Notes under the pieces: model-generated
What the model saw: the letters and a program-made list of their open reading frames with translations, nothing else
The model's database searches: none
Told to the model about the DNA's origin: nothing
Made by a program: the position numbers and the translations under genes
Shown here: positions 1 through 64,000 of the stretch, one piece after another
Numbering within the stretch: the first letter of the stretch is position 1
Layout: each line of letters starts with the position of its first letter
Assembly: GCF_026619415.1 (NCBI RefSeq)
Contig: NZ_JAOVZR010000001.1
Location: 372,001 to 436,000 of the forward strand
Reading direction: 5' to 3'
Source of the DNA: Hoeflea algicola
GTDB lineage: Bacteria; Pseudomonadota; Alphaproteobacteria; Rhizobiales; Rhizobiaceae
Length of the DNA stretch: 64,000 nt

Positions 1-258
1 GCTCGCCTGGGATACTGGTCATATGCACTTTATATCACCCACGTCTTCGTGGTGACGCTCTATATCAAGCATATTATGTCAGCGATCGCTCCCATCAGCC
101 TGCCATGGCAAGCGCATTATCTGATCATGACCGGTGCTGCCTTGGCCGTCGCCGCTGGTTTTTACACGCTCGTCGAACGGCCATTGTCGCGCTTGACCCT
201 TGCCTGGCTTCGCCGACCCCGAGCGCTTTCGGTCGCCGAGCCGAGCCACGGCGCCTGA
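1..258 (+). CDS. Acyltransferase-3 family membrane protein, C-terminal fragment
   Basis: The reading frame is open from the first base, so this is the 3' end of a gene that begins before the window. The visible 85 residues start with LGYWSYALYITH, the typical 'lG-SY-lYl-H' signature of acyltransferase-3 (OafA/NodX-like) proteins. One hydrophobic helix follows, then ERPLSR, the conserved 'E-(K/R)-P' near the end of the last helix in this family. Such enzymes sit in the inner membrane and acylate sugars of surface polysaccharides or lipids; the substrate cannot be told from this fragment. The short charged tail after the last helix suggests a cytoplasmic C-terminus. No terminator is obvious before the next genes, which run the other way. 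Confidence 0.7.
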   Translation, partial: ARLGYWSYALYITHVFVVTLYIKHIMSAIAPISLPWQAHYLIMTGAALAVAAGFYTLVERPLSRLTLAWLRRPRALSVAEPSHGA

Positions 259-427
259 GCGCGTTTGCAAACTAGCCGCTTGTCATCTGTACATGCGTGA
301 TCGGGCCGCTGATGAATACGGGTTCCAGCGTCGCGGGCGATGCGCAGCAATCAAGGGCTTGCTGAGGCCGCAAGCGTAGATTGCCATTGTTTGCCCGACA
401 CAGAAGAGGAACTGCTGCCGCCAGGCA

Positions 428-459
428 CAAAAAAGACGGGGCCGAAGCCCCGTCCAAAA
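428..459 (-). terminator. Rho-independent terminator of the rplM-rpsI operon
   Basis: An 8-bp perfect GC stem, GACGGGGC (435-442) with GCCCCGTC (447-454), closes a CGAA loop. Read on the minus strand it is followed by a run of six T (429-434). It lies 27-58 bases past the rpsI stop, as expected for the end of this operon. Confidence 0.85.
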
Positions 460-485
460 ATGCATTCCAATGTCGACCAGGCGAC

Positions 486-968
486 TTAACGCTTGGAGAA
501 CTGGAACGAACGGCGGGCCTTGGCCTTACCGTACTTCTTACGCTCAACCACGCGGCTGTCGCGGGTCAGGAAGCCACCCTTCTTGAGAACCGCGCGCAGG
601 GCGGGTTCATAGTAGGTCAGCGCTTTGGAGATGCCGTGGCGTACCGCACCGGCCTGGCCGGAGAGGCCGCCGCCGGTGACGGTGCAGACGACATCGAACT
701 GGCCCTGGCGGTCAGCGGCGACAACCGGCTGCTGAACAACCATCTGCAGCACGGGACGTGCGAAGTAGGTCACGAAATCACGGCCGTTGACGGTGATCTT
801 GCCGGTACCCGGCTTGATCCAGACGCGGGCAATGGCGTTCTTGCGCTTACCGGTCGCGTAGGAACGGCCCAGATCGTCGACCTTGCGGACGTGAACCGGT
901 GCCGCAGGTTCAGCTTCGGTCGCGTTGACAGATGCGCCGAGCTCCTCAAGCGAATTGAGTTCAGCCAT
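486..968 (-). CDS. rpsI: 30S ribosomal protein S9
   Basis: Translates to 160 residues. The body matches S9 throughout: [14 protein letters not shown] after an alphaproteobacterial N-terminal extension (about residues 1-35), [25 protein letters not shown] in the core, and the invariant C-terminus ending FQFSKR, whose terminal Arg reaches the P-site tRNA in the ribosome. The extension with acidic residues and PAAP is usual in rhizobial S9. It starts 2 bases after the rplM stop, so the two are co-transcribed and probably translationally coupled. A terminator follows directly. Confidence 0.97.
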
Positions 969-970
969 TA

Positions 971-1435
971 TCAGGCGCTCCTTTTGTTCTTGGAATTTAG
1001 CGCGGCGACGTCGAGGACGTCCGGCTGCTGGGCTTCATGCGGATGTTCCGCACCGGCGTAAACGCGCAGGTTCTTCATCTGGCGACGGCCAAGCGGGCCG
1101 CGCGGAACCATGCGCTCGACAGCCTTTTCGACGATCCGCTCGGGAAAGCGACCTTCGAAAATCTGGCGCGCGGTGCGCTCCTTGATGCCGCCGGGATAAC
1201 CGGTGTGCCAGTAGTACTTCTTGTCGGTGTATTTGTTGCCGGTCAGCACAGCCTTTGCCGCATTGATGACGATGACGTTGTCGCCATCATCAACATGGGG
1301 GGTGTAGGTGACTTTGTGCTTGCCGCGCAGGCGGGTGGCGATGACAGTGGCGAGACGACCGACGACGAGATCTGTCGCGTCGATAATCACCCACTTCTTT
1401 TCCACCTCAGCAGGCTTCTGCGAAAAGGTTTTCAT
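971..1435 (-). CDS. rplM: 50S ribosomal protein L13
   Basis: Translates to 154 residues, the usual length for rhizobial L13. Family motifs are present: [16 protein letters not shown] near the N-terminus, [46 protein letters not shown], then [11 protein letters not shown] near the end. L13 binds 23S rRNA early in large-subunit assembly. It is the first gene of the rplM-rpsI operon and has a strong sigma-70-type promoter about 140-170 bases upstream (see 1577-1605). Confidence 0.97.
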
Positions 1436-1576
1436 GGATTTTCTCTCATTCAGGATCCGGGCTGATCAAGCCAGCGGCCGGACGTTTCTTGTTGCTTGTG
1501 TTGCCGCGACCCTTGCCAGAGGCATTTGATCGGTGACAACCGTGCGCCAGATCCAACGAGATCCGGACGCTGCGTG

Positions 1577-1605
1577 CTTATAGGCGAGCCCGATTTTTCC
1601 GTCAA
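1577..1605 (-). promoter_or_regulatory. Sigma-70-like promoter of rplM-rpsI
   Basis: On the minus strand, TTGACG (1605-1600) and TATAAG (1582-1577) are separated by exactly 17 bases. This is the best -35/-10 pair in the 244-base gap upstream of rplM and points at it. It predicts a leader of about 130-140 bases, long enough to hold a control element, though I see no recognisable fold there. Confidence 0.7.
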
Positions 1606-1679
1606 GACGATGATTTGCGGCGCATCGGAAAATATCAAAGCAAAAACAATGACTTAGTAATGCGGTATTATAATACCGC

Positions 1680-2117
1680 TCAATTCTGCGGCGGAATCGA
1701 ATAGGTGGCGGTCGCGTGCGCCACCAATTCACCGTTTGCGTCGCGGATCGCGATGTCGGTGACCACCAGTCGTTTGCCCAGTTTGAGGATGCTGGCGGTG
1801 GCTTCCAGCGCCCCGGGGGCGGGCTTCATCAGGAAGTTGATATTGAGATTGGTGGTGACCGCCAGCGCCAGCCGGCCGATATGCGCCAGGATCACTGCGT
1901 AAGCAGCAAGGTCGGCCAGCATGAACAGGGTTGGCCCGCTGACTGTGCCGCCGGGGCGAAGGTGCTGCTCGTCGGCATGGAGGCAGACGCGCGCATTCCC
2001 CGGTGATACCTCAATCACTTCTATGTTGTCTCCATTCGCTCTGATCTGTGGGAACACTTCGTCGAGATAGGCCGAGACTTCCGGGGCGGTCATCACGGGC
2101 AAAGCCGGTGCGGGCAT
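1680..2117 (-). CDS. PaaI-family hotdog-fold thioesterase
   Basis: 145 residues, single hotdog domain. The GGTVSGPTLFMLADLAAYAVI segment corresponds to the hot-dog helix with the 'G-G-(V/T)-x(n)-D' catalytic region of PaaI/YbgC-like acyl-CoA thioesterases; NLNINFLMKPAPG is the conserved beta strand after it. It likely hydrolyses a small or aromatic acyl-CoA in the cytosol. The ATG at 2117 is preceded by AGGAA at good spacing. It is divergent from the enoyl-CoA hydratase relative at 2349, so the 230-base gap between them holds promoters for two genes of CoA-ester metabolism. The substrate is not known. Confidence 0.8.
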   Translation of the reverse strand: MPAPALPVMTAPEVSAYLDEVFPQIRANGDNIEVIEVSPGNARVCLHADEQHLRPGGTVSGPTLFMLADLAAYAVILAHIGRLALAVTTNLNINFLMKPAPGALEATASILKLGKRLVVTDIAIRDANGELVAHATATYSIPPQN

Positions 2118-2348
2118 GGGAATATTCCTGTAACATGGTCCTGCAGGCAGGATACAATTGCAAATGGCCGGGTAAGCGCTCAGCCTGCCCGTCGCAGCCC
2201 GGCAAGATGTTGGCCATCTGCGCCAACTGACCCGACTGTTTCAGGCCCACCGTTGCGGAAATTGATCGTCCGGTCAACGTTGCCAGAGGGTTTCCGCGCC
2301 GCCTTTGAAACGCTAAGCTGGAGTGCGAACAAACAAGGGTCACGTGAG

Positions 2349-3173
2349 ATGAATGTGGTTGAGCTGAAACCGGATACACCATCCGATGTGGTGATTGAGG
2401 AACTGCGCGAGGGTGGGCTGCGCCTGGAAATGAACAATCCGCCGGCCAACGCGCTGTCGATCGCGCTGATGCAGGCGCTGCGCGACCGGATTGCCGCCGC
2501 CGGTGACGACAAGGCGGTGCGGGTCGTGGTGATCGCCTCGGCCAAACCCGGCAAGCTGTTTTCCGCCGGTCACGACCTCAAGGAACTGACCGCCCACCGC
2601 GCCGATGCCGACAAGGGCAGGGCGTTTTTCAGCCAGACCATGGAACTTTGCGCCGAGTTGATGCAGACCATTGTCCGTCTGCCCAAGCCGGTGATCGCCG
2701 AAGTCGACGGACTGGCCACCGCCGCCGGTTGCCAGCTGGTGGCCTCGTGCGATCTGGCGGTCTGCACCGACACCTCCACCTTCTGCACCCCAGGTGTCAA
2801 TATCGGCCTGTTCTGCTCCACCCCGATGGTGGCGCTGACCCGCAACGTGCACCGCAAGCAAGCCATGGAAATGCTGCTCACCGGCGAGACCATAGACGCT
2901 TCGACGGCGCGTGAATTCGGCCTGATCAACCGTATCGTGCCGCGCGAATACCTGAATCAGATCGTCAGGAAATACGCCGAAGTCATTGCTTCCAAATCAT
3001 CTTTGACGCTGAAGATTGGCAAGGAGGCGTTCTACAAACAGGCGGAGATGACGCTTGAGGATGCCTATGACTACACAGCCCAGGTGATGGTCGAAAACAT
3101 GATGGCACGGGACGCGGAGGAAGGCATCGGCGCCTTCATCGACAAGCGCAAGGCCGAGTGGACCGGGGAATAG
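2349..3173 (+). CDS. Enoyl-CoA hydratase/isomerase family protein (ECHDC3-like)
   Basis: 274 residues from the ATG at 2349, which follows an in-frame open stretch without family similarity. Crotonase-fold features: NNPPANALS near residue 33, the first oxyanion segment FSAGHDLKE, and the second DGLATAAGCQLVASCDLAV. The position that carries the catalytic Glu in true hydratases lies in PGVNIGLFCSTP and is not Glu, as in ECHDC3-type proteins, so hydratase activity is doubtful. The C-terminal part, with K-AEW near the end, fits this subgroup. It may act on a short-chain acyl-CoA; the substrate is unknown. It is divergent from the PaaI-like thioesterase. Confidence 0.85.
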   Translation: MNVVELKPDTPSDVVIEELREGGLRLEMNNPPANALSIALMQALRDRIAAAGDDKAVRVVVIASAKPGKLFSAGHDLKELTAHRADADKGRAFFSQTMELCAELMQTIVRLPKPVIAEVDGLATAAGCQLVASCDLAVCTDTSTFCTPGVNIGLFCSTPMVALTRNVHRKQAMEMLLTGETIDASTAREFGLINRIVPREYLNQIVRKYAEVIASKSSLTLKIGKEAFYKQAEMTLEDAYDYTAQVMVENMMARDAEEGIGAFIDKRKAEWTGE

Positions 3174-3304
3174 GGGCTGCGTTGTCGCCCAGATTACCCG
3201 GCGACATGCCGATCTTGACCAGGCTTCAATGCAGCATTCTGTTCGCGTTATGTTCTGATTGAAAGCGCTGTCGCAAATTGCGCTGCGCCGGAGGAGAGGT
3301 GGTA

Positions 3305-3739
3305 GTGACATTTGAACCCCGCATCACCATGATCACGCTGGGCGTCGCCGATGTGGCCGCGTCAACGGCGTTTTATCAGCGTCTGGGCTTTAAGCGTTCC
3401 TCGGCGTCAAATGACGAAGTCACCTTCTTCCACATGAATGGAACCGTACTGGGCCTGTTCGGCCGCGACGCACTCGCCGCCGACGCTGGTCGTGAGCCGA
3501 CCGCGCGGCAAAACTTCGAAGGCTTTTCTGTAGCGCAAAATCTCGGCTCGCCCGACGAAGTGGATGCGGCCTGGCAATTTGCTGTCGAGTGCGGCGCTGG
3601 GCCGGTGAAGAAGCCGCACAAGGTATTCTGGGGCGGCTACTCGGGGTATTTTGCCGATCCTGACGGGCATCTGTGGGAACTGGCGCACAATCCGTTCATG
3701 CCGCTGGGCGAGGATGGTCACATGCGTCTGCCGGAGTGA
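3305..3739 (+). CDS. VOC/glyoxalase-family protein
   Basis: 144 residues from GTG at 3305, chosen because GGAGGAGAGG lies 8-14 bases upstream and the domain starts at once (PRITMITLGVADVAASTAFYQRLGF). This is the beta-alpha-beta-beta-beta opening of the vicinal-oxygen-chelate fold; the second half ends in GGYSGYFADPDGHLWELAHNP, the common 'f-DPdGh-wEla-np' ending with a metal-ligand Glu. Family members are dioxygenases, lyases or antibiotic-binding proteins. This one is close to the 'glyoxalase superfamily protein YaeR/PhnB-type' proteins but its substrate cannot be read from sequence. Confidence 0.85.
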   Translation: MTFEPRITMITLGVADVAASTAFYQRLGFKRSSASNDEVTFFHMNGTVLGLFGRDALAADAGREPTARQNFEGFSVAQNLGSPDEVDAAWQFAVECGAGPVKKPHKVFWGGYSGYFADPDGHLWELAHNPFMPLGEDGHMRLPE

Positions 3740-3763
3740 TCAGGCCTTTTATTAAGGAATCCG

Positions 3764-4135
3764 CTATCGTGTGATCTGCAGCAGTGGCCGGAAACGGGTC
3801 ATGTCGTCATTGTCATTCGGGTCGGCCTGGCAGGCGATCACCCGGCAGGCGTTGGTGTCGCGAGCCGGCAGGCTGACCCAGACGCCAACTTCGTAGTTTT
3901 GACACATCCGTGAGTTGCTGACGTAACGATCATAGATCGGTAGTCCTTTTTTCGAGGTATAGCGCAGAATGGCCGCACCCTCGTCAATCAGGGTGGCGCG
4001 GATGTCGGCGCAATCGGTCTGGGTGGTCTCGATCCGGTTGATGGCGTTTGCCGGCGTCACCGCCATCGCCACAAAAACTGCCAGCAAGCCGGTGAGCGGG
4101 ATCAATTGCCGCATGGGCATGTGCATACAGGTCAT
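3764..4135 (-). CDS. Small secreted protein of unknown function
   Basis: About 123 residues from the ATG at 4135; the frame is open upstream to 4177, but the later start places a good signal peptide at the N-terminus (Arg-Gln, then LIPLTGLLAVFVAMAVTP, cleavage near ANA). The mature part has four Cys (TQTDCADI, RMCQNYE, NACRVIACQ), likely two disulfides in the periplasm. I recognise no domain. It faces the VOC gene tail to tail with only 24 bases between stops. Confidence 0.6.
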   Translation of the reverse strand: MTCMHMPMRQLIPLTGLLAVFVAMAVTPANAINRIETTQTDCADIRATLIDEGAAILRYTSKKGLPIYDRYVSNSRMCQNYEVGVWVSLPARDTNACRVIACQADPNDNDDMTRFRPLLQITR

Positions 4136-4303
4136 GAGTGTCTCCCAATTGGCTTTCGACAAGATGGTCTCGCTCACATGTGGCGCGGATTAGAAGGTTG
4201 GACAAGGGCCTAGCCTTCAAATGGCGGAAACATCAAAATACGTAGACTTGACGTGATCGGCGCGCATTGCCAAACCGGAAGCCTCGCCGAGGAAAAACCG
4301 CTC

Positions 4304-4840
4304 ATGAACCACGATCACTATGACAACGCCTATATTTCCGGAATTCTGCAATCGGTAAAGACCATCGCCGTGGTGGGCGCATCGGCCAACGACGTGCGGC
4401 CAAGTTATTTCGTGATGAAATACCTGCTTGGCAAAGGCTACCGCATCATTCCCGTCAATCCCGGGCAGGCGGGCAAGGAAATCTTGGGGCAGATGACCTA
4501 TGCGCGGCTTGCCGAGATCCCTGAGCCGATCGACATGGTGGACGTGTTTCGCGCCTCTGACGCAGTGCCTGGCATTGTCGAGGAGGCACTCAAGCTTGAG
4601 TCACTGCCCAAGGTGATCTGGATGCAGCTGACCGTCCGCCATGACGAGGCGGCAGCGCTTGCTGAAGCGGCTGGCCTCAAGGTGGTAATGAACCGCTGCC
4701 CGAAGATTGAATATGCCCGGCTGTCGGGTGAAATCGGCTGGAGCGGTGTCAACAGCGGCGTAATTTCGTCGCGCAAGCCGGTACGCCGCGAGGGCTACCA
4801 GAGTTTTGGCCTTCGGGTGCCGCCACGGGATGGCGATTGA
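4304..4840 (+). CDS. CoA-binding Rossmann protein, YccU-like
   Basis: 178 residues from the ATG at 4304 (MNHDHYDN...). The Rossmann opening TIAVVGASANDVRPSYFVMKYL and the IIPVNPG strand are typical of the CoA_binding_2/YccU family, as are DMVDVFRASDAVPGIVEEAL and VIWMQLTVRHDEAAALAEAAG...MNRCPKIEY. Members bind CoA; a role in metabolism or stress is proposed but not settled. It stands alone, 144 bases before metY and on the same strand, and could be read together with it. Confidence 0.85.
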   Translation: MNHDHYDNAYISGILQSVKTIAVVGASANDVRPSYFVMKYLLGKGYRIIPVNPGQAGKEILGQMTYARLAEIPEPIDMVDVFRASDAVPGIVEEALKLESLPKVIWMQLTVRHDEAAALAEAAGLKVVMNRCPKIEYARLSGEIGWSGVNSGVISSRKPVRREGYQSFGLRVPPRDGD

Positions 4841-4984
4841 TGGAATAATATTTCTTGCAACCGGCCTTGTTTGCGCGTGCATGCTAGGCAATGGCAGATT
4901 TCCCGCAAAAATCTTCTTTGACCGGGGCGCAGACATGCGGGATAAACACCTCGACAGCCAACAGGGCACATAGGGGAGACGATC

Positions 4985-6268
4985 ATGTCGAACAGCCAAC
5001 CGGGATTTGATACACTAGCCATTCATGCGGGGGCCCAGCCGGACCCGACCACGGGCGCGCGCACCACGCCGATCTACCAGACCACCAGCTTCGTCTTTGA
5101 CGATGCTGATCATGCAGCCTCGCTGTTTGGCCTGAAGGCATTCGGCAACATCTATACGCGCATCATGAACCCGACCCAGGCGGTGCTTGAAGAGCGTCTG
5201 GCAGCGCTTGAAGGCGGCACCGCTGCGCTGGCGGTGGCTTCCGGCCATGCCGCGCAGCTGCTGGTGTTCCACACCATCATGAACCCCGGCGACAATTTCA
5301 TTGCCGCCAATCAGCTTTACGGCGGTTCGATCAACCAGTTCGGCCATTCCTTCAAGTCGTTCGACTGGCATGTCCGTTGGGCCGATCCGGCTGATCTTTC
5401 CAGTGTCGAGAGCCAGATCGATGAGCGCACCAAGGCGATCTTTGTCGAAAGCCTCGCCAATCCCGGCGGCACCTTTGTCGATATCAATGCGCTGGCTGAG
5501 CTTGCCCACAAGCATGGCATTCCGCTGATCGTCGACAACACCATGGCCTCGCCTTATCTGGTTCGTCCGATCGAGCATGGCGCGGACATCGTGGTCCATT
5601 CGCTGACCAAGTTCATTGGCGGCCATGGCAACTCGATGGGCGGCGTGATTGTCGATGGCGGTTCGTTTGACTGGTCGAAATCCGGCAAGTATCCGATGCT
5701 GTCGGAGCCGCGGTCGGAATACGGCGGCATGGTGCTGCATGAAACCTTTGGCAATTTTGCATTCGCCATTGCCTGCCGGGTGCTGGGTCTGCGCGATTTC
5801 GGTCCTTCGATCTCGCCGTTCAACGCCTTCATGATCCTGACCGGCGTAGAGACCCTGCCACTACGCATGCAGCGCCATTGCGACAACGCACTGGCTGTCG
5901 CCGAATGGCTCTCCAAGCACGACAAGGTGGCATGGGTGCATTATGCCGGCCTGCCGGATCACGCAAACCACGCGTTGCAGCAGCGTTACGCCCCCAAGGG
6001 CGGCGGCTCGGTGTTCACCTTCGGCCTCAAGGGCGGTTACGATTCCGGCGTCAAGTTCGTCGAAGGCCTGGAGATGTTCTCCCACCTCGCCAACATCGGC
6101 GACACCCGTTCGCTGGTCATTCACCCGGCATCAACCACTCACCGTCAGCTGAGCGCCGAGCAACTGGTTGCCGCAGGCGCTGGTCCGGACGTGGTGCGGC
6201 TGTCGGTCGGCATCGAGGATGTCAACGATATCATCGCCGATATCGAACAGGCGCTGGCCAAGGCATAA
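4985..6268 (+). CDS. metY: O-acetylhomoserine aminocarboxypropyltransferase (O-acetylhomoserine sulfhydrylase)
   Basis: 427 residues, full length for MetY. Cys/Met-metabolism PLP-enzyme features: LAIHAGAQPDPTTGARTTPIYQTTSF at the start, YTRIMNPT, ALEGGTAALAVASGHAAQ (phosphate-binding region), VDNTMASPYL, and the PLP lysine K209 in HSLTKFIGGHGNS. The QLYGGSINQF and long middle region favour MetY over cystathionine gamma-synthase. It makes homocysteine from O-acetylhomoserine and sulfide in methionine biosynthesis. The ATG follows AGGGGAGACGATC. I looked for a SAM-II riboswitch in the 144-base leader and did not find its consensus. A hairpin follows the stop, and a short imperfect copy of its 3' end lies at 6747-6809. 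Confidence 0.93.
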   Translation: MSNSQPGFDTLAIHAGAQPDPTTGARTTPIYQTTSFVFDDADHAASLFGLKAFGNIYTRIMNPTQAVLEERLAALEGGTAALAVASGHAAQLLVFHTIMNPGDNFIAANQLYGGSINQFGHSFKSFDWHVRWADPADLSSVESQIDERTKAIFVESLANPGGTFVDINALAELAHKHGIPLIVDNTMASPYLVRPIEHGADIVVHSLTKFIGGHGNSMGGVIVDGGSFDWSKSGKYPMLSEPRSEYGGMVLHETFGNFAFAIACRVLGLRDFGPSISPFNAFMILTGVETLPLRMQRHCDNALAVAEWLSKHDKVAWVHYAGLPDHANHALQQRYAPKGGGSVFTFGLKGGYDSGVKFVEGLEMFSHLANIGDTRSLVIHPASTTHRQLSAEQLVAAGAGPDVVRLSVGIEDVNDIIADIEQALAKA

Positions 6269-6297
6269 GCCTTGATTGCCTGATGAATATCTTCGGC

Positions 6298-6324
6298 GGC
6301 CCGGCATTTGATGCCGGGCCGTTT
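6298..6324 (+). terminator. Hairpin after metY, probable terminator
   Basis: GGCCCGGCAT (6298-6307) and ATGCCGGGCC (6311-6320) form a perfect 10-bp stem with a 3-base loop, 30 bases past the metY stop. The T content after it is weak (GTTTGATCTG), so termination may be partial. Confidence 0.6.
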
Positions 6325-6393
6325 GATCTGCAACAAGTCCGCAGACGCCAAATGGCGCTAGGCTTCCACCAAAGTTAATCCGTGGAGGCCCCC

Positions 6394-6684
6394 ATGCCGC
6401 AATTCAATGTGCTGACTTTCACAACTGTCGCGATCCTGGTGCTGGCGCCACTGGCCTACGCCCAATCCGCCAATCCGGCCTGGCTTGATAATCTGTCCGA
6501 CCAGCTCGCCGTCGAGAAACAGTGCGCCGTCAGCTATTTTTTCAACATCACGGAAGGCGAGTTGGCCGGGAGGCTGACCTTTGAAGCCCGCGCCCAGTGT
6601 GATGACGGCCGCCGGTTCGACGGCACCCTGACCGAGCCCGCGGATAAATTCGTCATTAGCGAATGCGGCGTTCAGATTTGCTGA
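6394..6684 (+). CDS. Small secreted protein of unknown function
   Basis: 96 residues from ATG 6394; the GTGGAGG just before it serves as the ribosome binding site rather than a start. A signal peptide is clear (hydrophobic FTTVAILVLAPLAYAQS, cleavage after AYA). The mature part has Cys in EKQCAVSYFF, RAQCDDGRR, SECGVQIC, so two disulfides are likely. The layout of a short secreted beta-rich protein resembles other rhizobial periplasmic orphans, but I recognise no family. It follows metY but sits behind that gene's hairpin. Confidence 0.6.
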   Translation: MPQFNVLTFTTVAILVLAPLAYAQSANPAWLDNLSDQLAVEKQCAVSYFFNITEGELAGRLTFEARAQCDDGRRFDGTLTEPADKFVISECGVQIC

Positions 6685-6746
6685 CTTCGGCCAGTGTCTT
6701 GTCGAAGGAATTTGTTGCGCAACCAAGCGGAGAAGGTCCCCGGAAA

Positions 6747-6809
6747 ATGGAAGCTCCGAAACGCATTGCCATGATCGCCGATACCGAACAGGCGCTGGTC
6801 AAGGGGTAG
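6747..6809 (+). other. Short remnant resembling the 3' end of metY
   Basis: A 20-codon frame starts at ATG 6747 with GGAGAAGG upstream and ends at TAG 6807. Its last codons read MIADTEQALVKG-stop, against IIADIEQALAKA-stop at the end of metY, and the DNA GATACCGAACAGGCGCTGG differs from the metY copy by single bases. A GC hairpin follows in both cases. It looks like a decayed duplicate of the metY 3' end, with the small secreted gene between the copies. Confidence 0.45.
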
Positions 6810-6836
6810 GCCTCAACCAATCACCGTCAATGATGA

Positions 6837-6865
6837 CGGCCCGGTGTTCGCATCGGGTCGTTTTT
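6837..6865 (+). terminator. Rho-independent terminator
   Basis: CGGCCCGGTG (6837-6846), loop TTCG, CATCGGGTCG (6851-6860) and five T. All ten pairs form, two of them G-U. It ends the metY-remnant region and lies inside the upstream open stretch of the next gene, which supports the later start (6934) for that gene. Confidence 0.75.
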
Positions 6866-6933
6866 CGTTTGGCAGCATGGGCTTGCAGGATCGGCGTGCC
6901 AAAGCGATGATGACGGCGAGGGGGAAGCGCACC

Positions 6934-7734
6934 ATGGCGAGACTTTTACTGTTTTTGGGGTTTTGCATGCTCGCCGGACTGGGGCCGGTCCGGTCGCAGG
7001 TGTTGACCTCGATCCCGGCTTCGACTGTTGACGATGCCAAAAGCTTCTGGGGCGCGGTCATGGAGGAATTTTACGGCCCCTACAGCAAGCGCTCCAAATG
7101 CTGGATCGGCAAAGCTGGCGCCGAGCGGCTGTGCATGCGCCCGCACCTGTTATCTTCCGTCATGGTTGGGGGCGAAGTGACCCAGTTTGCCGCCATGTCG
7201 GGCCATGCGATCCAGCCTGATGGAAGCCACGCCGAGTGTCACGGCTGCGCCGGTAAGCTCGGGCTTGTTGTCTTGCGCGCCGCGGGCAACCGCCTGGCTC
7301 TGGTGGCGCGCAACAGCCTTTCTGAGGACATCGGGTCATGGGGGATGGCTCCTCCGGAGGAGGCGTTCCGCGTGGTACGTCTTGGCAAAGACAATTACGG
7401 TTGGCTGATCGAGAGCGGCTTTACCGGGCAAGGATACACCCAGGGTGGCGTAAGCGTGTTTGGTGTGCTCGGCGACAAGGTCGTCGATCTCGGCTTTATC
7501 GACACCTATTCCGACAATGAGGGCACCTGCGGCGATGGGCTCGGCACCTGCTATCGCCACAGCTATGAAATCGTCAGCGACGCGGACAGCGGGTCAGCGC
7601 GCTTTGCCGATCTTGTCGCCCGCAAGCTGGAGAGCTCCGATCCTGACGCCACGGCAAGTTTCACAATTCCATTTTCCAACGATGAACTGAAATATCTGCC
7701 GCCGGAGGCGTTGTCAGCACAGCTCGGCGGCTGA
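6934..7734 (+). CDS. Secreted protein of unknown function
   Basis: 266 residues from the ATG at 6934, chosen because GAGGGGGAAG lies 6-15 bases upstream, the signal peptide starts at once (MARLLLFLGFCMLAGLG, cleavage near VRS-Q), and a terminator occupies the upstream frame. The mature protein has Cys pairs (KCWIGKAGAERLC, ECHGCAG, GTCGDGLGTCYRH), and the regions GNRLALVARN and GWLIESGFTGQGYTQGG suggest a beta-rich periplasmic domain. Repeated VFGVLGDKVVDLGF and SDNEGTCGDGLG look like a bacterial beta-propeller-like or calcium-friendly turn, but this is a guess. I recognise no family. It is a stand-alone unit between a terminator and the cupin gene. Confidence 0.6.
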   Translation: MARLLLFLGFCMLAGLGPVRSQVLTSIPASTVDDAKSFWGAVMEEFYGPYSKRSKCWIGKAGAERLCMRPHLLSSVMVGGEVTQFAAMSGHAIQPDGSHAECHGCAGKLGLVVLRAAGNRLALVARNSLSEDIGSWGMAPPEEAFRVVRLGKDNYGWLIESGFTGQGYTQGGVSVFGVLGDKVVDLGFIDTYSDNEGTCGDGLGTCYRHSYEIVSDADSGSARFADLVARKLESSDPDATASFTIPFSNDELKYLPPEALSAQLGG

Positions 7735-7809
7735 TCCGGACAGGCACGCATGGCTGGCGCGATGGCTGTGTATCAGGGTAATCTCGGCTCACCAACATTG
7801 GAGCGGTTC

Positions 7810-8154
7810 ATGGCTACTGCGCATATAATCCCCGTGACCCCGTCTGCCGAGCCTGAGGTTTCTCGTCCCGAGGCCGCCAAGATTCTCTCCGGCGATCCGG
7901 TGCACACCACCTGGAGCCTGGAGGAGCGGGACGGGCTTTATTGCGGCATCTGGCAATCGACGCCGGGCAAATGGCGCATCTCCTACGACGAATGGGAATA
8001 TTGCCGCATTCTTGAAGGCGTGTCGGTAATTTCCGAAGATGGCGGCGAGGCAGTTACGGTCAAGGCCGGCGATAGCTTCGTCCTCAGGCCCGGCTTCAAG
8101 GGAAGCTGGGAAGTCATTGAAACGACTCGCAAGGACTATGTGATCAGGCTGTAG
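7810..8154 (+). CDS. Cupin-domain protein (EutQ/DUF861-like)
   Basis: 114 residues from ATG 7810 (MATAHIIPVTP). The single cupin reads GIWQSTPGKWRISYDEWEYCRILEGVSVISEDGGEAVTVKAGDSFVLRPGFKGSWEVIETTRKDYVIRL, the cupin-3 pattern with 'W-ce-l-G', 'GD-fv-p-G--g-W-v' and 'K-Yv'. Most cupin-3 proteins lack a full metal triad, as here. Its role is unknown; similar proteins are linked to sugar or amine metabolism. Its last 11 bases overlap the end of the P450 gene on the other strand. Confidence 0.8.
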   Translation: MATAHIIPVTPSAEPEVSRPEAAKILSGDPVHTTWSLEERDGLYCGIWQSTPGKWRISYDEWEYCRILEGVSVISEDGGEAVTVKAGDSFVLRPGFKGSWEVIETTRKDYVIRL

Positions 8155-9376
8155 CGCCGGCGTCCCGGCTGGAAAGCTTAAGTTGCTCGAGCCCGTGAAA
8201 ATGAAAGCTGTCTCGGTAGCGCGGCACACCGTCCATCTGCAGCGTCGGCAGTCGCTCAAACAGCACCGACAGCGATTCCTGCAGTTCCAGCCGTGCCAGC
8301 GGCGCGCCGATGCAAAAATGCAGGCCCGCGCCGAAGGTGACGTTTTTCTGGTCAGCGCGTCCGGGTCGGAATTCGTCCGGTGCCTCGAAGGCTGACGGAT
8401 CGCGGTTGGCCGCGCCAAGCAGCAGCGCCACCTGTTTGCCCGGTTTCAATGTGACCGGGCCGAGGTCGACAGGCTCATAGGCGTAGCGGGTAAACATGTG
8501 CAGCGGCGCACCAAACCTCAGTGCTTCCTCGATGCTTGCAGTCGTTGCTTCGGGCGTTGCCACGAACCGCCGTGGGTCGCCGTCTTGTTCGAGCAGGGTT
8601 TTTACCGCGTTACCGGTCTGATGCACGGTGGCCTCGTGCCCGGCATTAAGCAGCAGCACACAGGTCGAGATCAACTCCTCATCGCTGAGTTTCTCGCCGG
8701 TATCGCGTACGGCGATCAACGCCGAAAGCAGATCATCGGCCTTGGTGTGCCGGTGTTCGTCGATATGGGCGGTGAGGAACGCCCCGAAGGCGCTTGCGGC
8801 CAGATTGGCGCGCTCTTCGGTCTCGCGTGAGCGCTGTGGCACGTACATTTCGCACATTGCATGCGACCAGCCCAGCAGGTCATCGCCGCGCTCGACCGGC
8901 ACGCCGAGCAACTCGCAGATCACGGTGACCGGAATGGGTGTGGCAAATTCCGACAGCAGATCGAACGGCTGGCCAGCGGGCAGGGCGTCGACCAGATCGT
9001 GGGCGAGCGCATGGATACGCGGTCGCAGCCGCTCGACCGAGCGCGAGACGAACGCCCGGTTGACCAGAGTTCTGAGCCGCGTGTGCGCCGGCGGTTCGCG
9101 TTCGAGCAGCGATCCGCTTTCAATTCGGTCGAAATCGCCAAGATGGCCGCGGCCTTCGACCGGATTGAGCGGTGCGCCCCAACGGTTCTCGCGGCCCAGC
9201 CGCCGGTCGCGCAAGAGCGCATTGACCTGATCGTAGCCTGCCACCGCCCACATGCCGTATTCGCGCCAGTAAAATACAGGCGAAAGCCGGTGCATCTCGG
9301 CATAAAAATCATAGGGGTCCTGAACGAATTCGGGATCTCTCGGGTCTTGCGAAACGGTATGAGAAAGCTTTGACAT
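8144..9376 (-). CDS. Cytochrome P450
   Basis: 410 residues, soluble bacterial class. The key features are present: I-helix oxygen-binding AGHEAT (245-250), the K-helix ExxR at E284-R287, and the heme loop FGAGLHFCIGAPLAR with the thiolate Cys355. REPPAHTRLRTLVNRAF in the C helix is typical of the CYP105/107-like soluble group. It needs ferredoxin and ferredoxin reductase from elsewhere; none is encoded nearby. Substrate unknown. The ATG at 9376 begins MSKLSHTVSQDPRDPEFVQDPYDFY, a normal N-terminus without a membrane anchor. It converges on the cupin gene with an 11-base overlap of 3' ends. Confidence 0.93.
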   Translation of the reverse strand: MSKLSHTVSQDPRDPEFVQDPYDFYAEMHRLSPVFYWREYGMWAVAGYDQVNALLRDRRLGRENRWGAPLNPVEGRGHLGDFDRIESGSLLEREPPAHTRLRTLVNRAFVSRSVERLRPRIHALAHDLVDALPAGQPFDLLSEFATPIPVTVICELLGVPVERGDDLLGWSHAMCEMYVPQRSRETEERANLAASAFGAFLTAHIDEHRHTKADDLLSALIAVRDTGEKLSDEELISTCVLLLNAGHEATVHQTGNAVKTLLEQDGDPRRFVATPEATTASIEEALRFGAPLHMFTRYAYEPVDLGPVTLKPGKQVALLLGAANRDPSAFEAPDEFRPGRADQKNVTFGAGLHFCIGAPLARLELQESLSVLFERLPTLQMDGVPRYRDSFHFHGLEQLKLSSRDAGATA

Positions 9377-9828
9377 TCAAGAGCCATATCGTGGATCTGG
9401 CCGCGCGTGTATCCGGGGATGCACTGATCCCCGCAATTATTCAAAGATACCCTTTCCGCCGGACTGCCAGCGCATCACGGCTTTGCACGGCAGCCGATTC
9501 AGCTTGATGGCAAGTGTCGCTTGTCAGAAATCTGCAGCCAGCCGGAGACTATAGGGAGGATCTCCACCGTGCGCGCTTCGGTCTTCATTGTGAGAACATC
9601 CGCCATGCGGTGGTCCATACCGGTCGGATTGCCGCGATGTGGGGGCTGGTTTTACTCAGAACCTGATCCGTGATTGACCACGGCGTTACTGATTCGCCGC
9701 GGCGGAGGGCACAAACAAACCCTCGCAACCATCCGGAATCGCACTGGAATGCAGAAGCTTTGAAAACCGTAACCTCAATTTAACACCGTACGTGAACAAG
9801 AGACGCACGCCGTTTCGCCGTCTTGCGT
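9377..9828. other. Non-coding gap between the P450 gene and the clpP promoter
   Basis: About 450 bases lie between the divergent P450 and clpP genes. I find no plausible gene, tRNA or strong hairpin; short open frames here lack ribosome binding sites and family similarity. It must hold the P450 promoter on the minus strand, but I cannot place it with confidence. Confidence 0.5.
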
Positions 9829-9857
9829 CTTGAAGCGGCGGGGGGCACACTCTATGT
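9829..9857 (+). promoter_or_regulatory. Probable heat-shock (RpoH-type) promoter of clpP
   Basis: CTTGAA (9829-9834), a 17-base spacer, then CTATGT (9852-9857). Alphaproteobacterial RpoH promoters have a CTTGAA -35 box and a -10 related to CYATAT. The predicted start lies about 60 bases before the clpP ATG. lon carries the same -35 and spacer (12354-12382). Confidence 0.55.
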
Positions 9858-9926
9858 AGTGGGTTCAACAAGATTGATTCCCCGCGGGCCGAGGCGTCTG
9901 CCGGGCCGTTTGACAAGGGAAGCGTA

Positions 9927-10559
9927 ATGACAAATCCAGTCGATACCGCCATGGCACTTGTGCCGATGGTCGTTGAGCAGACTAACCGCGGTGAACGGTC
10001 ATACGACATTTTCTCGCGGCTCCTCAAGGAGCGCATCATTTTCATCACCGGTCCGATCGAGGACCACACGGCAACGCTGGTGTGCGCGCAATTGCTGTTC
10101 CTGGAAGCCGAGAATCCGAAGAAGGAAATCGCGCTCTACATCAATTCGCCCGGCGGCGTGGTCACCTCCGGCATGGCAATCTACGATACCATGCAGTTCA
10201 TCAAACCGGCGATTTCGACGCTGTGCATCGGCCAGGCGGCATCGATGGGTTCGCTGCTGTTGTGCGCCGGGCACAAGGACATGCGCTTTGCCACGCCCAA
10301 CGCCCGCATCATGGTGCACCAGCCTTCCGGCGGCTTCCAGGGCCAGGCGTCCGACATCGAGCGGCATGCCCAGGACATCATCAAGATGAAGCGCCGGCTC
10401 AACGAAATTTACGTCGAACATACGGGTCAGGATTACGCGACAGTTGAAAAGACGCTTGATCGTGACCACTTCATGACTGCGAACGAAGCGCTCGAGTTCG
10501 GGTTGATCGACCGGGTCTTCGACAAGCGCGAGAACATCGAGGCTCCGGCTTCAACCTAG
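9927..10559 (+). CDS. clpP: ATP-dependent Clp protease proteolytic subunit
   Basis: 210 residues, standard ClpP1 length. The serine protease triad is complete: Ser106 in [10 protein letters not shown], His131 in [11 protein letters not shown] and Asp180 in [28 protein letters not shown] and EHTGQDY are family hallmarks. It forms the double-heptamer chamber that works with ClpX and ClpA in the cytosol; in alphaproteobacteria ClpXP removes cell-cycle regulators such as CtrA. It is followed after 300 bases by clpX on the same strand; the gap and absence of a strong terminator leave open whether they share a transcript. Confidence 0.97.
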
Positions 10560-10859
10560 AAAGACGTCCATGACACTGCGTTTTTCATGTCATTGCGCCC
10601 CCTTTGCAACACGTTTTCGTGTCTGCGGGGTGGCGCTATGGCTGGATCGCGTTAGTATTGAACGTTAAGTCTATGTTCAAATTCTCGGGCGTAACATCGC
10701 CGGATTGACGGGGATTCGTTGCCACCGGTCTCGGGAATGTTTTACCTGAGACCGGGTTTGTACCCCGAAATTGCCTGTATGCCCCACCGTTTCGGCGTTG
10801 GGAGCGGTCAGGCGCTATACATCCAGGTCTGTTGCCTGGATCGCGGGAAGGAAAGTGAA
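10560..10859 (+). other. clpP-clpX intergenic region
   Basis: 300 bases without a gene. No rho-independent terminator is clear after clpP. An AT-richer patch near 10650-10690 (around TTAGTATTGAACG) may hold the clpX promoter, but no clean -35/-10 pair stands out. An open frame runs into clpX from 10719 but shows no similarity to ClpX. Confidence 0.4.
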
Positions 10860-12140
10860 ATGAGCAAGGTCAGCGGCAGCAACGGCGGCGATTCCAAGAA
10901 TACCCTTTATTGCTCTTTCTGCGGCAAGAGCCAGCATGAAGTGCGCAAACTGATTGCCGGTCCCACTGTGTTCATCTGCGATGAATGCGTGGAATTGTGC
11001 ATGGACATCATTCGCGAGGAAAACAAATCCTCGATGGTGAAGTCGAGCGACGGCGTGCCTACTCCTCAGGAAATCATCGCAACGCTCGACGAGTATGTGA
11101 TTGGCCAGCATCAGGCCAAGAAGATCCTCTCGGTCGCCGTACACAACCACTACAAGCGGCTCAACCATTCGTCCAAGTCGGGTGAAGTGGAATTGGCCAA
11201 GTCCAACATCCTGCTCGTCGGACCGACCGGTTGCGGCAAGACCTATCTGGCCCAGACATTGGCCCGCATCATCGACGTGCCATTCACCATGGCCGATGCG
11301 ACCACGCTGACCGAGGCCGGTTATGTCGGTGAGGATGTCGAAAACATCATCCTCAAGCTGCTGCAGTCAGCCGATTACAACGTCGAACGCGCCCAGCGCG
11401 GCATCGTTTATATCGACGAGGTCGACAAGATCTCGCGCAAGTCGGACAATCCGTCGATTACCCGTGATGTCTCGGGCGAGGGCGTCCAGCAGGCGCTTCT
11501 GAAGATCATGGAAGGAACTGTCGCTTCGGTGCCGCCCCAGGGCGGTCGCAAGCACCCGCAGCAGGAATTCCTGCAGGTGGACACCACCAACATCCTGTTT
11601 GTCTGTGGCGGAGCGTTTGCCGGCCTCGACAAGATCATCTCGGCACGTGGCGAAAAGACCTCGATTGGCTTTTCCGCTACGGTTCGCGCCCAGGACGAAC
11701 GCCGGGTCGGCGAAGTGTTGCGCGAACTCGAGCCCGAGGATCTGGTGAAATTCGGCCTGATTCCGGAATTCATCGGCCGGCTGCCGGTGCTGGCAACGCT
11801 TGAAGACCTTGATGAATCGGCGTTGATCCAGATTCTGACCGAACCCAAGAACGCGCTGGTCAAGCAGTATCAGCGGCTGTTCGAGATGGAAGATGTCGAA
11901 CTGACCTTCCACGAGAGCGCGCTTACGGAAATTGCCAAGCGTGGCATCATCCGCAAGACCGGCGCCCGCGGGTTGCGTTCGATCATGGAGAAGATCCTGC
12001 TCGACACCATGTTCGAACTGCCCGAGCTTGAAGGTGTGCGCGAAGTGGTGATCTCCGATGAGGTGGTCAACGGCAACGCCCGACCGCTCTACATCTACGC
12101 CGAGCGTGACGATGACGCCAAGGGATCGGCTTCGGCCTGA
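10860..12140 (+). CDS. clpX: ATP-dependent Clp protease ATP-binding subunit ClpX
   Basis: 426 residues from the ATG at 10860 ([18 protein letters not shown]), preceded by GGAAGGAAAGTG. The N-terminal zinc-binding domain has C18-x2-C21 and C40-x2-C43; Walker A is GPTGCGKT (121-128); Walker B reads [19 protein letters not shown] is the pore-loop region, and RGxK-type sensor [18 protein letters not shown] is present near the C-terminus. It unfolds substrates and feeds them to ClpP. The frame is open 47 codons further up, but that stretch is not conserved. A strong terminator follows. Confidence 0.97.
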
Positions 12141-12170
12141 TCGGGCTTCTTCTGAAAGCCTCTGAAAATC

Positions 12171-12201
12171 AAGCCCTCCGGAGCCATCCGGAGGGCTTTT
12201 T
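12171..12201 (+). terminator. Rho-independent terminator after clpX
   Basis: AAGCCCTCCGGA (12171-12182), loop GCCA, TCCGGAGGGCTT (12187-12198), then T-run. The 12-bp stem is perfect and begins 31 bases after the clpX stop, so lon is transcribed separately. Confidence 0.9.
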
Positions 12202-12353
12202 GCTATAGGAATGGTTTGTGACCGCAATCATATGACTGAAACGAGAGCGTCGATCATAGGGGCGGCTTTTTCTGTCACTCCAGCTTCCCGCCACTTTCAT
12301 TGTCTAATATCGTCACGAATCGGTGAGGAAGCGTTCGCCGGCCATTAATCCGA

Positions 12354-12382
12354 CTTGAAACAGGGCCTCTGGTTCTCCAATT
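12354..12382 (+). promoter_or_regulatory. Probable heat-shock (RpoH-type) promoter of lon
   Basis: CTTGAA (12354-12359), 17-base spacer, CCAATT (12377-12382), matching the alphaproteobacterial RpoH pattern (CTTGAA and a -10 beginning C-C/Y-A). It lies after the clpX terminator and about 110 bases before the lon ATG. Confidence 0.5.
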
Positions 12383-12499
12383 AGATATCAGGAGGGATTG
12401 AACCCTCGATAAGGACGCTAACAGCGGTTGCTGGTTCACCCGGGGCCGCGTCCTGCGTTGCCAATCGGCCCTGACAAAAGGGTCATGAAAGGAAATGAC

Positions 12500-14932
12500 A
12501 TGCCGGACAAAATCGTGAGCCCCTCACAGACGCCGGAAGATGCCGGGGTCTATCCCGTTCTTCCGCTGCGCGACATCGTTGTATTTCCGCATATGATCGT
12601 ACCATTGTTCGTCGGTCGCGAGAAATCGATCCTGGCGCTTGAGGAAGTGATGGGATCGGACAAGCAGATCATGCTGGCCACCCAGATCAATGCCGGTGAT
12701 GATGATCCGGATCCCGCAGGGATCTATCAGATCGGCACCATCGCCAATGTGCTGCAGTTGCTCAAATTGCCCGACGGGACTGTAAAGGTTCTGGTCGAAG
12801 GCCGCGCCCGCGCCGAGATCGTCAATTACACTGATCGGGTCGACTATTACGAGGCCCATGCCGTCGAGCTTGCCGAGCCCGATGAAGACCCGGTGGAAAT
12901 CGAGGCACTGTCGCGCTCCGTGGTCTCCGAGTTCGAAAATTACGTCAAGCTGAACAAGAAGATCTCGCCCGAAGTTGTGGGCGCAGCAAGCCAGATTGAC
13001 GATTACTCCAAGCTCGCTGACACGGTGGCTTCGCATCTGTCGATCAAGATCACCGAAAAGCAGGACATGCTCTCGACGGTTTCGGTCAAGGGCCGGCTGG
13101 AAAAGGCGCTCGGCTTCATGGAAGGCGAGATTTCTGTTCTGCAGGTGGAAAAGCGCATCCGCTCCCGCGTCAAGCGGCAGATGGAGAAGACCCAGCGCGA
13201 GTATTATCTCAACGAACAGATGAAGGCGATCCAGAAGGAACTCGGCGACGGCGAGGACGGCCGCGACGAGATGACCGAGATCGAACAGCGGATCGCCAAG
13301 ACCAAGCTGTCCAAGGAAGCCCGCGAAAAGGCCGATGCCGAGTTCAAGAAACTCAAGCAGATGAGCCCGATGTCGGCAGAAGCCACGGTGGTGCGGAACT
13401 ATCTCGATTGGTTGCTGGGTTTGCCCTGGGGCAAAAAATCTCGGGTCAAGATCGATCTTGCTGCCGCCGAAAAGGCGCTCGAGGAGGATCACTATGGCCT
13501 TGAGAAGGTCAAGGAGCGGATCATCGAGTATCTCGCCGTGCAGGCGCGCTCATCCAAGCTCAAGGGGCCGATCCTCTGCCTCGTCGGACCTCCCGGCGTC
13601 GGCAAAACCTCCCTCGCCAAGTCGATCGCCAAGGCAACCGGCCGCGAATACGTCCGCATGGCGCTTGGCGGTGTGCGTGACGAGGCCGAAATTCGCGGTC
13701 ACCGCCGCACTTATATCGGTTCGATGCCCGGCAAGGTCGTCCAGTCGATGAAGAAGGCGAAGAAAACCAACCCGTTGTTCCTGCTCGACGAGATCGACAA
13801 GATGGGTCAGGATTTCCGTGGCGACCCGTCTTCTGCGCTGCTTGAGGTGCTTGATCCGGAACAGAACTCGACCTTCATGGATCACTATCTCGAAGTTGAG
13901 TACGATTTGTCCAACGTGATGTTCATCACCACGGCCAATACGCTCAACATCCCGGCACCGTTGATGGACCGGATGGAGATCATCCGCATCGCCGGGTACA
14001 CCGAGGATGAGAAGCAGCAGATCGCCCGCCGGCATCTTCTGTCCAAGGCAGTGCGCGATCACGCGCTGCGTCCGGAAGAATTCGAAATCACCGACGGCGC
14101 GCTGCTGCAGATTGTCCGCACCTATACGCGGGAAGCAGGCGTACGTAATTTCGAACGCGAATTGATGAAGCTGTCGCGCAAGGCGGTCACAGAGATTCTG
14201 AGAACCGGCGTCAAGTCGGTCAAGATCACCGAGGACAATCTTGCCGACTATCTCGGGGTGCCGCGGTTCCGCTATGGCGAAGCCGAGACCGACGATCAGG
14301 TTGGCGTGGTTACCGGGCTGGCCTGGACCGAAGTGGGCGGCGAGTTGTTGACCATCGAAGGCGTGATGATGCCGGGCAAAGGCAAGATGACCGTCACCGG
14401 CAATCTGCGCGACGTGATGAAGGAATCGATTTCGGCGGCGGCCTCCTATGTCCGCTCGCGTGCGGTTGATTTCGGCATTGAGCCGCCATTGTTCGACAAG
14501 CGCGATATCCACGTCCACGTACCCGAAGGGGCTACCCCGAAGGACGGTCCCTCGGCCGGTGTGGGAATGGCAACTGCTATTGTGTCGATCATGACCAAGA
14601 TTCCGGTACGCCGTGATGTCGCCATGACCGGCGAAATCACACTGCGTGGACGAATTCTGCCGATTGGCGGCCTCAAGGAAAAACTGCTGGCAGCCCTGCG
14701 GGGCGGCATCAAGACGGTGATGATTCCCGAGGACAATGCCAAGGATCTGCCCGAGATCCCGGACAATGTGAAAAACGGCCTGGAGATCATCCCGGTCGCC
14801 AAGATGGGTGACGTGCTGCGCCACGCGCTTGTGCGCATGCCCGAGGCGATCACCTGGGATCCTGACGCCAAGCCTGAAGCGCCGATTGTCGCTGAGACCG
14901 TTGATGAGAGCGGCACTGCAATCGCCCATTGA
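12500..14932 (+). CDS. lon: ATP-dependent protease Lon
   Basis: 810 residues from ATG 12500 ([32 protein letters not shown]), with AAAGGA at good spacing. Order: N-terminal substrate-binding domain (about 20-300, including [12 protein letters not shown] and [14 protein letters not shown]), AAA+ module with Walker [10 protein letters not shown] near residue 362 and Walker [10 protein letters not shown], then the protease domain with the Ser685-Lys728 dyad in KDGPSAGVG and GGLKEKLLA, 43 residues apart as in E. coli. It degrades damaged and regulatory proteins in the cytosol (in Caulobacter DnaA, CcrM and SciP). It has its own promoter and terminator. Confidence 0.97.
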
Positions 14933-14994
14933 TGGTGGTGGCGCCCGGATCGGTTGATTCAAGCGTCATCCTGCTTGCCTCATCTTGAACCATG

Positions 14995-15031
14995 AAAGCG
15001 CCGCGCGTTGGCTTCAATGCGCGGCGCTTTT
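14995..15031 (+). terminator. Rho-independent terminator after lon
   Basis: AAAGCGCCGCGC (14995-15006) pairs perfectly with GCGCGGCGCTTT (15019-15030) around a 12-base loop, 63 bases past the lon stop. The A/T ends make it usable in both directions. The rest of the 410-base gap up to hupB holds no gene. Confidence 0.8.
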
Positions 15032-15342
15032 GCGTTTGCCGCTGCCTGACCGGCGAGAGCCGTCCGGCGGTAATTGTCTGCTGGTAATGGCCCCGGAGGA
15101 TTGCAATGCAATTTGGGTAGGCTCCCACCGCCGGTAGCGAACACTGGAGTCGTTGCAATACAGCCAAACCGGGCAACTGGGCGGTCAGGCACGGGGCGTT
15201 CAGTCAGTTTTCTGTGTGAAGCCCTGTGAAAACCGCTGAAAACCGTTCGTTTGCAAGGAGTTTTGTTGCGCGATACCGCGAGATGCGTAGGATCACGCCA
15301 TCGAACACATTGAGTCGACATTACGCCAGAAAGGGACGGAAA

Positions 15343-15615
15343 ATGAACAAGAACGAACTCGTGGCCTCAGTTGCCGAGAAGTCGGGCATCAGCAAGGGTG
15401 ACGCAACATCGGCAGTCGAGGCGGTTTTCGAAACCATCACCGGTGAGCTCAAGAATGGCGGCGACGTCCGCCTGATCGGCTTTGGCAACTTCACCGTGTC
15501 GCGCCGCGAAGCCTCCAAGGGCCGCAACCCGCAGACCGGCAAGGAAGTCGATATTCCGGCTCGCAACGTGCCGAAATTCTCGGCCGGCAAGGGCCTCAAG
15601 GACGCGTGCAACTAA
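15343..15615 (+). CDS. hupB: DNA-binding protein HU
   Basis: 90 residues from ATG 15343 after AAAGGGACGGAAA. All HU features are present: MNKNELVASVAEKSGISKGDATSAVEAVFETIT helices, GDVRLIGFGNFTVSRREASKGRNPQTGKEVDIPA with the DNA-intercalating loop (GRNPQTG), and KFSAGKGLKDACN. HU bends and compacts DNA in the nucleoid. lon-hupB adjacency is common in proteobacteria. A terminator follows. Confidence 0.96.
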   Translation: MNKNELVASVAEKSGISKGDATSAVEAVFETITGELKNGGDVRLIGFGNFTVSRREASKGRNPQTGKEVDIPARNVPKFSAGKGLKDACN

Positions 15616-15641
15616 GCCGCATCCATTCGATTGATTGAATG

Positions 15642-15674
15642 AAAAGCCCGGGGGAGAAATCCTCCGGGCTTTTT
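15642..15674 (+). terminator. Rho-independent terminator after hupB
   Basis: AAAAGCCCGGGGGA and TCCTCCGGGCTTTTT form a GC-rich stem around a short GAAA-type loop, directly after the hupB stop region, ending in a T-run. Confidence 0.88.
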
Positions 15675-15742
15675 CGTGCAGACCCGGTCCGCGGGCGGCT
15701 TTCCGCTGCGGGCTCTTCGCGGTGACGGCATTCGTGCGGTGC

Positions 15743-15771
15743 TTGACAGCGGAACAGATATAGAACAAGAT
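15743..15771 (+). promoter_or_regulatory. Sigma-70-like promoter of the 28-residue membrane ORF
   Basis: TTGACA (15743-15748), exactly 17 bases, then CAAGAT (15766-15771), a consensus -35 with a fair -10. It sits 33 bases before the ATG at 15804 and may also serve dnaE downstream. Confidence 0.6.
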
Positions 15772-15803
15772 AGAAACATAAAGCGAATACACAGGAGTTG
15801 ATC

Positions 15804-15890
15804 ATGACTGCATTTGCCCGCGATCTCGCCGCCTTCGTTTCCATGTCTCTGTTTGTTGCAAGTTTTGCCGTCGTTGTAATGGCGTTTTAG
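15804..15890 (+). CDS. Very small single-helix membrane protein
   Basis: 28 codons from ATG 15804 to TAG 15888-15890, with AGGAG 6-10 bases before the ATG and a good promoter just upstream. The peptide begins MTAFARDLAAF and continues as one hydrophobic helix (VSMSLFVASFAVVVMAF), with one Arg near the start, so an inner-membrane microprotein with its C-terminus out or in the bilayer is likely. It resembles other rhizobial membrane miniproteins in shape only; I do not recognise a named family. It is not a leader for the next gene in any obvious way: 260 bases separate it from dnaE. Confidence 0.6.
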   Translation: MTAFARDLAAFVSMSLFVASFAVVVMAF

Positions 15891-16150
15891 GCCGCCATTG
15901 TTGGTGCCAACCCGGTCACTCAAGCTGGCGCCTGCGGGCGTACTTGAGGTGATCCGGGTCCCGCATGGCCAATTATCCCACGCGGGTTCTCTGTTTCCGT
16001 TTTGAGGTACGCGTGCCCGTGCCTGTGTGAAGCGCCGGTTTTGCTTGCTCCTGCTCTGGACTTTCGAGTCCGGGTCCTCACAATTGCTGCTTGAGTCTGT
16101 GGTGCGCCCAAAAAGGTGCAGATGCCGCGGCCGTTCAGCAGGGGATATCC

Positions 16151-19100
16151 ATGGCACGGGAAAACAAGGCGGCGAAAATGCTCGCCAATCTGGCCGCGGG
16201 GGCCAAATCGACGCGCCATGGGGCCGATGATGTTGAGCTCGGCGAGACCGGCACTTGGCCGGGCTTCGTGCATTTGCGGGTGCACTCGGCCTATTCGCTG
16301 CTTGAAGGCGCATTGCCGATCAAGACGCTGATCAAACGCGCCGTTGCCGATCAGCAGCCGGCACTGGCAATTACCGACACCAACAATTTGTTTGGCGCGC
16401 TTGAATTTTCGGTTAAGGCCATGGAAGCCGGAATCCAGCCGCTGATCGGGTGTCAACTCGACATCGATATGGAGGACGGCCAGCAGGGTGATCGCCGGTC
16501 TCACCGCGACCACCTGCAAAAATCACCTGCGATTGTCCTCTACGCCGCCACCGCTGCCGGCTACGACCGTCTGGTGGCGCTGGTCAGCCGCGCCTATCTC
16601 GAAGGCGACAGCGTTGAGCGCCCGCATATCACCATTTCCTGGCTGGAAGAGGGCGCCGAAGGCCTGATCGCGCTCACCGGCGCCGATGGCGGGCCGGTCA
16701 ACCAGGCGATGCGCGAGGGGCATCCCGACAAGGCCAGGGACAGGCTTGAACGCCTCAAGGCGCTTTTTGGCGATCGGCTTTACCTCGAATTGCAGCGCCA
16801 GAAAGGCTATGATCGCGGACTTGAGGCGACGATGATCGCGCTTGCGTATCAATGCGAGGTGCCGCTGGTTGCCACCAACGAGGCATTTTTTCCCGGACCG
16901 GACGATTTTGAGGCCCATGACGCGCTGATGGCGGTCGCCCACAACGCCGTCATGTCGGACGACCGTCGGCCGCGCCTGAGTGTCGACCACTGCCTGAAAT
17001 CCCGCGCTGAAATGATGGCGATCTTTTCCGATGCCCCCGAAGCGCTGGCCAACACGGTGGAAATCGCCCGCCGCTGTGCGGCGATTGTCGAGACCCGTGC
17101 GCCGATTCTACCGCATTTCACCGGTGCCGATCATGGGAACCCCGAAGCTGCGCTTGCCGCAGAAGCAGCAGAACTGCGGCGGCAGTCGATCGAGGGGCTG
17201 GAACGGCGTCTGACGCGGGTCGGGATGGCCGATGGCTACACCATCGAGGATTATCGCGAACGGTTGCAGATCGAGCTCGACATCATCGAGAACATGAAGT
17301 TTCCCGGCTACTTCCTGATCGTGGCCGACTTCATCAAATGGGCCAAGGATCAGGGCATTCCGGTGGGACCCGGTCGTGGTTCCGGTGCGGGCTCATTGGT
17401 CGCCTACGCGCTGACTATCACCGATGTCGATCCACTGCGTTTTTCGCTGCTGTTCGAACGTTTTCTCAACCCCGCCCGTGTGTCGATGCCCGACTTTGAC
17501 ATCGACTTCTGCCAGGATCGCCGCGAAGAGGTGATCCGCTATGTGCAGAAGAAATATGGCCGAGAGCAGGTTGGGCAGATCATCACGTTCGGAAGCCTTC
17601 AGGCGCGCGCGGCGTTGCGCGATGTCGGCCGGGTGCTGGAAATGCCCTATGGTCTGGTCGACCGGATCTGCAAGCTGGTGCCCAACAATCCCGCCAACCC
17701 GACGCCGTTGGGCAAGGCAATAGAGGAAGAGCCGCGGTTCGCCGAGGAAGTCGACAAGGAACCCGCCGTCGGGCGCCTGCTCGATATCGCCCAGAAGCTC
17801 GAGGGGTTGTACCGCCACGCCTCCACCCACGCCGCCGGCATCGTCATTGGCGACCGGCCGCTGTCGCAATTGGTGCCGATGTACCGCGATCCGCGTTCCG
17901 ACATGCCGGTCACCCAGTTCAACATGAAATGGGTCGAGCAGGCCGGCCTGGTCAAGTTCGACTTTCTCGGCCTCAAGACCCTGACTGTGCTGAAGACGGC
18001 AGTCGGGTTTATCGCCAAGCGCAACATCACCATCGATCTCGAAGCCTTGCCGCTTGATGACAAGCCGACCTACGAGATGCTGTCACGCGGCGAGACGGTC
18101 GGCGTGTTCCAGGTGGAATCGGCGGGCATGCGCAAGGCGCTGATTGGCATGCGCCCCGACAGGATCGAGGACATCATTGCGCTGGTCGCGCTCTATCGTC
18201 CCGGCCCGATGGAAAACATCCCGGTCTACAATGCGCGCAAGCATGGCGAGGAGGAACTGGCCTCGATCCATCCCAAGATCGACGGGCTGCTGGCCGAAAC
18301 CCAGGGCGTGATCGTCTATCAGGAACAGGTGATGCAGATCGCCCAGGTGTTGGCAGGCTACTCGCTTGGAGAAGCCGACCTTCTGCGCCGTGCCATGGGC
18401 AAGAAGATCCAGGCGGAAATGGACAAGCAGCGCGCCCGCTTCGTCGATGGTGCCGTCGAACGCGATGTGTCCAAGCCGCAGGCCAATCTGATCTTCGATC
18501 TTCTCGCGAAATTCGCCAATTACGGCTTCAACAAGTCTCACGCCGCAGCCTACGGCATTGTTTCCTATCAGACGGCCTACCTGAAAGCCCATTACCCGGT
18601 CGAATTTCTGGCTGCCTCGATGACGCTGGATATGTCGAACACTGACAAGATCAACGATTTCCGCCAGGACGCCAAACGGCTTGGCATCGAGGTGGTGCCG
18701 CCATCGGTGCAGACCAGCTTCCGGCATTTCGAGACCGGCGAAAACCGGATCTATTATGCGTTGGCGGCAATCAAGGGTGTGGGCGATGCCGCCGTTGAAC
18801 ACATCGTCGAAGTCCGCGGCGACGCGCCGTTTGCCACGCTGGAGGATTTCTGCCTGCGGATCGATCCGCGCCAGGTCAACCGGCGGGTGCTTGAAAGCCT
18901 GATTACCGCCGGCGCGCTCGATTGTTTCGGCCATGACCGGGCCATCCTCGTCGCCGGCCTTGACCGCATTCTCGGCTTCGCCCAGCGCGCGCAGGAAAAC
19001 CGTATCAGCGGGCAGAGCGATATGTTCGGCTCAGGCGCTGCCGAAAACATTGAAACCATCCACCTGCCGGCAACGATGCCCTGGCTGGCGGCAGAGAAAC

Positions 19101-19708
19101 TGCACCGCGAATATCAGTCGCTGGGCTTCTATCTGTCAGCCCATCCACTTGATTCCTATAATGATCTGTTGGCCAAGATGCGGGTGCAGACCTGGGCCGA
19201 CTTTTCGGTCTCGGTCAAGGCCGGCGCCACCGCGGGGCGGCTGGCGGGCACTGTCACCAGCAAGCAGGAACGCAAGACCCGCACCGGCAACAAGATGGGC
19301 ATTGTGGCGTTCTCCGACAGTTCCGGCCAGTACGAGGCAGTGCTGTTTTCCGAAGGCTTGGCGCTTTACCGCGAGTTGCTCGAACCGGGTAAGTCGATCG
19401 TCATCACCGTCACTGCCGAGGAGCGTCCCGAAGGCATCGGTCTGCGCATCCAGACGGCCGACTCGCTCGAAGATCGGGCCGCGCGCGGCCAGTCCGCACT
19501 CAGGGTTTACATGCGTGATGCAAAGCCGCTCAATTCGGTCTCGACCCAGTTGAAATCGCGCGGTGAAGGGCAGGTGTCTTTCGTCATGATCAAGGATGAC
19601 GGTCGTCGAGAAATCGAAGTTACGTTGCCGGACCGCTACAAGCTCACACCGCAATTGGCTTCCGCGCTGAAGGCGGCGCCCGGTGTGCTTGACGTCGAGC
19701 TGGTTTAA
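16151..19708 (+). CDS. dnaE: DNA polymerase III subunit alpha
   Basis: 1185 residues from ATG 16151 ([17 protein letters not shown]), with AGGGGAT upstream. The PHP domain starts at [17 protein letters not shown]; the polymerase core has [15 protein letters not shown] and the catalytic [19 protein letters not shown] near residue 446; further on come [27 protein letters not shown], the [11 protein letters not shown] region, the [26 protein letters not shown] stretch, helix-hairpin-helix and an OB fold ([20 protein letters not shown]). This is the main replicative polymerase (DnaE1 type with its long C-terminal part), not the mutagenic DnaE2. Stand-alone unit, convergent with dinB. Confidence 0.97.
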   Translation: [1185 protein letters not shown]

Positions 19709-19745
19709 TGTCGGCGGCTTTCGCTGCTTGGAGCCGCTCTCTGAG

Positions 19746-21059
19746 CTAATCCTCTTCGGCCTGCTTGGTCTTGCGCGAGGTTCCGAAGGTATAACCGGTC
19801 TCCAAAATGTCGCGGCCGAATTTTTGCCGGACCTTGTCGATGGCGCTTTCCGCCACCGCCCGGCGCGCGGCGGCGGGGTCCACCAGATCCGGCGGGTCGG
19901 CGCGCGCCGCGTCGGTCAGGTCTGAAACGCCGATGCCGATCAGCCGGAAACGCTCGCCGCCGAGTTCTTTTTCCAGAAGATGCAGTCCGGTGCGGAAAAC
20001 CCGGTCGGCAAGCACGGTCGGATCTTCAAGCTTGATATTGCGGGTGCGGCTTTTGAAATCGCCGGTCTTGAGCTTGAGCACCACTGTCTGCCCGGCAATG
20101 CCCGAGGCCTTGAGCCGGGCCGAGACCTTTTCCGACAGCCGCCGGAGCACCGGCACCAGATCCTTGGCCTCCGAAAGATCGTGGTTGAAGGTGGTTTCCG
20201 CCGAGACGCTCTTGGCGCCCTCATTGGGGTGCACGGTGCGATCGCCTTCGCCACGGGCCAGATGATAGAGGCGCTTGCCCATCACCCCGTAGCTGCGCAT
20301 CAGCGCCGTCAGCTCCATGGTCTGCAACTGGCCAATGGTGCGGATGCCGTCGCGCTCCAACGTTGCCCCGAATGCCTTGCCAACGCCCCAGATCATCGTC
20401 ACCGGACGCGGCTTGAGAAAATCCAGCGCCTCCTGCTTGCCGATCACCGAAAATCCGCGCGGCTTGTCGAGATCGGAGGCGACCTTGGCCAGGAACTTGC
20501 AATAGGACAGCCCCACCGACAGCGAGATGCCGATCTCGGCCTCCACCCGTGCGGCAAACCTGGCCAGCGTGCGGGCAGGGGTGTCCTTGTGCAGCCGTTC
20601 GGTGCCGGCAAGGTCCAGGAACGCCTCGTCGATCGAAATCGGCTGTACCAGCGGTGTGAGCTCTTCCATCATCCGCCGGACTTCGCGGCCGACGCGCGCG
20701 TATTTTTCCATGTCGGGCTTGATCACCACTGCATCCGGGCAGGCATCGAGCGCCTTGAACATCGGCATGGCCGAACGCACGCCATTGATCCGGGCGATGT
20801 AACAGCAGGTGGAAACCACGCCGCGCTTGCCACCGCCGATGATAACAGGCTTGTCGGCCAGTTCAGGATTGTCGCGTTTTTCCACCGTGGCGTAAAACGC
20901 ATCGCAGTCAACATGGGCAAGCGTCAGCTCCCCGATTTCGCGGTGGCGGATAAGGCGCGGGCTGCCGCACATCGCACAGCGTCGCCCGGCGCCTGCCGGC
21001 GTCAGGCAATCACGGCAAAAACCGGGAAGTGGATCGGAATGCTGCGGCGCTTGGGGCAT
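19746..21059 (-). CDS. dinB: DNA polymerase IV with N-terminal Cys-rich extension
   Basis: 437 residues from the ATG at 21059. A further in-frame TTG at 21083 lies inside the SOS box, so it is unlikely to be the start. The first 40 residues carry a possible zinc knuckle, [19 protein letters not shown], common in rhizobial DinB. The Y-family core follows: [47 protein letters not shown] fingers, [17 protein letters not shown] with catalytic acids, [19 protein letters not shown], then the little-finger domain. It bypasses damaged bases during SOS response. A GTTC-N7-GTTC LexA box stands directly upstream. It converges on dnaE, 37 bases apart. Confidence 0.93.
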
Positions 21060-21077
21060 CGGCTCGATAGCAAAAGA

Positions 21078-21092
21078 GAACAAACGTTGAAC
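21078..21092 (-). promoter_or_regulatory. LexA (SOS) box of dinB
   Basis: On the minus strand GTTC-AACGTTT-GTTC, an exact match to the alphaproteobacterial LexA direct repeat GTTC-N7-GTTC, ending 19 bases before the dinB ATG. Just upstream, TTGTGA-N17-TAATCT fits a promoter, so LexA would sit right behind the -10 box. Confidence 0.8.
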
Positions 21093-21094
21093 AT

Positions 21095-21121
21095 CGCCAG
21101 ATTACGCAATAGTCTGGCGAC
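21095..21121. repeat. Inverted repeat in the dinB promoter
   Basis: TCGCCAGA at 21095 and its partner TCTGGCGA ending at 21121 flank about 11 bases. The repeat covers the predicted -10 region of dinB and abuts the LexA box. It could be a second operator; no known binding protein matches it. Confidence 0.4.
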
Positions 21122-21240
21122 TCACAAGTCCACCATTATGTGATGGGAGCCGGTTTTGATGTCGATGTCGATCTCGCCTTCTGGCCGAGGCGCTATGGCC
21201 ACAGCCGGGAACGCCGTTCGGGCCCAAAAGCGCTATCTGT

Positions 21241-21900
21241 TCAGCCGGGAAGGGACGTCAGATGGGTCCTTATGAGCGCTTCCGCCTCGTTCCAGTCGCC
21301 CGCCATCGCAACGCCGTCACCTGGATGCGGCGCCAACGCCCGGAAAGCGTCGTTGGCCATCAGGTTGACCAGCAGCGTTTCGGGCATGTGCGCCCTTACC
21401 GACTGAAGATTGGTGAAAATGTCGTCGATGAACACCAGCGGGTGATCTCGGCCGGCATGCAGCGCCTTGACCGCCGGTCCTTTGGGCGCCTCGGTGGCAA
21501 TCATCGGATAATCGAAGCCGTGCTGGTCGAGCAAGATGCGGCGCACCGATCGGTGGCGCGGCGGCATCGCCGTCAGAAACACGATATCGGCGTCTTCCGA
21601 CAGCCGGGCCAGACTGTCGGCTGCCGCCTTGATCGGCGTCTGCCAGCCATCCTGGGCCGTGAAAAAGCTCTCCAACAGTTGCTCGACCTCGTCGTGTCCG
21701 GTTTCGGAACTGTCAGCAAGATTGAATATGTTGCCGGTGAGCCGGAACGAGCGCGGTCGCAACTCGTGGCCGTTATCGATCAGGAATGCCTGGAACGGGG
21801 TGATGAACTCCAGCACCACCTCGTCGATATCGCAAACGATCAAGGCTCTTTCGCCGAGATTGAGATCGTCATGTTCGGCGTCGGGAATGCGTATCATCAT
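21241..21900 (-). CDS. HAD-superfamily phosphatase-like protein
   Basis: 219 residues from the first of two ATG codons at 21900 (MMIRIPDAEHDDLNLGERALIVCDIDEVVLEF). Motif I is CDIDEVV with the nucleophile Asp; motif II is FLTAMPPRH (Thr); the third and fourth motifs are in KGPAVKAL and FIDDIFTNLQSV. It is probably a cytosolic hydrolase on a small phosphorylated substrate. The ATG overlaps the stop of the DUF3572 gene (GGATGATGATA), so the two are translationally coupled. The function of the pair is unknown. The frame continues upstream without similarity. Confidence 0.75.
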   Translation of the reverse strand: MMIRIPDAEHDDLNLGERALIVCDIDEVVLEFITPFQAFLIDNGHELRPRSFRLTGNIFNLADSSETGHDEVEQLLESFFTAQDGWQTPIKAAADSLARLSEDADIVFLTAMPPRHRSVRRILLDQHGFDYPMIATEAPKGPAVKALHAGRDHPLVFIDDIFTNLQSVRAHMPETLLVNLMANDAFRALAPHPGDGVAMAGDWNEAEALIRTHLTSLPG

Positions 21901-22163
21901 CCGGCCTCGCTGGCGCCGCCCAGCGCCTGGAAGGCGCGCGTCACCGCTTCCGGCCGGGTGCCGGTCGAGGCGCAAAAATCCATCAATGTCGGCTCGTGGT
22001 TCATCAGGAAACCGAGCACGCCGGCGAGAAACCCCGGTTCCTTTGCCGCTTCGCGCAGATTGGAAGCCTCAAGCCCGGTCAAGGCCAGAAAACGGCCCAT
22101 CAGTTCGGGCTCTCCGGCCAGCCATCCAAGCACCGCAATCGCCGTTTCTTCTGCATCCGCCAT
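21897..22163 (-). CDS. DUF3572 family protein
   Basis: 88 residues, all-helical, opening MADAEETAIAVLGWLAGEPELMGRFLALTGLEASNLREAA, with NHEPTLMDFCASTGTRPEAVTRAFQAL near the end; this matches the small alphaproteobacterial DUF3572 proteins that occur beside divK. No enzymatic motif. It is divergent from divK with 218 bases between and coupled to the HAD-like gene by overlapping stop and start codons. Its function is unknown; its constant position suggests a role tied to cell-cycle or DNA metabolism. Confidence 0.85.
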   Translation of the reverse strand: MADAEETAIAVLGWLAGEPELMGRFLALTGLEASNLREAAKEPGFLAGVLGFLMNHEPTLMDFCASTGTRPEAVTRAFQALGGASEAG

Positions 22164-22381
22164 CGCCCGGGTTTCCTTGTTTGGATCATGTACCGCATTC
22201 GCACGATCCGATTACCACTTTTTCAACCTAATGAAACTAAGGTGGTTGTGTTGACTGGCATCAGGACGCGGTTTGTTTGCAATCGGGTCTGGTGTGAGAC
22301 TGGCAATTCTTGGCGGTGGCGGTTGGCATCGGGAGGATCTGGCAGGTTGGAAGAACCGCCGATTCGAGGATGGGAATGGAT

Positions 22382-22753
22382 ATGACAAAGCAGGTGATGA
22401 TTGTTGAGGACAATGAACTCAACATGAAGCTGTTCCGGGACCTGATCGAAGCGTCAGGCTACAAGACCATCCAGACCCGCAATGGCATGGAAGCGATGGA
22501 TCTTGCCCGCAAGCATCGCCCCGACCTTATCCTGATGGATATTCAGTTGCCCGAAGTCTCGGGTCTGGAAGTCACCAAATGGCTCAAGCAGGATGACGAC
22601 CTGCATATGATTCCGGTTATCGCGGTTACCGCCTTTGCGATGAAGGGTGATGAGGAGCGCATCCGGCAGGGGGGCTGCGAGGCCTATATTTCCAAACCCA
22701 TATCGGTGCCCAAATTCATCGAAACCCTCAAGACCTATCTCGGCGATGCATAG
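22382..22753 (+). CDS. divK: Cell-cycle response regulator DivK
   Basis: 123 residues from ATG 22382 ([24 protein letters not shown]). A lone receiver domain with acid pocket E9/D10, phospho-acceptor D53 in [27 protein letters not shown] in [16 protein letters not shown] and K in AYISKPISV. Caulobacter DivK is nearly the same along its length. It is the single-domain regulator that, phosphorylated by PleC/DivJ, controls the DivL-CckA-CtrA pathway. pleD follows 15 bases later. No terminator between them, so an operon. Confidence 0.95.
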
Positions 22754-22768
22754 GGGCGGAGACTCAAG

Positions 22769-24143
22769 ATGACCGCGCGGATCCTGGTGGTTGACGACAT
22801 TCCGGCCAATGTGAAGCTTCTCGAGGCTCGGCTGCTGGCTGAATATTTCGAGGTGCTGACGGCCGAAGACGGCATGACCGCGCTGTCGATCTGCGACCAG
22901 ACCCAGGTTGATCTCATCCTGCTCGACATCATGATGCCGGGCATCGACGGATTTGAAGTCTGCGAGCGGCTCAAGCAGAACCCGCGCACAGCCCATATCC
23001 CGGTGGTCATGGTCACCGCACTCGACCAACCGGCTGACCGGGTCCGCGGCCTCAAGGCCGGCGCCGACGATTTCCTGACCAAACCGGTCAATGACCTGCA
23101 ACTGATGACCCGAGTGAAGAGCCTGGTTCGCTTCAAGGCGCTCTCTGACGAGCTTCGGCTGCGTGCCGAGACTGCGCGCGACCTTGGCCTCGAGGGGCTG
23201 CTGGCGCCGCACCAGGGGCATCTGGAAGAGCCCGGACTTGTGTTACTGGTCGAAGGCCGCGCCAACACCCAGGACCGCATGACCCGGGCGCTGAAGGGCA
23301 TCGCAGATGTCACCGCCATCGGCGATCCGCAGGCGGCGCTGTTCGAGGCGGCCGAAAAACCTTATGAGCTGGTAATCGTTTCCTCGGCGCTCGAAGATTA
23401 CGATCCGCTGAGGCTGTGCTCGCAACTGCGTTCGCTCGATCGCACGCGCTTCATCCCGATGCTGATGGTCGCCGAGCAGGGCGAAGAGGACCTGATGATC
23501 CGGGCGCTCGATCTCGGCGTCAATGATTATCTGCTGCGGCCGCTCGATCCCAACGAACTAGTTGCCCGCAGCGTCACCCAGATCCGCCGCATGCGCTACA
23601 CCGGCCAACTGCGTTCGAGCCTGACGCAATCGGTCGAGTTTGCCGTCACCGATCTCGCTGACCGGGCTCAACAATCGCCGTTATCTCGATACCCATCTGG
23701 CGGCGCTGGTCGAGCGCTCCAACCGACGTGGCCGTCCGTTGTCAGTGCTGATTACCGATATCGATCATTTCAAGGCTATCAACGATGTTCATGGCCATGA
23801 AGGCGGCGATGACGTGCTGCGCGAATTTTCCCGCCGGTTGCGCGGCGCGGTGCGCGGTGCCGATCTTGCCTGCCGTTATGGCGGCGAGGAATTTGTCGTG
23901 GTGATGCCCGACACGACGCCTGATGTCGCCTCACAGGTTGCCGAACGGCTGCGCAATGCCATCGCTTCGGCGCCATTCAAGGTTTCAGCCACCGGTGCCA
24001 TGGCGGCGGTGACCACCTCGGTCGGCATCGCCACCTTGGAGAACGCCGGCGAGGGTGTCGATGCGCTGCTTCGCCGCGCCGACCAGGCACTGTACCGGGC
24101 CAAGAACGCCGGCCGCAACCGCGTCGTCTGTGAAGCCGCCTGA
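22769..24143 (+). pseudogene. pleD: Diguanylate cyclase response regulator PleD, frameshifted
   Basis: With one base removed near 23651-23657 the frame runs from 22769 to 24143 and encodes 457 residues, the usual PleD length. Order: receiver domain 1 with phospho-acceptor D53 (LILLDIMMPGIDGFEVCERL), receiver-like domain 2 (about 155-290), then GGDEF domain (TGLNNRRYLDTHL...). The active site is GGEEF and the inhibitory RxxD site is RGAD, five residues before it. As written, the first frame stops at 23800 after unrelated residues, and the GGDEF part lies in the next frame. It makes c-di-GMP for the swarmer-to-stalked switch, downstream of DivJ/PleC. The break sits at GATCTCG; see findings. A sequence error is likely. 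Confidence 0.9.
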
Positions 24144-24576
24144 TTCTGCGTTGCGGGTGGAGCGGGTTGATGCTCGTGTTGTCGGCGAAACCCCTTAAAT
24201 CCTAGGCATTTCATGATTAAACCACATCAAAGCGGACCTATCGGCATAAACAGCTGATCGGCGCGTCGCGTAGTGCCGTTTTCGCACAGTCACTATTTCG
24301 TGCAGCATCAGCAGTTTTACGCGCTGTAATTAACCACAACCGTGGACAGAGCTGGTCGTTGGTTAAGAAACTATTGATTTTTGGGCGATTTTGTACAAAA
24401 GTTCATAGTGAAGACGGTGTCCAAGTGTTGTCACATCAAACTGATACAGTCTTACTGAATACGAAAACCCCATGATGTTCAGGTCCGCCGCATCTCCTGG
24501 GTCGTGGGGCGGCCGATCGAAATTAAGTGCATAGTGGCATCCTCGTTCCACGCCTTTGTTTTGGTCGGCCCTTGAT
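24144..24576. other. AT-richer non-coding region between pleD and rpmG
   Basis: About 430 bases, visibly lower in G+C than the flanks (for example 24290-24480), with no credible gene. It starts after pleD and ends at the rpmG terminator. Nothing here has a clear tRNA or known-RNA fold, but the composition and the isolated position could fit a small RNA. Confidence 0.4.
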
Positions 24577-24614
24577 ACAAAAAACCCGCCTCTGGAAAGA
24601 GGCGGGTTTTTTGC
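24577..24614 (-). terminator. Bidirectional rho-independent terminator after rpmG
   Basis: A run of A and CCCGCCTCT (24579-24593), loop GGAA, AGAGGCGGG and a T-run (24598-24612): a 15-bp symmetric stem that can stop transcripts from both sides. It lies 45 bases past the rpmG stop. Confidence 0.9.
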
Positions 24615-24658
24615 TTTGATCGATACTGTTCCGGTGAGTCGCCGGGGCAGGGAGCCTG

Positions 24659-24826
24659 TTACTTGATCTTGGCTTCCTTGAATTCGACGTGCTTCTTGGC
24701 AATCGGGTCGTACTTGGTCTTCACCATCTTGTCGGTAAAGGTACGGCTGTTCTTCTTTGTTACGTAGAAAAAGCCCGTGTCGGCGGTCGACTGGAGCTTG
24801 ATCTTGATGGTGGTCGCCTTGGCCAT
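24659..24826 (-). CDS. rpmG: 50S ribosomal protein L33
   Basis: 55 residues, too short for a default gene-length cutoff but unmistakable: [20 protein letters not shown], then [15 protein letters not shown] and [18 protein letters not shown]. This is the zinc-free L33 form (no CxxC pairs). It is a small protein of the 50S subunit near the E site. The gene is separated from the MFS gene (24919-26109) by 92 bases and from its own terminator by 45 bases; it lies on the same strand as the upstream NUDIX/MFS block but probably has its own promoter. Confidence 0.96.
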
Positions 24827-24918
24827 GGTGTTTTGCCTTCTTCAAAAATGAAGCCGCGGGCAGCACACAAGGCTCCACGGCGAAACTTGCGCGGAAACTA
24901 CAAAAGCCCGGCGGAAAG

Positions 24919-26109
24919 TCAAGTCCGTTTTGGGCTAAGCAGCAGCCGAAACAGCGTTAGCACCACATACAGGCCGAAAAAGAACGCCAACGCCCAGGCA
25001 AAACCGTGAGTCCCGCTCAGATCCATGGCCACGCCGATGGTCTGCGGTCCCAGCAACATGCCCATTGCATAGCAGAACACGAAGGCGGCATTGGCCGAGG
25101 CCAGATCGGCGCCATGCAGCTTGTCGCCCAGATGCGCCAGCCCGACGGTGTAGAGCCCGGCAACGCTGCCACCCCAGAACAACAGGATGACGGCTGTCAG
25201 CAGCCAGTTGTGGATCAGGAAGGGCAGCGCCAGCGAGCCGACCAGCCCGATCACAGCAAATAACGAAAGCAGCCGACGGCGATCGCCAATCCGGTCGGCG
25301 ACCAGTCCCACCGGGATCTGGAACAAGACGTTGCCCAGGCCGATCATGGTCAACAGCAGTGCGCCTTGCGATTCGGTGAAGCCGGTGCGGTTGGCGTAGA
25401 CCGGAAACAGCGAAAGACCGCCTGATTCGACCGCGCCGAACACGAACACTGCAGCCGTTGCCGTGGGAACCAGGAAAATATAGCGCATGAACGGAATGTC
25501 GGTTGAGGGGCCGATTACCGGGTTTTCCTTGCGCGCCATCAGGATTGGGATCGCAGCCATCAGGATGATGCCGGCGCCGATTGCAAACGGCATCACGCCT
25601 TCAGAGCCGACCACCGAAAAGATCAGCGGTCCCGCGGCAAATCCCAGGGAAAGAACCGTGGCGTAAATTCCCAGCACCAGGCCGCGTCGCGATGGTGGGG
25701 CAGCCGTGTTGATCCAGAATTCCGAGAGTACGAACAGCACCGTGATCGCGCCGTGAAAGATGATTCGTAGCGGAAACCACATCCACAGCGCTTCTGCATA
25801 AAAGAAGCCCAGTGCACTGGCCGCCGCCGCGATGATGGCCAGCACCATGGTGTTGACCACGGTCAGTCGCTGGGCAATCCAGGTGGTTACCGGCGCCGCC
25901 GCCATCGCCGCCACACCAGCCATGGCCGAATTGAGCCCGATCATTGTCGAGGAGACGCCGCGTTTTTCCAGAATGACTGAAAGCAGCGGTAGCCCAAGAC
26001 CTATAGCAATGCCGACAGCGGTAATGGCTGCAACGGCAGCTATCAGCGCTGGCCAGTGGATCTCCTCGCGGATCGCCGGTGTGCCTGAGGAAGAATGATC
26101 CATCTGCAA
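24919..26109 (-). CDS. Major facilitator superfamily transporter
   Basis: 396 residues with about twelve hydrophobic segments. The N-terminal half opens WPALIAAVAAITAVGIAIGLGLPLLSVILEKRGVSSTMIGLNSAMAG and the second half begins near FMRYIFLVPTATAAVFVFGAVESGGLSLF. VADRIGDRRRLL is the typical loop between helices in the C-terminal half. It is close in plan to YcaD-like MFS proteins of rhizobia. Inner-membrane exporter or uptake permease of unknown substrate. It is last in the pyrB-to-MFS gene order and lies 12 bases after the NUDIX gene, so it is co-transcribed. Confidence 0.9.
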   Translation of the reverse strand: MQMDHSSSGTPAIREEIHWPALIAAVAAITAVGIAIGLGLPLLSVILEKRGVSSTMIGLNSAMAGVAAMAAAPVTTWIAQRLTVVNTMVLAIIAAAASALGFFYAEALWMWFPLRIIFHGAITVLFVLSEFWINTAAPPSRRGLVLGIYATVLSLGFAAGPLIFSVVGSEGVMPFAIGAGIILMAAIPILMARKENPVIGPSTDIPFMRYIFLVPTATAAVFVFGAVESGGLSLFPVYANRTGFTESQGALLLTMIGLGNVLFQIPVGLVADRIGDRRRLLSLFAVIGLVGSLALPFLIHNWLLTAVILLFWGGSVAGLYTVGLAHLGDKLHGADLASANAAFVFCYAMGMLLGPQTIGVAMDLSGTHGFAWALAFFFGLYVVLTLFRLLLSPKRT

Positions 26110-26121
26110 AAACCTGGTGGG

Positions 26122-26838
26122 TTAAATCAACTCGCGAACGAATCGTCCATTGCGGAAATAGTAGAAAGAAACTGCCCTGCCAAATGGTAAAGACGGATCT
26201 TCCTTCATCGCCTGGCAAAGATCGGTCAGAATTACCTTGGTAATACGGGGCAGTGGGTACTCCTCGTGGTGGTCGATCGCCACCCAACTCAGATCATGCA
26301 ATTCGTCGCTGTCGCTGAGCGCAGACAGATCCGCACTTGTCTCGTCAGTAAAACAGGCAAAAAATCGAGTATCGTAGCGGCGTGGCATGCCCGGCGGCGT
26401 GATCGCCCGGGCGAGAAACCGGAATTTCGAGACATCGGGACGCAGCAACCCGGCATATTCGGCCGGCGTCAGCGACAGATGCGCTTCCTCGAGCATTTCC
26501 CGGGCGGCGGCAACGGCCAGGCCGCGGGCCGCCGTCGGCCTGAAGCGGGAATTGGTCCGCTCCATCAGCTTGCCCTCCACCTCCTCGTGCAGCGGCCAGG
26601 CAAACGGGGTCCTGTTGTCGCCCGGATCCCGGCGCCCGCCGGGAAACACATAGAGATCGGGCATGAAGGCATGCTTCTTGCCGCGTTTTCCCACCAGCAC
26701 GCGCGGGGTTGATTGGCTGCGGTCAATCAGCAGCAACGATGCAGCATCGCGCGGCGTGCGCGGTGCATGCCGTATTTCGTTTCGGTGTTTAAGGTCTTCC
26801 GTCAGCAGGTCGGCCTTGTGCGCACCTTTGTCGCTCAC
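26122..26838 (-). CDS. NUDIX hydrolase
   Basis: 238 residues. The NUDIX helix is visible as GLAVAAAREMLEEAHLSL: the REMLEE core with Glu ligands is intact, while the last Gly of the canonical box (REUxEExGU) is Ala, which is common in this rhizobial subfamily. HAFMPDLYVFPGGRRDPGDNRTPFAWP is the N-terminal 'vFPGG' motif. It likely hydrolyses a nucleoside diphosphate derivative such as a CoA or dinucleotide. It overlaps the upstream DUF983 gene by 4 bases (ATGA) and runs 12 bases before the MFS gene, so it is in the middle of a coupled set. Confidence 0.9.
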   Translation of the reverse strand: MSDKGAHKADLLTEDLKHRNEIRHAPRTPRDAASLLLIDRSQSTPRVLVGKRGKKHAFMPDLYVFPGGRRDPGDNRTPFAWPLHEEVEGKLMERTNSRFRPTAARGLAVAAAREMLEEAHLSLTPAEYAGLLRPDVSKFRFLARAITPPGMPRRYDTRFFACFTDETSADLSALSDSDELHDLSWVAIDHHEEYPLPRITKVILTDLCQAMKEDPSLPFGRAVSFYYFRNGRFVRELI

Positions 26839-27287
26839 CGTGCATCCTCGTGGGCCACCGGCGCCAACAGCACCTCATCGTCCTCGCCGCCAAAGCCATG
26901 CATGCGCAAAGCCCATTGCAGGCCGATGACCCCGCCCTTGAGCGGGGGCAGCAGCGACAGCGACAGGATTATCGTGATCGGGATCCAGATCATCAGGTGC
27001 TGCCAGCTTTCGAGCACCAGCCAACTATCGGTTGCCATGAAACCGGCGACAACGATGTGACCGACAATGAAGATCGCGAGATAGGGCGGAAAATCATCGG
27101 CGCGGTGGTGAAACATCTCTTCGCCGCAGACCGCACATGCATCCACCGGCTTGAGATAGGCCCTGAACAACTTGCCTTCGCCGCAATGCGGGCAACGCCC
27201 GAGCAGGCCGCGCTTGATGGAAAGCCAGGTGTTACGCGGCTCATCTTCGGAAACACTCTCGGTGGTGGGGGCGCCAAATTCGAGCAA
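26835..27287 (-). CDS. DUF983 family membrane protein with zinc ribbon
   Basis: 150 residues. Two Cys pairs, RCPHCGEGKLF and ACAVCGEEMF, make a zinc-ribbon-like head; two hydrophobic helices follow (PYLAIFIVGHIVVAGFMAT and LMIWIPITIILSLSLLPPLKG), with the conserved KGGVIGLQWALRMHGFGG end. This is the DUF983 plan, found next to NUDIX and rnr genes in rhizobia. Function unknown; a membrane-bound zinc protein is the most one can say. Overlaps the NUDIX gene by 4 bases. Confidence 0.9.
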   Translation of the reverse strand: MLEFGAPTTESVSEDEPRNTWLSIKRGLLGRCPHCGEGKLFRAYLKPVDACAVCGEEMFHHRADDFPPYLAIFIVGHIVVAGFMATDSWLVLESWQHLMIWIPITIILSLSLLPPLKGGVIGLQWALRMHGFGGEDDEVLLAPVAHEDAR

Positions 27288-27344
27288 TGTTCATCTCCTT
27301 TTTAAAGCGGACGCGTCTTCACGCCGCCAATCGTGGCAATTCCG

Positions 27345-29705
27345 TCAACGGCGACCACGTGGCGGTCTCGTGCCGGGTTTTTTGGGTCCACCGCGCCGGG
27401 CACGTCCGGATTTGTGAAACGAGCGCGTGCCGGTCGGCATCTTCTGGCCTTCGCTGAGCATCTCGAATCGCAGCGAGCCGGCAAGTGGTATCACTTCAAC
27501 CACCTTGATCTCGACACTGTCGCCAAGGCGGTAACCCAGACCGGTCTTCTCGCCGGTCAACGCCTGATGAGCCTCGTCATAGTGGTAATAGTCAAGCCGC
27601 AAGGTCGAAACCGGGACGAAACCATCTGCGCCAAATTGAGGCAGGCTGATAAACAGACCTGATTTTGTCACGCCGGAGATGCGCCCGTCAAAAGCTTCGC
27701 CGATCCGGCTGGCCAGATGGTGTGCGACAAGGCGGTCGACCGTGTCGCGTTCGGCCTTCATGGCCCGGCGTTCGGTGGTGGAGATCTCGGCGGCGATGGT
27801 TTCCAGCGCCGCTTCCTCGTCCGCAGTGATGCCGCCCTCGCCAAGCCCCAGCGCCCCCACCAGAGCGCGGTGGACGATCAGGTCGGCATAACGCCGTATC
27901 GGTGAGGTGAAATGCGTGTATTTCATCAGGTTGAGGCCGAAATGGCCGATGTTCTCCGGCGAGTAGATTGCCTGGCTCTGGCTCCTGAGAACCATCTCGT
28001 TGACCATGATCTGATAGGGTTCGCCCGAGGCGCGGGCGAGAATGCCGTTGAACGAACTGGCCCTCACCGCTGCCCCACGTGCCAGCGATAGCCCAAGGGT
28101 GGTCAGGAATTCGCGCAAGACTTCCTGCTTGGCCAGCGAAGGCTGGTCGTGCACCCGAAAGATCAGCGGCTGGCGTCGTTGCTCCAGCGTTTCGGCAGCC
28201 GCCACATTGGCCTGGATCATGCACTCTTCGATCAGCTTGTGCGCATCCAGACGTTCGGGCACCACAACCTTGTCGACCTTGCCTTCCGGTGCCAGCAGGA
28301 TCTTGCGTTCCGGCATGTCGAGTTCAAGCGGCTGGCGCCGTTCGCGTCCGCGCTTGAGCACCGCGTAGGCATCCCACAGCGGCTTCAGTACAGGCTCGAG
28401 CAACGGGCCGCTGGCATCGTCCGGTTTACCGTTGATCGCTGCCTGGGCCTGCTGGTAGGAGAGTTTGGCGGCACTTTTGATCATCACCCGGTGGAATTTG
28501 TGACCGATCTTGCGGCCTTCACTGGAAAACCGCATCCGCACCGCAAGCGCCGGCCGGTCCTCCTTTTCGCGCAGCGAACAAAGGTCGTTGGAGATCCGTT
28601 CGGGCAGCATCGGCACCACCCGGTCGGGGAAATAGGCCGAATTACCGCGTTTGAGCGCTTCTCGGTCGAGCGCCGAGCCGGCGCGCACATACCAGGAGAC
28701 ATCGGCAATCGCCACGGTAACGATGACGCCGCCGGGATTGTCGGGCGAGGGGTCCTGCTCGGCATAGACCGCGTCGTCATGATCCTTGGCGTCGCTGGGG
28801 TCGATGGTGATCAGCGGGATGTGCCGCCAGTCTTCGCGGCCCGACAGCGGCGCCGGCTTGGCCTCATCCGCAGCCTTTAACACCTCTGCGGGAAAAACAT
28901 GCGGAATGCCGTGGGCGTGAATGGCGATCATCGAGATCGCCTTTTCGCTTTCGACCGAGCCCAGCACTGTCAGCACTTTCGCGCGCGGCAGCCCGACGCG
29001 GCCGGCGCGAAGGGTTTCGACCTCGACGAGATCGCCATCCTTGGCCTCGCCGGCGGCATCCTGATCGATCAGATATTCCTCGCCGCGCCGCTCGATCGGC
29101 ATCAGCCGTCCGCCACCGCCCGGTGTTTCCTTGAAAACGCCCAGAACAGCGCCGCCGCGGCGCTCGAGAATTTTCATGATGCGTGCGGTATAAGCCGTGG
29201 ACTTGCCATGCGGGGCCGCAAATATCCGTGCCAGCACAAGATCGCCAATCGCAGCGGCTGTCGACGGCGAGCGGGATTTGCCGCGACCGCTATCACGTCC
29301 GGCATTGCTCTGGCGCACGGTGACAACCGGCGCAGCACCGTGCTCTTCCAGCCATTCGGCCGGACGGGCGATCAGGTCTCCGCCGCTACCGCGCATGGTG
29401 ATTTCCAGCACGGTGACGGCGGGAAGCGTACCCGGACGCCTGAGCATCTTGCGGTCGCGTTCAAGCAGCCCTTCATCTTCAAGTTCGCGCAGCACATCCT
29501 TGAGCTCGGTTCTGGTCTCACCCTTGAGCCCGAACGCCTTGGCGATGTCGCGCTTGGTGGCGCGGTCTGGGTTCTCGCTCAAAAACCGCAGGATCGTCTC
29601 GCGGTCGGGCATGTCGCCACGTCGAAACGCCACCGGCTTTTGGGCCGTTGTGTCGTCTTCGCCGCCTGGCTTGCCGGATTCGGTGGTGCGCGGAGGGGTG
29701 GTCAA
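27345..29705 (-). CDS. rnr: Ribonuclease R
   Basis: 786 residues. A winged-helix start (PDRETILRFLSENPDRATKRDIAKAFGL), cold-shock-like domains, the RNB catalytic domain with TIDPSDAKDHDDAVYAEQD (metal-binding Asp), NSAYFPDRVVPMLPERISNDLCSL and YTHFTSPIRRYADLIVHRAL, then an S1 domain (GRISGVTKSGLFISLPQFGADGFVPV) and a Lys/Arg-rich tail. It degrades structured RNA 3'-5' in the cytosol. The start shown is TTG at 29705, two bases after the topA stop; an ATG at about residue 33 is the alternative. The proximity to topA supports translational coupling. Confidence 0.94.
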   Translation of the reverse strand: MTTPPRTTESGKPGGEDDTTAQKPVAFRRGDMPDRETILRFLSENPDRATKRDIAKAFGLKGETRTELKDVLRELEDEGLLERDRKMLRRPGTLPAVTVLEITMRGSGGDLIARPAEWLEEHGAAPVVTVRQSNAGRDSGRGKSRSPSTAAAIGDLVLARIFAAPHGKSTAYTARIMKILERRGGAVLGVFKETPGGGGRLMPIERRGEEYLIDQDAAGEAKDGDLVEVETLRAGRVGLPRAKVLTVLGSVESEKAISMIAIHAHGIPHVFPAEVLKAADEAKPAPLSGREDWRHIPLITIDPSDAKDHDDAVYAEQDPSPDNPGGVIVTVAIADVSWYVRAGSALDREALKRGNSAYFPDRVVPMLPERISNDLCSLREKEDRPALAVRMRFSSEGRKIGHKFHRVMIKSAAKLSYQQAQAAINGKPDDASGPLLEPVLKPLWDAYAVLKRGRERRQPLELDMPERKILLAPEGKVDKVVVPERLDAHKLIEECMIQANVAAAETLEQRRQPLIFRVHDQPSLAKQEVLREFLTTLGLSLARGAAVRASSFNGILARASGEPYQIMVNEMVLRSQSQAIYSPENIGHFGLNLMKYTHFTSPIRRYADLIVHRALVGALGLGEGGITADEEAALETIAAEISTTERRAMKAERDTVDRLVAHHLASRIGEAFDGRISGVTKSGLFISLPQFGADGFVPVSTLRLDYYHYDEAHQALTGEKTGLGYRLGDSVEIKVVEVIPLAGSLRFEMLSEGQKMPTGTRSFHKSGRARRGGPKKPGTRPPRGRR

Positions 29706-29707
29706 AC

Positions 29708-32338
29708 TCAGTCCTTCTTCGCCGTCGCGGTTTTTGCCTTAGCCGGTTTTGCCTTGGTGGTTTTGGCCTTGGCTTTGGGCTTTGCCGCCTTCTTGGCCGG
29801 GGCCTTGGTCTTCTTGCCCGAAGTCGCAGCCTTGGCGGCGATCATTTCCAGCGCTTCTTCGACCGTGACATCAGCCGGGACCTTATCCTTGGGCAGAGTT
29901 GCGTTGATCTTGCCCCAATTGACATAAGGACCGTACTTGCCATCGCGTACGGTGATCGGGCCGCCGTCTGGATGGTCGCCCAGCGCCTTCAATGCGGTCG
30001 GTGTGCCACGGCCGCGACCGGGACCCTTGGCGAGCTTTTCGGCAATCACTGTGACCGCCCGGTTAAGCCCGATACTGAACACTTCTTCCACCGTCTCGAG
30101 ATTGGCGTAAGTGCCGTCATGCAACACGAACGGGCCATAGCGGCCGATGCCGGCCGAAATCATCTTGCCGGATTCGGGGTGCTGGCCGATATCGCGCGGC
30201 AGGTTGATCAGCGCCATGGCCTTTTCATGGTCGATGCTTGCCACATCCCACCCCTTGGGAATGCTGGAGCGCTTGGCTTCCTTGCCCTCGCCACGCTGGA
30301 CATAGGGACCGAACCGTCCGGTGCGCAGCGTGATCGGCTCGCTGGTATGCGGATCGATGCCCAGATCCTTTGGCTCGTTGGAGAGTGCCGCATCAGTATC
30401 CGAGCCTTCCGAAGACAGTTGCCGGGTGAAGCTGCAGTCGGGATAGTTCGAGCAGCCGACAAAGGCGCCGTACTTGCCGAGCTTGAGCGACAGGTTGCCG
30501 GTGCCGCAAGTCGGGCAGATCCGCGGGTTCGAGCCATCTTCGCGCACAGGGAAGACCAGCGGTGCAAGCGCCTCGTTGAGTGCATCGAGCACCTGGGTGA
30601 CGCGAAGTTCTTTGGTGTCGTCAATATGCTGGTGGAATTCCGTCCAGAATTCGCGCAACACGTCCTTCCAGGCCAGTTCGCCCGCCGAGATCCGGTCCAG
30701 CTTTTCTTCAAGATCGGCGGTAAAGCCGAATTCGACATAGCGGTTGAAGAAGTTCTCCAGGAACGCGATGACCAGGCGACCCTTGGGTTCCGGGGTCAGC
30801 CTGCGGTTCTCGATCGCCACATATTCCCGATCGCGCAGCGTTGACAGTGTCGAGGCATAAGTCGAAGGGCGGCCAATGCCGAGTTCTTCCATCTTCTTGA
30901 TCAGCGAGGCTTCGGAAAAGCGCGGTGGAGGTTCGGTGAAATGCTGGGTGGCGTTGATCTTGTCCTTGGCCAGCGCTTCCTGCGCATTGATCTCCGGCAG
31001 CCGGGCATCATCATCGTCGCCGTCGGATTGTTCGCCATCTTCCTTGGCGTCGGTATAGGCGGCGATAAAGCCGTCAAACCTTACAACCGAGCCGGTGGCG
31101 CGCAAGCCCGCGGTCTTGCCGTCCTTGGAAGCGGTGATATCGACCGTGGTCCGTTCGATCTCTGCTGACGCCATCTGGCTGGCGGTCGCCCGCTTCCAGA
31201 TCAGATCGTAGAGTTTGAGCTGATCTGCATCGAGATAGCGTTTGACTTCGTCGGGCGCGCGCTCAAAGCCGGTCGGGCGGATTGCCTCATGAGCTTCCTG
31301 GGCATTCTTTGCCTTGGTCGTGTAAATCCGGGCCTTTTCAGGAACGTAACGGTCACCAAAGCGCGCGGCGATCGCCAACCGGGCCTCGTCGATGGCTTCC
31401 GGCGCCATCTGCACGCCGTCAGTACGCATATAGGTGATCAGACCGACCGTCTCGCCGCCGATGTCGATGCCTTCATAGAGTTTCTGCGCCACTTGCATGG
31501 TGCGTGATGCGTTGAATCCCAGCTTGGAGGAGGCGGCCTGTTGCAATGTCGAGGTGGTGAATGGCGGTGATGGGTTGCGACGGGTCGGCTTGGCCTCAAC
31601 GCTGTCGGCGATAAAGGATGCGCCGTCGAGCATGTCGCGGATGCTGCCGGCCAGATCGCCATTGGTCACCGACATCTTGTTGATTTTTTCGCCGTTAAGC
31701 GTGGTCAGCCGTGCGGTGAAGCCATCGCCGCGCGGGGTCTTCAGATCGGCGGAGATCTGCCAGTATTCCTCGGAGATGAACCGTTCGATCTCGCTTTCCC
31801 GGTCGCAGACGAGTCGCAGCGCCACCGATTGCACCCGTCCTGCCGAACGCGCGCCGGGCAACTTGCGCCACAGCACCGGCGACAGGTTGAAGCCCACCAG
31901 ATAGTCAAGTGCGCGGCGCGCCAGATAGGCATCGACCAGCGGCGTGTCGATCTCACGTGGATTTTCCATTGCGTCGAGCACGGATTTCTTGGTGATGGCG
32001 TTAAACACCACGCGGGAGACCTTCTTGTCCTTGAGCGCCTTTTTCTTGGTCAGTACCTCAAGCACATGCCAGGAAATGGCCTCACCCTCGCGGTCGGGGT
32101 CAGTCGCCAGAATCAGCGAGTCGGCACCCTTGAGCGCCTCGGTGATGTCCTTGAGGCGCTTGTTGGAGGCGGTGTCGACCTCCCATTTCATGGCAAAATC
32201 TTCGTCGGGCAGCACCGAGCCATCCTTGGCCGGCAGATCCCGTACATGGCCGAAGGAGGCCAGCACCTTGAAGCCGCTGCCCAGGTATTTGTTGATCGTT
32301 TTTGCCTTCGCAGGCGATTCCACTACCACTACATTCAT
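29708..32338 (-). CDS. topA: DNA topoisomerase I
   Basis: 876 residues. Toprim at the N-terminus (NVVVVESPAKAKTINKYLG and ATDPDREGEAISWH with metal acids), the active-site Tyr303 in GLITYMRTDGVQMAPEA, and TLDREYVA-type regions. A C4 zinc ribbon (CPTCGTGNLSLKLGKYGAFVGC) follows, with further Gly-Phe-Gly-Pro-Tyr repeats, ending in a Lys/Ala-rich tail of about 40 residues typical of rhizobial TopA. It relaxes negative supercoils. It starts at ATG 32338, and rnr follows after its stop. The dprA-topA step in rhizobia is interrupted here by the small opposite-strand gene at 32591. Confidence 0.95.
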   Translation of the reverse strand: MNVVVVESPAKAKTINKYLGSGFKVLASFGHVRDLPAKDGSVLPDEDFAMKWEVDTASNKRLKDITEALKGADSLILATDPDREGEAISWHVLEVLTKKKALKDKKVSRVVFNAITKKSVLDAMENPREIDTPLVDAYLARRALDYLVGFNLSPVLWRKLPGARSAGRVQSVALRLVCDRESEIERFISEEYWQISADLKTPRGDGFTARLTTLNGEKINKMSVTNGDLAGSIRDMLDGASFIADSVEAKPTRRNPSPPFTTSTLQQAASSKLGFNASRTMQVAQKLYEGIDIGGETVGLITYMRTDGVQMAPEAIDEARLAIAARFGDRYVPEKARIYTTKAKNAQEAHEAIRPTGFERAPDEVKRYLDADQLKLYDLIWKRATASQMASAEIERTTVDITASKDGKTAGLRATGSVVRFDGFIAAYTDAKEDGEQSDGDDDDARLPEINAQEALAKDKINATQHFTEPPPRFSEASLIKKMEELGIGRPSTYASTLSTLRDREYVAIENRRLTPEPKGRLVIAFLENFFNRYVEFGFTADLEEKLDRISAGELAWKDVLREFWTEFHQHIDDTKELRVTQVLDALNEALAPLVFPVREDGSNPRICPTCGTGNLSLKLGKYGAFVGCSNYPDCSFTRQLSSEGSDTDAALSNEPKDLGIDPHTSEPITLRTGRFGPYVQRGEGKEAKRSSIPKGWDVASIDHEKAMALINLPRDIGQHPESGKMISAGIGRYGPFVLHDGTYANLETVEEVFSIGLNRAVTVIAEKLAKGPGRGRGTPTALKALGDHPDGGPITVRDGKYGPYVNWGKINATLPKDKVPADVTVEEALEMIAAKAATSGKKTKAPAKKAAKPKAKAKTTKAKPAKAKTATAKKD

Positions 32339-32590
32339 AAGTTTCTCGCACTCGGGCGTTGAATTTCACGGTACCGCGCAATTTGCGCCGTATCGGTTGG
32401 GTCCACGAAATGTACAGGGAAAGCGGCGCGGTCAAGTCCATCTTCTGAAAAGGGGACATTTCACACCTTAATACAACCTTTGCGCGATAGTAATCGTATT
32501 GCAATTAAAGATATTTAGATTATCTTGTGTTTCAGCACCGTCTGGCGGCTTTCAGAAGATATATTCGCGGCTCAGGAAGAGGGAACGAGC

Positions 32591-32794
32591 ATGGCAGTCC
32601 GCCCCACAGCAGGTTCACTGCAGAGCGCCCGGACGGAGCAGAGCATCACCTATATAATGCAGATGCTATCGGAGTTGCGCACCGTGGCCGACAGTGAAAA
32701 TGCCGATATGCTGTGCTATTTGATCGAGATGGCCTACATTGAGGCTGGCGACGTGCTGGCTGGGCAGCGACCTTTACGGGCCGTCGAACGCTAG
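32591..32794 (+). CDS. Small helical protein of unknown function
   Basis: 67 residues from ATG 32591 with GAGGGAACG upstream; the open frame further up is not conserved. The sequence MAVRPTAGSLQSARTEQSITYIMQMLSELRTVADSENADMLCYLIEMAYIEAGDVLAG is predicted to be three helices and resembles a conserved rhizobial small protein found beside topA/dprA. Its 3' end overlaps the dprA 3' end by 21 bases on opposite strands. No motif points to a function. An AT-rich stretch at 32471-32530 (for example TTGCAATTAAAGATATTTAGATTAT) may hold its promoter and that of topA. Confidence 0.7.
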   Translation: MAVRPTAGSLQSARTEQSITYIMQMLSELRTVADSENADMLCYLIEMAYIEAGDVLAGQRPLRAVER

Positions 32795-33841
32795 CGATAC
32801 CATGCCGCCGGGGTGGCGATGCAGCCGGCCGGCAAGATCCAGTTCCAGCAATACCAGATAGACTGTCGCCGGATCGACGCCGGTATGGGCGATGATGTCG
32901 TCGATTTCCGCGGGCGAGGGGCCCAGCGCCTCGATGATCCGCGCCCGGTCGTTTTCCGCAGGTTCTGAGAACGGCAGGGCGCCGTCATCACCCGGTTCTT
33001 CCAGGTTCGGGTCATCGCGTGAAAACAGCTGACTCGACGGTGCCAGCGCATCAATCACGTCGCGGCTTTCGGTGGTCACGATTGCCCCGTCCTTGAGCAG
33101 ACCGTTGGTGCCCGCCGCGCGTGGGTCCAGCGGAGAGCCGGGAACGGCAAACACCAGTCGGCCAAAATCCGCCGCCCGCCGTGCCGTGATCAACGAGCCG
33201 GAGCGCTGCGCCGCTTCGATCACCACCAGCCCCAGGCCGATGCCGGCAATCAGCCGGTTGCGGCGCGGGAAATCCCGCGCCCGTGGCTCCCAGCCCATCG
33301 GCATCTCGCTCAGAGCCAGCCCCTTGCCCGAACAGATCTCGTTATACAGGTCCAAGTTTTCGGGCGGGTAGGGCTGGTCCAGCCCACCGGCCATGGCGGC
33401 GATTGTGCCCTGATCCAGGCTGGCACGATGGGCGGCAGCGTCGATGCCGCGGGCCATTCCTGAGACGATCACGTAGCCCGCAACTCCCAGTTCGCGCGCC
33501 ATTCGAGCCGCCATCTTCGCGCCCGACACCGAGGCATTGCGGGCGCCGACGATGCCGACGCTTGTCTGCGTTGCTAACGTCAAATCGCCGATGGCCGAAA
33601 TCAGCGGTGGTGCGCCGTCGATGCGCCTGAGTGCGGGTGGGTAGTCGGGCTCGCCGATGCCGATGAATTGCGCGCCGAAGCGCTGTATCGCCGCCAGTTC
33701 GCGCTCGGCAGAACCGAAATGATTGATCAGGTCACGAAAGGTCGCCGGGCCGACATTGTCGGAGCGGATCAGCCGCAGCCAGGAGAGCCGTTGGCGGTCG
33801 GAGAGGACGACACCGCGTCGTCCTTCGCCGCCCGCAGGCAT
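32774..33841 (-). CDS. dprA: DNA-processing protein DprA
   Basis: 355 residues from the ATG at 33841, which overlaps the plsY stop (TGATG). Order: SAM-like start (LSDRQRLSWLRLIRSDNVGPATFRDLINHFGSAERELAAI), Rossmann core (VGIVGARNASVSGAKMAARMARELGVAGYVIVSGMARGIDAAAH, then GTIAAMAGGLDQPYPPENLDLYNEI, FPRRNRLIAGIG and SGSLITARRAADFGRLVFAVPGSPLDPRAAGTNGLLKDGA), and a C-terminal winged helix. It loads RecA on incoming single-stranded DNA. Against the usual rhizobial form about 25-27 residues seem to be missing in the linker between INHFGSAE and RELAAI; otherwise intact. Confidence 0.9.
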   Translation of the reverse strand: MPAGGEGRRGVVLSDRQRLSWLRLIRSDNVGPATFRDLINHFGSAERELAAIQRFGAQFIGIGEPDYPPALRRIDGAPPLISAIGDLTLATQTSVGIVGARNASVSGAKMAARMARELGVAGYVIVSGMARGIDAAAHRASLDQGTIAAMAGGLDQPYPPENLDLYNEICSGKGLALSEMPMGWEPRARDFPRRNRLIAGIGLGLVVIEAAQRSGSLITARRAADFGRLVFAVPGSPLDPRAAGTNGLLKDGAIVTTESRDVIDALAPSSQLFSRDDPNLEEPGDDGALPFSEPAENDRARIIEALGPSPAEIDDIIAHTGVDPATVYLVLLELDLAGRLHRHPGGMVSLAFDGP

Positions 33842-34458
33842 CAGCCCTTGTCCCCGATCCGGCTTTCGGTTCCTGCCAGCAGCCGGCGGATGTTTGCGTG
33901 GTGCTTCAGGATGGTGATGAGCGACATCACCACGAACAGAGAGCCGATGTCCGGCCTCCCATAAAGATAAAGTGCAATCGGCACCGCCACCGCCGCTGCA
34001 AGCGCGGCCAGCGAGGAATAGCGAAACAGCTTTGCCATGCCGAGCCAGATAACTGCGAACACAATTACCACCATCGGTGCCAGCCCGAGCAGCACGCCGA
34101 TATAGGTGGCCACGCCCTTGCCGCCCTTGAATTTCAGCCAGACCGGATAGAGGTGCCCCAAGAACGCGCCGAGGCCGGCAATCAGCGCCGCCTCCAGCCC
34201 GATTGCCTCGCGGGCGACGACAACCGCCACCGTGCCCTTGAGCATATCGGCAATCAGGGTCGCGGCTGCCAGCTTCTTGTTGCCGGTGCGCAGAACATTG
34301 GTGGCGCCGATATTGCCCGAGCCGATCTTGCGCACGTCGCCAAGTCCGGCCATGCGGGTCAATATCAGGCCAAACGGGATCGAGCCGCAGAGATAGCCAA
34401 ACAGCAACGAGCCGAGCATCACCGAAGCGGGAAGGGACCAACTGACCAGTTCAGGCAC
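33841..34458 (-). CDS. plsY: Glycerol-3-phosphate acyltransferase PlsY
   Basis: 205 residues. The multi-pass PlsY plan is clear: [47 protein letters not shown] (motif 1 with the SGNxGATN loop), [39 protein letters not shown] (motif 2 with [18 protein letters not shown]), then two more helices. It transfers acyl from acyl-phosphate (made by PlsX) to glycerol-3-phosphate at the inner membrane, the first step of phospholipid synthesis. It overlaps the dprA start (TGATG) and lies 51 bases after pyrC. Confidence 0.96.
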
Positions 34459-34509
34459 GGTGCGATGTCTCCTGCGTTGCTGCGCAATCTGCCGCCGTAC
34501 GGGCGTGGA

Positions 34510-35796
34510 TCAGGCACTGTGAACTGTGGCACCTGCAACCAGTGTTTGCAACACCTTGCCGGTGAACCGGGCATCCTCAAAGGCACTGTTCTTGGACCTG
34601 GAAACGATCTCGTCCTTGCTCAGCACCCATGGGTATTCAGGGTCGATCAGGGCGATGTCGGCGCGCGCGCCCACCTTCAGCGTCCCGGCGTCGAGACCGA
34701 GGATCTGCGCCGGACGGGTCGACAGCGCATCAATCAGCCGCATCAGCGAAACGTCGCCGGAATGGTAAAGCCTGAGCGCTGCCGCCAGCAGTGTTTCCAG
34801 CCCGATCGCGCCGTTCTCTGCATCGGCAAATGGCAGCCGCTTGGTGTCGACATCCTGCGGGTCATGCGCCGAGACGATGATGTCGATGGTCTCGTCGGCA
34901 ATCGCGGTTACCATGGCGCGGCGGTCGTCTTCGGTCCTGAGCGGCGGCGATAGCCGGAAGAAGGTGCGGTATTCGCCGATATCGGTCTCGTTGAGGGTCA
35001 GGTGGTTGATGGAAATTCCTGCGGTGACCGGCATCCCGCGCGCCTTGGCGGCGCGGATCACGTCTGCGGATTCAGGTACCGAGATGCTCATCGCGTGGTA
35101 ACGCGCCTTCGTCAGCGCTGCCAGCCGCAGATCGCGCTCGAGCGGAATGATCTCGGCTTCGCGCGGAATTCCCGGCAGGCCCAGCCAATTGGCAAACAGG
35201 CCCTCGTTCATAACCCCGGTGGCGATCAGTTGCCGGTCCTGGGTGGCGACGGCCACCACGGCGCCGAAATCGCGCGCATAGGTCATCGCCCGGCGCATCA
35301 CTGCTGGATTGTCGACAGTGTGCCGGCCATTGCTGAGCATCACAGCGCCGGCTTCCAGCAACAGGCCGAATTCGGTCATCTCCTCGCCCCTGAGCCCCTT
35401 GGTCAGGGCCGCGGCCGGATAGACCCGGATAACGGCTTCGTCGCGCGCCAGTCTTTGCACGTAATCCACCAGCGCCACATCGTCGATTACCGGATCGGTA
35501 TCCGGCATCATGACGATAGATGTGACGCCGCCGCAGGCTGCCGCGCGGCTTGCCGAGGCAATGGTCTCGCGGTGCTCGGCACCGGGTTCGCCGATATGCA
35601 CGCAGGCGTCGACCAGGCCGGGAACCGCAATCAGCCCGGAACAATCCTCGATCTCGGTGCCGGCTGGCACCGCAAAACCTGTCGCCGCAGCGCCAATGGC
35701 GGCAATCCTGCCGTCGATGATGACGATATCGCCGGTTTCGTCCATCTGCGTTGACGGATCGATGATCCGCACATTGGCGAGTACCCGCGGCTTCAT
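34510..35796 (-). CDS. pyrC: Dihydroorotase-like protein, probably non-catalytic (PyrC'/PyrX type)
   Basis: 428 residues, amidohydrolase fold of the class I dihydroorotase type. Several metal and substrate ligands are missing: the HxH of catalytic enzymes (DLHVHLREPG) reads [10 protein letters not shown], keeping one His; the HCED region reads [11 protein letters not shown]; the Asp of the ATDHAPH motif reads SAHDPQ. In Pseudomonas such an inactive homologue supports ATCase assembly. The start overlaps the pyrB stop by 4 bases (ATGA), as in that arrangement. A scaffold role for PyrB is therefore my inference, with a catalytic DHOase expected elsewhere. The gene symbol follows common rhizobial annotation. 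Confidence 0.85.
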
Positions 35797-36724
35797 CGCG
35801 CCAACTCCCCTTCGAGCATCAGTGTTTCCATCACTGCCATGCGCACCGCCACGCCCATCTCGACCTGTTGCTCGATCACGCTTTGCGGCCCGTCGGCAAT
35901 GTCGGAGGCGATCTCGACACCGCGATTCATCGGGCCGGGATGCATCACCAGCGCGTCTTCTCTGGCCAGTTTCAGTTTTTCGGCATCAAGCCCGAAATAG
36001 CGGAAATACTCGCGCACCGATGGCACGAAGGAACCGGCCATGCGCTCGCGCTGCAGCCGCAGCATCATCACCACATCGGCGTCCTTGAGCCCGTCTTCCA
36101 TCCGGTGGAATACTTCGACGCCCATGTCGGCGATACCGGCGGGCAGCAGCGTCGAAGGGGCGATCACCCGCACCCGCGCGCCCATTGCATTGAGTAACAG
36201 GATGTTGGAGCGGGCAACGCGCGAATGCAGCACGTCGCCGCAGATGGCAACGATCAACCGCCCGACCTTGCCCTTGGCGCGGCGAATGGTCAGCGCGTCC
36301 AGAAGCGCCTGGGTCGGGTGCTCATGGGCGCCGTCACCGGCATTGATCACCGGGCAGCCGACCTTTTGCGCAAGCAGCGCCACGGCGCCGGCCGAGGAAT
36401 GACGCACCACCAGCACGTCGGGCCGCATGGCGTTGAGCGTCATCGCCGTATCGACCAGTGTTTCGCCCTTCTTGACACTGGAATTGGCCACCGACATGTT
36501 CATCACGTCCGCACCCAGCCGTTTGCCGGCGAGTTCGAACGAAGCCTGGGTCCGCGTCGAGTTTTCGAAAAACAGGTTGATCTGGGTCAGCCCGCGCAGG
36601 GTCGAGGTCTTTTTTCGCGTTGTCGCGAAAGTTTGACGGCCTCGTCCGAGCGGTCGAGCAAATAATGGATGTCCTGCTCCGAGAGCTGCATGATACCCAG
36701 CAGGTGACGGTGCGGAAATGACAT
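35793..36724 (-). pseudogene. pyrB: Aspartate carbamoyltransferase catalytic subunit, frameshifted
   Basis: With one A restored in the run at 36610-36615 (written as T on the plus strand), the gene runs from ATG 36724 ([38 protein letters not shown]...) to 35793 and encodes 310 residues, a full ATCase. Then follow [20 protein letters not shown], the carbamoyl-phosphate loop [33 protein letters not shown], and [35 protein letters not shown]. As written it stops after about 50 codons at CAGG-TGA. It makes carbamoyl-aspartate, the first committed step in pyrimidine synthesis. Upstream gene order is pyrB-pyrC-plsY-dprA. The lost base in a homopolymer suggests a sequence error. Confidence 0.9.
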
Positions 36725-36850
36725 CGGGTGTCCTGTGATCTAGAATTTGCAGTGTTCATAGAAAGGTTCTCGCACGGGGGCAAGGATGCGCTGGCGGAAA
36801 ACGCTGATGTCCCCATGCAATACGTAACGAATCCCTGTAAGCGAGGTGCG

Positions 36851-38497
36851 ATGAGCCCGACCCAACCTTCAGGCCACCAGGCCGACAATCAGAGCCCGCT
36901 GTTTTCGGGGCACAACGCGTTTCGTTCCGATCCCTTGCTCAAGGATATCGCCAGCGACATGCCGCGTGCGCTGCGCGACGATTTCGAGACCACCGGCAAG
37001 TTCGTGGCCTCTGCTGAAGCCCAGGATCTCGCCCGCATCGCCAATCGCGCGGTGCCGGAATTGAGAACCCATGACGGATTCGGCAACCGCATCGACCAGG
37101 TGGATTTCCATCCCAGCTGGCATGCGCTGATGCGCCGTGGCGTCTCGATCGGACTGCAGGGCTCGGTCTGGGAGGGAAAGCGCGAGGAAGCAGGCTTTGC
37201 CCACCAGGCCCGCGCCATCCGCTTCTATCTTACCGCCGGGATGGAATGCGGCCACCTCTGCCCGCTGACCATGACCAACGCCTCCATCGCCGCCATCATG
37301 GCCTCGCCGCGCATTGAAAAAAGCTGGGCGCCGCTGGTGGTCTCGCGCCGTTATGATTCCAGCAACCGCCCGGCGATGCAGAAATCCGGGGTCACCATCG
37401 GCATGGGCATGACCGAAAAGCAGGGCGGCACCGATGTCCGCGCCAATGAAAGTGTAGCCGTACGCGCCGGCGAGGGCGTCTATCGGCTCGAAGGCCACAA
37501 ATGGTTCATGTCAGCGCCGATGTCGGACGCATTCGTGATGCTGGCCAAGACCGGCGATGCGCTGAGCTGTTTTCTGGTGCCGCGCATTCTCGAAGACGGC
37601 AACCTCAACGGCCTGCGGCTGCAACGGCTCAAGGACAAGCTCGGTAACCGCTCGAACGCCTCTTCGGAAGTCGAGTTTTCTGACACCTACGGGTTCCTGC
37701 TCGGCGGCGAAGGCGACGGCATCCGCACCATTCTCGACATGGTCACCCTGACCAGGCTCGATTGCGCGCTTGCTTCCGCCGGCATGATGCGCGCGAGCCT
37801 CGCCGAGGCGGTGCATCACTGCCGCCACCGCCGGGTGTTTGGCGAGTTGCTGATCGATCAGCCGCTGATGATCCGGGTTCTGGCAGATCTGGCGCTCGAT
37901 GTCGCCGCCGCCACGGCGCTGTCGCTGCGGCTTGCCCGCTCCTTTGATAACGCCCGCGACAAGCCAGCCGAAGCCGCCATTGCCCGGTTGATGACGCCGG
38001 TGATCAAGTACTGGGTCTGCAAGATCGCGCCATCTATCATCTATGAGGTGATGGAGTGCATGGGCGGCAACGGCTATGTCGAGGAGCGTGCCGCTGCGCG
38101 TCATTACCGCGAAGCGCCGGTCAACGCGATCTGGGAAGGCTCGGGCAATGTCATGGCGCTCGATGTGCTCAGGGTTCTGACTCGCGGCCGCGAACTTTGC
38201 GATGTGGCGCTGCAAAGCATCAACGACGATCTTGGCGCAGCCGGCCCCCGCACGGTCGACGTGCTCAGGGCCTGCATGGCGGTTGCCGAACGCGACGAGG
38301 GCGCAAGCCGGATGCTGACCGAGCAACTTGCGTTGGCTGCTGCTGCCGCCGAGCTCACCCGTCTTGGCGCCGGCCATGTTGCCGAAGCCTTTGTCGAAAC
38401 CCGGTTGGGCGGCGCCTGGCGCTCGACCTATGGCATGCTTGACGCCCGATTTGATGCGCGCCAGATCGTCGACATGCTGTATCCGCCGGCGAGCTGA
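36851..38497 (+). CDS. aidB: AidB-like acyl-CoA dehydrogenase
   Basis: 548 residues from ATG 36851 (MSPTQPSGHQADNQSPLFSGHNAFRSDPLLKDIA), chosen because GAGGTG lies just upstream and the preceding open stretch is not conserved. The N-terminal segment (about 20-60) is the additional domain seen in AidB; then the acyl-CoA dehydrogenase fold: GMGMTEKQGGTDVR (flavin-binding), WFMSAPMSDAFVMLA, TRLDCALASAGMMR, LMIRVLADLALDVAAATAL and MGGNGYVEERAAARHYREAPVNAIWEGSGNV. It is a flavoprotein linked to protection from alkylating agents in E. coli; the natural substrate is unclear. Divergent from pyrB. Confidence 0.9.
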   Translation: MSPTQPSGHQADNQSPLFSGHNAFRSDPLLKDIASDMPRALRDDFETTGKFVASAEAQDLARIANRAVPELRTHDGFGNRIDQVDFHPSWHALMRRGVSIGLQGSVWEGKREEAGFAHQARAIRFYLTAGMECGHLCPLTMTNASIAAIMASPRIEKSWAPLVVSRRYDSSNRPAMQKSGVTIGMGMTEKQGGTDVRANESVAVRAGEGVYRLEGHKWFMSAPMSDAFVMLAKTGDALSCFLVPRILEDGNLNGLRLQRLKDKLGNRSNASSEVEFSDTYGFLLGGEGDGIRTILDMVTLTRLDCALASAGMMRASLAEAVHHCRHRRVFGELLIDQPLMIRVLADLALDVAAATALSLRLARSFDNARDKPAEAAIARLMTPVIKYWVCKIAPSIIYEVMECMGGNGYVEERAAARHYREAPVNAIWEGSGNVMALDVLRVLTRGRELCDVALQSINDDLGAAGPRTVDVLRACMAVAERDEGASRMLTEQLALAAAAAELTRLGAGHVAEAFVETRLGGAWRSTYGMLDARFDARQIVDMLYPPAS

Positions 38498-38499
38498 AT

Positions 38500-39444
38500 T
38501 TATCCGGCCAACTGGCCGGCGGCCCATAGAACGGCAGGAATCGTCAGGAACGAGGCGATGGTCTGCAGCATTGCGACCGCCGCGTAGAGCGATGCGTCAC
38601 CCCCCATCTGTCGCGCCAGTACAAAGCCGTTCATCGCCGTTGGAACCGCTGCGCACAGCGCCAGGATGATCAGCGTCTCGCCGCCGAGCCCGAAACCGAG
38701 CGCCAGCCCGATCATGATCACTGGAAATACCAGCAACTTGAGAACCACCGGCATTATCAGTGCCGGGGTCGGGCGCAACGCGTCGGTGACCGTCAATCCG
38801 GCGCCGATCATGACCAGGCCAAGCCCCAGCGCCGACCGGGCGACAAGGTCGATGGCCTGTTCCATCGGCGGGTAGATTCCAAAAGGTAGCGCGCCAAACA
38901 GGATCCCCCCGAGACAGCCGAGAATCAGCGGATTGCCGATGATCCGCCGGGCCAGCGAACCGAAGCTGCGGGCGCCGGTCCCGAACCACACCAGCATCGC
39001 CACGTTGATCAGGTTGAGCGGGATGACGATCACCGCCATGACCAGCGCGACCAGCGCCAGTCCTTCGACGCCCGCCAGCTTCTCGGCAATCGCCAGCGCG
39101 ATGAACCCGTTCCAGCGTGACGAGGTCTGGAACACCGAACTGTAGCTGGCATCCGAGATGCCGTGGGCCCGGGCGAGGGGATAGATCGCCAGCAACAACG
39201 CAATCATCACCATGACCGCGATGAGCGAGACCATCGCCATCGTGCCCAATTCGAAGCTGCTGTAATCGGCCTGCGCCAGCGTCAGGAACAAAAGCGCCGG
39301 AAACAGCACGTAATAGCCGAGTGTTTCCAGACCCGGCCAGACGCTTTGATCGATGAAGGGCGTGCGTTTGAGCGCCACGCCGAGCAGCACGATCAGGAAT
39401 ATCGGCAGGATGCTTTCGAATATCGGAATCATGATCTGTGCCAT
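38500..39444 (-). CDS. AEC-family (auxin efflux carrier-like) transporter
   Basis: 314 residues from ATG 39444 (MAQIMIPIFESILPIFLIVLLGVALKRTPF); the frame continues upstream without similarity. About ten hydrophobic helices in two halves, with the AEC signatures ISDASYSSVFQTSSRWNGFIALAIAEKLAG, NVAMLVWFGTG and RIIGNPLILGCLGGILF. Such carriers sit in the inner membrane and move small carboxylates such as malate or malonate. The stop lies 2 bases after that of aidB on the other strand, so the two converge. No substrate can be assigned. Confidence 0.9.
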   Translation of the reverse strand: MAQIMIPIFESILPIFLIVLLGVALKRTPFIDQSVWPGLETLGYYVLFPALLFLTLAQADYSSFELGTMAMVSLIAVMVMIALLLAIYPLARAHGISDASYSSVFQTSSRWNGFIALAIAEKLAGVEGLALVALVMAVIVIPLNLINVAMLVWFGTGARSFGSLARRIIGNPLILGCLGGILFGALPFGIYPPMEQAIDLVARSALGLGLVMIGAGLTVTDALRPTPALIMPVVLKLLVFPVIMIGLALGFGLGGETLIILALCAAVPTAMNGFVLARQMGGDASLYAAVAMLQTIASFLTIPAVLWAAGQLAG

Positions 39445-39593
39445 TTGAAGAAGGGGCACGTCATAAGCGGGCTGTCTCCACAGGGCAATGCCGTCCGTTA
39501 ACCTTAACAAATGGTTTACATTGCGCCCGGGGAACCCGGCGTTCATGGTTGGAGTTGAATGATATGTCTCCAGTGAGAGGTGACGGACCTGCT

Positions 39594-40181
39594 ATGACAC
39601 CGAGCCGCCTGTTTTATGCCGCCATGATGATTTTCTGGGTCTGCTTCCTGTCGTTGCTGGCGCTGGTGGTCACCTATGCGCCGCAGGGCGGGGTGCATCT
39701 GGCAGGGCTGAAACTGTTTGCCAACACCGGATTGATCGATTCTCTGCTGCTGGCGATGAAAGCCATTGGCTTCCATCAGACCACCCAAAGCGTGGTGTTC
39801 GGCCTTCTCGGTGGCCTCAATCTTGCCGCTGCCGGCCTGGTCCTGTTTGCCGCGATGTTCCGCGTACTCGGCGAAGAAGCCGAGCAACGCGACGCCCGGC
39901 CGCTGGCCGAAGGGGCGGCGATGTGCGCGGCGGCGGCGGCCGCGGTTACCGTGATCGTCGGTTTTGCCGGCGGTCAGGCAGGTGCCTTGTTGCTGCTTGA
40001 AACCGCGGCACTTGGCGGGCTGCTGCTGATCGTGCTGTCACTTACCTCAGTGCCTGTCGTCAGCGCCCCCGAATGTGACGAGACTGCCGTTCTGGATGAC
40101 GTTATCGCCGATCATGCCGCCAGCCATGCTGCCTTCAGCGCCCAGCTGGCCCAGCTTTCACGCCGGGAGCAGATGACATGA
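39594..40181 (+). CDS. Membrane protein of unknown function
   Basis: 195 residues from ATG 39594 (MTPSRLFYAAMMIFWVCFLSLLALVV), with GAGAGGTGA upstream; ATG 39564 is an alternative. Four hydrophobic segments: 5-27, 55-80, 105-125 and 130-150. A charged C-terminal tail faces probably the cytosol. No known domain. The next gene starts 4 bases before its stop (ATGA), so the pair is coupled. The gene is divergent from the AEC transporter; the leader at 39490 has TTAACCTTAAC, a pair of CtrA-like half sites with wrong spacing. Confidence 0.65.
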   Translation: MTPSRLFYAAMMIFWVCFLSLLALVVTYAPQGGVHLAGLKLFANTGLIDSLLLAMKAIGFHQTTQSVVFGLLGGLNLAAAGLVLFAAMFRVLGEEAEQRDARPLAEGAAMCAAAAAAVTVIVGFAGGQAGALLLLETAALGGLLLIVLSLTSVPVVSAPECDETAVLDDVIADHAASHAAFSAQLAQLSRREQMT

Positions 40182-40528
40182 AGGTGTTCCTCATCCTCTG
40201 GGCCGCCCCCATCGTGCTGCTCGGCGGCTGGTACGGGCTATCCTATTACGATCTCAATTTCGGGTTTCGGATTCTCACCCGTGATCTGCACGACCTGGTG
40301 TTCGTGATCTACGGCAATCTTCTCGGTATCCCGCCCGAATCGATCCCGCCGCTGGTGCTCAAGGCGATTGTCTTCGATACTTTCCTGGTGCTCGGATTCA
40401 TCGTGATCAAGCGCCGGCGCAAGCAGATCTGGTCGGCTGTTCAGCGCTTTTTCGGGTGGGATCAAGGTGAGCAGAAAGCGCGCGAGAGTGAGACCGTTCC
40501 CGAGGCCAATTTCTCAAACATCCCCTGA
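40178..40528 (+). CDS. Small membrane protein, DUF6105-like
   Basis: 116 residues, [85 protein letters not shown]: two helices with a conserved '[11 protein letters not shown]' and 'IYG-llGippe' middle, the plan of a rhizobial family I recall as DUF6105 (the number is from memory). Function unknown. It overlaps the preceding membrane gene by 4 bases and overlaps the end of ruvX on the other strand by 15 bases. Confidence 0.65.
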
Positions 40529-41011
40529 CTGGGCCCGAGCCGCAGCGCGCAAGCCGGTCAACCGGTCGAGTGCGCCCTGCAGGATGAAGCTGGCGGCGGC
40601 CGAATCAATCCGCTCCTTGCGCTTCTTGCGCGACACATCCATCTCGATCAGCGCCCGTTCGGCAGCCACCGTCGACAATCGCTCGTCCCAGAACACGAAG
40701 GGCAGGTCGGATTTTTCCGCCATGCTGCGCACGAATGCACGGGTGGCCTGCGCCCGCGGACCTTCGCTGCCGTCCATATTGACCGGCAGGCCGATCACGG
40801 CAGCACCAACCCGGTCGCGTTCAAACGACGCCAGCATCACCACGGCATCAAGCGTGAATTTCTTGCGCTTGATCATTGGTCGCGGCGACGCCAACCTGAG
40901 CGACAGATCCGAGACCGCCAGTCCGATGGTCACCGTCCCCAGATCGATCCCGGCAATGGTCTGACCTGGCAGAATGCGACCGGCCAGCTCCTCTATTTCG
41001 ATTGCTGCCAT
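40514..41011 (-). CDS. ruvX: Putative Holliday junction resolvase RuvX/YqgF
   Basis: 165 residues from ATG 41011 ([47 protein letters not shown]). The RNase-H-like fold has [15 protein letters not shown] at the first strand, [22 protein letters not shown], and [42 protein letters not shown] with the second and third acids. In bacteria YqgF acts in 16S rRNA 5'-end maturation and has been linked to junction resolution and transcription termination. The frame stays open well upstream but without similarity. It is divergent from the UPF0173 gene. Confidence 0.92.
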
Positions 41012-41107
41012 TTCCTGCACTCTGCCTTTGCGCCAGCGGCGATGCCGCGTTAGGTATGGAAAAATCCGGTTTAACGGACAAAACCGACAAATACGAGGAG
41101 ATATCCA

Positions 41108-41815
41108 ATGAAGATCACCTGGCTCGGCCATTCGGCATTCCGGCTTGAAACCGCCAAGGCGACGATCCTGATCGATCCGTTTTTGACTGGCAATCCGGGC
41201 TTTGAAGGCAATGACAGGAAAGACGCGCTCAAGGGTGTAACCCACATCCTGCTTACCCATGGCCATGGCGATCACGTAGGCGACGCCGCCGAGATTGCCA
41301 AGCAGACCGGTGCCACCATTCTCGCAAACGCCGATCTGGCGGCATGGATTGGCCATCATCACGGGCTTGAGAAGATCGAAGCGGGCAATACCGGTGGCAC
41401 CGTTCCGCTCGGCAGTTTCTCCGCCACCTTCGTCAATGCGCTGCATTCCTCCGCCCAGATCACCTCCGATGGCGTGTCGCACTCGCTCGGCAACGCCAAC
41501 GGCTTGATGTTGCATTTTGATGATGAACCGTCGCTGCTGCATATGGGCGACACCGACATTTTTTCCGACATGGCGCTGATCAACGAACTGCATCGTCCGG
41601 AAATCGGCATCGTGCCGATCGGCGACCGTTTCACCATGGGCGGCGCGGTGGCGGCACTGGCCTGCCGCCGGTTTTTCTCCTTTGCCAAGGTCTTGCCATG
41701 CCATTACGGCTCGTTTCCGATTCTCGACCAGTCAGCCGACGCGTTTTTGCAAGCAATGGAAGACGACGCCGCCAGCGTGGCCGTGCCGAAATCCGGCGGC
41801 AGCATCGAGGTCTGA
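41108..41815 (+). CDS. UPF0173 metal-dependent hydrolase
   Basis: 235 residues, metallo-beta-lactamase fold: [32 protein letters not shown], the HxHxDH metal motif in [28 protein letters not shown] (Asp ligand), [35 protein letters not shown] (His ligand). This is the YtkL/UPF0173 group of two-metal hydrolases; the substrate is unknown. AGGAG stands 8 bases before the ATG. Stand-alone unit. Confidence 0.92.
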
Positions 41816-41901
41816 CCGTGAGACCGGAGCACACTGGGCGAAAATACACGGGCATCAGTCCCAATGCCCGTTCGCTGACAAACTGGAAATGAGAATAAAA
41901 A

Positions 41902-42492
41902 GTGGCCCAGGACGACAGGACACTCAAGTTTTATGGCCAGGAAGCGATCGCCTATACATCACGGTGTTTGAAGCCGAATCTGACATATATCGAGGCATTC
42001 CTGTCTGCGCTGCCAGTTGGGTCCGTCATTCTCGAACTGGGATGCGGCGCCGGGCAGGACAGTGAATTCATGATCTCCAGAGGGTTCGACGTGCGCCCCA
42101 CGGACGGTACCTTTGAAATCGCGCGGGCGGCCGAAAAGCGTCTTGGAATTCCGGTTGCCAACCTGCTTTTTGCCGATATGAACGAGGAGGGGGCCTATGA
42201 TGGAATATGGGCACATGCCTGTCTTTTGCATGTCCCCAGAGCAGATCTGCCCGGCGTTCTTGCGAAAATTCGAACTGCCTTGAAGGACGGCGGGCTATTT
42301 TACGCAAGCTTCAAAGCGGGTGAAACCGAAGGCCGCGACCGATTTGACCGGTACTACAATTACCCGTCAGAGCGTTCGTTGCGCGAATGGTACATGGCTG
42401 CAGGTTGGGCGGAAGTGGAAATCTCCGCCGAAATCGGTGGAGGCTATGACCAGATGCCAACGGATTGGCTCCATGTTACCGCGACCAAGTGA
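41902..42492 (+). CDS. SAM-dependent methyltransferase
   Basis: 196 residues from GTG 41902. The SAM-binding motif is SVILELGCGAGQDSEFMISRGFDVRPTDGTFEIA, with an acidic strand end, and a second motif FADMNEEGAYDGIWAHACLLHVPRADLPGVLAKIRTALKDGGLFYASFKAGETEGRDRFDRYYNYPSERSLREWY, a class I methyltransferase plan with the 'DgiwA-a-LlHvp' and 'L--GG-l--sfK' features of a subset that modifies small molecules or antibiotics. Start choice rests on the purine-rich GGAAATGAGAATAAAAA before GTG. Lower G+C than its neighbours (visible in the 41900-42480 DNA) hints at a transferred gene. Confidence 0.85.
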   Translation: MAQDDRTLKFYGQEAIAYTSRCLKPNLTYIEAFLSALPVGSVILELGCGAGQDSEFMISRGFDVRPTDGTFEIARAAEKRLGIPVANLLFADMNEEGAYDGIWAHACLLHVPRADLPGVLAKIRTALKDGGLFYASFKAGETEGRDRFDRYYNYPSERSLREWYMAAGWAEVEISAEIGGGYDQMPTDWLHVTATK

Positions 42493-42612
42493 GCTTGGCT
42501 CGCGCGCGGCCATGACCGGGTTTGCTGCGACAAAACCCCGGCCCGCAGTTGCGCGTCCCGCCGCCCCCCGCTATAGCGGGGCCAACAGTTCACACCACCC
42601 GATGAGGACCCG

Positions 42613-42900
42613 ATGTCCGTAGATCTAGCCACCGTCAAACGTGTCGCGCACCTGGCCCGTATCGCCGTGACAGACGAGGAAGCCAGCCGCATGGAAGGCG
42701 AACTCAATGTCATCCTCGGCTTTGTCGAGCAGCTTTCGGAAGTTGACGTCGATGGCGTCGAGCCGATGACCTCGGTGATGCCGATGGCGATGAAGAAGCG
42801 CGAGGATGTCGTCACCGATGGCTCCAAGGCCGATGATATCGTCGCCAACGCGCCCGAAACCACCGACAATTTCTTCATGGTGCCGAAGGTGGTCGAGTAA
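42613..42900 (+). CDS. gatC: Aspartyl/glutamyl-tRNA amidotransferase subunit C
   Basis: 95 residues: [95 protein letters not shown], a complete GatC with the helical start, the 'vepmtsv' middle and the '[11 protein letters not shown]' end. It holds GatA and GatB together in the transamidosome route to Gln-tRNA and Asn-tRNA. gatA follows after 138 bases holding a small open frame. Confidence 0.96.
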
Positions 42901-42904
42901 CATC

Positions 42905-43042
42905 ATGGCTGCATCAATCGCACTCTGCAGCAGCGCCGCCGTCCGGCTGTTTGAAAATCATGGCTTCGCCGAGCGTGGTGCCGTGTTCGATAATTCTGAT
43001 TCCGGCTATTCCCGGTTCTTTGAAAAGAAGTTGTCCGCATGA
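42905..43042 (+). pseudogene. Short ORF resembling the C-terminus of a GNAT acetyltransferase
   Basis: 45 codons from ATG 42905; its TGA overlaps the gatA start (ATGA). The sequence [33 protein letters not shown] has the shape of a GNAT end ('lYek-GF-e-g---f-------f-ekkL'), without the acetyl-CoA binding core. The likeliest reading is the retained tail of a GNAT gene that once stood between gatC and gatA. It lacks a strong ribosome binding site but could still be translated and coupled to gatA. Confidence 0.4.
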
Positions 43043-44520
43043 CCGACCTGACCCGTCTGACCATCGCCGAAGCCCGTGACGAAATGGGCAAGGGCGGTTT
43101 TTCCAGCCTCGAGTTGACCGATGCCTATCTGGCCGCCATCGAGGCCGCCAATCCGGCAATCAATGCCTATGTGAAGGTCACCGCCGACAAGGCCCGTGAC
43201 ATGGCCAAGGCCTCCGATGTCCGCCGCGCCAGCGGCGCCACTGGCGCGCTTGAAGGCATTCCGCTCGGCATCAAGGATCTTTATGCTACCGAAGGCGTGC
43301 ACACCCAGGCCTGCAGCCACGTGCTCGACGGATTTGAGCCGCGCTATGAATCCACCGTTACCGCCAATCTGTGGGCCGACGGCGCGGTCATGCTCGGCAA
43401 GCTCAACATGGATGAGTTCGCGATGGGCTCGTCCAATGAAAGCTCCTATTACGGCCCGGTGATTAACCCCTGGCGCGCGGAGGGCTCGAACGCCAATCTG
43501 GTGCCGGGCGGCTCGTCGGGCGGCTCAGCCGCAGCGGTTGCAGCGCTGCTGTGCGCCGGTGCTACCGCCACCGACACCGGTGGCTCGATCCGCCAGCCCG
43601 CGGCGTTTACCGGCACCGTCGGCATCAAGCCCACCTATGGTCGCTGCTCGCGCTGGGGCATCGCTGCCTTTGCCTCCTCGCTCGATCAGGCCGGTCCGAT
43701 TGCCCGCGATGTCCGTGATGCGGCGATCATGCTTAAATCGATGGCCTCGGCGGACGCAAAGGACACCACCTCGGTCGACCTGCCTGTGCCCGATTACGAA
43801 GCAGCACTCGGCGGCTCGGTCAAGGGTTTGAAGATCGGCATCCCGCGCGAATACCGCATGGATGGCATGCCCGAAGAGATCGACGCCGTTTGGCAGCAGG
43901 GCATCGCATGGCTCAAGGACGCCGGCGCCGAGATCGTCGACATCGAACTACCGCACACCAAATACGCGCTGCCCGCCTATTACATCGTCGCACCTGCCGA
44001 AGCCTCGTCGAATCTCGCCCGCTACGACGGTGTCCGCTACGGCCTGCGCGTGCCCGGCAAGGACATTGCCGAGATGTATGAAAAGACCCGCGCCGCCGGT
44101 TTCGGCCAGGAGGTCAAGCGCCGCATCATGATCGGCACCTACGTGCTTTCGGCCGGCTACTACGACGCCTATTACCTGCGCGCGCAGAAGGTCCGTACGC
44201 TGATCAAGCGCGATTTCGAACTGGCCTTTGACGCCGGTGTCGACGCCATTCTGACGCCCGCCACTCCGTCCTCGGCTTTTGCCGTGGGGGATGAGAACCT
44301 CGCCAGTGATCCGGTCAAGATGTATCTCAACGACATCTTCACCGTTACCGTCAACATGGCGGGCCTTCCCGGTATCGCCGTGCCCGCCGGCCTCGATCCC
44401 AAGGGGCTGCCGCTCGGCCTGCAGTTGATTGGTCGCCCGTTCGACGAGGAAACCCTGTTCAGGACCGCTCACGTGATCGAGCAGGCCGCCGGCCGCTTCG
44501 AGCCCAAGCGCTGGTGGTAG
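43039..44520 (+). CDS. gatA: Aspartyl/glutamyl-tRNA amidotransferase subunit A
   Basis: 493 residues. Amidase-signature enzyme with catalytic K79 ([10 protein letters not shown]), the cis-Ser S159 in [11 protein letters not shown], and the nucleophile S183 in [11 protein letters not shown]; the spacing is the same as in known GatA. It releases ammonia from Gln for the transamidation of Glu-tRNA(Gln) and Asp-tRNA(Asn) by GatB. The ATG overlaps the stop of the short upstream frame. gatB lies 3.4 kb away on the same strand. Confidence 0.96.
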
Positions 44521-44557
44521 CAGGCCGGTAAATGCGGTTGTAACAAGACAGCAAAAC

Positions 44558-44587
44558 GCCCGCCGCAAGCGAGTATGTGCGGCGGGC
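44558..44587. terminator. Bidirectional terminator between gatA and the cupredoxin gene
   Basis: GCCCGCCGCA (44558-44567) pairs perfectly with TGCGGCGGGC (44578-44587). The AAAA before it gives a short T-run for minus-strand transcripts; the plus side has only TTGT. It lies between the convergent gatA and cupredoxin genes. Confidence 0.65.
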
Positions 44588-44636
44588 TTGTCGCCCATTT
44601 GTCGTGGCGGGAAACCGGGGCGACATTGCGCGGGGA

Positions 44637-44975
44637 TCATTCGATGATGATTTCCCCGACCATCTTGCGATGGAATTTGCAGTAGTAGGTCTGCGTGCCT
44701 GCGTCCGCGAAGGTGATGCTGCCGCTCTTGTTCTTGCGCAGCGTCTTCGTGTCCCAGCTCTTGTCATCGGCCGTCGCGGTATGCGGGGCGATGTCGTGAT
44801 TGACCCATTCCACCGTGTCTCCGGCCTTGATCACCAGCCTTTCGGGCTTGAAGTGAAAGCTCTTGATCTCGATCTGGTGGGTGGTGGCGGCGCGACCTTC
44901 ACGGGCGCCCAAGAGCAGCCCGGCGCATCCGGCGGCGAGTACGCCACCGAATTGCCGACGGGTTATGCTGCTCAT
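44637..44975 (-). CDS. Tat-exported cupredoxin (type-1 copper protein)
   Basis: 112 residues. The start MSSITRRQFGG plus a hydrophobic stretch is a twin-arginine signal, so it is exported folded. The mature part is one cupredoxin domain with the full type-1 copper set: H65 (IAPHTA), C99, H102 and M105 (YYCKFHRKM). It resembles amicyanin/plastocyanin-like electron carriers in the periplasm. It overlaps the DUF4142 gene by 4 bases (ATGA), so the two are coupled. An AraC-type regulator lies divergent, upstream of DUF4142. The electron partner is unknown. Confidence 0.88.
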   Translation of the reverse strand: MSSITRRQFGGVLAAGCAGLLLGAREGRAATTHQIEIKSFHFKPERLVIKAGDTVEWVNHDIAPHTATADDKSWDTKTLRKNKSGSITFADAGTQTYYCKFHRKMVGEIIIE

Positions 44976-45499
44976 GAGGCGCAGCCCAGTTGCGCAACCA
45001 TGTGCTCGGCATGGCCTTCATGCTGGGTAAAGGTGGCCAGCGCATCCTCGAGCAGGTCCTTCAGCGGTGCCACCGTGACGGCGGGCAGGAAGCTCTCGGC
45101 AATCGTCTTGTTGACGACCTGGTGGTAGGCCAGCTCGTTGGTTGCATAGGCGCAATCGAAAGCTTCGCCTTCAAGCGACATCAGTTCGGCCCGCTTGTCG
45201 GCGGCACCCTTGACCAGCGCCTGGCTCAGCGCATTGTCTTCGGGCGTGACCTTGAGCTCGGTAACCAGCGCGATGGCGGCGTCGTTGACGGCTGCGTGGT
45301 CGCGCACCATGGTAGTGGCAAAATCGCGCACGTCAGCATTATCCGACAGTGCCAGCGCCAGATGGGCATAACGGATATCGATGTCACCGGCGGTGTAGGC
45401 GGTGTGGGCGATCTGCAGGTCATTCATGGCGTCGGCGGCGATGGCAGGGGCCGTAAACAGCATCGGTACGAGCGCAAGGGAAAGAATCGAGTGTCTCAT
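44972..45499 (-). CDS. DUF4142 family periplasmic protein
   Basis: 175 residues from ATG 45499 (MRHSILSLALVPMLFTAPAIAADAMNDLQIAHTAYTAGDIDIRYAHLALALSDNADVRDFATTMVRDHAAVNDAAIALV), with a clear signal peptide. The four-helix, ferritin-like plan with 'yt-g--di--a-lAl--s-n--vr-fA--Mv-dH--vn--a' is DUF4142, a family tied to metal stress and exopolysaccharide. Paired Cys (FDCAYA, QLGCAS) and repeated His (HQVVNK, HEGHAEHMV) could bind metal. Its stop overlaps the cupredoxin start; it is first in the two-gene operon. The frame is open further upstream but without similarity. Confidence 0.85.
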   Translation of the reverse strand: MRHSILSLALVPMLFTAPAIAADAMNDLQIAHTAYTAGDIDIRYAHLALALSDNADVRDFATTMVRDHAAVNDAAIALVTELKVTPEDNALSQALVKGAADKRAELMSLEGEAFDCAYATNELAYHQVVNKTIAESFLPAVTVAPLKDLLEDALATFTQHEGHAEHMVAQLGCAS

Positions 45500-45634
45500 C
45501 GGGGGTACTCCGGTTGGTTTCGAGACCCCATTGATCGCAAGAGAATCAGTACGGGTGAATGCCGGATACGCCGATAATTCTGTCCGATCGTTCCGCAGTG
45601 TGGACATTTCCGAGGTTTGGCGCATTATGTCAGC

Positions 45635-46585
45635 ATGCTTGACCTGCTCAGTGATATCCTCACCCGGCTTTCCCTCAAGGGGACGCTCTATTTCCGCTCG
45701 AGTTTTTCCGAACCCTGGGGGGTGCGGGTGCCGGCCTTTAACAACGTAGCCCGGTTTCACTACGCCCACCGCGGCGATTGCCTGATCTATTTGCCATCGA
45801 CCGGTGACACCTTGATGCTGGCCCAGGGTGACCTGGCGATCATCCCGCATGGCGCCCAGCATGTGCTGCATTGCCCGATCACAGTGCCGCCCGATGCGAT
45901 CGAGCTGGAACAGGTGATCGAGCGCTCGGGATTCAACGGTGACGGAGTGCTGGTCTGGGGCGGCGATGGCGGCAAGCGCGACATTCAGTTGATTTGCGGG
46001 CATTTTTCCCTGGCGCCCGGTGTCCGCCACATGATCTATGATCGTTTGCCGCCGATCCTGCATATCCCTAATTACGGCGAGGCGGCAGGCGCCTGGCTTG
46101 ACGCCACGCTCAGGGTGATCGGTGCCGAGGCCGGTGGCTCGCGGCTCGGTGGCGACTTGATCGCGCTGAAAATGTCGGAGGCGATTTTCGCCCAGGCGAT
46201 CCGGGCCTATATCGAACGCAGCGAGGGCGACGCCCATTCGCTTTCGGGATTCGCCGACCGCAGGCTGGCCCGCGCGCTGCAAGCGTTCCACCGCAATCCC
46301 CAGCGCAACTGGAGCATTGACGCGCTGGCACGCGAAGCAGGCATGTCGCGCACCACATTTGCCGTTGCTTTCACCGGTAAGTTCGGGGTGACGCCGCTGC
46401 ACTACATGACGTCCTGGCGAATGCAGATTGCCCGTCAAGCGCTGGTCGAGCATCAGGCAAGCGTCGCCGATGCCGCGGCGCTCGCGGGTTACGCCTCCGA
46501 ATCGGCGTTCTCGCGGGTGTTCAAGCGCGAGACCGGTTTTTCTCCCGCCGCCAGCCGCAACCAGGGTCATTCCGAACGAATCTGA
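45635..46585 (+). CDS. AraC-family transcriptional regulator with cupin domain
   Basis: 316 residues from ATG 45635 (MLDLLSDILTRLSLKGTLYFRSSFSEPWGVRVPAFNNVARFHYAHRGDCLIYL). The N-terminal half is a cupin-6 ligand domain; the C-terminal 100 residues are two helix-turn-helices: WSIDALAREAGMSRTTFAVAFTGKFGVTPLHYMTSWRMQIARQAL and SVADAAALAGYASESAFSRVFKRETGFSPA. It is divergent from DUF4142-cupredoxin with about 135 bases between, so it probably controls that operon. The ligand is unknown. Confidence 0.88.
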   Translation: MLDLLSDILTRLSLKGTLYFRSSFSEPWGVRVPAFNNVARFHYAHRGDCLIYLPSTGDTLMLAQGDLAIIPHGAQHVLHCPITVPPDAIELEQVIERSGFNGDGVLVWGGDGGKRDIQLICGHFSLAPGVRHMIYDRLPPILHIPNYGEAAGAWLDATLRVIGAEAGGSRLGGDLIALKMSEAIFAQAIRAYIERSEGDAHSLSGFADRRLARALQAFHRNPQRNWSIDALAREAGMSRTTFAVAFTGKFGVTPLHYMTSWRMQIARQALVEHQASVADAAALAGYASESAFSRVFKRETGFSPAASRNQGHSERI

Positions 46586-46782
46586 CCCGGCTCGCCGTCG
46601 CGACACATTCGCCGACACCTGAGAATCCGGATTGATATTCCATCATGCGCTGCCATGGCAGTGGCAGACCTGAAGCGTTGTATGGCGCCTTAGGGGGCTT
46701 GATGACGGATCCGTTACCGGCGACAGTGGCAATCAGGGCCGGTTGAGAGGTAACGGCCTGCAACTCAGGGAGCAGAGACCGC

Positions 46783-47310
46783 ATGCTTGCTATAAGGCCG
46801 GCCAATTCCGCCGACGCCCAGCATCTCGCCCGCATCGGTCTGGCGGCATGGGAGGCCGCGGTCGGCGCCTGGGGCGAGGACGCCGACAGGCTGCGCGACA
46901 ACGCCGAGGCCGCCTATTACGATTTCTGCACGCGCTTCTGGCCCGACATCCTTGTCGCCGAATGGAACGGCGATCTCGCCGGGTGGGGCTCTTGCGAAAA
47001 GGCCGATGACTTCATTACCGATCTCTGGGTGGATCCGGCATTTCAGGGAAGAGGCCTCGGCACCGGCCTGCTTGAGGTCATCGAGGGGCAAATCAAACAG
47101 CGCGGCTATCCCGCAGCCCGACTTGAAACCCATGCTCGCAACGCCGGTGCAATCCGGCTCTACAAGCGGCTCGGCTACCGCGTGAAGGCCTATCTTGTCA
47201 CCTATTCGGACGTACTCGACGAGGATGTCGACAAGGTCGAGATGATCAAGGATTTCGATCTTGGCGCCACCTCCGAAGACCTGGACGAAGACGGGCTCTA
47301 CGGCATCTGA
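46783..47310 (+). CDS. GNAT family N-acetyltransferase
   Basis: 175 residues. GNAT motif A is DFITDLWVDPAFQGRGLGTGLLEVIEGQIKQRGYPAARLETHARNAGAIRLYKRLGYRVKAYLVTYSDVLDEDV, with the 'V-p--qgrGlGt-LL' acetyl-CoA loop and the 'N-gai-lYkrlGY' end. An N-acyltransferase of unknown substrate, of the stand-alone kind in accessory regions. It ends at a bidirectional terminator against the DUF6455 gene. Confidence 0.88.
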   Translation: MLAIRPANSADAQHLARIGLAAWEAAVGAWGEDADRLRDNAEAAYYDFCTRFWPDILVAEWNGDLAGWGSCEKADDFITDLWVDPAFQGRGLGTGLLEVIEGQIKQRGYPAARLETHARNAGAIRLYKRLGYRVKAYLVTYSDVLDEDVDKVEMIKDFDLGATSEDLDEDGLYGI

Positions 47311-47328
47311 AACTGCCCGATCGTGCGC

Positions 47329-47365
47329 AAAAAAAGACCCGGAAGCAAGAGTGCGTTCCGGGTTT
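47329..47365. terminator. Bidirectional terminator between GNAT and DUF6455 genes
   Basis: ACCCGGAA (47337-47344) pairs with TTCCGGGT (47356-47363) around an 11-base loop. On the minus strand a run of seven T (47329-47335) follows; the plus side has only a few T. It is placed for both convergent genes, stronger for the minus strand one. Confidence 0.65.
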
Positions 47366-47407
47366 CCGAGTTGGGCAAAGATCACTTCGCCTAGAGGGTA
47401 CGTGAAT

Positions 47408-47692
47408 TCATGCGGTTGGCGCCGTTTCGACGGCCATCTGATCCAGGACCCGGTCAAACAGGTCATGATTTTTACAGAATCCCGGCGCTTCGTCGGGGTT
47501 GGTTTCATGGCCCAGCCATTCCTGGCAACTGTCGGGTCGATCACAGGTCAGGCAACGATTGGCCGCCCGGCGCAAAACTGCGGCATGATCGGGCATGCTG
47601 CGCATCTCGTCAGCGACGCCGAGCTTGTCCATCATTGCGTCCATCAGGTCGGCTTGCTGGGTCAGTCGGCTGAAAATATCGAGAACGCTCAT
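47408..47692 (-). CDS. DUF6455 family protein
   Basis: 94 residues: two helices (DIFSRLTQQADLMDAMMDKLGV), then a Cys set CLTCDRPDSCQEWLGHETNPDEAPGFCKNH. The CxxC...C...C pattern with a small helical head is DUF6455 (alphaproteobacterial), thought to bind metal or an iron-sulfur centre, but its function is unknown. It faces the GNAT gene and lies 187 bases from gatB, which it is divergent from. Confidence 0.75.
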   Translation of the reverse strand: MSVLDIFSRLTQQADLMDAMMDKLGVADEMRSMPDHAAVLRRAANRCLTCDRPDSCQEWLGHETNPDEAPGFCKNHDLFDRVLDQMAVETAPTA

Positions 47693-47879
47693 CGGCTATT
47701 CCTCCGTTAATTCAAAGTAAGTTTTGCACCCAATCCCGCTGTCTGCCTTGATCCTGGTCAAACAATTTGCAGATAGCTGTGCGGGGCAAGAAGCGTCGTA
47801 ATGTGCCGAAAGCCTTGCAGTCTGGCCTGCTTTGCTCTACCGGACAGGACGCTGAACGTTCCCAAAAAATGAGCATGCC

Positions 47880-49383
47880 ATGAGCCTCGTCGATACCCGC
47901 ACTCCCGATCCGAAACGACTGATTCCCGGCGCGACCGGCGACTGGGAGATCATCATCGGTCTCGAGGTCCACGCCCAGGTGACCAGCAACTCGAAATTGT
48001 TCTCGGGCGCTTCGACCCATTTCGGCAATGCCGCCAATTCCAATGTCAGCCTGGTCGACGCGGCCATGCCCGGCATGCTGCCGGTGATCAACCAGGAATG
48101 CGTGGCCCAGGCCGTGCGCACCGGGCTGGGGCTCAAGGCCCAGATCAACAACCGCTCGGTATTCGACCGCAAGAATTATTTCTATCCCGACCTGCCGCAG
48201 GGCTACCAGATTTCGCAGTTCAAGGACCCGATCGTCGGCGAGGGCACTATCATCATTTCCGTGGGTCCCGATCGTAAGGGCAATTTCGAGGATATCGAGA
48301 TTGGCATCGAACGGCTGCACCTGGAGCAGGATGCAGGCAAGTCGATGCACGACCAGCATCCGACCATGTCTTATGTCGATCTCAACCGCTCCGGCGTGGC
48401 GCTGATGGAAATCGTCTCCAAGCCCGACATGCGTTCGGCCGACGAGGCCAAAGCCTATGTCACCAAGCTGCGCTCGATCCTGCGCTATCTCGGGACCTGC
48501 GACGGCAACATGGATGAAGGCTCGATGCGCGCCGACGTCAACGTATCCGTCCGCAAGCCCGGTGGCGAGTTCGGCACCCGCTGCGAGATCAAGAACGTCA
48601 ACTCGATCTCGCTTTGTTGGCCAGTCGATCGACTATGAGGCCCGTCGCCAGATCGCCATCATCGAGGATGGCGGCACCATTGATCAGGAAACGCGTCTGT
48701 TTGATCCGGCCAAGGGCGAAACCCGCTCGATGCGCTCGAAGGAAGACGCGCATGATTACCGCTATTTCCCCGATCCCGACCTGCTGCCGCTTGAGTTCGA
48801 TGATGCTTTTGTCGAAGCGCTGAAGGCCGATCTGCCGGAACTGCCCGATGACAAGAAGGCCCGGCTTGTCGCCGACATGGGGCTGAGCGTCTATGACGCC
48901 TCGATCCTGGTTTCGGAAAAGGCGATTGCCGATTATTACGAATTGCTGGCTTCGGGTCGTGACGGCAAGACCGCCGCCAACTGGGTCATCAATGACTTGC
49001 TGGGCGCCTTGAACAAAGCCGGCAAAAGCATTGAAGAGACTCCGGTTTCTCCCGATCAGCTCGGAACTATTCTCGACCTGATCAAGGACGGCACCATCTC
49101 CGGCAAGATCGCCAAGGATCTGTTCGAGATCGTCTTCACTGAAGGCGGCAACCCGGCCGACATCGTCGAAGCCCGGGGCATGAAGCAGGTCACCGATACC
49201 GGCGCCATCGAAAAGGCGGTCGACGAAATCATCGCCGCCAACCCCGATCAGGTGGCCAAGGTCGCGGCCAAGCCGGCACTGGCCGGCTGGTTCGTCGGCC
49301 AGGTGATGAAGCTGACCGGCGGCAAGGCCAACCCCAAAGCGGTGCAGGATCTGGTCAAGGCCAAGCTCGGCATCGAAGACTGA
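47880..49383 (+). pseudogene. gatB: Aspartyl/glutamyl-tRNA amidotransferase subunit B, frameshifted
   Basis: With one base removed near 48605-48611 the frame gives 500 residues from ATG 47880 ([33 protein letters not shown]). Order: GatB core with [52 protein letters not shown], and after the break [37 protein letters not shown], then the YqeY-like tail ([16 protein letters not shown]). It phosphorylates and transamidates mischarged Glu-tRNA(Gln)/Asp-tRNA(Asn). As written it stops at 48636-48638 after SLCWPVDRL. Most rhizobia need gatB, so a sequence error or very recent mutation is likely. The break sits at GATCTCG; see findings. Confidence 0.92.
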
Positions 49384-49393
49384 CTGATAGCTA

Positions 49394-50056
49394 ATGGCCA
49401 TCAGCGACGTCCTGGTGATGCAGAAAGCCCGGATTCTCTGGGACTACCACGACACCGGGACGCCGCTTGCGGCTGCTGATGCGATCATTGGTCTGGGCAG
49501 TTACGACCTGCGGGTGGCGGATCGCTGCGCTGAGCTTTTCTTAAGCGGTCTGGCGCCACGCGTTGTCTTTGCCGGTGCAATGGGCAACTGGACGCGCGGC
49601 ATGTTTGCGAGTTCCGAAGCGCACGCATTTGCTGATCGCGCCATCGCCCTCGGTGTCCCCGCCGGCGTGATCAGCCTCGAGCCAAAATCCACCAATATTG
49701 CCGAGAACATCAGCTTTGTCCGCGCCCTGTTGCCAGATGCGCAACAAGTGATCTGGGTGACCAAGCCGCAAACAAGACGTCGGGTGAGCGCAACGCTGCT
49801 TGTCAATTGGCCTGAGGTGACCTCGATGATCGCCGCTCCCGCGCATGATCTGGCGGCGCAGCCGAGCGCGCATCATCCGCTCGAGGCATTGATTTCCGAA
49901 ATGGTCGGCGACGTTTGGCGGATGGCGGCCTATACCAAAAAGGGCTTTCAAGCCAGCCAACCGCTACCGCCCGCGGTACGAATCGCGTTTGACACCCTTG
50001 TCACGGCGGGGTTTACCCACCATTTGCCGCCGGGTGTACGCTCACTTGAGCAATGA
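49394..50056 (+). CDS. DUF218/YdcF-like protein
   Basis: 220 residues from ATG 49394. The AAADAIIGLGSYDLRVADRCAELFLSGLAPRVVFAGAMGNWTRGMFASSEAHAFADRAIALGVPAGVISLEPKSTNIAENISFVRALLP region matches the DUF218 fold: 'a-iiglG--d-rv--r--el-l-g-ap-vvf-G' and 'E--stnt-eN--f'. Such proteins bind nucleotide-like ligands; E. coli YdcF binds SAM. Function unknown. It lies 10 bases after gatB and may be in its operon. Confidence 0.82.
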   Translation: MAISDVLVMQKARILWDYHDTGTPLAAADAIIGLGSYDLRVADRCAELFLSGLAPRVVFAGAMGNWTRGMFASSEAHAFADRAIALGVPAGVISLEPKSTNIAENISFVRALLPDAQQVIWVTKPQTRRRVSATLLVNWPEVTSMIAAPAHDLAAQPSAHHPLEALISEMVGDVWRMAAYTKKGFQASQPLPPAVRIAFDTLVTAGFTHHLPPGVRSLEQ

Positions 50057-50153
50057 TTGATTTCCAGATGCACCGGCGCCGTTCGTTGGTCACCGACCGC
50101 TGACAGTCTGGCCAGCCACGGCGCCAAGCCGAGACAAACTGAGGAAACTGCCC

Positions 50154-50651
50154 ATGTTTTTTGTCCGCTCCGCGTCGCCCCGGGATGTGACCGCCATCCG
50201 TGAAGTCCTGGCCGAAACCTGGCGGGCGACCTATGCGCTGTTCTATGGCGCTGCCAAGGTTGAGGAAATCATAGCCGATTGGCATTCCGAAGCCGCCGTC
50301 AAGGCCGCGCTTTCGCGACCGGATGGCGAGTATCTGGTAGCCGATGATGGCAAGATGATTGGCGGCGTCGCCTTTGCCAGCAAGTCTGCCGACGGCAATA
50401 CCATCACGTTGCACCAACTCTATGTCCGCCCCAAATGTCAGGGATTTGGCATTGGCCGCGATCTTTTTGCCGAGATCGAAAGCTGTTTTCCCGGCGCGCA
50501 AAAACTTACGCTGGAGGTTGATCCGGGCAACGAGCCGGCGATTGGCTTCTACCGGGCCCACGGCATGGTCGAAGCTGGCCGCACCGACAATTGCGGCAAG
50601 GATCAGTCCGGCATTCCGGCGTTGATTCTCGAAAAACCACTCGCCGGATAG
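50154..50651 (+). CDS. GNAT family N-acetyltransferase
   Basis: 165 residues from ATG 50154 (MFFVRSASPRDVTAIREVLAETWRATYALFYGAAKVEEI). The acetyl-CoA region is QLYVRPKCQGFGIGRDLFAEIESCFPGAQKLTLEVDPGNEPAIGFYRAHGMVEAGRT: 'lYv-p--qg-GiG--L' then the 'N--ai-fY---G' end. Substrate unknown. Stand-alone; ACTGAGGAAACTG precedes the ATG. Confidence 0.88.
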   Translation: MFFVRSASPRDVTAIREVLAETWRATYALFYGAAKVEEIIADWHSEAAVKAALSRPDGEYLVADDGKMIGGVAFASKSADGNTITLHQLYVRPKCQGFGIGRDLFAEIESCFPGAQKLTLEVDPGNEPAIGFYRAHGMVEAGRTDNCGKDQSGIPALILEKPLAG

Positions 50652-50703
50652 GGGGCCGCGCGTCGAAGGCGCGGTTTCCCGGCTTTCGGTGTAGTTTGCC
50701 GGA

Positions 50704-51129
50704 TCAGTTTGGTGTGAGTTCCCGGCCCTTGTCATCCCACAATTGCACTGCCGAACATTCGATAAGGAAATTACGGCGCTCTCGGTCACAGGCGACGGTG
50801 ACCGCCGCCATCACTGCCTCCTTCGAATTCCAGCCGCACAGATATTCATGCCAGTGAATGCCTTCCCGATGCTGCACGAACAGGTCGGCCGACCAGCCTG
50901 CCGGATAGCACCATTTGACCCGCAGGCAGTCACTGGCCATGGCGCCACCCTCGACGCATTTGGCGCGCGCGGAATTGAGGGTCGCCTCGGTGTTCTGGCC
51001 TGTGCATACGCCTGACGATCGTTTCGGTGCTTCGGAAAAAGCAATGCCGATCGGGCCGTCCTGGGCGATGGCCGCCGGGGCAGCCAGCAAGAGGCAATAC
51101 AAGGCGGCAAGTGTGGGGCTGGCGGTGAT
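50704..51129 (-). CDS. Secreted protein of unknown function with uncertain start codon
   Basis: The frame runs on the minus strand from 51294 to 50704, but no ATG or GTG lies near a plausible start. A signal peptide begins at codon 51129: ITASPTLAALYCLLLAAPAAIAQDG. AGGAG stands 9 bases before ATC at 51129, so either ATC serves as a rare start or an ATG has been lost or misread. The mature part GIAFSEAPKRSSGVCTGQNTEATLNSARAKCVEGGAMASDCLRVKWCYPAGWSADLFVQHREGIHWHEYLCGW has six Cys and resembles DUF4189-type secreted proteins in plan. Length from ATC is 141 residues. Confidence 0.5.
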   Translation of the reverse strand: MTASPTLAALYCLLLAAPAAIAQDGPIGIAFSEAPKRSSGVCTGQNTEATLNSARAKCVEGGAMASDCLRVKWCYPAGWSADLFVQHREGIHWHEYLCGWNSKEAVMAAVTVACDRERRNFLIECSAVQLWDDKGRELTPN

Positions 51130-51329
51130 GAACGTCTGCTCCTGACGGTTCCTGCAAGATTTCGCAGTATGATGGCAAAACTGCTTGCCCGGCAACGACA
51201 ACCAAGAAACTATGGGATTCGGCGGTAGGCCGGGTATTGTCGCCGTGCGCGAAACCGCCTGCGTGGAAACAGGTATTGGCGGGCAGTCAAGCAAGGTAAA
51301 ATCGGCAAGGTAGATAGAAGGAAGTGCGC

Positions 51330-51818
51330 ATGAACAGGTTTCTCCAGATCGCTATTCCGGTGTTTGTCATTGGCTTCATTGCCGGCGGCGCGTTCTGGTA
51401 TCTGTTTTCGCCGTTGCTCATCGACCGGGTGGTCAATGAGCAATTGCCGTCAGGCATTACGCTTAACCATGCGCGGGCCGGGGAGTTCCGCGACGTTGAC
51501 GGTGCCCACCGCGGATCGGGCAAGGCGCAGGTGCTGATTTCCGACGCTGGTGGCGCGGTGTTGCGCTTTACCGAATTCGAAGTCACCAATGGCCCCGATC
51601 TGGAAGTCTGGCTGGTCAAACACCCGGATCCGAAGAAATCCGCAGATGTCACCGCCAGTGAATGGATTTCGCTTGGCCCGCTCAAGGGCAACAAGGGCGA
51701 CCAGACCTATGTCATTGCCGACGGCACCGATATTGACCAGTGGGGCTCGGCTGTAGTCTGGTGCGAACAGTTCGGCGTGCTGTTTTCGGTGGCGACGCTG
51801 AACCCGACCGAAGGCTGA
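51330..51818 (+). CDS. DM13-domain protein, membrane-anchored
   Basis: 162 residues from ATG 51330 (MNRFLQIAIPVFVIGFIAGGAFWYLFSPLLIDRVVNEQLP); the GTG six bases earlier lies next to the ribosome binding site. One N-terminal helix, then a periplasmic DM13 domain: GEFRDVDGAHRGSGKAQVLISDAGGAVLRFTEFEVTNGPDLEVWLVKHPDPKKSADVTASEWISLGPLKGNKGDQTYVIADGTDIDQWGSAVVWCEQFGVLFSVATL. The conserved Cys sits in VVWCEQF. DM13 is a proposed redox or electron-transfer domain. It is followed after 5 bases by a GNAT gene, so the two form one unit. Confidence 0.85.
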   Translation: MNRFLQIAIPVFVIGFIAGGAFWYLFSPLLIDRVVNEQLPSGITLNHARAGEFRDVDGAHRGSGKAQVLISDAGGAVLRFTEFEVTNGPDLEVWLVKHPDPKKSADVTASEWISLGPLKGNKGDQTYVIADGTDIDQWGSAVVWCEQFGVLFSVATLNPTEG

Positions 51819-51823
51819 CGCTA

Positions 51824-52288
51824 TTGGCCCAACCTGTCGAGATCCGCCTCGCCGAAAAGGCTGATGTGGCAGCGATTGCCGCCATGTTTGCCGCGGATTC
51901 GCTTGGCGGCCATGGCGACAGCGCCGGTCCCGAAAACCTGCCATTCTACCATGCGGCCTTTGAACGCATCGCCGCGAGCGCCAATGACACATTGTTTGTC
52001 GCCGTAAGGGATGGCGAGGTGGTGGGCACGTTTCAGACAACGTTGATTGTCTCGATGACCGGCAGGGGTTCGTCGAGCCTGATCATCGAGGCGGTTCACA
52101 CCCGTTCGGATTGCCGCGGAATGGGGATTGGTGCGGCGATGATACGCCACGCGATCGAACTGGGAAGGGTGCAGGGCGTGCGACTGGTGCAATTGATGTC
52201 GAATGCCACACGGGTTGACGCGCATCGCTTCTACAGCGGTCTCGGCTTCGTCCAGAGTCATCTCGGTTTCAAGATGAAATTGCGCTGA
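51824..52288 (+). CDS. GNAT family N-acetyltransferase
   Basis: 154 residues from TTG 51824 (MAQPVEIRLAEKADVAAIAAMFAADSLGGHGDSAGPENLPFYHAAFERI), chosen because it lies 5 bases after the DM13 stop with GAAGG upstream. The acetyl-CoA region is SSLIIEAVHTRSDCRGMGIGAAMIRHAIELGRVQGVRLVQLMSNATRVDAHRFYSGLGFVQSHLGFKMKL, with 'R--GiG--Li' and 'N--r--ah-fY--lGF'. Substrate unknown. It is probably translated from the DM13 message. Confidence 0.85.
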   Translation: MAQPVEIRLAEKADVAAIAAMFAADSLGGHGDSAGPENLPFYHAAFERIAASANDTLFVAVRDGEVVGTFQTTLIVSMTGRGSSSLIIEAVHTRSDCRGMGIGAAMIRHAIELGRVQGVRLVQLMSNATRVDAHRFYSGLGFVQSHLGFKMKLR

Positions 52289-52392
52289 GCATCGGCACGT
52301 GCGCCACTGGACATCAGCGCCGGGCCGGGTCATAAGGCAGGCACGGCCCAAGGGGGAATGCCCCCACGCGGCTCCCCGGACGAGAGGCTTAC

Positions 52393-52791
52393 ATGAAGAC
52401 GCTACTTCTTCAGATTTTCACCTGGTGGAACGGTCAGACAATGGGAACGCGTTTCCATACCTGGCGGCATGGCACACGCGTCGGCGATGATGAGCTCGGC
52501 AATATCTATTACGAGGGCGGGTCCGATTCGGAAGGCCGCACCCGGCGCTGGGTAATCTACAATGGCCCGGCCGAAGCCTCGGCGATTCCGGCCGGCTGGC
52601 ATGGCTGGATGCATCACCGCACCGATGTTGCGCCGTCAGCGGAAACCTATGTGGCCAAGCCGTGGGAACTGGCGCACCGGAAAAATTACACCGGCACCGC
52701 GCAGGCCTACCGGCCGAAGGGATCGATCCTCAATCAGGGCGCCCGTCCGCATGTGACCGGCGACTACGATGCCTGGACCCCGAAATCCTGA
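52393..52791 (+). CDS. NADH:ubiquinone oxidoreductase subunit NDUFA12
   Basis: 132 residues: MKTLLLQIFTWWNGQTMGTRFHTWRHGTRVGDDELGNIYYEGG, WVIYNGPAEASAIPAGWHGWMHHRTDVAPS, then PWELAHRKNYTGTAQAYRPKGSIL, the NDUFA12 (B17.2) plan that alphaproteobacteria share with mitochondria. It is an accessory subunit on the peripheral arm of complex I. DUF2155 follows after 152 bases on the same strand, a common rhizobial order. ACCCACACGGCTC-type leader, no strong SD: GGACGAGAGGC lies 9-19 bases before the ATG. Confidence 0.92.
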   Translation: MKTLLLQIFTWWNGQTMGTRFHTWRHGTRVGDDELGNIYYEGGSDSEGRTRRWVIYNGPAEASAIPAGWHGWMHHRTDVAPSAETYVAKPWELAHRKNYTGTAQAYRPKGSILNQGARPHVTGDYDAWTPKS

Positions 52792-52942
52792 ATTCCTGCC
52801 TCTGGTTTGGCGCAGCCATGACACAATTGCATGGTTAACGCTTCATTGACGGCGTTGAATTAGGGTCTCGATTCGAGACGCGCCGGATCACGTCCCGGCC
52901 TGGCATCCCGCCGACGGGACATCGTTGTGACGAGTGAAGCAG

Positions 52943-53374
52943 ATGAATTTCCAAACTAACAATTTTGCCGGGCGCGGGATGGCGCTGATTCTCGGTGCGA
53001 TCGCGGTCTTCGGTGCCCAGACGCCAGCAGTCGCCGCGCGCATTGAAAACCCGGTGGCCGTTTTTTCCGGCATCGACAAGATCACCGGACGGATCACGAC
53101 CTTCGATGTCTATGTCAACGAGACCGTGCAGTTCGGTGCACTGCAGGTGACGCCGCGTGTGTGTTACAGCCGCGACGATACCGAAGCGCCCAAGACCACC
53201 ACCTTTGTCGAGGTTGATGAGATCACCCTCGACCGCAAGATCCGGCGGTTGTTTACCGGCTGGATGTTTGCCGATTCTCCCGGCCTCAATGCCGTGGACC
53301 ACGCCGTCTATGACGTTTGGCTCAAGGCCTGCAAGCAGGAATCAGACATTCCAGCGCCTGCAGTTGACGACTGA
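52943..53374 (+). CDS. DUF2155 family exported protein
   Basis: 143 residues from ATG 52943 (MNFQTNNFAGRGMALILGAIAVFGAQTPAVAARIENPVAVFSGIDKITGRITTFDVYVNETVQFGALQVTPRVCYSRDDTEAPKTTTFVEVDE); a signal peptide ends near AVAA. The domain KITGRITTFDVYVNETVQFGALQVTPRVCYSR...LFTGWMFADSPGLNAVDHAVYDVWLKACKQ is DUF2155, with Cys for a disulfide. Function unknown; it sits beside NDUFA12 in most rhizobia and then aat. Here a large OmpA-like gene intervenes before aat. Confidence 0.88.
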   Translation: MNFQTNNFAGRGMALILGAIAVFGAQTPAVAARIENPVAVFSGIDKITGRITTFDVYVNETVQFGALQVTPRVCYSRDDTEAPKTTTFVEVDEITLDRKIRRLFTGWMFADSPGLNAVDHAVYDVWLKACKQESDIPAPAVDD

Positions 53375-53776
53375 ACTGAGCGGCAACTCCCTGGTCAGTC
53401 ACTTCCTGCTGGCAGATTTATCTGTTGCCACGAGGCCTGGGCAATCGCATCGTCGAGTGCCAAGGAGACTGCCGTGACACTCGTCCTGTCTGTCCACACT
53501 CCACACATTCATTGATAAAGTTGATCATGCCAGCCAGATGAACCTGCTGTAACGAGCGGCGCCACTGGGTCACCAACTCATTCTTCAAATGTAAAGCGGC
53601 CCGTTGTGTAGGCGACGACAAGACACGGGTGGGAGGTTGTCTTGGTGCCGGGCAGCTTGCTCCATTGCCTCGAGATTAAGTAATTGCACGACCTTTGCGG
53701 ACGGCTCTTTACCAGGCAGCGTCGCGCATTGGCAAGAATGCGCGACGCCTCAGGTTCAAAGTTGCCGGGCCTCAGG
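53375..53776. other. Non-coding gap between DUF2155 and the OmpA-like gene
   Basis: Some 400 bases separate the two convergent genes. No gene with a ribosome binding site and family similarity is visible. The only clear structure is the inverted repeat at 53719-53748. Confidence 0.5.
53719..53748. terminator. Perfect inverted repeat after the OmpA-like gene
   Basis: GCGTCGCGCATT (53719-53730), loop GGCAAG, AATGCGCGACGC (53737-53748): 12 perfect pairs. There is no T-run on either side, so it could protect the OmpA mRNA 3' end or be a weak terminator. It lies 28 bases past the OmpA-like stop. Confidence 0.55.
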
Positions 53777-55861
53777 TCAGCGTGAGGCGACCGGGGTGAC
53801 CAGTGGCGTGATCCGGCGGATGGTCACGCGGCGATTAAGCCGTTCTGGTGCTTCCGTACGCACCTTCAGGTATCGCTCGCCATAGCCCTGGGTGACAAGG
53901 TTTTCCGGTGGGATCCCGAACACATCCGTGAGCGCGATGGCCACGGTTTCGGCACGCTTGTCCGACAGCACCAGATTGGCTTCATCGCGCCCTACCGCAT
54001 CGGTGTGACCCTCGATCAGGAAAGTCTCCGCTGGGTTGGCTTCGAGAATCTTCTCCATCGCATCGGCAACGTCGGAAAGATGCTGGATCTGGTCCTCGGC
54101 GATTGCCGCCTTGCCAAACTCGAATGTCAGCGAATCAAGGTCGATACGCCGGACCTTGTCGCGGATTCGGGCCGAATATCGAACTTCTTCTACCGAATAC
54201 AGCCGTTCGACCTGTTCAACCGGCGGCTCCATCAGGAAGTCGAGGTAGGCCGATGGCTCGGCGACCGTGGCCTCGAGAATGTACTCGTCAATCGGGATCG
54301 ACAGCCGCAATGGCGGCAGTTCGCGGCCCGGGTCGACAAAGGCTTCGCGTGAGCCATCGCTGCGGGCTTCGGCGAAAAACAGCACATATTCCTGACCATC
54401 AGGCATGATCCGGCTGCGCTGGATCACATCGCCCCAGCGATTGGTGATGGTGACCAGTTGTACGCCGTTGGGCCTGACGATTACTTCACGCACGCGGCCG
54501 CCACGCAGCTGCTCGTAATAGACTTCCTCGCTGCCCGCGCGCAGCCGCTGATCGTCGTCATGTTCGATGATGGTGCGGTTGTCCACCTCGATGATCGTGC
54601 GGTTGTCGATCTGGTTGATGATCGTCACTTCGGTCTGGCGCTCTCGTGCCGGGCGCTCCTTGACCCGTTCACCCTGTTCGGACATGGCCCGTTCGGGGGT
54701 CGCCTGATCGGCTGCTGCAGGACCTTGGGCTTCGGCGTCCGATTTGGGCGCGGCTGCAGGTGGTGCGGATGGCTTTTTGGTGCGGGCAGGGGCGGGAGTA
54801 GCACCCGCTTCCGCCGGTTCAACGTCTTCCTTGGCGCTGTCGAGCACCGGCGCGCCACCCTCAACCGGCAGCGTCAGCACTTCTTCTGCTGGCTGGTCGG
54901 CGGGAGCTGACTGCTCGGCCCCAGCAGCGTCTGCGGCCGGTTCTGTTGCTGTTTCCGGCTTGGTTTGCGGAGCGGGCGTGTTTTCAGGCGTCGTGTCTGG
55001 TTTGGCTTCTGGTGTCGGGGCAGCTTTGGCCGCAGGGGCGGCGTCGGGCTTTGGCTCAGGTTTGACGTCGGTTTCCGCGGCAGGCTCGGCCGGGGGCTCA
55101 GCAGCAGGCTCCGTTGCGGGCTCAGCTTCAGCAGCCGGTACTGCTGTCGGTTCAGCTGCGGGCGCCGCCTCGGCTGCTGGCTCTGTTGGCGCGGATTCTG
55201 CTGCCGGGTCAGTGGCTGCTTCAGGAGCTGGCTCTGCTTGTGCATCTGCTGCGGGCTCAGGTGCTTTTTCGACCGTTGCCGCTGGCTCGGGTGCGGCATC
55301 CGCAGGTGCTGCCGGTTCAGCTGCTGCTTCGGGTGCCGGAGCAGATTCTGCCGTCGGTGCAGCCTCTTCCGCTGGCTCGGGCTCAGCCTGCACTTCTGCC
55401 TTCGGCTCGGGTGCTGCTTCGGCCGCCGGAACAGGTTCCGCAGCTGGTGCTGCCTCTTCTACAGGTTTCGGAGCCGGTTCCGGTGCTGCTTCTGGTGCCG
55501 GCGGCGCTTCTGCTGCGGGTGCAGGTTCCGGAGTTTTGGCTGCCGGTTCAGGCGCGGGTTCCGGCTCGGGAGCCGGCGAAGCCTGTGCGGCAGCAAGCGC
55601 TGCCTGCGCAGCCTGCACGTCTGCCTGGGCGGCGGCAACGTCGCCGCCGGAAGCTCCCGCTTCTGCCAGCCGCGCCTGGGCCGCAGCAAGGGCTGCCTGT
55701 GCGTCGTCAGCGCTGACCTGCACCTTGATGAGATATTGTGTAACCGCAGGCGGGGCAACGTTCAGCAACCCGGCTTGCGGAAATGGGGCGGCATGCGAGA
55801 GGCCCAAGGTGCCGAAGCTGAAAACAGCAGTCGAGGCGAGTAAGAGGCGGGTTGAGATCAC
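53777..55861 (-). CDS. Large OmpA-like protein with Ala/Pro/Glu-rich linker
   Basis: 694 residues. A signal peptide (MISTRLLLASTAVFSFGTLGLSHA) is followed by a short coiled Ala/Gln-rich stretch (about 45-95), a linker of roughly 280 residues almost wholly Ala, Pro, Glu with some Lys (PAPEPAPE-type motifs, no Cys or aromatic residue), then a conserved block, EVTIINQIDNRTIIEVDNRTIIEHDDDQRLR and RGGRVREVIVRPNGVQLVTITNRWGDVIQRSRIMPDGQEYVLFF, and a C-terminal OmpA domain FLIEGHTDAVGRDEANLVLSDKRAETV that binds peptidoglycan. It is likely to span from outer membrane or periplasm to cell wall. It separates DUF2155 from aat, which are neighbours in most rhizobia. Confidence 0.88.
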   Translation of the reverse strand: MISTRLLLASTAVFSFGTLGLSHAAPFPQAGLLNVAPPAVTQYLIKVQVSADDAQAALAAAQARLAEAGASGGDVAAAQADVQAAQAALAAAQASPAPEPEPAPEPAAKTPEPAPAAEAPPAPEAAPEPAPKPVEEAAPAAEPVPAAEAAPEPKAEVQAEPEPAEEAAPTAESAPAPEAAAEPAAPADAAPEPAATVEKAPEPAADAQAEPAPEAATDPAAESAPTEPAAEAAPAAEPTAVPAAEAEPATEPAAEPPAEPAAETDVKPEPKPDAAPAAKAAPTPEAKPDTTPENTPAPQTKPETATEPAADAAGAEQSAPADQPAEEVLTLPVEGGAPVLDSAKEDVEPAEAGATPAPARTKKPSAPPAAAPKSDAEAQGPAAADQATPERAMSEQGERVKERPARERQTEVTIINQIDNRTIIEVDNRTIIEHDDDQRLRAGSEEVYYEQLRGGRVREVIVRPNGVQLVTITNRWGDVIQRSRIMPDGQEYVLFFAEARSDGSREAFVDPGRELPPLRLSIPIDEYILEATVAEPSAYLDFLMEPPVEQVERLYSVEEVRYSARIRDKVRRIDLDSLTFEFGKAAIAEDQIQHLSDVADAMEKILEANPAETFLIEGHTDAVGRDEANLVLSDKRAETVAIALTDVFGIPPENLVTQGYGERYLKVRTEAPERLNRRVTIRRITPLVTPVASR

Positions 55862-56026
55862 GGGTGACTCCTATAGGTGGATGTTCCTTCACCCTGACAA
55901 CGCATTGTGGCTTTGCTTGGTTCCCTTCAGGCAATCTGCACGCAGAGTTCGACAAGCGCTGGGCTGCTCAGCGACGCGTAGCGGCGGTCGGTGGGGCATC
56001 AGCCATCGTGTAAATAAGGGAGTATT

Positions 56027-56647
56027 TTATGCAGGGTCGGAAAAGGCGATGTTGTCGCCCTCAAGCGCTGCGGCAAGCAGATCGGCATATTCTTGGCGCG
56101 GGATATCGATCGCGCCGAACCGCTTGAGGTGCTCTGTGGTGAACTGGGTATCAAGCAGGATGAAACCGCGCGCACGCAGCCTCTCGACCAGATGCACGAG
56201 ACAGATCTTCGAGGCGTCGGTGGCGCGGGTGAACATGCTTTCGCCGAAGAAGGCGCGCCTGAGCGAGACACCATAGAGCCCGCCAACTAATTTTCCATTC
56301 AGCCAGGCTTCCACCGAATGGGCATGACCGAGCCGGTGCAGGCTGCTGTAAAGTTCTGAGATGGTGGAATTTATCCAGGTCGATGGCCGATTGTCGGCGT
56401 AAGCCGCGCACGCTGCCAGCACGCCGTCGAAATCCGTGTCAAATCGGATCTGATAGGGGGCCTGACGTACCGTCCGGGCCAACCGCCGCGGCACATGAAA
56501 CTTGTCCAGGGGCAGCACGCCGCGGATTTCCGGCTCGACCCAGAAAAGTTCAGGATCATCTGCCGAATCGGCCATCGGGAACAGCCCCGAGGCATAGGCC
56601 TGCAACAGCAGGTCGGGCGTGATCGGCGGATACGAACTGCGTGCCAT
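56027..56647 (-). CDS. aat: Leucyl/phenylalanyl-tRNA-protein transferase
   Basis: 206 residues: [73 protein letters not shown], then [99 protein letters not shown]. All core Aat motifs are present. It adds Leu or Phe to N-terminal Lys/Arg for the ClpS-ClpAP N-degron route. accC lies upstream on the same strand, 37 bases away. Confidence 0.96.
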
Positions 56648-56684
56648 ACCTCAGGTGCCCCGCGCCGCGGACCTGCCCGCGATC

Positions 56685-58046
56685 CTATTTACCGGCTTTG
56701 GCCGCAGCCTTGGCGGCAAGAAACTTTTCCAGCCAGTGAATGTCGTAGTCACCATTGGCGATGTCCGGATTGGCAAGAAGATCGCGAAACAGCGGCAGCG
56801 TGGTGTTGATGCCGTCGACCACAAATTCATCCAGCGCGCGCCTCAGCCGCATCATGCATTCGACCCGGGTGCGCCCGTGCACGATCAGCTTGCCGATCAG
56901 GCTGTCGTAATAGGGTGGGATCTTGTAACCCTGATAGACGCCTGAATCGACCCGTACGCCCAGGCCGCCGGGTGTGTGGTAATGGGTGATCGTTCCCGGC
57001 GACGGCACGAACGTGTCCGGATCCTCGGCGTTGATGCGGCATTCGATGGCATGGCCGTGGAAGCGAATGTCGCTCTGGGTGACGGACATGCCTGCGCCGG
57101 AAGCGACCCGGATCTGCTCGTTGACCAGGTCGATGCCGGTGATCGCCTCGGTCACCGGGTGTTCGACCTGCAGCCGCGTGTTCATTTCGATGAAATAGAA
57201 TTCCCCGTTTTCATAGAGAAACTCGATGGTGCCTGCGCCACGATATTTCAGCTTGCGCATCGCAGCGGCACAGATCTCGCCGATTTCCATGCGCTGGTCT
57301 TCGTTCAGCGAAGGCGAATTTGCTTCTTCCCAGACCTTCTGGTGGCGCCGCTGCAGCGAACAATCGCGTTCGCCCAGATGAATCGCGTTGCCTTCGCCAT
57401 CGCCAAGAACCTGAATTTCGATATGACGCGGCTTGCCCAGGTATTTTTCCATGTACACGGCGTCATTGCCGAAGTTTGCCAGCGCTTCCGATCGGGCCGT
57501 CGACAGGGCTTCCGACAGCTCCTCGGCATTATGGGCCACTTTCATGCCCTTGCCGCCGCCGCCAGCTGTTGCCTTGATCAGCACCGGGTAACCGGTTTCC
57601 TCGGCAACCTTTATCGCCTGTTCTACGTCGAACACCTCGCCATCAGAGCCCGGCACGCAAGGGATGCCAAGCGACACAGCCGTTTTCTTGGCCGTGATCT
57701 TGTCTCCCATGAGGCGGATATGATCCGCAGTCGGGCCAATGAAGGTGATGCCGTGCGCATCGAGAATATCGGCGAATTTGGCGTTCTCCGACAAAAAGCC
57801 GTAGCCCGGGTGCACCGCATCGGCACCGGTGATCTCGCAGGCCGCGACAATCTGGTGGATATTGAGATAGCTGTCGCGCGAAGGCGGCGGCCCGATGCAC
57901 ACGCTTTCATCGGCCAGCCGTACATGCATGGCGTCCTGATCGGCCGTCGAATGCACAGCCACGGTCTGGATGCCCAGCTCCTTACATGCGCGCAGCACCC
58001 GCAGAGCGATTTCGCCACGGTTTGCGATGAGAACCTTGGAGAACAT
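56685..58046 (-). CDS. accC: Acetyl-CoA carboxylase, biotin carboxylase subunit
   Basis: 453 residues from ATG 58046 (MFSKVLIANRGEIALRVLRACKELGIQTVAVHSTADQDAMHVRLADE); a GTG 12 bases earlier is an alternative. ATP-grasp features: KTAVSLGIPCVPG, VLIKATAGGGGKGMKVAHN, LGKPRHIEIQVLGDGEGNAIHLGERDCSLQRRHQKVWEEANS, EFYFIEMNTRLQVEHPVTEAITGIDLV, GHAIECRINAEDPDTFVPSPGTI. It carboxylates biotin on AccB. The accB stop is 12 bases before its start, so an operon. Confidence 0.97.
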   Translation of the reverse strand: MFSKVLIANRGEIALRVLRACKELGIQTVAVHSTADQDAMHVRLADESVCIGPPPSRDSYLNIHQIVAACEITGADAVHPGYGFLSENAKFADILDAHGITFIGPTADHIRLMGDKITAKKTAVSLGIPCVPGSDGEVFDVEQAIKVAEETGYPVLIKATAGGGGKGMKVAHNAEELSEALSTARSEALANFGNDAVYMEKYLGKPRHIEIQVLGDGEGNAIHLGERDCSLQRRHQKVWEEANSPSLNEDQRMEIGEICAAAMRKLKYRGAGTIEFLYENGEFYFIEMNTRLQVEHPVTEAITGIDLVNEQIRVASGAGMSVTQSDIRFHGHAIECRINAEDPDTFVPSPGTITHYHTPGGLGVRVDSGVYQGYKIPPYYDSLIGKLIVHGRTRVECMMRLRRALDEFVVDGINTTLPLFRDLLANPDIANGDYDIHWLEKFLAAKAAAKAGK

Positions 58047-58058
58047 GGGCTGACTCAC

Positions 58059-58517
58059 TTATTCGATCACGATCATCGGTTCGGCGAATTCCACCGGATC
58101 GCCATCGGCAACCAGAATCTGGATGACCTTGCCGGCGCGCGGTGAGGGAATCTGGTTCATGGTCTTCATCGCTTCGATGATCAGGATGGTCTGGCCTTCC
58201 TTGACCATCTGGCCAACCTCGACGAACGGCTTGGAGCCGGGCGCCGGCGACAGGTAGACCGAGCCGACCATCGGCGCCGTGATGGCGTTGGCTGATGGAG
58301 TCGCCGCAACCGGCGCCGCTTCAACAGGGGCCTGCTGAGGGGCGGTAACCTGCGGCTGGGCAATTGGAGCATGAATCGTCTGAGCCGTCCCGGCGCGGCT
58401 GACGCGCACCCGCAAGTCGTCCTGCTCGATTTCGATTTCGGTCAGATCGGTCTCGTTGAGAATATTGGCCAGATCCCGGATCAGATCCTGGTCGATCGAC
58501 GGTTTTCTTGTTGCCAT
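58059..58517 (-). CDS. accB: Acetyl-CoA carboxylase, biotin carboxyl carrier protein
   Basis: 152 residues: an N-terminal helix (IRDLANILNETDLTEIEIEQDDLRVRVSRAG), a Pro/Ala/Gln-rich linker (about 55-78), then the biotinyl domain MVGSVYLSPAPGSKPFVEVGQMVKEGQTILIIEAMKTMNQIPSPRAGKVIQILVADGDPVEFAEPMIVI. Biotin attaches to K118 in EAMKTMN. With AccC it makes the first half of acetyl-CoA carboxylase. The aroQ gene that often precedes accB in alphaproteobacteria is not between it and the DsbA-like gene here. Confidence 0.97.
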   Translation of the reverse strand: MATRKPSIDQDLIRDLANILNETDLTEIEIEQDDLRVRVSRAGTAQTIHAPIAQPQVTAPQQAPVEAAPVAATPSANAITAPMVGSVYLSPAPGSKPFVEVGQMVKEGQTILIIEAMKTMNQIPSPRAGKVIQILVADGDPVEFAEPMIVIE

Positions 58518-58783
58518 CGGACATTGCCTCTATTGTTGGTGCCGTGGACGGCGGCTTCAGCCGTCTCGTTGTTTGTTCGTCCCTTTACAGCCCCGTGCCG
58601 TCTGCTGACAAGCCCGCCAAGGGATCTGCGGCCGCGAAAATGGTTCCGATCCTGCAGCCAGCGTCGAGCCGCGCGGCCCCAGTCATACACCTTGACTCCA
58701 AGCCGGGGGAAGGCTTTTGACCCGCCCTCCGGATTGTCCACAAGCGATTGCGGGGCATTGCCTTGTGCAGGATAGGTTTCTGA

Positions 58784-59548
58784 TCAGCAGACGGTGCTTT
58801 TGCAGGACCGCAGATTGGCGATCTTGTCAAGCAACGGCTCTGCGCCCACGGCGCCGAAAACCGCTTCGTCGCCAAGGATGAAGGACGGTGTGCCGGAAAT
58901 GCCCAGCGCATCGGCGAGCTGGTACGATTGCCGGATCGACTGCTCGATTTCCGGGTCGTCCATGCCGGCCCGCAGCGTTGCCTCGTCGACCCCGAGACCC
59001 GCCGCCACATCAATCGCTTGGGCTTCAGTTGCCCGCACGTCGCCGCCTAGCAGTTTCAGGTGAAACGCCTCGTATTGCTCAGGCGCAATCTTGCGAAACG
59101 CCATGCTGACCCGGTGCGCTGCCACTGAATCCGGTCCCAGGATCGGGAATTCCTTGAGCACGAAGCGGACATTGTCATCCTGTTCGATGATGGTGACCAT
59201 GTCTTGCATGGCGCGCTTGCAGAAACCGCAATTGTAATCGAAGAATTCGACCACGGTCACGTCGCCATTCGGGTTGCCAAGCGAGATGTCCTCGGCTGCG
59301 TTGAAGATCGCGTCGGTGTTGCCGGTGATCGCCGCCTGCGCAATATTGCGGCTTTCGGCTTCCTTTTTCAGGGCCAGAGCCTGCTGCACCTCTTCGAAGA
59401 TTTCCGGATTGGCCAGCAGATAGTCGCGTACGATTTCGCCGATTTCCTGTTTTTCGGCATCGTCGAACGCAGCAGCCGGAAACGGAACGGCAGAAACGGT
59501 GCCAATCAGCAGCGCTGCCATCAGGGGGATGCGTTTGCGAAATGCCAT
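58784..59548 (-). CDS. DsbA-family thiol-disulfide oxidoreductase
   Basis: 254 residues. Signal peptide (MAFRKRIPLMAALLIGTVSAVPFPAAAF), then a helix-rich head (EIGEIVRDYLLANPEIFEEVQQAL), the thioredoxin-fold DsbA core VVEFFDYNCGFCKRAMQDM with active-site C107-x-x-C110, and the cis-Pro loop GISGTPSFILGDEAVFG. The C-terminus adds CKSTVC, an extra Cys pair. It acts in the periplasm, as an oxidase or isomerase; the 'D-yC-fC' motif is of the type seen in SCO-/DsbA-like rhizobial proteins. It lies 52 bases after the metalloprotease gene on the same strand, so it may be co-transcribed. Confidence 0.9.
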   Translation of the reverse strand: MAFRKRIPLMAALLIGTVSAVPFPAAAFDDAEKQEIGEIVRDYLLANPEIFEEVQQALALKKEAESRNIAQAAITGNTDAIFNAAEDISLGNPNGDVTVVEFFDYNCGFCKRAMQDMVTIIEQDDNVRFVLKEFPILGPDSVAAHRVSMAFRKIAPEQYEAFHLKLLGGDVRATEAQAIDVAAGLGVDEATLRAGMDDPEIEQSIRQSYQLADALGISGTPSFILGDEAVFGAVGAEPLLDKIANLRSCKSTVC

Positions 59549-59599
59549 GTCGGGTTTCCTCTTGTCAGTTCTAGCGGAGCGCTTTCTTGGAAAGCAGTT

Positions 59600-61012
59600 C
59601 TATTTTCCGATGGTTAAGATGTCATTGGCGCGAACCGCGCCCGGCGATCCTTTGGCAAGCTTTTGCAGTGCGCGGGCGGCAAACACCTTTGCGTCACGGG
59701 TGTTGCCGGCGCGAAAATTACCTTCGGCCAGCACCAGTTCGGCGTTGCCGACATCTCCGGACTGGCCATAGGCTTGCGACAGGTTCCTGTAGGCGGTGAA
59801 ATTGTCCGGCTCGCTCTGGATTGATGCCCTCAGTTCCTCGATGGCGCGTTTGACGTTACCGGCCTTGCCCGACGCGACCAGTGCAAAACCGAGCCGCGCC
59901 CGGATCAGCGCGGAACCGCTTCGATCCAGCTTGGTCGCTGTGCTCAGTGCCTTGACCGCTTCGTCATTCCTGCGCAGTTTGATCAGCACTTCGCCTCGGA
60001 ATTCGTGAAAATACGGGTTTTTCGGCTGTTCCTTGATCAATCCATCCAGCTTTTTCAACGCTGCGGTCGAATTGCCAGCCAGGTCGGTGGCAATCGCATC
60101 GCCATAGCGTGCGGGCAGGGAACCACGATCCTTGGCAAACAACCGCGCAACCGCTTGCGCGCCGCCACTATAGGCGGCGATCTTGGCGCGCATCAGATTG
60201 TGCCTGGCGACCAGTCCGGCCGGATCCTTAGCGTCGAAATATTTGCTCTTGCGCGCCAGTTCCTCCAGCAACGCGATACGGTCGCGTGGCAGCGGGTGGC
60301 TGATCTGGTACTGGTCGACCTGCACGCCCGACAATGAAAGACTCTGCGAGAAGCGTTCGAACGTCGTCAGCATCCCGCGCATCGATTGCCCGGTGGCGTT
60401 GAGGTAACGGCCAGCGGCCTGATCGGCGTTCATTTCCTCAGAACGCCGATAGCTGAGCAGGCTGCGTTGGGCCAAACCCGGCGCCGCGGTAATCAGCGCG
60501 CCACCTGCCTGTGCACCACCCGAGTTGCCCGAGATGCTGCCCGCGGCAATAGCGCCGGCGCCAAGCAGGCTGCCAACGATGGCCATCGTCCGCGCCGCGG
60601 CGATCTGTTCACGCAGGCGCTGCTGGTGACCACCGGCCAAATGTCCGGCCTCGTGGGCGATCACGCCGATGATTTCGTTGGGGACGGAGGCTGCGGCCAG
60701 CGCGCCTGTATTGACGAAAATCCGTTGGCCATCAACGAAGGCGTTGAAGCTTGGATCATTGACCAGCACGATCTGCACCCGGCTCGATTTTAACCCTGCG
60801 GCCTTGAGCACCGGTTGGGCGTATTCCTTGAGAAGTGTTTCGATTTCAGCATCGCGCACCACCGCCACCCGTCCCTGGGCCAGCGCCGGCAATGCGAACG
60901 AACAGGCCAGAGCTGCTGTGATGACGCAGCGCGAGAGCCGTGCGGCGTATCCTTTTCCGAACCGTATGGTCGCGGCCGGTCGCTCGCTATTCAACGCTGT
61001 GTTGGTCTTCAT
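59600..61012 (-). CDS. Periplasmic M48 metalloprotease, BepA-like
   Basis: 470 residues. A signal peptide lies after an Arg-rich start (MKTNTALNSERPAATIRFGKGYAARLSRCVITAALACSFALPALAQ). The M48 zinc motif is HEAGH at 120-124 in VIAHEAGHLAGGHQQ, with the third ligand in RRSEEMNADQAAGRY. From about residue 260 it has TPR-like repeats (LDGLIKEQPKNPYFHEFRGEVLIKLRRNDEAVKALSTATKLDR...), the BepA/YfgC arrangement. In E. coli BepA assists or removes misassembled outer-membrane proteins such as LptD. The DsbA-like gene follows on the same strand, which suggests joint control of envelope folding. Confidence 0.9.
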   Translation of the reverse strand: MKTNTALNSERPAATIRFGKGYAARLSRCVITAALACSFALPALAQGRVAVVRDAEIETLLKEYAQPVLKAAGLKSSRVQIVLVNDPSFNAFVDGQRIFVNTGALAAASVPNEIIGVIAHEAGHLAGGHQQRLREQIAAARTMAIVGSLLGAGAIAAGSISGNSGGAQAGGALITAAPGLAQRSLLSYRRSEEMNADQAAGRYLNATGQSMRGMLTTFERFSQSLSLSGVQVDQYQISHPLPRDRIALLEELARKSKYFDAKDPAGLVARHNLMRAKIAAYSGGAQAVARLFAKDRGSLPARYGDAIATDLAGNSTAALKKLDGLIKEQPKNPYFHEFRGEVLIKLRRNDEAVKALSTATKLDRSGSALIRARLGFALVASGKAGNVKRAIEELRASIQSEPDNFTAYRNLSQAYGQSGDVGNAELVLAEGNFRAGNTRDAKVFAARALQKLAKGSPGAVRANDILTIGK

Positions 61013-61179
61013 GGATGCTGATGTCCTCGTCCTTCAGATGAAAGGTAGCGGCAAAGCCCGGAAAAGCAATTGCTCAAAACGGTTGGACTGGCTTGCTCTC
61101 GCACTTGTGATGGCCACGACAATCGGGCAATTGTGCGGCCAATCGTGATCGACGAAACGAACATCCCGGAGTTGATAAA

Positions 61180-62341
61180 GTGAATTTGCAGCGCAAATCA
61201 TCGGTAGAGCCGTTCCATGCCATGGATATACTCGCCGAAGCCACCCGTTTGAAGGCACTCGGCAACGATGTGATCTCGATGGCGGTGGGCCAGCCGGCGC
61301 ATCCGGCTCCGACCGCGGCGCGCGCGGCAGCGGCCAGAGCGCTCGAGGCTGGGCGTTTGGGTTATACTGACGCACTTGGGCTGAAAAGCCTGCGCAAGGC
61401 TATCGCCAGCCACTACCAAACCCGATACGGCATCGACCTTGATCCGCAACGGGTTGCAGTTACCACAGGCTCTTCTGCCGGGTTCAATCTGGCTTTCCTG
61501 CAATTGTTTAGCCCTGGCGATCGGGTGGCGATCACCCGACCGGGCTATCCCGCCTATCGCAACATCCTTGCAGCGCTCGGCCTCCAGGTAGTGGAAATCG
61601 CGGTCGGTGCCGAGACCGGGCACGCCTTGACGCCTGCGGCCATAGAGGCTGCGGAACGCGAGGCCGGCGGCCGCGTTGCCGGCGTGCTGATCGCCAGTCC
61701 GGCCAATCCAACCGGCGCAGTCCACGGGCGTGATGCCATCGCCACACTCGATGCCTGGTGCGCCGAGCGTGGCGTTGCCTTCATATCCGACGAGATCTAT
61801 CACGGCCTGACCTGGAGCGGTGAAGAGGCCACAGCGCTGTCGGTCTCGGACCGGGCGGTCGTCATCAATTCATTCTCGAAATATTTCTGCATGACCGGCT
61901 GGCGGATCGGCTGGATGGTTCTGCCCGAAGATCTGGTGCGGCCGGTGGAATGTCTGGCCCAGAGCCTTTACATCAGCCCGCCGGAGCTCTCCCAGATTGC
62001 CGCGGAAGCGGCGCTGACGGGAACTGCCGAGATGGACGCGGTGTGTGCCGGTTACCGGCAGAACCGGACGCTGCTGGCCGAACGCTTGCCGGCACTCGGA
62101 TTGCCGTTCGCAGCCCCCATGGACGGCGCGTTCTATGCATGGGTCGATGCTTCTGGTCACACCAATGATCTCGATGGCATTCGCGCATCAGATGCTGGCC
62201 GACATCCATGTCGCTGCGACCCCGGGACGTGACTTCGACCCGGTCGATGGCGCACGCTACATGCGATTTTCCTATGCCGGCAGCCAGGACGAGATGAAGA
62301 CCGCGCTCGATCGCCTGGAAGGTTGGCTGGGACGGCGTTGA
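61180..62341 (+). pseudogene. Pyridoxal-phosphate aminotransferase (aspartate aminotransferase fold), frameshifted
   Basis: With one base removed near 62167-62173 the frame encodes 386 residues from ATG 61180 (MNLQRKSSVEPFHAMDILAEATRLKALGNDVISMAVGQP). Fold type I features: GYTDALGLKSLRKAIASHYQTRYG, TTGSSAGFNLAFLQLF, PGYPAYRNIL, ASPANPTGAVHG, FISDEIYHGLTWSG, and the PLP lysine K in NSFSKYFCMTGWRIGWM, then after the break SMAFAHQMLADIHVAATPGRDFDPVDGARYMRFSYAGSQDEM. It is an AspC/YdcR-like transaminase of unknown amino donor. As written it stops at 62232 after unrelated residues. A terminator shared with rne follows. Confidence 0.88.
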
Positions 62342-62420
62342 CGCGCGCCAAAACCGAGCCCGTTAGTCAAACCCTTGACCGGCATCTGTGTGTTGAAGCC
62401 AACATCTTGAACTGACAAAC

Positions 62421-62450
62421 AAAAACGGCCGCTCGAAAGCGGCCGTTTTC
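62421..62450. terminator. Bidirectional terminator between the aminotransferase and rne
   Basis: AAAACGGCCGC (62422-62432) pairs with GCGGCCGTTTT (62438-62448) around a short loop. A and T runs on both sides let it stop the aminotransferase message on the plus strand and rne on the minus strand. Confidence 0.88.
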
Positions 62451-62470
62451 TGTATTGATTTGAGCGAATT

Positions 62471-64000
62471 CTAGAAGAAACCGCGCTTCTGCCACCAGCC
62501 GGCCTTCTTGGGCTTCGTGCCCTTGTCCGGTGTGCTTGATGACGTCACCACCGGCGCCGTGGCGCTGGCAGCAAGATCGGTGCGGGCGCGGCGACTGTCT
62601 TCTTCGGCAGCAGCCGTTTCGCTCTCAACTGGCGTTTCCGCTGCCACTTCCGCCGGAGCAGGAGCTTCTTCTGCCGCCGGCTCCTCGATCACCACGCCGG
62701 AGACGTCCGGGGTTTCGGTGGCGGCTGCCTCATCGCTTTCGGTCGCGGCTTCCTCTGCTGCCTTGGCAGCTTCGTCGGCAGCGATCTGGGCCTTGGTGCG
62801 GCGACGGCGACGCGCCGGTTTGGCAGGCGCCTCGGCTTCAGCCTCCGGCTGCGCTTCAGTCTTGGCCGCAGGTTCCGTCTTTTCGGGTACGGTTTCTGCA
62901 GCAGGCTCGGTGACGTCGGCTTCTTTCGTTACCGGAGCAGCGTCTGCTGTGGCGTCGGTCTCAGTCGAAGCTTCGGACTGCTCTGCGGCTACCGCTTCAT
63001 CGCCGTTTTCACCTGTCGTTGCCTCGTCTTCGCGATTGCGGCGTCCGCCACGCTTGCCACGCCGGCGGCGCTTGCCCCGGCGGTGCTCATCGCTCTCGGC
63101 TGCATCAGCCGAAGCGTCATCATCGCCCGAAGCATCGTCGTTGTCGTTATCTTCATCCTTGTCACCGGCGTCGCCCGCAGTATCCGCGGACGAGGCTGCG
63201 TTTTCGTCGCCATTGCCGTTTTCACCCTCGGACTTGCGTCCACCGCGCCGCCGGCGCCGACGACGCTTGCGGCCCGAGCCGTCTTCGCGCTCGCTGTGAT
63301 CATCGCCCTGTGCCTCGGCCTTCGGCTCTTCTGCCTCGGTGCTCTCATCGACCTCGGCTTCATCTTCGACGATTTCGGGATCATCATCATCTTCGGGATA
63401 GGCCGGCGAGTTGACAGTGATGTGCTCGATATTGACCGGCGTTTCCACGGCCGCGCCGCGGTCGATGGCGAAGTGGTTGGTGCCCACTGCGTCGTCGGCG
63501 GAGAAGCTGATCGATACGCCGAACCGGTTCTCCAGATCGACAATCGTGTCACGCTTGTGGTTGAGCATGTAAAGCGCGGTTTCTGCGGTGGTGCGCACGA
63601 TGATGTCGTGCGTGGTGTTCTTGAGCAGATACTCTTCAACGCCGCGCAGCACATGCAGCGCCACCGACGACTGCGACCGGATAAGCCCGTTGCCGCCACA
63701 CGTCGGGCAGATCTGCATGGTGCTTTCCAGCACCGATGCGCGGATCCGCTGGCGCGACATTTCCAGAAGGCCGAAATGCGAGATCCGACCGACCTGGATG
63801 CGGGCGCGGTCGTTTTTCAGGCAATCCTTCATCCGCTTTTCAACCGACCGATTGTTGCGGTTTTCTTCCATGTCGATGAAGTCGATGACGATCAGGCCGG
63901 CCAGATCGCGCAGCCTGAGCTGGCGGGCGACTTCTTCTGCTGCTTCCAGATTGGTCTGCAGCGCCGTGTCTTCAATCGAGTGCTCGCGGGTCGAACGACC
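62471..64000 (-). CDS. rne: Ribonuclease E, C-terminal part (5' end outside the window)
   Basis: 509 residues of the C-terminal half; the frame continues past the window end. It contains the end of the catalytic core (RQLRLRDLAGLIVIDFIDMEENRNNRSVEKRMKDCLKNDRARIQVGRISHFGLLEMSRQRIRASVLE) with the Zn-link CPTCGGNG, the small domain (VALHVLRGVEEYLLKNTTHDIIVRTTAETALYMLNHKRDTI), and then a long, uneven scaffold: acidic and Ala-rich stretches split by two very basic Arg blocks (RKRRRRRRRGGRK, RRGKRRRRGKRGGRRNR) and a third (PARRRRRTKAQ). This scaffold binds RNA and degradosome partners. The C-terminus ends GWWQKRGFF, as in rhizobial RNase E. Confidence 0.95.
   Translation of the reverse strand, partial: GRSTREHSIEDTALQTNLEAAEEVARQLRLRDLAGLIVIDFIDMEENRNNRSVEKRMKDCLKNDRARIQVGRISHFGLLEMSRQRIRASVLESTMQICPTCGGNGLIRSQSSVALHVLRGVEEYLLKNTTHDIIVRTTAETALYMLNHKRDTIVDLENRFGVSISFSADDAVGTNHFAIDRGAAVETPVNIEHITVNSPAYPEDDDDPEIVEDEAEVDESTEAEEPKAEAQGDDHSEREDGSGRKRRRRRRRGGRKSEGENGNGDENAASSADTAGDAGDKDEDNDNDDASGDDDASADAAESDEHRRGKRRRRGKRGGRRNREDEATTGENGDEAVAAEQSEASTETDATADAAPVTKEADVTEPAAETVPEKTEPAAKTEAQPEAEAEAPAKPARRRRRTKAQIAADEAAKAAEEAATESDEAAATETPDVSGVVIEEPAAEEAPAPAEVAAETPVESETAAAEEDSRRARTDLAASATAPVVTSSSTPDKGTKPKKAGWWQKRGFF

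Follow-up and report, generated by a model that had tools for sequence, protein, structure and literature searches.

One-base insertions that recur at GATCTCG and appear to break genes of Hoeflea algicola are most probably uncorrected, methylation-linked consensus errors of long-read (probably nanopore) sequencing that are absent from the organism itself, a reading to which we assign a probability of about 0.84. The insertions were seen in a window of 64,000 nucleotides, C1:372001-436000 of a genome of 5.18 Mb that is assembled in four contigs and 99% complete. An earlier note, made from the letters of this window, had described three genes broken by one extra base at the same heptamer and had named an error or a hotspot as the best explanation. 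Below, gene coordinates inside the window count from its first letter, and sites from wider scans are given as positions on contig C1 or on the corresponding stretch of a relative.

All three copies of GATCTCG singled out by the earlier note are present on the plus strand, at 23651..23657, 48605..48611 and 62167..62173, and its claim of one extra base per gene was upheld by the proteins and DNA alignments of five congeners (G003, G011, G012, G014 and G001). The first copy lies in pleD, a diguanylate cyclase response regulator gene (about 22769-24143), where the frame passes from 2 to 3 at the heptamer relative to the open reading frames (ORFs) of all five congeners, and where the PleD model NF007135 is divided between two ORFs with a break at profile positions 295/296. 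The second lies in gatB (47880-49383), with a change from frame 3 to frame 1; the GatB family model is likewise split over two ORFs, and a single match in the genome agrees with the gene having been called single-copy. The third lies in the gene of a PLP-dependent aminotransferase (about 61180-62341), with a change from frame 1 to frame 2; its family models end early, and relatives read GAT-TC at this site. For each of these genes the net shift was +1 modulo 3 in 5/5 congeners, with raw figures of 4, 19 or -17 where the two-frame protein matches overlap, and DNA alignment with the five congeners gave one additional base. No repeat tract of the phase-variable simple-repeat kind was found around GATCTCG in the alignments of the window genes. 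The window also holds a fourth frameshift, missing from the earlier note and of homopolymer type. In a candidate pyrB, named from sequence (about 35793-36724, minus strand), the A-run 36610..36615 is one base short, which gives a net shift of -1 modulo 3 against four congeners with support from the DNA alignment, and the same frameshift was recovered in wider scans.

GATCTCG is a frequent word in this DNA, with 46 copies in the window against 15 expected from shuffling. The genome holds 2870 copies, or 0.55 per kb, and 17 congeners range from 0.5 to 1.0 per kb; hence the H. algicola genome shows no enrichment. The heptamer covers about 0.4-0.5% of bases (0.40% in the compared stretch of H. algicola), so that by simple arithmetic three of three shifts would fall on it by chance with a probability of about 1e-7. 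GATTCG is rarer in the window than shuffles predict (28 observed versus 68). All 28 of these copies are intact, including the unbroken ones that had been pointed out at 37077, 51896 and 52525.

A protein-guided scan covered C1:1-836000 and compared it with 880 kb each of the congeners G011 and G003, of which about 500 kb and about 520 kb were alignable, using a third-codon-position filter. It returned 38 frameshift clusters, comprising 10 coding +1 shifts, 10 coding -1 or -2 shifts and 18 that were set aside. The latter, which include 244911, 422099 and 619706, were sorted by eye on alignments as gene ends, intergenic, tRNA or non-coding, or unclear; among them, 96328 and 508483 were excluded despite a net +1 because they appeared by eye to lie upstream of the start codon. 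The accepted coding +1 shifts, at 129888, 190434, 350448, 395653, 420609, 434170, 466567, 491603, 544827 and 613479, fell without exception (10/10) at GATCTCG or CGAGATC. Beyond the window, the genes affected, named via the congeners' intact copies, include rpoC, lpxB, a YceD-family gene, a nitrile hydratase accessory gene, a sugar-type ABC ATPase, an RND permease and a terminase. The 10 coding -1 or -2 shifts, at 113321, 206035, 206246, 215714, 356428, 408602, 539760, 685537, 688490 and 689313, all lie within or adjoin homopolymer runs 3 to 7 bases long as judged by eye, that at 113321 being a two-base loss next to a G-run rather than a plain change of run length. The assembly thus has a trait of long-read-only assemblies, homopolymer indels alongside motif errors, and the enrichment of indels at the motif elsewhere in the genome, which a base-calling error had implied, is borne out over 836 kb.

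Isolated one-base extras were also counted without gene models, at a minimum of 17/24 flanking identities. H. algicola has 9/92 of its extras at GATCTCG when compared with G011 and 8/91 when compared with G003, and GATCTCG was the commonest 7-mer around its extras in both comparisons. The corresponding figures for G011 are 3/94 against H. algicola and 8/129 against G003, while G003 has none in the compared stretch (0/90 and 0/161). The 8/91 compare with about 0.36 expected (Poisson p about 6e-9). Extras of H. algicola that lie neither at GATCTCG nor in runs (73/92 and 77/91) we take for natural differences between species, and they were left unclassified. The sheer number of heptamers, 2870 in the genome, might let ordinary pseudogenes share one by chance. 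However, the heptamer occupies 0.4% of bases and yet hosts every one of the 10 accepted coding +1 shifts; together with the Poisson result, this leaves coincidence with practically no probability.

Relaxing the flank to 15/24 identities gave 11 GATCTCG insertion sites in H. algicola, the eleventh of which (685275) comes from DNA alignment alone, and eight in G011, obtained by DNA alignment with G003. At this flank or better, GATCTC before A, C or T showed no isolated extra base, and the restriction to a following G has a Fisher p of about 1.5e-6 with estimated denominators. Set against 208 intact coding sites, the 11 events correspond to an affected share of about 5% of coding GATTCG. The whole genome contains 1834 copies of GATTCG. 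Extrapolation from 11 events in about 0.5 Mb suggests about a hundred affected sites across the genome.

The occurrence of one heptamer in several genes could also reflect programmed frameshifting or some other recoding at a slippery sequence. We rejected this because the phase and strand of the motif vary: it occurs in four combinations of codon phase and strand, namely GAT-CTC-G, ATC-TCG, GGA-TCT-CG (in G011) and the reverse complement. The alignment confirmed the phases previously claimed for the window, GAT-CTC-G in two genes and ATC-TCG in one, and the dismissal of tRNA-level recoding that went with them was correct on grounds of both codon phase and motif strand. Orthologues, moreover, do without the extra base (5/5 for pleD, 5/5 for the aminotransferase and 17/17 for gatB), and we give recoding almost no credence.

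A further alternative is that the insertions are real and arise in the living cells of the genus, where methylation or repair would make GATTCG an insertion hotspot. Two species of the genus are affected at different sites, as a hotspot would allow. Yet it would have destroyed rpoC, gatB and lpxB, it would have spared the compared stretch of G003, whose CcrM has 91% identity, and it leaves aside the homopolymer deletions, typical of long reads, that accompany the insertions. We consider a hotspot of this kind very improbable. Of the two explanations named in the earlier note, the base-calling error gained support, and a mutational hotspot sits poorly with a broken rpoC.

The likely source of GATCTCG was sought by scoring every one-base deletion in 19 events (11 in H. 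algicola and 8 in G011) against the proteins of relatives. Scores could be obtained for 17 of the 19; 595757 and 147867 of G011 have no open frame. GATTCG was the best or tied source in 17/17, with a small bias in that the reading frame was picked using the GATTCG version, compared with 9/17 for GATCCG and 8/17 for GACTCG. In no scorable event did GATCCG outscore GATTCG. As single sources, GATCCG and GACTCG were rejected, as they fit 9 and 8 of the 17 events, respectively. Relatives also carry the presumed original: G003 or H. algicola reads GATTCG opposite the G011 insertions at 136408, 429638, 474735, 552365, 595757 and 147867, and at 595757 the flanks are 24/24 identical to the orthologous site bearing GATTCG.

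Some sites resemble GATCCG. The insertion at 466567 in H. algicola has a flank 24/24 identical to that of G003, which has GATCCG. At the gatB site all 17 fetched congeners have GATCCG, and of 80 named relatives 70 matched the site pattern, with 63 reading ATCCG, 6 ATTCG and 1 ATACG. Deletion of the second T, to give GATCCG, had been offered as another fit for pleD and gatB; it stands for gatB and is 4 BLOSUM points worse for pleD. Judged from these sequence comparisons, GATTCG is the only single source that fits every scorable event, and a minority of sites may derive from GATCCG, which does not contain GANTC. The proposal of a methylation-linked base-calling error at GATTCG is supported by the source fit, by the recurrence of the insertion on both strands and in several codon phases over 836 kb, by the involvement of rpoC and by the failure to find the insertion in a congener that likewise encodes CcrM.

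The codon phases of the 11 H. algicola events, assigned manually, are 5 Asp-Ser, 2 Ile-Arg, 4 Arg-Ile and 0 Glu-Ser. The Glu-Ser phase accounts for 69/208 intact coding GATTCG sites, and the chance of finding it in 0/11 events is about 0.012. Neighboring bases differ as well, with C after the motif in 8/11 events versus 84/315 intact sites and C before it in 8/11 versus 115/315. The compared stretch of H. algicola contains 315 GATTCG, 1080 GATCCG (over three times commoner) and 773 GATTC[ACT] (2.5 times GATTCG). A long-read artefact without any role for CcrM, in which sequence context would make GATTCG, and perhaps also GATCCG, a weak spot of the base caller or polisher, would accommodate the frequent C after the motif, the GATCCG of relatives at gatB and 466567, and the sparing of GATTC before A, C or T, which is also GANTC. 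Speaking against it are the GANTC errors published for agrobacteria (PMC12710330), which apparently belong to the family of H. algicola, and the fact that no scorable event requires GATCCG, though it is so much commoner than GATTCG. We regard such a context weakness as unlikely.

Our preferred reading, a methylation-linked error, depends on the methylases present. CcrM methylates the adenine of GANTC in alphaproteobacteria, and GATTCG contains GATTC, one case of GANTC. The H. algicola genome encodes an N6/N4 methylase of 377 aa with a RAMA domain, and the best NCBIfam match of this protein is CcrM, at 638 bits versus a curated cut-off of 830 for a Caulobacter-type model. A CcrM-type gene was present at no less than 91% identity in all six genomes queried (91% in G003). 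Since G003 has CcrM but an error-free stretch, methylation alone would be insufficient, and we infer that the two genomes must have been sequenced or polished differently. A Dam-type methylase was rejected as the cause, as a search of the H. algicola genome gave no PF02086 match. Besides CcrM, contigs C1 and C4 carry five further matches to PF01555, distributed over four places, and seven to PF00145, distributed over five. At C1:4425638-4426563 (L253, L256), two neighboring pieces match positions 1-130 and 121-201 of a single N6/N4 methylase model; they lie in different frames and may represent another broken gene. On contig C2 (L150, 10005-11383), an IS66 transposase is 98.4% identical to a copy on a Hoeflea plasmid, the best of 7 short partial plasmid matches.

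As a control, we examined the loci of 80 named relatives (1.51 Mb with 1160 GATCTCG and 687 GATTCG), using the ORFs of 16 of them as queries. Over about 637 kb of coding-like sequence in these loci, no frameshift cluster had the support of at least two query genomes. Applied to H. algicola, where they covered only about 18 kb, the same queries recovered the frameshifts of pyrB, gatB and the aminotransferase. They also recovered a -1 shift in the single-contig congener G001 (L129, near 15076), where the gene affected is well conserved. In G012 and G014, stretches of 80 kb each yielded no acceptable coding shift. A separate survey addressed the site with the DMDST motif, which we take to be that of serB, in 394 genomes of the family; G011, which bears an insertion at this site, was outside the sample. 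The intact GATTCG form was found in 116/394 genomes, and the pattern of the insertion form in 2/394, neither of them serB-like and both open in frame, leaving no true insertion form. The signature is therefore rare at any one site.

G011 has insertions of another type as well. Six of its extra bases (stretches L179, L180, L193, L195, L196 and L198) give CCAGTG or the complement, and in five of these cases the original seems to have been CCAGG; four of its coding +1 shifts away from GATCTCG are at CCAGG-type sites. G011 has one cytosine-5 methylase match. H. algicola has no CCAGG-type insertions, though cytosine-5 methylase matches occur at five places. A further coding +1 shift in G011 has its extra base adjoining GAATC (837077; own-aligned 652948 of the joined G011 stretch), and at least one more, at 231616 (own-aligned, joined stretch), is at no recognized motif.

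In weighing whether the insertions are artefactual, we counted in favor the two strands of the motif, the several codon phases, the involvement of rpoC and gatB, and the homopolymer deletions alongside. On the other side we counted the correct calling of most GATTCG, the sparing of GATTC[ACT], which is equally GANTC, the resemblance of gatB and 466567 to GATCCG, the absence of events in the Glu-Ser phase, the G011 coding +1 shifts that are partly off GATCTCG, the large share of isolated extras away from both GATCTCG and runs, and the CcrM match below its cut-off. The assembly would have been made from long reads, most likely Oxford Nanopore to judge from its errors, without short-read correction, and its consensus would give GATCTCG in place of GATTCG about one time in twenty. 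CcrM would methylate the adenine in GATTC, and this methylation would presumably contribute to the error. Our guess is that callers trained on Dam-methylated enterobacterial DNA, with G-m6A-T-C, could take methylated GATTC for GATC and insert a C. It is a tentative and rather doubtful extension that Dam-trained base callers leave the change from GATTCG to GATCTCG as a specific fingerprint on CcrM-methylated DNA, one that would mark uncorrected alphaproteobacterial nanopore assemblies and render many of their "pseudogenes" false, by extrapolation roughly a hundred in each affected genome.

Related errors have been published, and we describe them as far as the accessible text of each paper goes. 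GANTC is stated to be methylated in many alphaproteobacteria, and in agrobacteria assembly errors occur near GANTC, with indel errors producing apparent frameshifts (PMC12710330). In Brucella species, where CcrM was found, two potential errors were tied to GANTC and most errors were within coding sequence (PMC12392509). The type of motif in both reports is the one seen here, and the agrobacteria apparently belong to the same family. However, PMC12710330 ties motifs mainly to SNP errors, whereas the present case is one fixed insertion, from GATTCG to GATCTCG, only before G. Nanopore base callers make consensus errors at the Dcm motif CCAGG/CCTGG (PMC6591954), a modified motif absent from training data that leads to a recurrent error. 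The CCAGG-type extras of G011 are similar, whereas H. algicola has GATCTCG insertions without CCAGG-type ones. Motif errors in Listeria are lineage-specific, as here, mediated by modification and not removed by read consensus (PMC10687267), but the motifs are GCAGC and GCTGG and the errors were scored as mismatches. We found no description of the change from GATTCG to GATCTCG in the accessible text of the literature searched. The kind of error is already known, and its exact signature may be new.

The finding is practical and adds nothing on cell biology. Where frameshifts repeat at one heptamer, a comparison with the motifs that the organism methylates should come before any appeal to recoding. 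If our reading is right, no raw reads would be needed to search other alphaproteobacterial genomes for the fingerprint. For H. algicola, a sequencing error at this motif seems to have added one letter to the assembled sequence of many genes, an essential gene included. The apparent losses of pleD, gatB, pyrB, rpoC and lpxB would then be false, as would perhaps a hundred more by extrapolation.
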